This document shows, piece after piece, positions 1-27,714 of a stretch of DNA of 27,714 nt. Source of the DNA: a virus. Under the pieces are notes generated by a model. The model saw only the letters and a list, made by a program, of their open reading frames with translations. It was not told the DNA's origin and did no database searches. The stretch is from positions 1 to 27,714 of the IMG/VR virus record IMGVR_UViG_3300030090_006009, one strand, 5' to 3'. Position numbers and translations under genes: made by a program. Each line of letters begins with the position of its first letter. Position 1 is the first letter of the stretch.

Positions 1-303
1 ATCGGTGGTCGCGCACAGATGGCGATTGAGGCATTCGCTGATGCGCTTGAGTCTATCTCGGCTACCATCGCAGAGAACGCAGGGCATGACCCGCTCGACA
101 CAGTGTTGGCTATGCGCCACGCTGTCCTCAACGGTAGCACATCTATGGGTCCTGATGTGAACGACGGCGGTATTACAGACATGGCAGAACATGGTGTAGT
201 CGAACCCACAGAACTTGTCCGTCAAGCCGTCCTAAGCGCAACCGAGGTGACCAACGCTATCCTACGCATTGACGACATTATCGGGCGAAGGCCGGTGGAA
301 TGA
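1..303 (+). CDS. Group II chaperonin (thermosome) subunit, C-terminal part
   Basis: This is the last 100 residues of a group II (archaeal thermosome / eukaryotic CCT type) chaperonin; the gene begins left of the window. The frame is open from base 1, beginning IGGRAQM. Family landmarks are clear: GGRxQMAIEAFADALE, the LAENAGxDPxD-type segment (here IAENAGHDPLD), GVVEPTELVRQAVLSATE and the terminal ILRIDDII. These belong to the end of the intermediate domain and the C-terminal equatorial domain, which helps form the ATP-binding and ring-contact surface. The family assembles ATP-driven double rings that fold cytosolic proteins. The gene stops soon after RIDDII and lacks the Gly/Met-rich tail many cellular copies carry. 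Its TGA overlaps the next ATG by one base, so it heads or joins a small rightward operon. In a virus it may fold large virion proteins such as the 6772-aa one; that role is inference. The family call is near certain. Confidence 0.93.
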   Translation: MGGRAQMAIEAFADALESISATIAENAGHDPLDTVLAMRHAVLNGSTSMGPDVNDGGITDMAEHGVVEPTELVRQAVLSATEVTNAILRIDDIIGRRPVE

Positions 304-428
304 TGAATGATATTACCTACATCATAGGTGCGGGTTGTATATCATTCCTTACGGTATTCAGCGTGGGATATTTGGCATGGATGACGTACAGTGTATACGC
401 CTTCTTTTCGCTTAAGAAGGATGAGTAA
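303..428 (+). CDS. Small single-span membrane protein (41 aa), unknown function
   Basis: A 41-residue frame begins with an ATG sharing its first base with the chaperonin stop (TGATG). A GGTGG ribosome-binding-like stretch at 294-298 sits four bases upstream. Residues about 5-36 are almost wholly hydrophobic or aromatic (Ile, Gly, Phe, Leu, Val, Tyr, Trp, no charged residue), and the protein ends SLKKDE. This fits one membrane span with a charged cytoplasmic tail. The stop codon overlaps the ATGAGTAAC region preceding the zinc-ribbon gene. I do not recognise a family. Holin-like or virion-membrane roles are possible but nothing supports either specifically. The tight coupling on both sides and the clean hydrophobic pattern argue that it is a real gene rather than a chance frame. 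Confidence 0.6.
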   Translation: MNDITYIIGAGCISFLTVFSVGYLAWMTYSVYAFFSLKKDE

Positions 429-429
429 C

Positions 430-612
430 ATGGGTCGATTGCTTGAGCGCTTGAAGGTCAAGTGTCGTCGTTGTGGACACAACCACATACCCCGTAGGCT
501 GTCAGCACGATTCCTTGATGGAGAGCGTGAGCGTATGCGCCTGTTGTTCTGCAAAGAGTGCGGCCACATTTGGCAAGACTCATCACTGAAGTCTGACAAA
601 GGTAGGGTTTGA
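430..612 (+). CDS. Small four-cysteine zinc-ribbon protein (60 aa)
   Basis: The protein has two CxxC knuckles, C12-RR-C15-GH and C41-KE-C44-GHIW, separated by a basic 25-residue linker. This spacing and the second knuckle CxxCGxxW resemble the C-terminal zinc ribbon of TFIIS, RPB9 and TFS-type transcription factors, which bind one zinc ion. Fold resemblance does not prove a transcription role: the acidic hairpin of TFIIS is not visible. I chose the ATG at 430 because AAGAAGG (414-420) lies nine bases upstream; an in-frame ATG at 421 would add MSN and overlap the previous stop. A longer start at 391 would run deep into the membrane-protein gene. The 3' end overlaps the convergent 389-aa gene by 30 bases. 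Possible roles are modifying host or viral transcription or binding nucleic acid. Confidence 0.75.
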   Translation: MGRLLERLKVKCRRCGHNHIPRRLSARFLDGERERMRLLFCKECGHIWQDSSLKSDKGRV

Positions 613-1752
613 TGCGTCGCTTACTGTACAAACAAATCGTGCATACCCACCATCAGCATCTGCCGTATCACCAATCGCTGATGTAGTTGAATTGGTCAAG
701 GCGAATGTTCCCGTGTTAGACCCATGAGTGTTCTTGATTTCGATGACGTAACCGGCGGGGAAACAACCGCTTGTAGTAACAGCGAATGAACCACCGGGAT
801 TCAAAACAAGGATGTTCGCATCAGCCGCTGTTAGGTCGATTGATGTGGCTGTACTCGTAAGCACACGGTCAAAGACTGACCTTGTGAATCGTGCGGCGTG
901 GGTAGCACTGTAGTAGAGAACGTCTTTGTCGTTGTCACCTGCTGTGGTGCTACTGATTTGGTCACCAAAGGATTGCCACATACCACCGAGAGTTGACGCT
1001 GCGAAGTCAGCCGCTTGAGCCGCACCCGTGTGTAGAGCATCAAGTTCAGCATGACTGTCAACCGCTGTTGTTGCACCGACCGCACCTGAAGTAACAGGTG
1101 TAAAGTAAATCGGTGATGGGCGGAGGAATACACGCTTGTCATTACTTTCTGATACACTGATGTTGTAGTCACCACCTGCTGCATACACAACACGCAAGAC
1201 AGCCAAGACAACGCTTTGCTTCACCGTCAGTGATGCATTGGGTGCATTGAGGAATGATACAGGTGCTGATGGGTATGTGTTACTCGCTGTAGTCACAGGT
1301 GTACCCATTTCCCAAAACACATTCTTTGATGCACCACTACCATCAGAGGCAACATACACAACGCAGAGAGCCTCTTGGCCGCTTGATAGAGTAGCAGGGC
1401 TACCTGTCTTACCGTCGCTGTTGGTAAGTGCCATGTCTACGTGGCTACCCGGACCATTGGCAAAGGTGTAGATAACACCGTCTATCACACAGTGTCCGCC
1501 GGTAATTCTCACAGTGTATGCATTTGTTTGTTGTTCTACAACACCCGGTAAATCTTCAGGTACGCTTCTGTTACTGTCACCTGATGCCGTATCTTGGAGC
1601 AACAGAATGCCGTTACCATGTACACCTTCGTAGAGATTGGTGATTGAGGGTGATAGGATGTGCGACCCATCAATGAGTTTGTCTGCCGCTGAAGCAGAGC
1701 CGGAAAGGGTCATGTTCGCGTTTGTATGTCCTGATAGGGGGTTACCTGCCAT
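583..1752 (-). CDS. Fibre-like or tail-tip structural protein (389 aa)
   Basis: This is the last gene of the leftward tail module. The protein is rich in Thr, Ser, Gly, Ala and Val, low in Lys and Cys, and has no enzymatic motif, as expected for a beta-rich virion appendage. The N-terminal part (MAGNPLSGHTNANMTLSG) looks like an attachment region. The C-terminal about 90 residues, beginning at SIDLTAADANILVLNPGG and passing through PAGYVIEIKNTHG, resemble the end modules of phage tail fibres, where a small beta sandwich often caps the trimer. The start is clear: GAGGTGG (1757-1763) precedes the ATG by four bases, and that ATG overlaps the stop of the 114-aa gene by one base (TAATG). The stop lies inside the convergent zinc-ribbon gene. 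Host recognition is a reasonable inference; the exact family is not recognised. Confidence 0.75.
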   Translation of the reverse strand: MAGNPLSGHTNANMTLSGSASAADKLIDGSHILSPSITNLYEGVHGNGILLLQDTASGDSNRSVPEDLPGVVEQQTNAYTVRITGGHCVIDGVIYTFANGPGSHVDMALTNSDGKTGSPATLSSGQEALCVVYVASDGSGASKNVFWEMGTPVTTASNTYPSAPVSFLNAPNASLTVKQSVVLAVLRVVYAAGGDYNISVSESNDKRVFLRPSPIYFTPVTSGAVGATTAVDSHAELDALHTGAAQAADFAASTLGGMWQSFGDQISSTTAGDNDKDVLYYSATHAARFTRSVFDRVLTSTATSIDLTAADANILVLNPGGSFAVTTSGCFPAGYVIEIKNTHGSNTGTFALTNSTTSAIGDTADADGGYARFVCTVSDASNPTFVRLQ

Positions 1753-2096
1753 TATGCCACCTCGATTGTAATTTGAACTACCAATTCATTGGTTGAAGTT
1801 TTTGTGATAGGGCGAGTTGTGAACCGACCGATAGGTGTAAAACTACTTGCCCCACGGAATTGGACATAGACTTCCTTGATAGTTTCATCGAATGAATCAG
1901 CGAATGGGAGAATGGCTTCGACCAATAATGTATCATCATCAATAATCGTGACTGTAGGCGTGAGCGTGATAGCAGGTCGCCCTGCCGCACCATCGGATGA
2001 TGTGGCAGTAGTACCATCAAAACCGAGAGTAACTTCGTTGATATTGTCTGCGATTGTCTTCGTGAGCAATCTACGTAGATGATTAGATACTGGCAT
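1752..2096 (-). CDS. Small tail/baseplate-associated protein (114 aa)
   Basis: The 114-residue protein begins MPVSNHLRRLLTKTIADNI and continues with alternating beta-type segments: VTIIDDDTLLVEAILPF, EVYVQFRG, IGRFTTRPITKTSTNELVVQI. A short helical N-terminus followed by a beta-rich body ending in an alternating hydrophobic strand is a common layout for small baseplate or fibre-connector proteins of tailed viruses, but I do not recognise the exact family. It lies between the hub-like and fibre-like genes, which suggests that it links the tail tip to the fibre. Its start is supported by GGAGGA at 2106-2111, nine bases before the ATG and inside the last codons of the 481-aa gene, so translation is probably coupled. 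It overlaps the following gene by one base. It is certainly a gene; the role is inferred from context. Confidence 0.72.
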   Translation of the reverse strand: MPVSNHLRRLLTKTIADNINEVTLGFDGTTATSSDGAAGRPAITLTPTVTIIDDDTLLVEAILPFADSFDETIKEVYVQFRGASSFTPIGRFTTRPITKTSTNELVVQITIEVA

Positions 2097-2097
2097 G

Positions 2098-3543
2098 TTA
2101 GAGTTCCTCCGGTATTATTTGTTTGTTGATATTGGTTACACCGCGTTTTACAGCGCCTAATCCTAAACCATTACCTCCAATCTTCCCCCTCGTCTTTGTA
2201 CCCTTTGTACCGCCCAAGAGCATACCACTTGTACCGACTTCTCTTACTTGAATGTTAAGTGTACAAAGAAGTTTGATTTGTCCGAAAAACGATAAATCAA
2301 TTGTTTGTTTTTGTACGATAGTGTCAGGCGCTGTTGTAGTATCTTCGATAACCATCCCCTCCATTACATCAGATATTACACCTTCAAGTCCTGTGTCGAT
2401 GTTCATTAACACAAGGTCACTGGTCGCTTCAGGTAAATTGTGTCGTACCTCCATCACAGTTTTTGTTACCCCGTCGTAATACAAGGTATCACCCGGCCTT
2501 ACATTTGTAAGTCTCGGGTGTCCGTTAGATGTTACACGACCCTTTTGTGTTGCATTTGCTAAGAGGATTTGTCGTCCTAATCTCTTCGCACCTTGTTTGG
2601 TGTTTACTGTGATGTCTTTGATTGCAGATGTTTGTTCTATCATCGTGCCTTCAGCACCCGCTTGTTTTTCTGCATCGTTGATAATTGCATGTGCTGTGTC
2701 GTTCAAAGCCCTCGATGCACCCTCAACAAGTATTCTGTTTGGCATGTCATCTATAGGGTCTTCTTGTACATCGCCCACGCGATAATTTTTATTCACAACT
2801 TTTTCTGAATCAGCAAATTTCATTGGTACATACATCAAGTTACCAAATTTATCAAACAACGTCATACGTTTGTCGTGTCTTGAAATAAATTTCAATGCTG
2901 TACCGAGATTGACATTTCTAAAGTCGCGTGCTACATACCGTGTGGAATGATGGCGGCGATTTTGTGATGCATTTGTAGCAGCAAGTGGCGGTCCAATGTT
3001 GATAGAAATGTCCTCACCATTTGTGGCCTTGCCCATTAACAACGCTAAGTCTGTAGTTCTTAAACCAACGTCGATAGGACTGGCAAAATGCACTTTATCA
3101 CCCGAAAAACCCACATCTGAAATTCGCCGATTCTTCATATTTTGAAGAAACAACGTTCTTCCTGTCGTGCTGGAAATGTTGCTGGAAGGTGCTAACCGTT
3201 GTGAAATCGCATCTGCGTTGAACAAAAGGTCAGGTTGATTTGAATCTGAAATTTTGTCATCGCTATAGAACGGGTTACCGGTATAATTGTGTCCGGGCGT
3301 TAAATTGTGGGTGACTTGTAAAGATGATTCCCCTTCGACAATTTTGTATTTACGTTCAGGTGTGACCTTGAATGTTGTCGCATTGTTCTTCTCTATAGTG
3401 ACTTTGTTCTTTCCATCCATAGTCACTTCCACGCGAGCATGATGGATAGCGTTGTCCACGAACACAGGCTTACGCACGTGGTCCATGACTTCATTGACAT
3501 TGGTGCTGAAACGACCTACGGTTGTGTCAGTAATCAATGTCAT
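2098..3543 (-). CDS. Baseplate hub / tail-tip protein candidate (481 aa)
   Basis: A 481-residue protein with several features of tail hub proteins. A central section reads FISRHDKRMTLFDKFGNLMY, like the RFDxxGxLxY stretch seen in hub domains. Residues about 360-405 contain LTNVRPGDTLYYDG and TVMEVRHNLPEATSDLVLMN, matching the 'xRPGDxVxxxG....VxxVxHxL' pattern of the hub beta domain in siphovirus and myovirus tail proteins. The C-terminus is Gly/Lys rich (about 445-465), perhaps flexible. No peptidase or lysozyme motif is visible. It starts with ATG after a short GTGATG ribosome-binding-like sequence, nine bases after the upstream stop, and its end overlaps the next ribosome binding site. Hub genes usually follow the distal tail protein directly; here a 20-kb gene and four tiny genes intervene. 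The hub call is inference from motif shape and neighbourhood. Confidence 0.6.
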   Translation of the reverse strand: MTLITDTTVGRFSTNVNEVMDHVRKPVFVDNAIHHARVEVTMDGKNKVTIEKNNATTFKVTPERKYKIVEGESSLQVTHNLTPGHNYTGNPFYSDDKISDSNQPDLLFNADAISQRLAPSSNISSTTGRTLFLQNMKNRRISDVGFSGDKVHFASPIDVGLRTTDLALLMGKATNGEDISINIGPPLAATNASQNRRHHSTRYVARDFRNVNLGTALKFISRHDKRMTLFDKFGNLMYVPMKFADSEKVVNKNYRVGDVQEDPIDDMPNRILVEGASRALNDTAHAIINDAEKQAGAEGTMIEQTSAIKDITVNTKQGAKRLGRQILLANATQKGRVTSNGHPRLTNVRPGDTLYYDGVTKTVMEVRHNLPEATSDLVLMNIDTGLEGVISDVMEGMVIEDTTTAPDTIVQKQTIDLSFFGQIKLLCTLNIQVREVGTSGMLLGGTKGTKTRGKIGGNGLGLGAVKRGVTNINKQIIPEEL

Positions 3544-3552
3544 AATGCATCA

Positions 3553-3891
3553 CTAACAATTCCATCTCTTGAGCGCCGCACCTTTCGGTGTCATCTTACC
3601 CTTCTTACTTGTCGGTCCTTTCACACCTGACATACGAGCGCAGAATGATTTGCGTCGCTTGGCCTTCTTGGAACCGGGCTTGAGTTTACTTGGCTTGGTC
3701 GTGACGGGTGGTTTCAGATTCGCGCCTGTCTTGCGCTTGGCGGCGGCTCGACCCTTTGCATTCAATCCACCCTTACGACTGTGTTTGTTTGGGTTGTAAC
3801 CGTGGAATGGCTTACTCTTCTTCTTCTTCGCCTTGAGAAATTCAAATGCCATCTCACCCGGAGTACAACAATCACAAAATTCATCACTCAT
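3553..3891 (-). CDS. Lysine-rich phage protein, DUF6321-like (112 aa)
   Basis: The body reads RKGGLNAKGRAAAKRKTGAN, followed by LKPPV, a Lys/Pro/Ser linker, then RRKSFCARMSGVKGP and finally TPKGAALKRWNC. The pairing of GGLxxKGR with a later RRKSFxxRM...GP is a pattern I associate with DUF6321 proteins of tailed phages; their function is not established. The first 20 residues contain three cysteines (C6, C8, C9) and an acidic patch, then KAKKKKSKP. The whole protein is strongly basic, consistent with nucleic-acid or virion-surface contact, but that is inference. I chose ATG at 3891, which overlaps the previous stop by one base (TGATG) with GGTGAT just upstream; a TTG one codon earlier is less likely. 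It is last in a four-gene mini-cluster of similar small proteins. Confidence 0.75.
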   Translation of the reverse strand: MSDEFCDCCTPGEMAFEFLKAKKKKSKPFHGYNPNKHSRKGGLNAKGRAAAKRKTGANLKPPVTTKPSKLKPGSKKAKRRKSFCARMSGVKGPTSKKGKMTPKGAALKRWNC

Positions 3892-4184
3892 CAAATCACC
3901 TTGACCATCTTTACTACTGTAGGTTTACCACCTACTCCTTGTTTCTTAGAACGCTTGCGTTTGGTTGCGGCACGCTTCTGTCCCTCTGTCATAGAGCCGC
4001 TTGTCTTTGGAGTCTTGCTACTGACCTTTACACTCGGTCTGCATTTAGGATAACCCTTGCTATCCTTCTTGGCTTTAGAACGACCACATGGTGGGTGTTT
4101 CCCATCTTTGTCCTTACGTGATACGTCCACCCATTTTTCCTTGAACCATCGGTTCAAATTTTTACGAACAAGAACTTCAGTCAT
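3891..4184 (-). CDS. Basic small phage protein, DUF5872-like (97 aa)
   Basis: The N-terminal segment LNRWFKEKWVDVSRKDKDGK is followed by PPCGRSKAKKDSKGYPKCRP and, after a Ser/Lys linker, MTEGQKRAATKRKRSKK. The Trp-Phe-Lys-x-x-Trp-Val-Asp motif, the CGR...YPKCRP pair (C33, C48) and the basic tail match what I remember as DUF5872, found in tailed phages and some large eukaryotic viruses, with no known function. I placed the start at the internal ATG (4184), which forms an ATGA overlap with the preceding stop and has GGGGAAGAA just upstream; a longer reading from 4241 would add 19 residues that run through the previous gene out of frame. The protein is very basic. It sits in the mini-cluster between giant protein and hub. 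The DUF number is from memory and should be confirmed. Confidence 0.72.
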   Translation of the reverse strand: MTEVLVRKNLNRWFKEKWVDVSRKDKDGKHPPCGRSKAKKDSKGYPKCRPSVKVSSKTPKTSGSMTEGQKRAATKRKRSKKQGVGGKPTVVKMVKVI

Positions 4185-4387
4185 TTCTTCCCCGCCCATG
4201 CATCGCACACGTGGTCGGCACGACAATTGAAGTCGTACCACTTACAATAACCTGTCATCGGGTCATCTGTTTTCGATGAATCCCATGCCTTGCAATTACC
4301 ACATTTCTTTGAATCAGTTGCTTTCCTGTAATTAGGAGCATCTTTCTTGGCTTTGATAACAGCCCATGCATCTTCAAAGGAAATCAT
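4181..4387 (-). CDS. Five-cysteine small protein, HiPIP-like or zinc-binding (68 aa)
   Basis: Five cysteines at residues 29, 32, 48, 55 and 61 form the pattern CGNC-x15-C-x6-C-x5-CDAW, with GYCKWYDF between. Phage proteins with CxxC ... GxC...F ... YxCDAW spacing are often described as resembling high-potential iron-sulfur proteins; zinc binding is equally compatible with the cysteines. The N-terminus (MISFEDAWAVIKAKK) is helical and repeats the DAW element also seen in the 55-aa neighbour. ATGA overlaps join it to both the upstream 55-aa gene and the downstream 97-aa gene, so the four genes are probably co-translated. A small metal-binding structural or assembly role is plausible but not demonstrated. 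The start is firm because it is coupled to the upstream stop and preceded by an AAGGGGAAGAAG stretch. Confidence 0.72.
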   Translation of the reverse strand: MISFEDAWAVIKAKKDAPNYRKATDSKKCGNCKAWDSSKTDDPMTGYCKWYDFNCRADHVCDAWAGKK

Positions 4388-4551
4388 TTCTTCTTCCCCT
4401 TCTTCTTACGGAATTTACCCTTGCAGTATTGTACAGCCCAACCGTTTGCGTAGGCTGATGGATAAACTTTGAACTTACGTTTTGCTGCCGCTTTTCCTTC
4501 AGGACAAAGTTTCTTCTCAAGGTAACCCCAAGCGTCGTCCATCGGCATCAT
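4384..4551 (-). CDS. Tiny lysine-rich protein with YPSAYANGWA motif (55 aa)
   Basis: A short frame that length cut-offs easily miss. It starts with ATG at 4551 in an ATGA overlap with the giant gene's stop, and GGTGATG lies four to five bases upstream. The protein begins MMPMDDAWGYLEKKLCPEGK, carries KFKVYPSAYANGWAVQYCKG and ends with a Lys/Gly run (KKKGKKK). The YPSAYANGWA block is a recurrent signature in small basic proteins of marine cyanophages and other tailed phages; to my knowledge its function is unknown. Two cysteines (C15, C43) and the DAW element echo the neighbouring 68-aa protein. It ends in an ATGA overlap with that gene. Perfect start-stop coupling on both sides plus a recognisable phage motif make this a confident gene; its role is unknown. 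Confidence 0.8.
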   Translation of the reverse strand: MMPMDDAWGYLEKKLCPEGKAAAKRKFKVYPSAYANGWAVQYCKGKFRKKKGKKK

Positions 4552-7500
4552 GCGGCATCACCACTATGGTCTGATGTATTGAAGGTCACATCTCCTTTAT
4601 GGCCTTTAGGATGGAGAGACTGACTAAACCTTGGCTGAACGTTGTAATCCATACGTGTTTCTACACCATCATCATCAACTACAGTTCTTCGGCGAGCGGC
4701 ATCTGAACGGTGATGTTGAAGTGTATTCTCGCTGATGACCAATCGACTGACTGTAGTTCCGATTGTTGTCTTATCAAAGTCAGCCATGCCCGAGCCGAGT
4801 AGTTTCGGTCCCTTACCAACAGGTACGCTGTCGCTGACACCCGGTACGATTCTGTACACAGGTGCGTAAGGTGGATTCGTATCAGGATTAGTACCACGCA
4901 TGTACACAGATGATGCACGTGCATTCGGCATCTCGTAAGCAAACACACCATACTTACCACCTGCCGTTGCACTGTAAGCGGTCGAACCGTATTGCGGTGA
5001 ACTACTGTGAAGTGAATTGTTTGGTCGGAAAATCTCAACGTGTTGCTTGTCAAGCATACGTACAGGTCGCACAAGGAATTTTACACTCTTGTCGCCGTAG
5101 TTTGTTTGGCTTAAGACAGCGGGGAATGCTGCTGTTTCGTATGGATTGCTTGTCTTGAATCCGGCTGTGCCACTGATGCCGTACTTTGTAGCGAGGTAGG
5201 CTTCCACTTGTTTGATTTCTTCTGTGCTTAGAGCGCGGTTGTATTGGATAATCTCGGACATATCACCATTCAACTGATACGAAGATGTGGCGTTTGTTCC
5301 CAACTGTGATGCATCTGCTGTTGATTTGTAGAATGTAGGTGTGGCTGTCCCGATTTGCGTTCCATTGACACGGAAGAGTTGGGCGGCTGAAGCACCTGCA
5401 CCGTCACCGCCGCTGATTTGCCCCACCAAAAGTGACGGAGCGCCACTCGTTGAAACTGATGAACTACTTGCGCTGATAGCCGACCAACTACTATTAGCAC
5501 CGACCCAAAATTCCCAATTGTTTGCACCACCGCTATTTCTCATATCAGCGTAGAAATTGAAACCTGAACGTGTCACAGGTGATGCGCTTCGACTGTCAAT
5601 AATTGCTTCAATAGCATCAGTGTCGGAACTCACGGCTGTAACAATAAAGATAGTAAATTGATTAGTATTTAAACCAGCATCAAAATCAAGTGCCAATTTA
5701 TCCGAACCATCAAAATTGATGACAGGCATATTGTTGAAATCAGCATCGCTTGCTACGTATGATGGTTGTAAACTACTCGATGATTGTGTGAAATTTCTTG
5801 AGTTACCCGATAGGTCATTCCATTGTGTAACAGCCGCACCATTTGCAAGTGTCAAATTATCAGCCTTCAACCAAAGAGCCATACCTGATGTTGGAATTGC
5901 TGTCCAACCTGTGTCATCAATATGTTTGAGATAGTTACGTGCCTCAAGAATATACGTTCCGCCCAAGACGGTGAATGGATTGGTGTGACTGAAACGCATG
6001 ACACCACCTTGTGGCTGACCTGCAAAGGTGAGGTCGGTTAAGTCGTAGTGAGCAAGTGTCTGTGAGCCTGATTGCAAACCACCTTCCAATACGATACGTT
6101 GTCCTACGTTGCGGTCGGTGTGGAGGCTGTGTGCTTCTGTGTTGATGACAACAAGGTTTGCTTCAGTGGCTTGGTCGTTTTCAGCATCTATACCGATACG
6201 TGGTGACGAACGGCTGATTGGGTCCTTGTGTGGTGATGCACCTGAAATGGTTTCTATTCGGTCACTGACTACTGCTTCAGGTTTCAACAACCCATCTTCG
6301 GCAATATCCAATTTGTTACTGATACCACGGGTAATTTCATCTGCTTGTAGAGTATCGTTTCGTGGTCTGATGTAACCGTCAGATACGGGCGGCTCGGCTG
6401 TGTTGTGAGATAACACCAAACCGGTGGAGCGAGTAGGTTCGTCAAGTGCAGTTAATACATCTTCGTTGAACATTGTCGGGTAACGTACACCACGCCCGTT
6501 ACCCATATCTCCAATACGCATCGAACGAGTTGGAGCAAACACATCAACCAACTTATCGGTGTTGTTGTTGTTGTCATCGTTCAAAGTGCCACCAAATCGC
6601 GGTAGTGTGTAGTCACTCGATACACTCACTGTAGTGCCGTTCCATGCAACAACATTCTTCATGTTGAAAATTGGTTTCTCATCATTCAGTATTCGCTCAA
6701 ATGGTGTGCGACCATTGGTGCGGTCATACTCGTATGCGTTTCCGCAATCCCATGCGGGTCTGATACCAAAACCACGAACAGGGTATCGTCTAACATCTTC
6801 ACCACGTGTATTGCCCCACCAATCTACAATGTAGTAACCTGCGATTTGGTCGATTGTAGAGAGGTTCTTTCCTTCGCCTTCACCCCACCAATCACGTGCA
6901 ACGTTGTTTGTATTTCGTAGTGTGCGAACAGGGCAACCGAACGGTCGTGTCATTCGACGCCCTTCACTGTATCTAACTTGCCACTCTGATTTATCACCAG
7001 CAAGCATACCACTGAAGTTGGTTTTTCGTTCCATTATACCAACGTAAGTGCTTGGGTAAGTTGCATTTGACAAACCCGAACCACCTGTGTAAGTCCAAGT
7101 TTGTGTTTCTTCTTGTACGAGCGGTCCGTGTTTGTAACCTCGTACAAATGTAGTGCCGCTGCTACCACCTGCGTTTGCTTCCACAAACCCTCGCGCACCG
7201 TACATGCTCCATTGTGGACGATTGTATGGTTGTCTCAAACCATATCTGTAACCGAATGGTCGTGGTCTTGTGCTTCCACCACCACCATGTGTAGATGAAT
7301 AATCTGCTTTGGTAATGCCACTTGATACAGCGTATGAACCATCATCGTCTTGGTCTGACCAAACAGGTGCATTGTAGTCATATTGTTCAGGATATGACCA
7401 TGCTGTAGATACATACGCATATCCATCCAAACGACTTACAAGAGGCCCACCGCGACTTCCGCAAGGCCAAAACTTGTTGAGCATAGTTTGAGTTTGCGCG

Positions 7501-10500
7501 TCACTTCCATCGAATTGCCCACCTTGATATGCGAGTCCACTAATCGCATGAGTAGCATTGCCCTCAAGTAACGTACCATCCCCACCAACAAAGATTTCAT
7601 CACCAACATTGATTGTTGGTATATTCTGCTGTGCAATTTGTATTTGAGTGGTTGTAGATGCGTACACTGTTCCAACGGCTTTTCCATTGATAGTAACATA
7701 TGTGCCTACCGATATAGCCGCACTTACTGTATCATGCTGTATTGTATGTAAATGTCCGGCTGTAGTTACACTTGTTACAAGTGTTGGTGAACCCGCGTTA
7801 TTGATGTATCTATACGACGGTTTGGGTGTTTGAATAAGCAACCCAAATGGACCCATGCTCGCATAGTACGTTCCATCATGGTAGTGAATTGTTTCAAAAT
7901 GTTCAGGCATCATGTTGTATGGTTTTGCATCTACAGCACGGTCACTCGCAGGTGTGGCCCAAGTTCTACTACTGTCACTGTAGAATGTATGTGGACGACC
8001 AAGATTCGGATGCCAAAGAGAAAGGAATGCATCGGCCATGTGGAGAGAATTAGTATCTCGACTACCTTGGAGCGTCTGTGGTAATGTGCGTGTGATGATG
8101 CTTGTTTTTGCATCAGTGAAAATTGAACCCGCTGGTTTGAAATCATACGCACGTGTCAAACGTATCGTCATACCTACTTCCAAATTAGCGTAGAAGGTGT
8201 CGTCTTTGTCGATACCTGATATTGCTTCTATGGAAAACACGTTAGCAGTGTTTTTTACACCTACTTCTACACCACTACGTATGGCGTATAATTTAGATTG
8301 CCTTTTCCCATTTTTATCAATGTACTCTAATTTTTGACCGTAATACGGCTCTTGCATGAAATTTCTTCCATCATCAACTTGAATACCCGTAAAGGCAGAA
8401 TTGGTTGTCCATGCTGATTTACCGTTTACATCAATATCAGTAACCACGGCACTTGGATTCAAACTGCGATTTTCCAATATTGGTGAATAAATATCGGGGT
8501 AAATACTCGGATAACCCGCGAGTGTCAATTGCGATGAAATAGAACCATAATTTGCTCTACAAAACTGATAATAGTCATCAAAGCGATATATCGACAAATG
8601 CCTATGGCCTATGTCATCAGTAACACCGCTTCCTATACCAGTTTTGTGAAGTATTGACCACCACGGAATGTTTGTTGTAAATCCGGGTGTGGAGTTTGCA
8701 AACATACCGGGGTGGTATGGGAATGAGTTGGCACGTGTAAACGCAGGTGATTCCGTGCCTTGCACACCCAATGCGTTGTACGTGAGAAGAGGGGGTATAT
8801 TGGTAAATTGTGAACCGTGGTCAGGGTCAAGGTCAATCATTAGTTCATTGATGAACACCTCACACCCGCGCACATCGGCCATTGTTGCTTCAGCCAATAC
8901 AAGTGCTACAGCACCGCGTGTGCTATCGGCTTGCTTCATACCTATGACCAAAGCAACTTGTTGGTTGGTGAGTTCTTCGACAGACCCATCCGGTAGTGCA
9001 GTAGCACCACCATTTTCGTGGAATCCTGTTAGTTGTGAGGTGTGTAGATTTGGCTGTATGACAATTTGATACGCACCAACTTCTGATGGGTCGGGGAAGT
9101 GATTGTCGAGTGTGTAATTAGCGGCGGCTTCCAAAACAATGGTATGCCCACCCTTGCTATTGATGACACCTGCTTGTCCTTTAGATGCTAAAATTCCATA
9201 TCCATCGTGTCGAACCTTTGATTCAAACATCAGGGTAAACGCACCTCCGTGTATATCGCTTGGGCCTGATGGTGTAGCAGTTAGAGAACTGAAATTCATA
9301 GGTGGGTCGTGACCGGAGAATTGGTCTGTAACAGATGATGCTACAGATGCTTTGAGCGTCGTTTTACCTTGTGCATCCATCAGTTGTTTTTCCAACAATG
9401 GTGTCGTAGATGACCGGCAAGCGCGGTGTAAGTCGTACACGGCTTGGTATGCAGGGTGCGCCCAATGACCCGGTAACATAGCCATTGTTGGTGTGACATA
9501 GTGATGACCCATACGCGGAATCGGCATCGGTGTCATCTTTGGCTTCTTGTAAATCTCATACGCAGGTGTTTGGAAGGTTAGAGTTTGCCCGGTCTTTGAC
9601 CCACCTGTTGTTGATACTGATAATTCAAAATGCGTGGCATCGGTTACTGATGCTACGTACGCGCCCGTGGGTATGCCCGAGCCTGATACAAGCATATTGG
9701 CTCTAATTGCTGTTGAAGATGCGTGTGTGATTGTTGGGTCATTGTTGTACGATGCACTCCCAACAGTGAAATCAGCCACACCGTCGAAGTATTGCGTGTG
9801 TGCCATGTCAGGACTTGACCCACTGACTTCAGCATGGTCACGTAGCCTTCGTGCTGCGTAGAACCTACTGCTACCTGCGGGTGTATAATACGAAGGTACA
9901 ACCTTGAGTGTAGTAATTGACCCTGCTACCAATGCATCGAAATCCGCATCTCCTACACATCCTCTAAATTCAGCACCACTAATGCTTGTGTACGATGCTA
10001 CACCACCACGACCTGTTGTTGGATTGTACAATCGTAGGAATCTACGACTATCGTTCATTTCAGATTCACCGAATCCTGTAGCAAACAATGTTGTGTTAAT
10101 TGATGCGTTGACAGTAAGCGTTGTTCCTGAATACGTAGTGGCGGTCAAGTCGTTGTTGACAACACCCGCTGAATGTGTGTATGTTGTTGGATAACGATGT
10201 GTATGTGTGTTACCTGATTTTGTTACATGGAAGAACAATGTACGGTCGTGAAGTTCATACGATGTTTGCAGAGGTTTGTTGTCCGTTGCATTTTCCCAAC
10301 CACTCTTTTTGACATCGGGGAATGCAACACCTGAAGACTCTTGACTAATGTGTTCCCAATTATGATTATCAAAAGAAGGACCAAGACGAGGACTCAATAC
10401 ACTGTTATTAAACAAATGCTTGACACTCGAATCCATGCTTGGGTGCAGCATTCCACCCCCACCAATTGTTTCTGTTTGGTATGCTTGGATTGGGTCAAAT

Positions 10501-13500
10501 CCTGAACGAACAATGATGTTACCGGGTACACTGTCAGGATTGGGCAACTGAACTTTGAGGTTTGGTGAAATACCACTGTTTGCAATTGCGGGAGCAAGCC
10601 CCTCTGTTCCTCGGTCACTGATGGTTCTGAAGCCACGAATAATTGTACCAAACGGTGAGCCACCTTCTACAATGTGAACTTGGCCTGTATCGTCTTGCAC
10701 TTCAATTTCTTCAAACTGTATATCTTCGTTTGGAATCATCATCACATTTCGTAGTTCATCAGGGTGGCGTGCGGCAAGTTGCGGGTGTGACAATTCTTGT
10801 GCTTGAATTACAGGGAACATTGCACTGTTTGTTGTTTCAAAGGAGAAGCGACAGTTACCAAGTAATTCCTCACCCATTACATGTGGTGTATTACTCAATA
10901 CTCTTGTTATCCAAGGCACAGCACCAAGTCCACGTGCATTAGAAGCAGGTAAAGACAGATTACCACCGTCCATGCGCTTCCATACTACATGTTCTACACT
11001 GAAGTTCTTTGCGGGATTGTTTTTGTATGTGTCATATCCGTTTACGTCACCAATCCAATATGCATTGTTTTCATCTGAAGTACCATATCGGTCACCAAGT
11101 CCGGCCCCGCTTGAACGTTCTTCCCATCCGAGTGCCAAGTTACGCTCTACACTACCTGTTCTTCCGGTGTAAGTTTCCAAATGTCCTGAACCGGGACTCT
11201 TATCGTAATCAAAGAACAGGTCACCAATGTGATTCAAACATGGTTCAGCGTTAAACAACGAAGAATCGGCAGATACAGCCGAATGTAATGTGTATATTGC
11301 ATTGAATGGACTTGCATCTGCATCATTCAAATCGGCTACTGTGGGTAACGATGTACCTGTAGCAATCAGCGCCTCAACATTCGGCCCCGCTGTAGCAGGT
11401 GCTGTGAATCGGCTTGGGTCGTGTATTCGCTCATTCCATTGAGTTGTTCCCGCGAACGTGATAGCCGTAGCCGCCGCTACACCTGCGGTTGTTTTACTGA
11501 CAACTGCAAGCCAATCACCTGTAGATGTGATGCCATCACGGTCACGCTTGGCTACAAGTGGTAATTCACTCTCATACGATACAACCAACATCGCACGACT
11601 GTACAATCCTTGCGGGTGGTACATCGTTGATGGTAATTCAAAGTTGGTAATGTCGTAATGCTCGGGTGTGTATTTTACCACACCGTCGTGAGAAGTTGTT
11701 GAACTATCACTGTACGAACGATAATGATATGCGTCGGTTGAGTTAGCAGTATATACACCTTCAGAACCCGCTGCTGTGAAATCACTTAACCCCCTAAACA
11801 CATGGAAATGATATGGCGCAAAAATTAAACTCGTATGTGGTACGTTGTATTGAAACCCATCAACCATTGGAGTCGCTTCAGGACTGTTCATCATCGGATA
11901 TGCTGACGGAAGATGACTCAAGACATTCAAGCATGAAGACGCCGCACCGTATGGCGAGAAGCCGAGTTTCGGATGCCATGCACCCTTACCTGCTGCATAT
12001 ACACGATTTGCTTTGTAGATTACATCGTTGTCAGCCAATGCAACAAGTGTTCCGCCGCCAATTGTAATTGATGTTGAACCCACAGCGGTAATAGTACCAA
12101 TCTTACTCCCATCTGCTTTGTATAGAACTTCACCTACAGCGAATGATGTACTCGCCGCTGTGCCATTTGTTGTCATCGCACCGGTCGTGTTTACCGCATA
12201 TCCACTACCATTGTTGATTTGTGTAGCCTTGTAAATTAGTTCACCGTTTGCGAGCGCATACTTTGTTCCCGCACCAATTGTCATCGAAGTAGTTGATATA
12301 GCCGTAACAACACCCAATGCGTTACCTGAAGAATTAAACGCAGTATCATTAACAGCAAGATGTGCGCTAATATCCGATGTTATCGTCATAGCAGATGTTG
12401 TACCAGCGGCATATGCGGAACCTGTTGTTTCTGTTGTACTCGACACAGGTACAGTCGTACCATCGGTAATCGGTAGTGTGTTGAGATATGAGTATCGCTC
12501 ACCGGCCCAACCCATCGCACCAATTGGTCTTGTACGGTCAATCGCATCCATTAGTCCATTGAAGTGAACTTGTGCCATGTGGTCACGTGCAGAATGATTG
12601 ACGTTGTTCATACGGTGAACACCTGCTTTTGTCCATACACACAGTATTACTTGAGCGCCGGGGTCAGCACCCAACGCAGGGAATGAAAGTGTATTTGCTG
12701 CTACAGTTCTTCCTCTACAATGTTGGTCAAACGTATATGCATCTTCAAACAATGGTAAACCTGAAATTCGATTGGGTGCAAGATAAAATCTTACAAACCA
12801 ATTACCGCTGCTTTCGTAGACTTCACGACTGTGATATGGTGCAAATGCAGGGAAGACTAAATCAGTGGGCGCTGTAGGATTACGGCCACTTTCTTGTGTT
12901 CTTAACCACCCACAAGCGGGTAATTGTTCACCCGTTGCTTGATTTGTTACAGGCGCTGTAATATGTACGTCACCGCTTGCTGTTAAAATTGATGAGATGG
13001 TTTTAGTACCCGCTTCAGTTTCATCTATTGGTACTAACGTATGATGGCTATACGACATTGCATCTGTAGTTAAACTAACCCAACCTGTGCGGTCTTGACG
13101 CATTGCATTACCCATAGACGGCATAAATGTACCACCCATAGCCTTGAGCGCACCACCACCGGGATGTTCATTGATAGCATTACCAAGCACTGTGGCTAAT
13201 TCTTCACCATTTTGACAACGTGTAGCATCAACAACAATGTATTCCATATCCACAGCCGCTGCATTTGCAGGTCCTGTGTTTGGTAGTATAGATGTTGCCA
13301 TAGCCGCAGATACACGGAAAGATGTTGGGTGTGTATGTGTCCAACTGTATTTTGCCACTCGGTAATTACTCAATGCGTGTGGTGGGTTACATGTAATTTG
13401 ATTATCAAGCCATGAGCCGCCCGGTGCATATCCACCTTCCATATGCCAAACGTAATCTGCTGCACGTGTTGACCCATACCACGAATATACGCAATGTCTT

Positions 13501-16500
13501 GTTGGGTGTGCATTCATGTAATATTGAGAGGTGTTGGCGTTTACAACATCACCACCTGCACGTACATTGGTAAAACTATCACCATAAAATCGACCGTCTT
13601 CGGGTCGTTGATTTAGCCCCGCTGTACCGTGCGCTGTTCCAATTAATGGTACACCTTTTGCCGGTTCCCAATTTAATCGTGTCCTCCAATGGAAAAAGCC
13701 GTAGTTTGATTGATATGTGGCATCAAATGGTCCTTCTAATAAGTCGTTATTGTTAATTGAATTAGGAAGATTTGCCAAACCCAATGTTGACCATGTGTTA
13801 CCTTGTATTAACGCATACGCTGTATCAGGTTCATTGGTGTTGTTTGCATTGTCTTCCATTGAAGGGAAGGGTTGTCCGGGTCCAAATACAATGTATGTTG
13901 TTTTGTTTTCTGTATCTGTAACGTGGTCTTCGTAACGCGCTGTAGGATGAGCAAACCGTAACACCAACGGTGATGGTTTCTGAATCAACATACCCGCTGA
14001 ATACTTCGCAGGGTAAGGGTGTGAAGCAATAACCGTAGCACCCGTTACTGTCATGTCAGGACTCAACACGTTGTCTTGATTGTAGAACGGTTTGCCACGC
14101 GACCCACGATGATTGTCTGTAAGAGCCGTGCCGGGGAAGAATGCCATCAGAGCGTTGCAATCAATGTTGGCAAACGAAGTGCTAATCTCATTTGCATGTT
14201 GTATACCTGCACAACCTGTTGGCCCCTTTGAGTATGGATGTGTGTAGAACTCCGAGTAGTCATTCTGTGTGCCGTCGTTCACATCTATGACTACGCCACT
14301 AAATCCACCACCGAAGTAAAGCGGTACACTGTGGTCAACGCTATCACGTGCGCCACGGAAGTACACGATTGGTTCCGAGAATGCACTCCCGTGGAGTCTG
14401 TAGCCATCAAAAAGTCTCGCTCTTTTATCTACGAAATATGACAAATTTCTTTCTCGTAGTGGTAAAGCACTTTCAATCATATTATTCCATGCATCTGTTG
14501 CTGATTCCGGTGTCCACTTCAAAACTCTATTTGAAGGGATATAATACAGAGAATCATTATCCGATAGTGCTTGATAATTTGTACCCGATAAACCAAAATT
14601 AGATGCTGCTGTAGTAAGTGCATATTGCCCAATAGGTTCACCACTGTTTACAAAAATGTAATCAGCAGGTTTGAATTGTTTGTTTGCATTTACAGTTTTT
14701 GTGTTGATAGTAGAAGCAGCACCTGCTGAAAAATTACCATTTACTTGAACACCTACACCTGTTCTTTCTTCAATATTCGCTAAAACAATTGTATTGATAC
14801 CTTCAACTAACGCAGAAGCGTTAGGATTACTACCGAGATAAACAGTTCTTTGTTCACCGTACGAAGGTAAAATAGTTTTGAAATCATTACCTACAGAATC
14901 TCTCATTTCTGTGCCTCTCGCGGTGGGTGGTTTGACTAAGAATGAAATTTCTTGTTCCCAAGTACCTGTAGGAGAATCATAACCATAATTTGAAACATAA
15001 TCAGACCTTAAGGCTACGTGACCATCCAATATATCGAATGGGGTATTATCACTATACGGTGGTGTAAATGTTAATGTCTCGCCTGATTTTGACCCACCTG
15101 TGGTTGTTTGTGACAATTGGAAAATTGTATCACTTGTAATTGATGAAACAGTAGAACCTTCAGGTATGCCACTACCCGATACAACAAATCCTACTTTAAT
15201 TAGAGAACTTGATGTATGTTCAATTTCTGTTTCGTTGTTGTATGTACCCCCACCAACTGTAAAACTTTGTTGAATATCAATATCAGATAATTCAACATTA
15301 GGATTGTTAATTCTTGGTAAAATATGGTCACCGGGTAATTCAGTAAAATTCACACCTTTCAGATTTTTTCTCCATCTTTCAGTATCTACAGGGTCATTGA
15401 AAGAATCTACAAGCACAGGTGTGGGTGTGTTTGCGTGGTAACCACGACCTTTTGTTCTAATTTGTAAAATTGTGTTTGGTATATACCCACAAGGATAACG
15501 TTTTTGATTGTCTATATCAGTGTTTGATAAAGCGGTATATGGACTATTTGCTGTACCATCACCACTGTATATGAACCATTTACCCGTAGAAGCAATCGAA
15601 GGGTCACTTGGTGCGCCTAAATATTCATATTCACCAAATTCGTTATGAGTTGCTTGTATACCCAAATCTCGATGCACTGATGCTGTAAACATTTGCGATA
15701 TTGGTTTAATTTTATTTTCAGGATTAAACGCTCTTACTCGGATAGCATCAGGTGCTACACCCCATTCACCAAATGTTCTACCATCAAAAGCATACATGTT
15801 TGTGCAATCAAACACGGCTCCTTCAATTTCATTTGGGTCGGCAAGGTTAATTGCAAACTCTGTTACAGCCGCCATCAACTCATCTGTCATTAACGTGGTA
15901 TGATTCAATACAGGTGAAATTAATGTTTTAACATCAATTGTAGATACTCCGAAATCTTCAGAACCATCCGTGGCTATGCCTGATACAGTAAGTTCATGTT
16001 GACTTGTGCTGTGATTTACCGGTGTCCATGTGTCCCCCTCAACACCAAAAAATTGATGATTTTGCAACCCATACGCAGTTGATACAGTTCTATGTGTGTA
16101 AGAATATGTATGACCTCTATCACCTGTTAATGAATCACTGTCAATTAGTCTGTCAGTTATTTGTATTAAACCATCAGTTTTTGGGAAACCAAAATATCCA
16201 AGAATATCTACTGACGAAACTGCTCTTACACCACCAATCACCGGATGTGTGTTACCATGATATGGCACTTCTAACTGTACTGTAAGAATTTTATTTGTAG
16301 CATCATAGGTTGATATAGCACCTACCGCCATATTTGTTGCAGGTACACCACGCCATTTGTTACCACGCCAATGTTTGTATTTTGAAGAAGCGAATTCAAC
16401 TCCACCACCTGTAATTTCATCAATTGGTGTCATTCTACCTGTGGCGTCACCAGCACCATACATGTGATGCCCTAATGTAAATCCACCTTGCGAAACATCT

Positions 16501-19500
16501 TGGTCATTGAAGAAAATACACACTTCATTTTCAATCGTAGATGGTAAGATAGTTTGCTCGTTAGAGAATTTTTCTCCGAACTTACGATAGATGTAACGAA
16601 GTCCATGACCTCTACCATAGTGGTCAACCAATCTAAACCCATATACCGGTGTTTCGCCTATACTTTCATTGGTAATTTGGCTTGAAGGCACGTGGCTTGT
16701 GTATTTTTGAATATCTAATTCCTTACCGTATAAATACCGTTTTCCATAATATCCGGCAAATCTCTTGTCTCCTTTACGACCAAAACCCCACGGACCTGTA
16801 TCGGGTGCAAAACCCGGTACACCGCTTTCTACCAAACCACCAAAGTTTACTCTTGCTGTAGCGCGAGAAGCAGGTCGTAATCCTTCAACGAAACTTGCAG
16901 CGGGGCTTTGAATTTCAAACGATTCATCATTCACCGTATTAGAAGTCATACCTGAACCCATTGTTGATGAAAGTAAACGAAGGTGTGCGGTAGAATCTAA
17001 TTTTGCTTCTTTGTGGGGGTCACCTCTATCACCATAATCTGAATTACTCAAGAATGGTTCCGAAGTTGATTCTGTGTTTAGATACTCACGTAGTGTAGTT
17101 ACAGGTGCGAAAGGACGACCATGTTTGTTCAAAGGCATGGGCGCTGGATGCATATTTTCCCCAAGAATTTCATCAGGCTGACACCAAAAGTTTCGGAAAC
17201 GCCCTCCATGTCCAATCAAAAATTGTGGTTGATAGGCTGCTTGACCCTTACTGTTGTCCAACCAAAGGCAAAAATTGCGCCCACTTGCACCGGGAATTGT
17301 TGAATGTATGACAATTGTAAACCCGGTTTGCCCATTTCTGTCTTCAATTACACGACCAAGATGAGCGCGTAGGTAACCCATGTGAGTTCCACGGTCACTA
17401 TTTTCTTGCGCGTTACCCGCATCCCACCAAGGCGCAGGGTCAAAAGTAGAACCTGTGGCCGCAAAATCAGCACTTATGTGGGCGGCTGTTGCATCAATAT
17501 TTTCATCCATAGTATCTTGTCGCGCACCGATTCGACCTAAATCAAAACGGTCACTTTCACCGGGATATTGATGTGATGGTCTTCGTGCATGTGTGCGACC
17601 TTTCTTGGCTCCACCTTGATTTACAATTCGTACAATTTCACGTGCGGCTGATTCAATATCTACAATACCTTCTTTCTGTCCAATTTCACCAAAGTCAATT
17701 GTTAAACGACGTACGAAATCCATTTGGGTCCAATGCGGGAGATGTTGCAATCTACTTTCTTCGTGGTTAGACAAATCTAATTCTTTGGAACGAATACCCT
17801 TGAGTGCAAGGAATGCCGAAATACACCGTGTACCATCAGGTGTATCAAAAAGAGTTGAAGATTCACGAATTTTGTAATCATCGCCAAGTGCCAATCTTGA
17901 ATCTCTAAATGCTTGAATCAACGGATAAAGTGTATTCTTTTCTTTTCGTGAATCAATGTGATAATCATTAGCCCAATGAGAATTACATGTCGCGGGTGTA
18001 GTTCTTGGTTGTGCGCTATCGGCTACGGCTCGGTCATCTGTAAGTGCTTCATATCGAAGACCGGAATGCACGTAATGACCATGTGATTTTCCGTAGTAGT
18101 TGAGATTAACGTCTTTGTACAGCGCTGCACCATCTATTAAGGGAACATTTGTACCTGCACCAATTGTAATAGATGCCGCAGCAACCGCTGTAACTTTTCC
18201 AAGTATGACGCCTGTGAATGGTATAGATGCAGTTCCGCCCGATGCATATTGCGAAGTATATACAATGTCACCAACATTGAAAATTTCTCTTGCGGGAAGA
18301 GTTTGTGTGGTCATTGCAGTTGTTGTGCCTTTCGGATAACCGGCTGTATTGTTAATTTGAACATAATTATGGCCTGAATTTGTGGTACTCATTGCTATTG
18401 GTCTTACAGAGGGTGGTGCGTTTGTAAAGTGGTCTTTCCATCGTGTTGGAGAAAGGGAAGCCATGTTACCCGTTGCTTTAGCACCAAATTGATTGTTCGC
18501 AATATCGTGAGCGTATGCACCTTCAATAAATGCTGATTGCTGTGTTGCACGATGCCATTTGTTTTCTGTTGGGAAACCATTTGCTACATCAATTTGTGTG
18601 CTGTATTGAGATGGATTACCACCGTTAATGGTGGACATGGTGTAAGGCATATCAAACGTCCCATCAATCGTACTAAACATTCGTGGCACACCAACATACG
18701 ATGCTTGAGCGCTTGATTGAACTTGCATGTGTATATCATGGAATGCGATAAACTCACGGTCGTGTGCTACGTCGTACAACAACACACGTGCTTTGTCACT
18801 TGATGCCAAATAAGGGTCAACGTATGCAATTGTAGGTGCTTGAGATGCATCTAACCCCATTGCCTCATAATTCAACTCTACTGTTTTGTTTACGTGTTGT
18901 GCGAAGTTGATTGCTGTATCAAGACAGTTATCAGCAATCAAGAAATTTTCAAGCGGTATACTCTCGCGTGGGCGTGATACAGCAAGTGTTCCTTCACCAC
19001 CATTGAAACCTGACCATACCTGACCTTCATTCAATACACCGCGACTCTTACAGAACAAACCCTCAACCGCATGTGGGTTGTTCATTGTCATATTCATCCA
19101 TACGGTGTCGCCGTTACGAAGACCACCGGGGGCGTAAGGATAGTACCATGTGGAGTTTAACAACGCATCATCGTCTTCTTGCATTACTGTGCCTGTGCCA
19201 ACGCGAATGTAATTATCAGCCGTAATTGCCGAAACATTGTTTGCATCAAGCGTGATAGTCGTTCGACCACGCAACAATGTTGTGCCGTCAGGAATATCAA
19301 TGATTGTTCCACCACCAATTGTGATATTGGGTGTAGAGGTGCTTGCAGTTACAATACCCGCCAAACGTGGTACATTGTCAATAAGCGCATACAATACATC
19401 ACCAGCGATGTAATGTGAAGTAGGGTTTGCGCTTACAGAGAATGCTGACGTAGCACCGGCTGAAATAGTTCCTCCACTATTTTGTGTAAGTGACATTGGT

Positions 19501-22500
19501 GCTGTTGGGACCAAATACGATGTGACGCTCGCTACTTTTCCAACATAACCAATGTCACCTAAACTGGCATGGTTTTCAACATAAATTTCATCATCAACAC
19601 GAATAGCCAAACCTTGTTGGTTGGCATGTAACAACCGCGCACCATTTTCTGTATCTCCTTGTGTAAGATATAGTGTAGTTGTACTACCTGCACTCGCCGT
19701 TATTTGATATTTCCATTCATCATAATTCGCACCTGTATAACCACCAGTATGCGCTACCGACCTAAATGTGGCTGTTGTTAATTCATCGTCACGTTGTAAA
19801 GATGGGTTAGATACAGATTTTACAGCCATACCTTTCTTCTTCAATTGAATATCTAATCCTTCCATATTGGTAACAAACGCTGGTATAGCATAGGGCGTAC
19901 CGCCACTAATTTTCTCTGTCATTACCAAGAATGATGAATTGCCAAGATTTTCTGCATTGGTCATTGGTGTGACACCAAGATAGTACATTTCGTAATCGTT
20001 ATTTTCGTATGTTACTTGTGCTGTATACAATGCGTCACCAGCACTCAAGACCATTGATTTTTCTTGTATGGTTGCAACAACAAATGATGCACCTGAACCT
20101 ATTCCACTATCAACAATTGACAATACATCGCCTACACGATAACCCGAACCACCCGATACAATACTTGCGATAGATGCTACAGGTCTATCAGCAGAACCCG
20201 TGACAGCCACAGTAACTGTACAACCTGTGCCATGTCCGCCTTTTGTTGCAAGAGTACCCGAACCTGTGTAGTTTAATCCACCAACAACAGTACCTGTTGT
20301 CAAGACTTGACCCGAACTACCTGTTACGGTTGTTTCATATTCAACTTCAGGAAACAATTCAGCCGCATCATTGTCTACAGTCACAATAGCCAAACCTGTG
20401 TAGCCATTGTGATTTGACAGTGGTTCAATTTTTTTGACAGTACCTTTAGCGCGTTTTGATTGGATTCTCGGTGCGTGAGGATTTGCTTTTGGCCCTGCTG
20501 CGAATTCTACTGCACTTACGTATTGACGCAAACCATAATCGAGATTACCACCCTGTGTTTGCACATTTGCTCTGTCCAAATAGTAATCACTTCGACTCTC
20601 AAAATCTGCGGTGGGTGTGTCAAAATCCGAACCAATGGGTATCAAAGATTCTGTGTCATACATTGAACTCAAAGATAGCGGTACACCGGGTTTTGCTTCT
20701 TGGAAGAAATTTTCACTATACGTTGATATATACAAAAATTTCTCGTCAGTATCAATTTCTCGATACATACCCCACTCACCTGAAGGAAGGAATACTTTCC
20801 GCACAAGTGGAACTTGATGGTCCGCAACCCGATGCATTTCATCTCCCCTTGGGAAAATATCAGGATTATCGACATGTACAGCGTGATAAGGTACACCACC
20901 TGTATCTTCTGAAGGTGATGTTTTATTCATTTCAATTAACGTAATATTTGCTGATAATAGAAAATCTTTGTTTGCAAAATTTTTGCTAAAGGATGAAAAT
21001 GCTTCTTTGTCACTTGCTTCGGAATCTTTACATCGACGACCTACGGGTGTTGGATTCCAAGTATGTGCAGTATAGGTTGCATCGAGATGTATCTTCATGC
21101 TGTTATCAGGACCGGGATAAACAGCATCCGTTGCATTTTGAAAGAATTGATTTGGGAATACAGGTATTTCGACTAACGCACGTGTAGAGGCATATTGTGT
21201 ACCTAATTGATAATCGTGTGTAACATCATTCATGGTTTGGAATAATCGGTCGTTGACAGTTGTACCATCTTGACACAAATTCTCATCCAAAAATTTGTTT
21301 GTGTTGTAAATAACTTGATTAATTTCAAACACACCAGTTTGGTTAATTGTAGTAAGACCATTTCTTACACACCATTCTGAAAACAAAGTTACCGCTTGTC
21401 CATCATTCAACAAAAATTTTCTGTCTTTCAATGCATCTGTGCTGTCAAACAAAAACGCAGAACCTGTCTTTGCGTAGTATTCAGCACTTGCACCATCGGC
21501 AAGATAGATGCGGCCTTGCTTTGGGAAACAATACGTACCCCACGATTTCATATCAGGTGAGTCATTGTTAAGCGGTGCAACGGATAACCAAGTTCCTTTT
21601 TCAGTTGCACCATCGTCAATAGTAGCGATGGTCAAAAGACTTGTTTTGATAACCGATGATGCCGAAGGGCTACCTGAACCCGCATCCGTTTGTTTTACTT
21701 TGAAAGTGTCACCAACTGCCCAATTGTAGCCACCGGATGTAACAGTCCAAGAGGCTATGACCCCCGTAGAAGAAGTTCCTACAGTAACTGTACCTGTAAG
21801 AGCCGCGCCATTACCGTTGACGTTTTCTACTGTGGCTGCATCGTTTGTAGCGTCATTGTAACCCGAACCACCGTTTGTTACTGTTACGCTCGATACAACA
21901 CCAAACGGCGTGTTCTTGACCGATATACCCTGTGCAGCGCAAGCGTGTTGTGTAGACCACGGTAGTCGTGCAAATGGTGACGGGTCCCACGTAGGCTTGG
22001 TATTCACCGCACCCTGACCGGGACCACCAAGAGATACGGTGACAACCGGAGCGTTTGGCTCAATCTCTTTGACAATTGTAGAATCAGGCGAGCCTTCACC
22101 AATGATATTCACATTCTGCGATACCATGCTGTCAGCCATGCTACGTGTTTGTACTGTAGTTACAAGACCACTTTCACCTTCACTTTCAGTTACAGAGTGT
22201 ATACGATGTTGTCCCATCATGTAGAAACATGATACAACGTTTGGCTCCTTGTGATGTTCTACCCTTGAACGTAAATGTTGTAATTGATTGGTGCGTTTTC
22301 GATTTGTGGGTTGAATACAAATACCTACATCATCTCCTTCAAACTTCAAATCAATAATGTCAAACATTTCAAATACATTTGAATTACCATGTGTTGAGCC
22401 AATGTCAAATACACCTGTACCCGATGATGTGGCACTTACAGCCCTTCTCAATGTTCCATCGTCAGCATCGGTTAAATTTTTGGTCTTAGAATTAAATGGT

Positions 22501-24866
22501 GTCCCAACAACCAATTTGTTGAACACAGAGTTATGTGGTACATCAGTATGAGATGCTGCAATAATTTGTGGTGTAGTATTTGGTTTTGCCGTAGCATCGT
22601 TGGGTGGTGTGTAATTGTTCGGACATGTAGATTCATCTAATTCTGTATCTGCTTCTAATCCACCCGTGTTGTCTCCAACAAATAAATTGGCTTCTTCAAA
22701 CATATCAAATGTTGAATTTGAAGGTATTGTTACATGAATATACCCACCTGCTGAAAACAACGTTGTATCTTTGGTTGAGTCTGCAAGGTCAGATTCTATT
22801 ACATCCAAAACAGTTGTAGTGCCTGTAATTACAAAATTACCCGCTGGAACTGTTTTTTCAACCATCAACATAGGGAATGTTTTACCCATTGACGCACCCG
22901 TTAAATCAATTGCATTGTAATGTATTTCTACATACGGTGCAAGGTCGTGTGATGATTGAAGTGTAGGTACTTTGAGCAAAGCAACGCGACTGGTGGTTTC
23001 AGGTCGTAAGTGATATGAGCGCGTGTTCGCATCAATTGTTTCAAATTCAGGTAGTGGGCCTTTGAGTAAAAATGGTTTGTAATTGAATTTACTATGCCCT
23101 ATTGCAATCATTTTTCGTTTACTGTCAGGTAAACCATTATCGACACTTGTATCTACTTTGCATGAATTAACAAATGTTTGAATTTCCATTTCACCTTGTT
23201 CTGTATATACATCTATACGTGAGTTAATTGGAAGAGCCGTTTTCAATCCTTTGTGTTGTGAATCATACACCAATGTGCTAATGTCAGATGATACACCTAT
23301 TGTTTGGTCATGATTTTCTGATGATGCACGTGGTAATTGACGTAAAAATTCGTGTCCATCTACATGACTAAATGTATGTCTCCCGCTATGTCCTACTTGA
23401 TACAATTCATCTAATGTTGTAGGCCAACTTACCGCAAATGGATTGTTAGGCGAATTTGATGTCGTTGCCATTTTTGTCGAATACACCATGCCATGTTGGG
23501 AAAATGGACCTTCATCAATTATCATTTGACCTGTTGTATCAATAACTTGTGATGCTATATGTGATGGTTGATACGGTTTACCTGTACCATTATCAACCAA
23601 TAAATCAGCACCAAGTACAACAAAATAATCGTCAGTATTTGCTGTACGGTCATGCAATACACCGCGTAATCCAATTGAGCCAAACGCCGATGTTGCCATG
23701 TTGTTAAAATCTACGTGAATACTACTGACAGTCAGTACACCTGTTGCTGCGTTTATACTGTGCAAACGAACCCTCTCGGGTGGTTTTTGATTTGGTTTTT
23801 GTGTATCTCGATTGATTGCACCGGGGTTAATGAGAAGATTGTATGGTACGTGTGGCACTGACATGGTAGATGCAGAACCCGGACTCGATACGTAATTGAC
23901 AACTTCGTACTTACCCATACTGTAAGGTGATGCTGTGAAGTCAACAGTCGAAGAAGTAAATGTTGTATGTGCTTTACCTGTAAGACTTAGAATCATACTT
24001 TCTGCTTCAGTTGTAGAAATTTTGATGGTCGTTGTGGTCCCATCTGTTGCCGCTGAATACACCGATGAAGTGTCACTACCCAATCCAATAATTGTGTATT
24101 CTGTAGTATCTATCTGCAACGGCTCTTCAAAACGATACAATGCTCTTGAATCATCATTTACAAGAGGTGCAGTATCAGTTGAAAGAGCATCACCGAAAGC
24201 GTTTGTAAAATGCAATGACTCAATTACTCCTCTAAATTCTCCACCTTGACCACCTACATACAAGTGATTATTTGTTCTTGAAATTCTCGCATCCGGTGGT
24301 AATACAGCGCTTGCCATCAGTTGCCCGTTAATTACAAGTTGAACTTTATTTGACGTTATACCCGCTACTACATGCATCAAGGGTCGATGATTGATGTTTA
24401 GATTTGTAGCATCATTCGATGAGCCGATAAATCGGTTGTAAGAATCATGTATACCCCCATCAAATGTAGGATATACCGAGCCACTGTATCTCGTAGAGGC
24501 GTCAACAGCCGTGGTTAATGTAATTCTTTCCCGGCCATTTTTACTCTCTACAATGACGGAGAATGTCGCCGGACCCGCTGTATCGACATTACCGATACTT
24601 AATTCAAACTGACCTTCACAACTTGCTACAACGCCACCGCAATCGGGTATAACCCATGCTTCGATAGCAAATTCACTATCTGATTTTTGTGTCAGAAAAG
24701 TTGTATCTTTTGTTCCGTGCGGAGATTCACCAAGAATTGAAATTGGGCTTTTTGGGCCTTCAGGAAGTTCTTGACCTACGTTGTTAAACCGCCCTTGGGG
24801 AACAATAATACTGTCAGTTACACCATCAAAAAAATACGCGTGACTTGTACGACGTATTGCTGTCAT
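4548..24866 (-). CDS. Giant modular virion protein with LamG-like domains (6772 aa)
   Basis: One uninterrupted frame of about 20.3 kb encodes a protein of roughly 6772 residues. It is rich in Gly, Ser, Thr, Asn and aromatic residues, low in cysteine, with no membrane span or catalytic motif that I can see. Modules in order: a LamG/concanavalin-type jelly roll at about 10-225; two GGSGY beta segments near 990-1075 and 1510-1600; five related beta repeats at about 1801, 2176, 4148, 4218 and 5694; two VSGSGIP repeats at about 3201 and 5032; and a second concanavalin-like domain at about 6325-6565 (starting near GMALWLKADNLTLANG). Such modules usually bind glycans or build extended appendages, so this is probably a giant tail-tip or host-adhesion protein. 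I chose ATG at 24866, preceded by GGTGAT, over a TTG at 24887 lacking a ribosome binding site. Long stretches between modules are unrecognised. Confidence 0.85.
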   Translation of the reverse strand: MTAIRRTSHAYFFDGVTDSIIVPQGRFNNVGQELPEGPKSPISILGESPHGTKDTTFLTQKSDSEFAIEAWVIPDCGGVVASCEGQFELSIGNVDTAGPATFSVIVESKNGRERITLTTAVDASTRYSGSVYPTFDGGIHDSYNRFIGSSNDATNLNINHRPLMHVVAGITSNKVQLVINGQLMASAVLPPDARISRTNNHLYVGGQGGEFRGVIESLHFTNAFGDALSTDTAPLVNDDSRALYRFEEPLQIDTTEYTIIGLGSDTSSVYSAATDGTTTTIKISTTEAESMILSLTGKAHTTFTSSTVDFTASPYSMGKYEVVNYVSSPGSASTMSVPHVPYNLLINPGAINRDTQKPNQKPPERVRLHSINAATGVLTVSSIHVDFNNMATSAFGSIGLRGVLHDRTANTDDYFVVLGADLLVDNGTGKPYQPSHIASQVIDTTGQMIIDEGPFSQHGMVYSTKMATTSNSPNNPFAVSWPTTLDELYQVGHSGRHTFSHVDGHEFLRQLPRASSENHDQTIGVSSDISTLVYDSQHKGLKTALPINSRIDVYTEQGEMEIQTFVNSCKVDTSVDNGLPDSKRKMIAIGHSKFNYKPFLLKGPLPEFETIDANTRSYHLRPETTSRVALLKVPTLQSSHDLAPYVEIHYNAIDLTGASMGKTFPMLMVEKTVPAGNFVITGTTTVLDVIESDLADSTKDTTLFSAGGYIHVTIPSNSTFDMFEEANLFVGDNTGGLEADTELDESTCPNNYTPPNDATAKPNTTPQIIAASHTDVPHNSVFNKLVVGTPFNSKTKNLTDADDGTLRRAVSATSSGTGVFDIGSTHGNSNVFEMFDIIDLKFEGDDVGICIQPTNRKRTNQLQHLRSRVEHHKEPNVVSCFYMMGQHRIHSVTESEGESGLVTTVQTRSMADSMVSQNVNIIGEGSPDSTIVKEIEPNAPVVTVSLGGPGQGAVNTKPTWDPSPFARLPWSTQHACAAQGISVKNTPFGVVSSVTVTNGGSGYNDATNDAATVENVNGNGAALTGTVTVGTSSTGVIASWTVTSGGYNWAVGDTFKVKQTDAGSGSPSASSVIKTSLLTIATIDDGATEKGTWLSVAPLNNDSPDMKSWGTYCFPKQGRIYLADGASAEYYAKTGSAFLFDSTDALKDRKFLLNDGQAVTLFSEWCVRNGLTTINQTGVFEINQVIYNTNKFLDENLCQDGTTVNDRLFQTMNDVTHDYQLGTQYASTRALVEIPVFPNQFFQNATDAVYPGPDNSMKIHLDATYTAHTWNPTPVGRRCKDSEASDKEAFSSFSKNFANKDFLLSANITLIEMNKTSPSEDTGGVPYHAVHVDNPDIFPRGDEMHRVADHQVPLVRKVFLPSGEWGMYREIDTDEKFLYISTYSENFFQEAKPGVPLSLSSMYDTESLIPIGSDFDTPTADFESRSDYYLDRANVQTQGGNLDYGLRQYVSAVEFAAGPKANPHAPRIQSKRAKGTVKKIEPLSNHNGYTGLAIVTVDNDAAELFPEVEYETTVTGSSGQVLTTGTVVGGLNYTGSGTLATKGGHGTGCTVTVAVTGSADRPVASIASIVSGGSGYRVGDVLSIVDSGIGSGASFVVATIQEKSMVLSAGDALYTAQVTYENNDYEMYYLGVTPMTNAENLGNSSFLVMTEKISGGTPYAIPAFVTNMEGLDIQLKKKGMAVKSVSNPSLQRDDELTTATFRSVAHTGGYTGANYDEWKYQITASAGSTTTLYLTQGDTENGARLLHANQQGLAIRVDDEIYVENHASLGDIGYVGKVASVTSYLVPTAPMSLTQNSGGTISAGATSAFSVSANPTSHYIAGDVLYALIDNVPRLAGIVTASTSTPNITIGGGTIIDIPDGTTLLRGRTTITLDANNVSAITADNYIRVGTGTVMQEDDDALLNSTWYYPYAPGGLRNGDTVWMNMTMNNPHAVEGLFCKSRGVLNEGQVWSGFNGGEGTLAVSRPRESIPLENFLIADNCLDTAINFAQHVNKTVELNYEAMGLDASQAPTIAYVDPYLASSDKARVLLYDVAHDREFIAFHDIHMQVQSSAQASYVGVPRMFSTIDGTFDMPYTMSTINGGNPSQYSTQIDVANGFPTENKWHRATQQSAFIEGAYAHDIANNQFGAKATGNMASLSPTRWKDHFTNAPPSVRPIAMSTTNSGHNYVQINNTAGYPKGTTTAMTTQTLPAREIFNVGDIVYTSQYASGGTASIPFTGVILGKVTAVAAASITIGAGTNVPLIDGAALYKDVNLNYYGKSHGHYVHSGLRYEALTDDRAVADSAQPRTTPATCNSHWANDYHIDSRKEKNTLYPLIQAFRDSRLALGDDYKIRESSTLFDTPDGTRCISAFLALKGIRSKELDLSNHEESRLQHLPHWTQMDFVRRLTIDFGEIGQKEGIVDIESAAREIVRIVNQGGAKKGRTHARRPSHQYPGESDRFDLGRIGARQDTMDENIDATAAHISADFAATGSTFDPAPWWDAGNAQENSDRGTHMGYLRAHLGRVIEDRNGQTGFTIVIHSTIPGASGRNFCLWLDNSKGQAAYQPQFLIGHGGRFRNFWCQPDEILGENMHPAPMPLNKHGRPFAPVTTLREYLNTESTSEPFLSNSDYGDRGDPHKEAKLDSTAHLRLLSSTMGSGMTSNTVNDESFEIQSPAASFVEGLRPASRATARVNFGGLVESGVPGFAPDTGPWGFGRKGDKRFAGYYGKRYLYGKELDIQKYTSHVPSSQITNESIGETPVYGFRLVDHYGRGHGLRYIYRKFGEKFSNEQTILPSTIENEVCIFFNDQDVSQGGFTLGHHMYGAGDATGRMTPIDEITGGGVEFASSKYKHWRGNKWRGVPATNMAVGAISTYDATNKILTVQLEVPYHGNTHPVIGGVRAVSSVDILGYFGFPKTDGLIQITDRLIDSDSLTGDRGHTYSYTHRTVSTAYGLQNHQFFGVEGDTWTPVNHSTSQHELTVSGIATDGSEDFGVSTIDVKTLISPVLNHTTLMTDELMAAVTEFAINLADPNEIEGAVFDCTNMYAFDGRTFGEWGVAPDAIRVRAFNPENKIKPISQMFTASVHRDLGIQATHNEFGEYEYLGAPSDPSIASTGKWFIYSGDGTANSPYTALSNTDIDNQKRYPCGYIPNTILQIRTKGRGYHANTPTPVLVDSFNDPVDTERWRKNLKGVNFTELPGDHILPRINNPNVELSDIDIQQSFTVGGGTYNNETEIEHTSSSLIKVGFVVSGSGIPEGSTVSSITSDTIFQLSQTTTGGSKSGETLTFTPPYSDNTPFDILDGHVALRSDYVSNYGYDSPTGTWEQEISFLVKPPTARGTEMRDSVGNDFKTILPSYGEQRTVYLGSNPNASALVEGINTIVLANIEERTGVGVQVNGNFSAGAASTINTKTVNANKQFKPADYIFVNSGEPIGQYALTTAASNFGLSGTNYQALSDNDSLYYIPSNRVLKWTPESATDAWNNMIESALPLRERNLSYFVDKRARLFDGYRLHGSAFSEPIVYFRGARDSVDHSVPLYFGGGFSGVVIDVNDGTQNDYSEFYTHPYSKGPTGCAGIQHANEISTSFANIDCNALMAFFPGTALTDNHRGSRGKPFYNQDNVLSPDMTVTGATVIASHPYPAKYSAGMLIQKPSPLVLRFAHPTARYEDHVTDTENKTTYIVFGPGQPFPSMEDNANNTNEPDTAYALIQGNTWSTLGLANLPNSINNNDLLEGPFDATYQSNYGFFHWRTRLNWEPAKGVPLIGTAHGTAGLNQRPEDGRFYGDSFTNVRAGGDVVNANTSQYYMNAHPTRHCVYSWYGSTRAADYVWHMEGGYAPGGSWLDNQITCNPPHALSNYRVAKYSWTHTHPTSFRVSAAMATSILPNTGPANAAAVDMEYIVVDATRCQNGEELATVLGNAINEHPGGGALKAMGGTFMPSMGNAMRQDRTGWVSLTTDAMSYSHHTLVPIDETEAGTKTISSILTASGDVHITAPVTNQATGEQLPACGWLRTQESGRNPTAPTDLVFPAFAPYHSREVYESSGNWFVRFYLAPNRISGLPLFEDAYTFDQHCRGRTVAANTLSFPALGADPGAQVILCVWTKAGVHRMNNVNHSARDHMAQVHFNGLMDAIDRTRPIGAMGWAGERYSYLNTLPITDGTTVPVSSTTETTGSAYAAGTTSAMTITSDISAHLAVNDTAFNSSGNALGVVTAISTTSMTIGAGTKYALANGELIYKATQINNGSGYAVNTTGAMTTNGTAASTSFAVGEVLYKADGSKIGTITAVGSTSITIGGGTLVALADNDVIYKANRVYAAGKGAWHPKLGFSPYGAASSCLNVLSHLPSAYPMMNSPEATPMVDGFQYNVPHTSLIFAPYHFHVFRGLSDFTAAGSEGVYTANSTDAYHYRSYSDSSTTSHDGVVKYTPEHYDITNFELPSTMYHPQGLYSRAMLVVSYESELPLVAKRDRDGITSTGDWLAVVSKTTAGVAAATAITFAGTTQWNERIHDPSRFTAPATAGPNVEALIATGTSLPTVADLNDADASPFNAIYTLHSAVSADSSLFNAEPCLNHIGDLFFDYDKSPGSGHLETYTGRTGSVERNLALGWEERSSGAGLGDRYGTSDENNAYWIGDVNGYDTYKNNPAKNFSVEHVVWKRMDGGNLSLPASNARGLGAVPWITRVLSNTPHVMGEELLGNCRFSFETTNSAMFPVIQAQELSHPQLAARHPDELRNVMMIPNEDIQFEEIEVQDDTGQVHIVEGGSPFGTIIRGFRTISDRGTEGLAPAIANSGISPNLKVQLPNPDSVPGNIIVRSGFDPIQAYQTETIGGGGMLHPSMDSSVKHLFNNSVLSPRLGPSFDNHNWEHISQESSGVAFPDVKKSGWENATDNKPLQTSYELHDRTLFFHVTKSGNTHTHRYPTTYTHSAGVVNNDLTATTYSGTTLTVNASINTTLFATGFGESEMNDSRRFLRLYNPTTGRGGVASYTSISGAEFRGCVGDADFDALVAGSITTLKVVPSYYTPAGSSRFYAARRLRDHAEVSGSSPDMAHTQYFDGVADFTVGSASYNNDPTITHASSTAIRANMLVSGSGIPTGAYVASVTDATHFELSVSTTGGSKTGQTLTFQTPAYEIYKKPKMTPMPIPRMGHHYVTPTMAMLPGHWAHPAYQAVYDLHRACRSSTTPLLEKQLMDAQGKTTLKASVASSVTDQFSGHDPPMNFSSLTATPSGPSDIHGGAFTLMFESKVRHDGYGILASKGQAGVINSKGGHTIVLEAAANYTLDNHFPDPSEVGAYQIVIQPNLHTSQLTGFHENGGATALPDGSVEELTNQQVALVIGMKQADSTRGAVALVLAEATMADVRGCEVFINELMIDLDPDHGSQFTNIPPLLTYNALGVQGTESPAFTRANSFPYHPGMFANSTPGFTTNIPWWSILHKTGIGSGVTDDIGHRHLSIYRFDDYYQFCRANYGSISSQLTLAGYPSIYPDIYSPILENRSLNPSAVVTDIDVNGKSAWTTNSAFTGIQVDDGRNFMQEPYYGQKLEYIDKNGKRQSKLYAIRSGVEVGVKNTANVFSIEAISGIDKDDTFYANLEVGMTIRLTRAYDFKPAGSIFTDAKTSIITRTLPQTLQGSRDTNSLHMADAFLSLWHPNLGRPHTFYSDSSRTWATPASDRAVDAKPYNMMPEHFETIHYHDGTYYASMGPFGLLIQTPKPSYRYINNAGSPTLVTSVTTAGHLHTIQHDTVSAAISVGTYVTINGKAVGTVYASTTTQIQIAQQNIPTINVGDEIFVGGDGTLLEGNATHAISGLAYQGGQFDGSDAQTQTMLNKFWPCGSRGGPLVSRLDGYAYVSTAWSYPEQYDYNAPVWSDQDDDGSYAVSSGITKADYSSTHGGGGSTRPRPFGYRYGLRQPYNRPQWSMYGARGFVEANAGGSSGTTFVRGYKHGPLVQEETQTWTYTGGSGLSNATYPSTYVGIMERKTNFSGMLAGDKSEWQVRYSEGRRMTRPFGCPVRTLRNTNNVARDWWGEGEGKNLSTIDQIAGYYIVDWWGNTRGEDVRRYPVRGFGIRPAWDCGNAYEYDRTNGRTPFERILNDEKPIFNMKNVVAWNGTTVSVSSDYTLPRFGGTLNDDNNNNTDKLVDVFAPTRSMRIGDMGNGRGVRYPTMFNEDVLTALDEPTRSTGLVLSHNTAEPPVSDGYIRPRNDTLQADEITRGISNKLDIAEDGLLKPEAVVSDRIETISGASPHKDPISRSSPRIGIDAENDQATEANLVVINTEAHSLHTDRNVGQRIVLEGGLQSGSQTLAHYDLTDLTFAGQPQGGVMRFSHTNPFTVLGGTYILEARNYLKHIDDTGWTAIPTSGMALWLKADNLTLANGAAVTQWNDLSGNSRNFTQSSSSLQPSYVASDADFNNMPVINFDGSDKLALDFDAGLNTNQFTIFIVTAVSSDTDAIEAIIDSRSASPVTRSGFNFYADMRNSGGANNWEFWVGANSSWSAISASSSSVSTSGAPSLLVGQISGGDGAGASAAQLFRVNGTQIGTATPTFYKSTADASQLGTNATSSYQLNGDMSEIIQYNRALSTEEIKQVEAYLATKYGISGTAGFKTSNPYETAAFPAVLSQTNYGDKSVKFLVRPVRMLDKQHVEIFRPNNSLHSSSPQYGSTAYSATAGGKYGVFAYEMPNARASSVYMRGTNPDTNPPYAPVYRIVPGVSDSVPVGKGPKLLGSGMADFDKTTIGTTVSRLVISENTLQHHRSDAARRRTVVDDDGVETRMDYNVQPRFSQSLHPKGHKGDVTFNTSDHSGDAA
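5165..5900 (-). other. C-terminal concanavalin-like domain of giant protein
   Basis: Encodes about residues 6325-6565. It begins MALWLKADNLTLANGAAVTQ, continues WNDLSGNSRNF, FTIFIVTAV and INFDGSDKL, and ends with GDMSEIIQYNRALSTEEIKQ and VEAYLATKYGI. This is the typical layout of a laminin-G/pentraxin-like surface module found in bacterial and phage adhesins. It lies about 200 residues before the C-terminus. Confidence 0.8.
7575..7788 (-). repeat. GDVLY...TIGGGT beta repeat, copy 5 (diverged)
   Basis: About residues 5694-5765: TSVTTAGHLHTIQH, ISVGTYVTINGKAVGTVYAS, IQIAQQNIPTINVGDEIFVG. The strand order is kept but the TIGxGT signature is lost, so membership is less certain. Confidence 0.45.
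9557..9773 (-). repeat. VSGSGIP repeat, copy 2
   Basis: About residues 5032-5104: FTVGSASYNN, LVSGSGIPTGAYVASVTDAT, then TTGGSKTGQTLTF. The protein match to copy 1 covers about 70 residues with the same strand order and no large insertions. Confidence 0.75.
12005..12213 (-). repeat. GDVLY...TIGGGT beta repeat, copy 4
   Basis: About residues 4218-4288: GYAVNTTGAMTTN, FAVGEVLYKADGSKIGTITA, SITIGGGTLVALADNDVIYK. This is the cleanest copy and sits in tandem with copy 3, which suggests local duplication within the gene. Confidence 0.7.
12225..12424 (-). repeat. GDVLY...TIGGGT beta repeat, copy 3
   Basis: About residues 4148-4214: AAGTTSAMTI, LAVNDTAFNSSGNALGVVTA, SMTIGAGTKYALANGELIYK. It is directly followed by copy 4, so these two form a tandem pair. 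Confidence 0.7.
15055..15266 (-). repeat. VSGSGIP repeat, copy 1
   Basis: About residues 3201-3271: FTVGGGTYNN, VVSGSGIPEGSTVSSITSDT, then TTGGSKSGETLTF. It pairs with a second copy about 1830 residues later. The motif 'VxGxGIPxGtxVxsv' followed by 'xLSxxxTGG' recurs in phage virion proteins. Confidence 0.75.
18108..18340 (-). repeat. GDVLY...TIGGGT beta repeat, copy 2
   Basis: About residues 2176-2253: GTTTAMTTQT, FNVGDIVYTS, GKVTAVAAASITIGAGTNVP, LIDGAALYKD. Compared with copies 3 and 4 it has a longer loop (ASGGTASIPF) after the GDIVY strand. Confidence 0.65.
19265..19465 (-). repeat. GDVLY...TIGGGT beta repeat, copy 1
   Basis: About residues 1801-1868: SAGATSAFSV, then YIAGDVLYAL, a GIVTA strand, ITIGGGT and DIPDGTTLLRG. 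It shares the order 'TTxAMT - vGDvLY - iGtVTAV - ITIGxGT - LxdGxxLYK' with four other stretches of this protein. Confidence 0.6.
20070..20335 (-). repeat. GGSGY beta segment 2 in giant protein
   Basis: About residues 1511-1600. It holds GGLNYTGSGTLATKGGHGTG, then IVSGGSGYRVGDVLSIVDSG, matching the layout of the first copy (glycine-rich entry, conserved SGGxGYxxGD). Similarity is at protein level; the DNA has diverged. Confidence 0.6.
21640..21905 (-). repeat. GGSGY beta segment 1 in giant protein
   Basis: About residues 988-1076. It holds VTVTNGGSGYND, then a Gly/Thr/Val-rich stretch and VTSGGYNWAVGDTFKV. Segments of the type 'GGSGYxxGD' occur in many phage structural proteins. A diverged second copy lies at 20070-20335. 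Confidence 0.6.
24190..24840 (-). other. N-terminal LamG/concanavalin-like domain of giant protein
   Basis: Encodes about residues 10-225. It has the standard jelly-roll order: AYFFDGVTDSIIVPQG (first strand), DSEFAIEAWVIPDCGG (the 'fxiexWv' strand), HVVAGITSNKVQLVINGQLM (the 'hvAgvxdgxxvxlyvNG' strand), NNHLYVGGQGGEFRGVIESL (the 'lyiGg...f.G.idev' end). The fold usually binds carbohydrate or protein ligands. Confidence 0.75.
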
Positions 24867-24869
24867 GAC

Positions 24870-24875
24870 ATCACC
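24870..24875 (-). promoter_or_regulatory. Ribosome binding site deciding the giant gene's start
   Basis: GGTGAT lies three bases before the ATG at 24866 and overlaps the TGA of the 397-aa gene. It can pair with the AUCACC part of an archaeal-type 16S rRNA 3' end. The alternative TTG at 24887 has no such sequence upstream. The same GGTGATG element precedes the 55-aa gene. Confidence 0.55.
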
Positions 24876-26064
24876 AAATTTTATCAATGGGCGCGAATAC
24901 GATGGTAAACGAATAAATTGGCTCTCCGCCTAATTGCGTAAATGTGGCTTTTTGCACAGAACCTTTGATACCTGTATTCCATCTGCTCTCTTCAGAAAAT
25001 TCAGTGCTTGCAGGTTCAGAATTTTCTGTTGATTTTTCACTTACGGTTGTAGTCCCACCAGTTGGCATAAAGAAATTTCTTGCACTGTACTCTAAACCTG
25101 TGCTTCCACCGCCATGAAATTTTGAATTATAGGGTATTTGAATAGCAATAATGTAATCACCATAACGTTTATTTTCTGAGAATTTTTCAATAAGATTACC
25201 AACAGAAACAGTTCTTTTATTTTGTGAGTTATTCAAAATACCAAACAAATTCATTACTTTGTCACCAGCGGAAAGTTGTTTTGCACCGTCTGTAGAACCT
25301 CTGCCACCTCTAAACGTTGCCATATATGGAATTTTAGCAGTATTGTTGAAACTGGGAAGTGATACAGGTGTACGAGTATCACCATCATCACCGGCTGTTA
25401 CTTGAGTAATTTTTACTTGGGTATTGGCTTCATTTGTAAAACTCGATGTTTGGAGTTCAGCAACAAATTTACTACTAAGATGGTTGTTTATGACATCACA
25501 AAAATTGTCTGCTACTTGTGCAGCAGTTCCATATGCATTTGTGTCAGTTCTGTAAATACCAATGTAATATTGCTCATTTGAAGGAACTGGTGCGCCTGTG
25601 TCTTGCCCTCTTATGTTGTCAAGAGCAGTTGAATGACTTACAAAATGTATTACGTGATAATTACCATCAGTATCATTAAGTCGAATACCCGCTATAGCAT
25701 TTTCAACAGTTGTAGTTGTCGCATACAAACCACTTGAATATTCTACTTGTTCACCACCACCCGTCAACCAAGATTCCGCAGCAGTGGTACTTTCTGAACC
25801 CGATTTAAATGAAATAGAAAAATCAACTGTTGCATATGAAGCCAAAGCACTTGCATTAGTATTTACAAATGTGTCATCTGTGATAATTCCATTAATGATA
25901 ATTGTAGCATTGTTCATGTTTAAATCAAAACCAAGTCGCGTGCTACCCGAAAGAGGCATTGCCATACCACCGGTTTTGCGCTCAACATCAAGTGCTACGT
26001 CGGTCGCCATGAGTTCGGTAATGTCGCCGTTTTGATGTACCAAACGAATGGGAATATTTGACAT
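24871..26064 (-). CDS. Minor tail protein in distal-tail position (397 aa)
   Basis: The protein directly follows the tape measure protein, where siphovirus-like genomes usually place the distal tail protein. It starts MSNIPIRLVHQNGDITELMA, passes through a beta-rich region with NATIIINGIITDD, and has a long Ser/Thr/Ala-rich middle. It ends with ATFTQLGGEPIYSFTIVFAP, a strand-rich terminus typical of tail tube or tail-tip proteins. A flexible Ser/Thr/Glu stretch lies near residues 340-365. There is no signal peptide, membrane span or enzymatic motif. The start ATG overlaps the tape measure stop by one base (TAATG) and GAGGGG lies nine bases upstream. The exact family is not recognised; a distal tail protein, tail terminator or tube protein are all possible, with distal tail favoured by position. 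Confidence 0.65.
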   Translation of the reverse strand: MSNIPIRLVHQNGDITELMATDVALDVERKTGGMAMPLSGSTRLGFDLNMNNATIIINGIITDDTFVNTNASALASYATVDFSISFKSGSESTTAAESWLTGGGEQVEYSSGLYATTTTVENAIAGIRLNDTDGNYHVIHFVSHSTALDNIRGQDTGAPVPSNEQYYIGIYRTDTNAYGTAAQVADNFCDVINNHLSSKFVAELQTSSFTNEANTQVKITQVTAGDDGDTRTPVSLPSFNNTAKIPYMATFRGGRGSTDGAKQLSAGDKVMNLFGILNNSQNKRTVSVGNLIEKFSENKRYGDYIIAIQIPYNSKFHGGGSTGLEYSARNFFMPTGGTTTVSEKSTENSEPASTEFSEESRWNTGIKGSVQKATFTQLGGEPIYSFTIVFAPIDKIW

Positions 26065-27059
26065 TAGTATCTACCCCTCATCGTTGTTGTACCCAATGAA
26101 CGGGCAACTTCTTGTTGTACCATATTACCAATGTCACGTGCAAATTGTCGCTTGTCACTTCTGTCGGTAAGACCGGATAAGTTGAATGTCATATTGAAAC
26201 TGTGGCCTCCGCCACCACTCATTTCAACAGGAATAGAACGACCGTTGGGTAAAGGTACGATGGCTTCTGTACCGTGTAACATAGCCGGGTAACCACTGGA
26301 TGGACCGGATGCGATACCACCTTGTGAGAAGCCTAAGAACCCACCTACAGCACCCACAGCGCCGCTTATACCACCACCTATGGTATCGGTTATACCACTC
26401 ACCGCATCAATAATAGGTTGAATTATGTCCATAACAGATGAGGCAAAACCCGATGCTGCGCCTATGAGCCAATCAAATGCATCACCTATGGGGTCTGTAA
26501 CGTAGGTGTCCCAAGCATTACCAATGCCTTCCCAAATACCACCTAAAAAATTTAATGCTTCTGAACCTTTACCACCAAGCCAACTCCAAAATTTACCTAT
26601 TGGGGTTGTAAGATATATATCCCACAATGCACCCATGAGTATCAAAGCACCATCCCACATTTTACCTATGCCTTCAAAAGCAACAGTAAAGCCACTAAGC
26701 ATCATTGTGGGAATATTCAAAATAAAATCTATCAAATTGCCCCAAGGGTCTAACATGAATGTTTTGTACGCTTCATGTATTTTGTTAAATGTTTCATCAA
26801 ACCATCCACTAAGAGAAGATATTGACTCGCTCATAAAATCAAAGAATGGTTGTAAAGGCTCTACGACACTCGTATTCCATTTTTCTTTCACCATATCCCA
26901 TGCTGTACCAAATGCATCTTCAACTTTTTTTGCAGTATCTTTTATATTTTGAATGAAATTTGAAATTGATTGACTAATGTTTTTGAAACCTGAACCAATG
27001 GTATTTAACATTGAAGTTGCGCCCGATAATGAACCCATCAACGCCGCTAAACCTGCCAT
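26064..27059 (-). CDS. Tape measure protein, short (331 aa)
   Basis: Tape measure proteins occupy the tail lumen, set tail length and help DNA enter the cell. Here the C-terminal third carries the familiar pattern GGIASGPSSGYPAMLHGTEA, IVPLPNGRSIPV, then FNMTFNLSG and a final helix (DIGNMVQQEVARSL). The N-terminal two thirds are helical, with Gly/Ala/Ile-rich hydrophobic stretches. Four similar segments occur near residues 60, 97, 145 and 182, of type 'W-x-x-Y-V-x-D-P-I-G-x-x-F-D-W-L'. Length is short; many tape measures exceed 700 residues, so a short tail is implied if the whole protein is the ruler. I chose ATG at 27059, with AAGGAGGA six bases upstream, over a TTG one codon earlier. It overlaps the preceding stop by one base. 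Confidence 0.85.
   Translation of the reverse strand: MAGLAALMGSLSGATSMLNTIGSGFKNISQSISNFIQNIKDTAKKVEDAFGTAWDMVKEKWNTSVVEPLQPFFDFMSESISSLSGWFDETFNKIHEAYKTFMLDPWGNLIDFILNIPTMMLSGFTVAFEGIGKMWDGALILMGALWDIYLTTPIGKFWSWLGGKGSEALNFLGGIWEGIGNAWDTYVTDPIGDAFDWLIGAASGFASSVMDIIQPIIDAVSGITDTIGGGISGAVGAVGGFLGFSQGGIASGPSSGYPAMLHGTEAIVPLPNGRSIPVEMSGGGGHSFNMTFNLSGLTDRSDKRQFARDIGNMVQQEVARSLGTTTMRGRY
26460..26882 (-). repeat. Four diverged Trp/Pro repeats in the tape measure protein
   Basis: Segments at residues about 60-77 (KWNTSVVEPLQPFFDFM), 97-114 (AYKTFMLDPWGNLIDFI), 145-162 (LWDIYLTTPIGKFWSWL) and 182-199 (AWDTYVTDPIGDAFDWL) share the pattern aromatic-x2-T/Y-x3-D/T-P-hydrophobic-G-x3-aromatic-x-aromatic. 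The spacings are 37, 48 and 37 residues. Confidence 0.7.
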
Positions 27060-27340
27060 CAAAAGTCCTCCTTATCCAAAAATGAGTAATCCAATCTTAC
27101 TGTTTCGTTACCGTTGCTCTTTGCTTTTTGTTTTGCTACTTCTTGTTGCTTAACTTGCTCTTCTTCTACGACCAACGCCCAAGCGAGTGATTGCTTGAAG
27201 ATAGCAGGTGGCATTGAATAGACTTCCAACAGTGATACCCCATAGTGCTTTGCCACCCTATACGCTAATCCTTGTAGTTGATACTCAATATCTTCCGGCG
27301 TTTCAATTTTCCTTTTTTCAATATACCGTTCTACCTTCAA
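27059..27340 (-). CDS. Tail assembly chaperone, -1-frame partner (93 aa or longer)
   Basis: This frame lies between the first chaperone gene and the tape measure gene, the classic place of the lambda GT-type extension. It encodes KVERYIEKRKIETPEDIEYQ, helical IFKQSLAWALVVEEEQVKQQ and a charged C-terminus, with no known domain. Its only possible start is a TTG at 27340; the next ATG is at codon 43. No ribosome binding site precedes the TTG, although almost every other gene here has one. The frame is open upstream to 27385, is -1 relative to the 124-aa gene, and overlaps its end. It is therefore more likely made as an extension of the 124-aa protein by -1 frameshifting (about 217 aa in total) than on its own. 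The extension would read VYQSEQLKVERYIEKRKIE across the join. Confidence 0.7.
   Translation of the reverse strand: MKVERYIEKRKIETPEDIEYQLQGLAYRVAKHYGVSLLEVYSMPPAIFKQSLAWALVVEEEQVKQQEVAKQKAKSNGNETVRLDYSFLDKEDF
27066..27073 (-). promoter_or_regulatory. Strong ribosome binding site of the tape measure gene
   Basis: AAGGAGGA is six bases before the ATG at 27059 and lies within the last codons of the 93-aa frame. It is the best match in the window and fixes the tape measure start. Confidence 0.7.
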
Positions 27341-27711
27341 CTGCTCGGATTGGTAAACCCCCCTTGCATGGCCTCTGCTACTTCGTTAGGTTGCGGCATA
27401 ATTTTGGCAATTTGGTCACCAACGTACCCCTTCAATGACATGATTTCTTCTTTTGTCAAATCAGGGTCAGTGCGCGAAATCCAATTGGAAAAAGCATATT
27501 CCCAATATCCGCTAAGGTTGAATGTAAGTTCGCCATCTACAATGTTAAACATTGTTTGGGCTGCATTTTGTATATCCAAGAAAGAGATGTCACGAATCCA
27601 TACGTGCATGACAGAAGCCTCGTCATCGGGGTCAACCCGTATAACATGCTTCGTTGATGTGTCATTCTTCAGTATCAGGCTCTTGTTCTGTATCACCGTT
27701 TGGTTGTTCAT
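27337..27711 (-). CDS. Tail assembly chaperone (gpG-like), 124 aa
   Basis: A 124-residue mixed alpha/beta protein upstream of the tape measure gene. It contains VIRVDPDDEASVMHVWIRDI, then SFLDIQNAAQTMFN, GELTFNLSGYWEYAFSNWI and a C-terminal helix LTKEEIMSLKGYVGDQIAKI. Small proteins with a beta N-terminus and helical C-terminus placed just before the tape measure gene are typically tail assembly chaperones, which coat the tape measure protein during tail formation and are not in the finished virion. The 'LTKEEI..L..YV...I..' ending is characteristic of that group. The start is an ATG three bases from the window edge; the frame stays open to the edge, so an earlier start cannot be excluded. 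It overlaps the 93-aa frame by four bases at its stop. Confidence 0.72.
   Translation of the reverse strand: MNNQTVIQNKSLILKNDTSTKHVIRVDPDDEASVMHVWIRDISFLDIQNAAQTMFNIVDGELTFNLSGYWEYAFSNWISRTDPDLTKEEIMSLKGYVGDQIAKIMPQPNEVAEAMQGGFTNPSS
27355..27363 (-). promoter_or_regulatory. Candidate -1 frameshift site (G6T3 run)
   Basis: Near the end of the 124-aa gene the message reads CAA GGG GGG TTT ACC, six G then three T. A glycine tRNA on the second GGG could slip back one base and still pair perfectly with GGG, moving the ribosome into the 93-aa frame, which is open here (27385 downward). It is not a perfect X XXY YYZ heptamer, because the TTT codon would become GTT, so slippage would rely mainly on the G run. 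Confidence 0.45.
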
Positions 27712-27714
27712 TTG

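Follow-up and report, generated by a model that had tools for sequence, protein, structure and literature searches.

The window, i.e. the whole stretch of 27,714 bases analysed here, carries the end of a chaperonin gene on its plus strand and ten minus-strand reading frames.

1..303, plus strand: group II chaperonin (thermosome), C-terminal end only, the gene being truncated at the window edge (Pfam Cpn60_TCP1, E 1.1e-24; thermosome models, E ~1e-28)
583..1752, minus strand: 389-aa protein without Pfam or PHROGs match, matching 75/112 clade loci
1752..2096, minus strand: 114-aa protein, matching 76/112 clade loci
2098..3543, minus strand: 481-aa protein, matching 76/112 clade loci
3553..3894, minus strand: small basic protein, DUF6321 (Pfam, E 2.3e-17)
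3891..4241, minus strand: small basic protein, DUF5872 (Pfam, E 3.9e-11)
4548..24887, minus strand: reading frame of a giant 6,779-aa protein, its C-terminal part matching 60/112 clade loci
24871..26064, minus strand: 397-aa protein without Pfam, PHROGs or phage-collection match
26064..27062, minus strand: tail tape-measure-like protein (PHROGs tape measure families, best E 1.5e-14)
27059..27340, minus strand: reading frame of a 93-aa protein without Pfam or PHROGs family match
27337..27711, minus strand: reading frame of a 124-aa protein at the window edge, without Pfam or PHROGs family match

The chaperonin end, which matches 106 of the 112 clade loci, is the marker that ties the window to a virus clade; the closest relatives were found with the 481-aa protein as query. 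The giant protein has Laminin_G_3-like stretches close to both ends and is probably a virion or tail component. It is also the chief source of the codon-level evidence. Relatives encode a family B polymerase, a clamp-loader-like ATPase, a chaperonin, a PD-(D/E)XK nuclease and an HMGL-like lyase, a set as described for Aoguangviridae (PMC10768690) among the Magrovirales, which are tailed viruses of Marine Group II archaea, although the published profile has GroEL and the chaperonin here is thermosome-like. Replication genes of their own (family B polymerase and clamp loader) together with a chaperonin are found in the 61.7-kb relative G002, while the window itself holds the chaperonin end only. 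The window represents part of the genome of a tailed, magrovirus-like virus of marine archaea, whose hosts are probably Marine Group II (Poseidoniales). Neither a DNA search nor two window proteins searched in a phage collection reveal a near relative among deposited phages. Close sequence kinship with mincapviruses is rejected on the same DNA and two-protein searches and on the polymerase. The G002 polymerase is ~25% identical at best to those of haloviruses.

Three tetramers missing from the window

Exact counts on either strand of the window give 0 GATC, 0 AGCT and 0 CTAG, and these are the only zero-count words of the 256 tetramers. This bears out the original prediction, which had claimed the complete absence of all three and the presence of other palindromic tetramers; of these, our counts are CATG 111, GTAC 120, TCGA 63, GGCC 30, GCGC 61 and TTAA 68. 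About a hundred copies of each missing word had been expected by chance. Order-2 Markov expectations agree with that figure for GATC (100.8) and make it too high for AGCT (66.6) and CTAG (41.3), all three lying far above the observed zeros. General avoidance of palindromes is rejected, because AATT, ATAT, ACGT, TGCA and GCGC occur there at normal frequency.

The loss is also visible in codon choice. When synonymous codons are shuffled 300 times within the ten minus-strand frames, with proteins and codon usage preserved, the words reappear at mean counts of 71 (GATC), 73 (AGCT) and 42 (CTAG), the lowest counts being 55, 56 and 27, respectively. Within the 6,779-aa protein, an Asp codon followed by C is GAC 54 times and GAT 0 times, against 91 GAC and 266 GAT for Asp elsewhere. 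Similarly, GCT serves for Ala in 0/150 cases after an A-ending codon and in 132/409 cases elsewhere. Both preferences, proposed from examples within this protein, are exact throughout it. The loss is exact, strand-symmetric and independent of codon usage and base composition.

Further words are missing beyond the predicted trio. CCWGG is at zero with ~30 expected, CCAG/CTGG at 25 versus ~145 and CTCAG/CTGAG at 1 versus ~25, and many 6-base palindromes are lost too. Sites of known enzymes absent from the window number 35 of the 443 testable. Milder depletions concern TATA, TTAA and CACA.

Constant and variable losses in the clade

Tetramer counts in related genomes show GATC to be absent from all 63 related clusters (1.22 Mb; 0 versus 4,415 expected) and AGCT from 61 of the 63. 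Unlike these two words, CTAG is lineage-variable. Together with CGCG, ACGT, TCGA, GTAC and GCGC, it passes between absent and normal lineage by lineage; on trees these other motifs switch, but GATC never does. The zeros hold exactly over G+C contents of 0.36–0.56, and the loss persists over deeply diverged relatives. All clade sequences are metagenomic assemblies. In the same collection, GATC stands at 0.91 of its expected level in cyanophage contigs, and a 4.3-kb cyanophage contig from the metagenome that yielded clade member L068 contains 24 copies.

Missing words and known restriction sites

G002 lacks 86 of the 561–562 known enzyme sites that could be tested (~51 non-redundant), whereas a comparable length of putative host DNA lacks none. 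The bipartite palindromes depleted in relatives (GACN3-6GTC, CCTN5AGG, GCCN5GGC, GCAN5TGC, CCAN9TGG and GATN4ATC) are sites of known enzymes, with exactly the spacing of those enzymes. Asymmetric words make up 21 of the 51 losses in G002, with both orientations lost on the coding strand; therefore, the target is double-stranded DNA and not RNA. The largest survey of site avoidance (PMC6286503) does not find such loss for Type I and IIG systems. Given that survey, the asymmetric losses are a point against a restriction reading; they also qualify the view that avoidance concerns orthodox Type II sites only.

Putative hosts

Poseidoniales genomes, the putative hosts, show a mild depletion of the same tetramers, and the five most depleted in the closed putative host genome are AGCT, CGCG, CTAG, GATC and ACGT. 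Tetramer values of virus and MGIIa-type host correlate (rho 0.81, p 1.7e-4); no such correlation is found with other archaea or with cyanophages. The link between viruses of the window's clade and Poseidoniales consists of this shared tetramer signature only. As for the host systems to which the original prediction pointed, restriction systems are present as single accessory systems, but a universal GATC or AGCT methylase was not found in 80 putative host genomes, and therefore the host specificities remain inferred. Putative host genomes mostly show one DNA methylase each, and the closed one has one that is recognisable among the types sought. The PF01555 methylase that is common in these hosts is a solitary one, next to phosphoglycerate kinase and a peptidase gene; a CGCG specificity has been suggested for it (PMC9516812).

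Return of AGCT with a viral methylase

A C5-cytosine methylase occurs in 3/3 AGCT-containing contigs and is missing from 45 of the 48 others; the AGCT counts of the three contigs refer to loci of 10–22 kb and to 3.4-kb methylase loci, not to whole contigs. In the AGCT lineage, the C5 methylase of locus L540 has 262 aa. A Dam-type methylase above the cut-off is found in no contig. Tolerance of AGCT in the presence of a C5 methylase, putatively specific for this word, is thus seen in one lineage.

Origin of the losses

Very probably, restriction sites have been purged from these viral genomes and are occasionally rescued by a virus-encoded methylase. A new GATC, AGCT or CTAG arising by mutation would expose the incoming viral DNA to cutting by host Type II restriction endonucleases, and the mutation would be removed. 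Over the whole clade, the purge would be constant for GATC and nearly so for AGCT. CTAG, CGCG, ACGT, TCGA, GTAC and GCGC, along with dozens of 5–6-base sites, would be purged or tolerated per lineage, which is what encounters with differing host restriction repertoires should produce. A virus-encoded methylase would be the alternative protection, with one putative instance, for AGCT. Points against this reading are the missing universal GATC or AGCT methylase among the 80 putative hosts, the single recognisable methylase of the closed genome and a methylase rescue seen in just one lineage; who the host is, which of its enzymes cut GATC and AGCT and which word the viral methylase modifies are what we infer. 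Selection by host restriction, as originally proposed for the trio, is supported and consistent with every test made, with the reservations that CTAG varies among lineages, unlike GATC and AGCT, and that the host specificities are putative. The site losses and the AGCT-regaining lineage with its methylase speak for a long-standing arms race between these viruses and the DNA-cutting defences of their hosts.

The lack of a universal methylase in the 80 putative hosts, and the GATC phosphorothioation in archaea mentioned in PMC7230728, would suit a non-classical host defence at GATC and AGCT (e.g. phosphorothioate-based, or a modification not visible as a methylase) whose targets the viruses avoid. 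This is rather unlikely, since the return of AGCT is accompanied by a C5 methylase, which fits a classical cytosine-sensitive endonuclease. It is likewise doubtful, to about the same degree, that Poseidoniales share an unrecognised near-universal defence that targets GATC, plus a second one for AGCT, both distinct from the classical methylase–endonuclease pair visible in genomes; if true, the defence against GATC would be strong enough for a whole virus clade to carry zero GATC. A sequence-specific nuclease of the viruses' own, degrading host DNA with GATC and AGCT as its targets and sparing viral DNA through site loss instead of methylation, is much less probable still. It would account for a GATC loss that is constant clade-wide while no constant host system is found, and relatives do encode PD-(D/E)XK and ERCC4 nucleases. 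However, the nuclease superfamily matched by the former is a broad one and the latter is of repair type, neither being a known restriction endonuclease; moreover, dozens of lineage-specific losses would require dozens of viral nucleases, and the same words are depleted in the putative hosts.

Explanations without any nuclease have a negligible probability. Composition, codon usage, mutational bias or an RNA-level constraint could draw on the milder TATA, TTAA and CACA depletions, but codon-preserving shuffles restore the missing words and both strands lose them symmetrically, on which grounds these causes are rejected; in addition, the zeros are exact over the whole G+C range and related lineages differ in whether a motif is at zero or at its normal level. 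That the absence arose artificially in library preparation, assembly or sampling, conceivable as every sequence is a metagenomic assembly, is just as improbable: it is rejected by the cyanophage controls, including the contig from the metagenome of L068, and the variable motifs track the trees.

The purging of restriction sites combines a constant core (GATC, nearly always AGCT) with a changing periphery, fixed in a deeply diverged, uncultured clade of ocean viruses. The missing words would be a record of the restriction enzymes that each virus lineage meets, in hosts that are hard to culture, and connect these viruses with Marine Group II hosts in a way that can be tested. The absence of GATC with almost no AGCT is a simple signature for such viruses in metagenomes, and a methylase accompanying the return of a lost word is a natural experiment.

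Comparison with known systems

The joint absence of the three words had been considered uncommon, yet it has a precedent: the trio is missing from haloarchaeal mincapviruses too (PMC9229481), as our own count for HRTV-7 shows (0 versus 221, 130 and 86 expected in 50 kb). The phenomenon is therefore known. Loss of the trio or of sites has been published for Mincapvirus and HF1-group haloviruses (HRTV-7, HF1 and HF2; Hafunaviridae) (PMC7230728, PMC9229481). HRTV-7 also resembles G002 in missing ~46 non-redundant enzyme sites, but its losses are nearly all palindromic (42/46), in contrast with the 21/51 asymmetric ones in G002. HF1 differs in keeping AGCT, and HRTV-27 in keeping GATC and AGCT (PMC7230728; also counted here). 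In the archaeal tailed viruses of Liu et al. 2021 (PMC8651126), GATC is present with a Dam methylase and absent without it, similarly to AGCT with a particular C5 methylase here, although motif, methylase type and virus clade differ. In the magrovirus survey PMC10160649, restriction, palindromes and GATC go unmentioned. Rusinov et al. 2018 (PMC6286503) likewise report that double-stranded DNA viruses have eliminated Type II sites, but (near-)completely in roughly one genome in ten and scarcely for non-orthodox types, whereas here the loss is fixed clade-wide, concerns multiple sites and includes asymmetric words. Apparently new are the spread over a whole clade of marine archaeal viruses, the inclusion of asymmetric sites among the losses and the natural test that the methylase provides.

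Palindromic tetramers missing from the window

The original prediction that GATC, AGCT and CTAG are absent from the window is borne out by an exact count (0 copies of each), and these are the only tetramers missing. An order-2 Markov model predicts 101, 67 and 41 copies, respectively. Shuffling synonymous codons within ten minus-strand reading frames, with proteins and codon usage kept, gives means of 71, 73 and 42, with minima of 55, 56 and 27 over 300 shuffles. Expectations throughout are Markov or shuffle based, and for exact zeros the choice of null matters little. Additional losses, overlooked at first, concern CCWGG, most CCAG/CTGG, CTCAG/CTGAG, GGYRCC, GWGCWC and many 6-base palindromes. 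The window, one IMG/VR virus record 27,714 bases long, contains:

4548-24887, minus strand: giant protein of 6,779 aa, with Laminin_G_3-like stretches close to both ends
in the window: end of a group II chaperonin gene
in the window: tape-measure-like tail gene
in the window: two small basic DUF proteins
in the window: several clade-specific genes

The giant protein takes up 73% of the window, and its C-terminal part alone is common to many members of the clade. The codon choices also claimed for it are real: aspartate before C is encoded by GAC in 54 of 54 cases, with GAT preferred over GAC elsewhere (266 versus 91), and GCT is never used for alanine after a codon ending in A (0/150), against 132 of the 409 other alanine codons.

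The closest long relative, G002 (61.7 kb), codes for a family B DNA polymerase along with a clamp-loader-like ATPase, an SNF2 helicase, a full chaperonin, ERCC4 and PD-(D/E)XK nucleases and an HMGL-like lyase. This gene set agrees with published accounts of magroviruses of Marine Group II archaea, which have a replisome built on polymerase B, a chaperonin and an HMG-CoA lyase (PMC10768690).

A constant core and a variable periphery

Searches with the window's 481-aa protein, with both the chaperonin and the polymerase from G002, and with either of these two proteins from three more relatives yielded contigs that group, at 90% nucleotide identity, into 63 clusters totalling 1.22 Mb. Every viral sequence is a fragment from a metagenome and, outside the window, counts come mostly from loci of 4-22 kb. 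GATC is missing in 63/63 clusters (0 versus 4,415 expected) and AGCT in 61/63. Other tetramers are lost more sporadically: CGCG in 29 of 54 testable clusters, CTAG in 20/62, ACGT in 24/61, TCGA in 9/61, GTAC in 6/63 and GCGC in 3/59. On both chaperonin and polymerase trees, these six flip between exactly zero and near-normal values, while GATC stays at zero across the whole clade. One 22-kb member (L103) lacks seven palindromic tetramers together (GATC, AGCT, CTAG, CGCG, ACGT, TCGA and GTAC). A very distant polymerase match (L534, 21% identity) contains GATC and falls outside the clade.

In cyanophage contigs of this collection, used as controls, GATC reaches 0.91 of its expected count, and a 4.3-kb cyanophage contig that shares its metagenome with clade member L068 contains 24 copies. 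In cyanophage-like controls (L266-L345, 652 kb), CCGG is absent (0 versus 209 expected), a second lineage-wide tetramer loss, and GCGC and CGCG are scarce.

Correspondence with restriction-enzyme sites

In G002, 86 of 561-562 testable known enzyme sites are missing, corresponding to ∼51 non-redundant sites (30 palindromic and 21 asymmetric); no known enzyme site is missing from a similar amount of putative host DNA. A scan of palindromic bipartite words (X-Nn-X′) with adequate expectation found depletion of GACN3GTC, GACN4GTC, GACN5GTC, GACN6GTC, CCTN5AGG, GCCN5GGC and GCAN5TGC in G002 and of CCAN9TGG and GATN4ATC in G001, another relative, and none among such words in the window itself. Each depleted word matches the recognition site of a known enzyme, spacing included. 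Such specificity is difficult to account for other than by restriction. In a wider scan of G002 (L013-L016), asymmetric GAAN4ATC (0 versus 48 expected) is the sole 3-N-3 word lost at spacings 4-9 and could be the trace of a different type of system.

Putative hosts and their methylases

Putative hosts are Thermoplasmatota genomes with a rhodopsin gene, which we take to be Marine Group II. One of these genomes is a single contig of 2.06 Mb, 2.04 Mb of which was read; among 136 tetramers, the strongest depletion there affects AGCT (0.32), CGCG (0.39), CTAG (0.39), GATC (0.59) and ACGT (0.69). When the 16 palindromic tetramers are compared, pooled values of the viruses correlate with those of 13 samples from this group of hosts (rho 0.81, p 1.7e-4), a partly guided value since the two host groups were split after rhodopsin type and depletion had been seen. 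Virus values are uncorrelated with those of other archaea (0.32), the second rhodopsin-bearing group (0.27) and cyanophages (0.09).

Among 80 putative host genomes, PF01555 occurs in 47, mostly as one solitary methylase, PF02086 in 6 and PF00145 in 9; none of these methylase families points to a GATC or AGCT system shared by all the genomes. A solitary N4/N6 DNA methylase adjoining phosphoglycerate kinase is very frequent in one genome group (L205:1255-2211, L191:1255-2211). A published methylome reports CGCG methylation in MGIIA (PMC9516812). Single genomes carry clear accessory systems, namely a Dam-family methylase, a C5 methylase next to an Eco47II-type endonuclease, and a 597-aa frame (L221:514-2304, minus strand) that fuses a D12 adenine methylase and a HaeIII-type endonuclease domain, indicating that restriction systems exist and vary in the host group. 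The cognate host enzymes for GATC and AGCT were not found in these genomes.

Return of AGCT and a viral C5 methylase

Three loci contain AGCT (observed/expected: L519, 47/58; L520, 75/94; L533, 35/44), with GATC still at 0. In the polymerase tree, built without L533 (partial polymerase), L519 and L520 sit inside AGCT-free lineages with strong support. All three contigs encode a C5-cytosine methylase in an open frame of 262 aa; 45 of 48 other contigs, scored as AGCT-free on loci of up to 22 kb rather than on every whole contig, have no member of this family, and the remaining three have longer relatives. By contig, Fisher's exact p is 0.001, but the evidence concerns a single lineage. Among solved structures, DNMT3A-type chains are the best match to the 262-aa form, and L540 retains the catalytic motifs GSPCQGFS and ENV. 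The 262-aa enzyme is predicted to protect AGCT. Similar C5 methylases (L535-L540) occur in several clade lineages, including the AGCT-containing one, and differ in length and middle region. No D12 (Dam-type) methylase exceeds the family cut-off in any contig searched, in agreement with universal GATC loss.

Comparison with known site avoidance

Loss of GATC and CTAG has been described in haloarchaeal viruses, extending to AGCT in mincapviruses (PMC7230728, PMC9229481). Our recount in haloarchaeal HRTV-7 gives 0, 0 and 0 copies of GATC, AGCT and CTAG (221, 130 and 86 expected), the same triple absence as in the window. A methylase and site purging have been presented as alternatives (Liu et al. 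2021, PMC8651126). According to Rusinov et al. 2018 (PMC6286503), avoidance hardly goes beyond orthodox Type II sites, whereas in the clade it takes in asymmetric sites. The open-access papers searched gave no account of restriction-site avoidance in magroviruses. Given the haloarchaeal precedent, the strategy is known; what appears new is its extension to a marine archaeal virus clade, where the core losses are constant, others change from lineage to lineage, asymmetric sites are affected and one reversal goes with a methylase.
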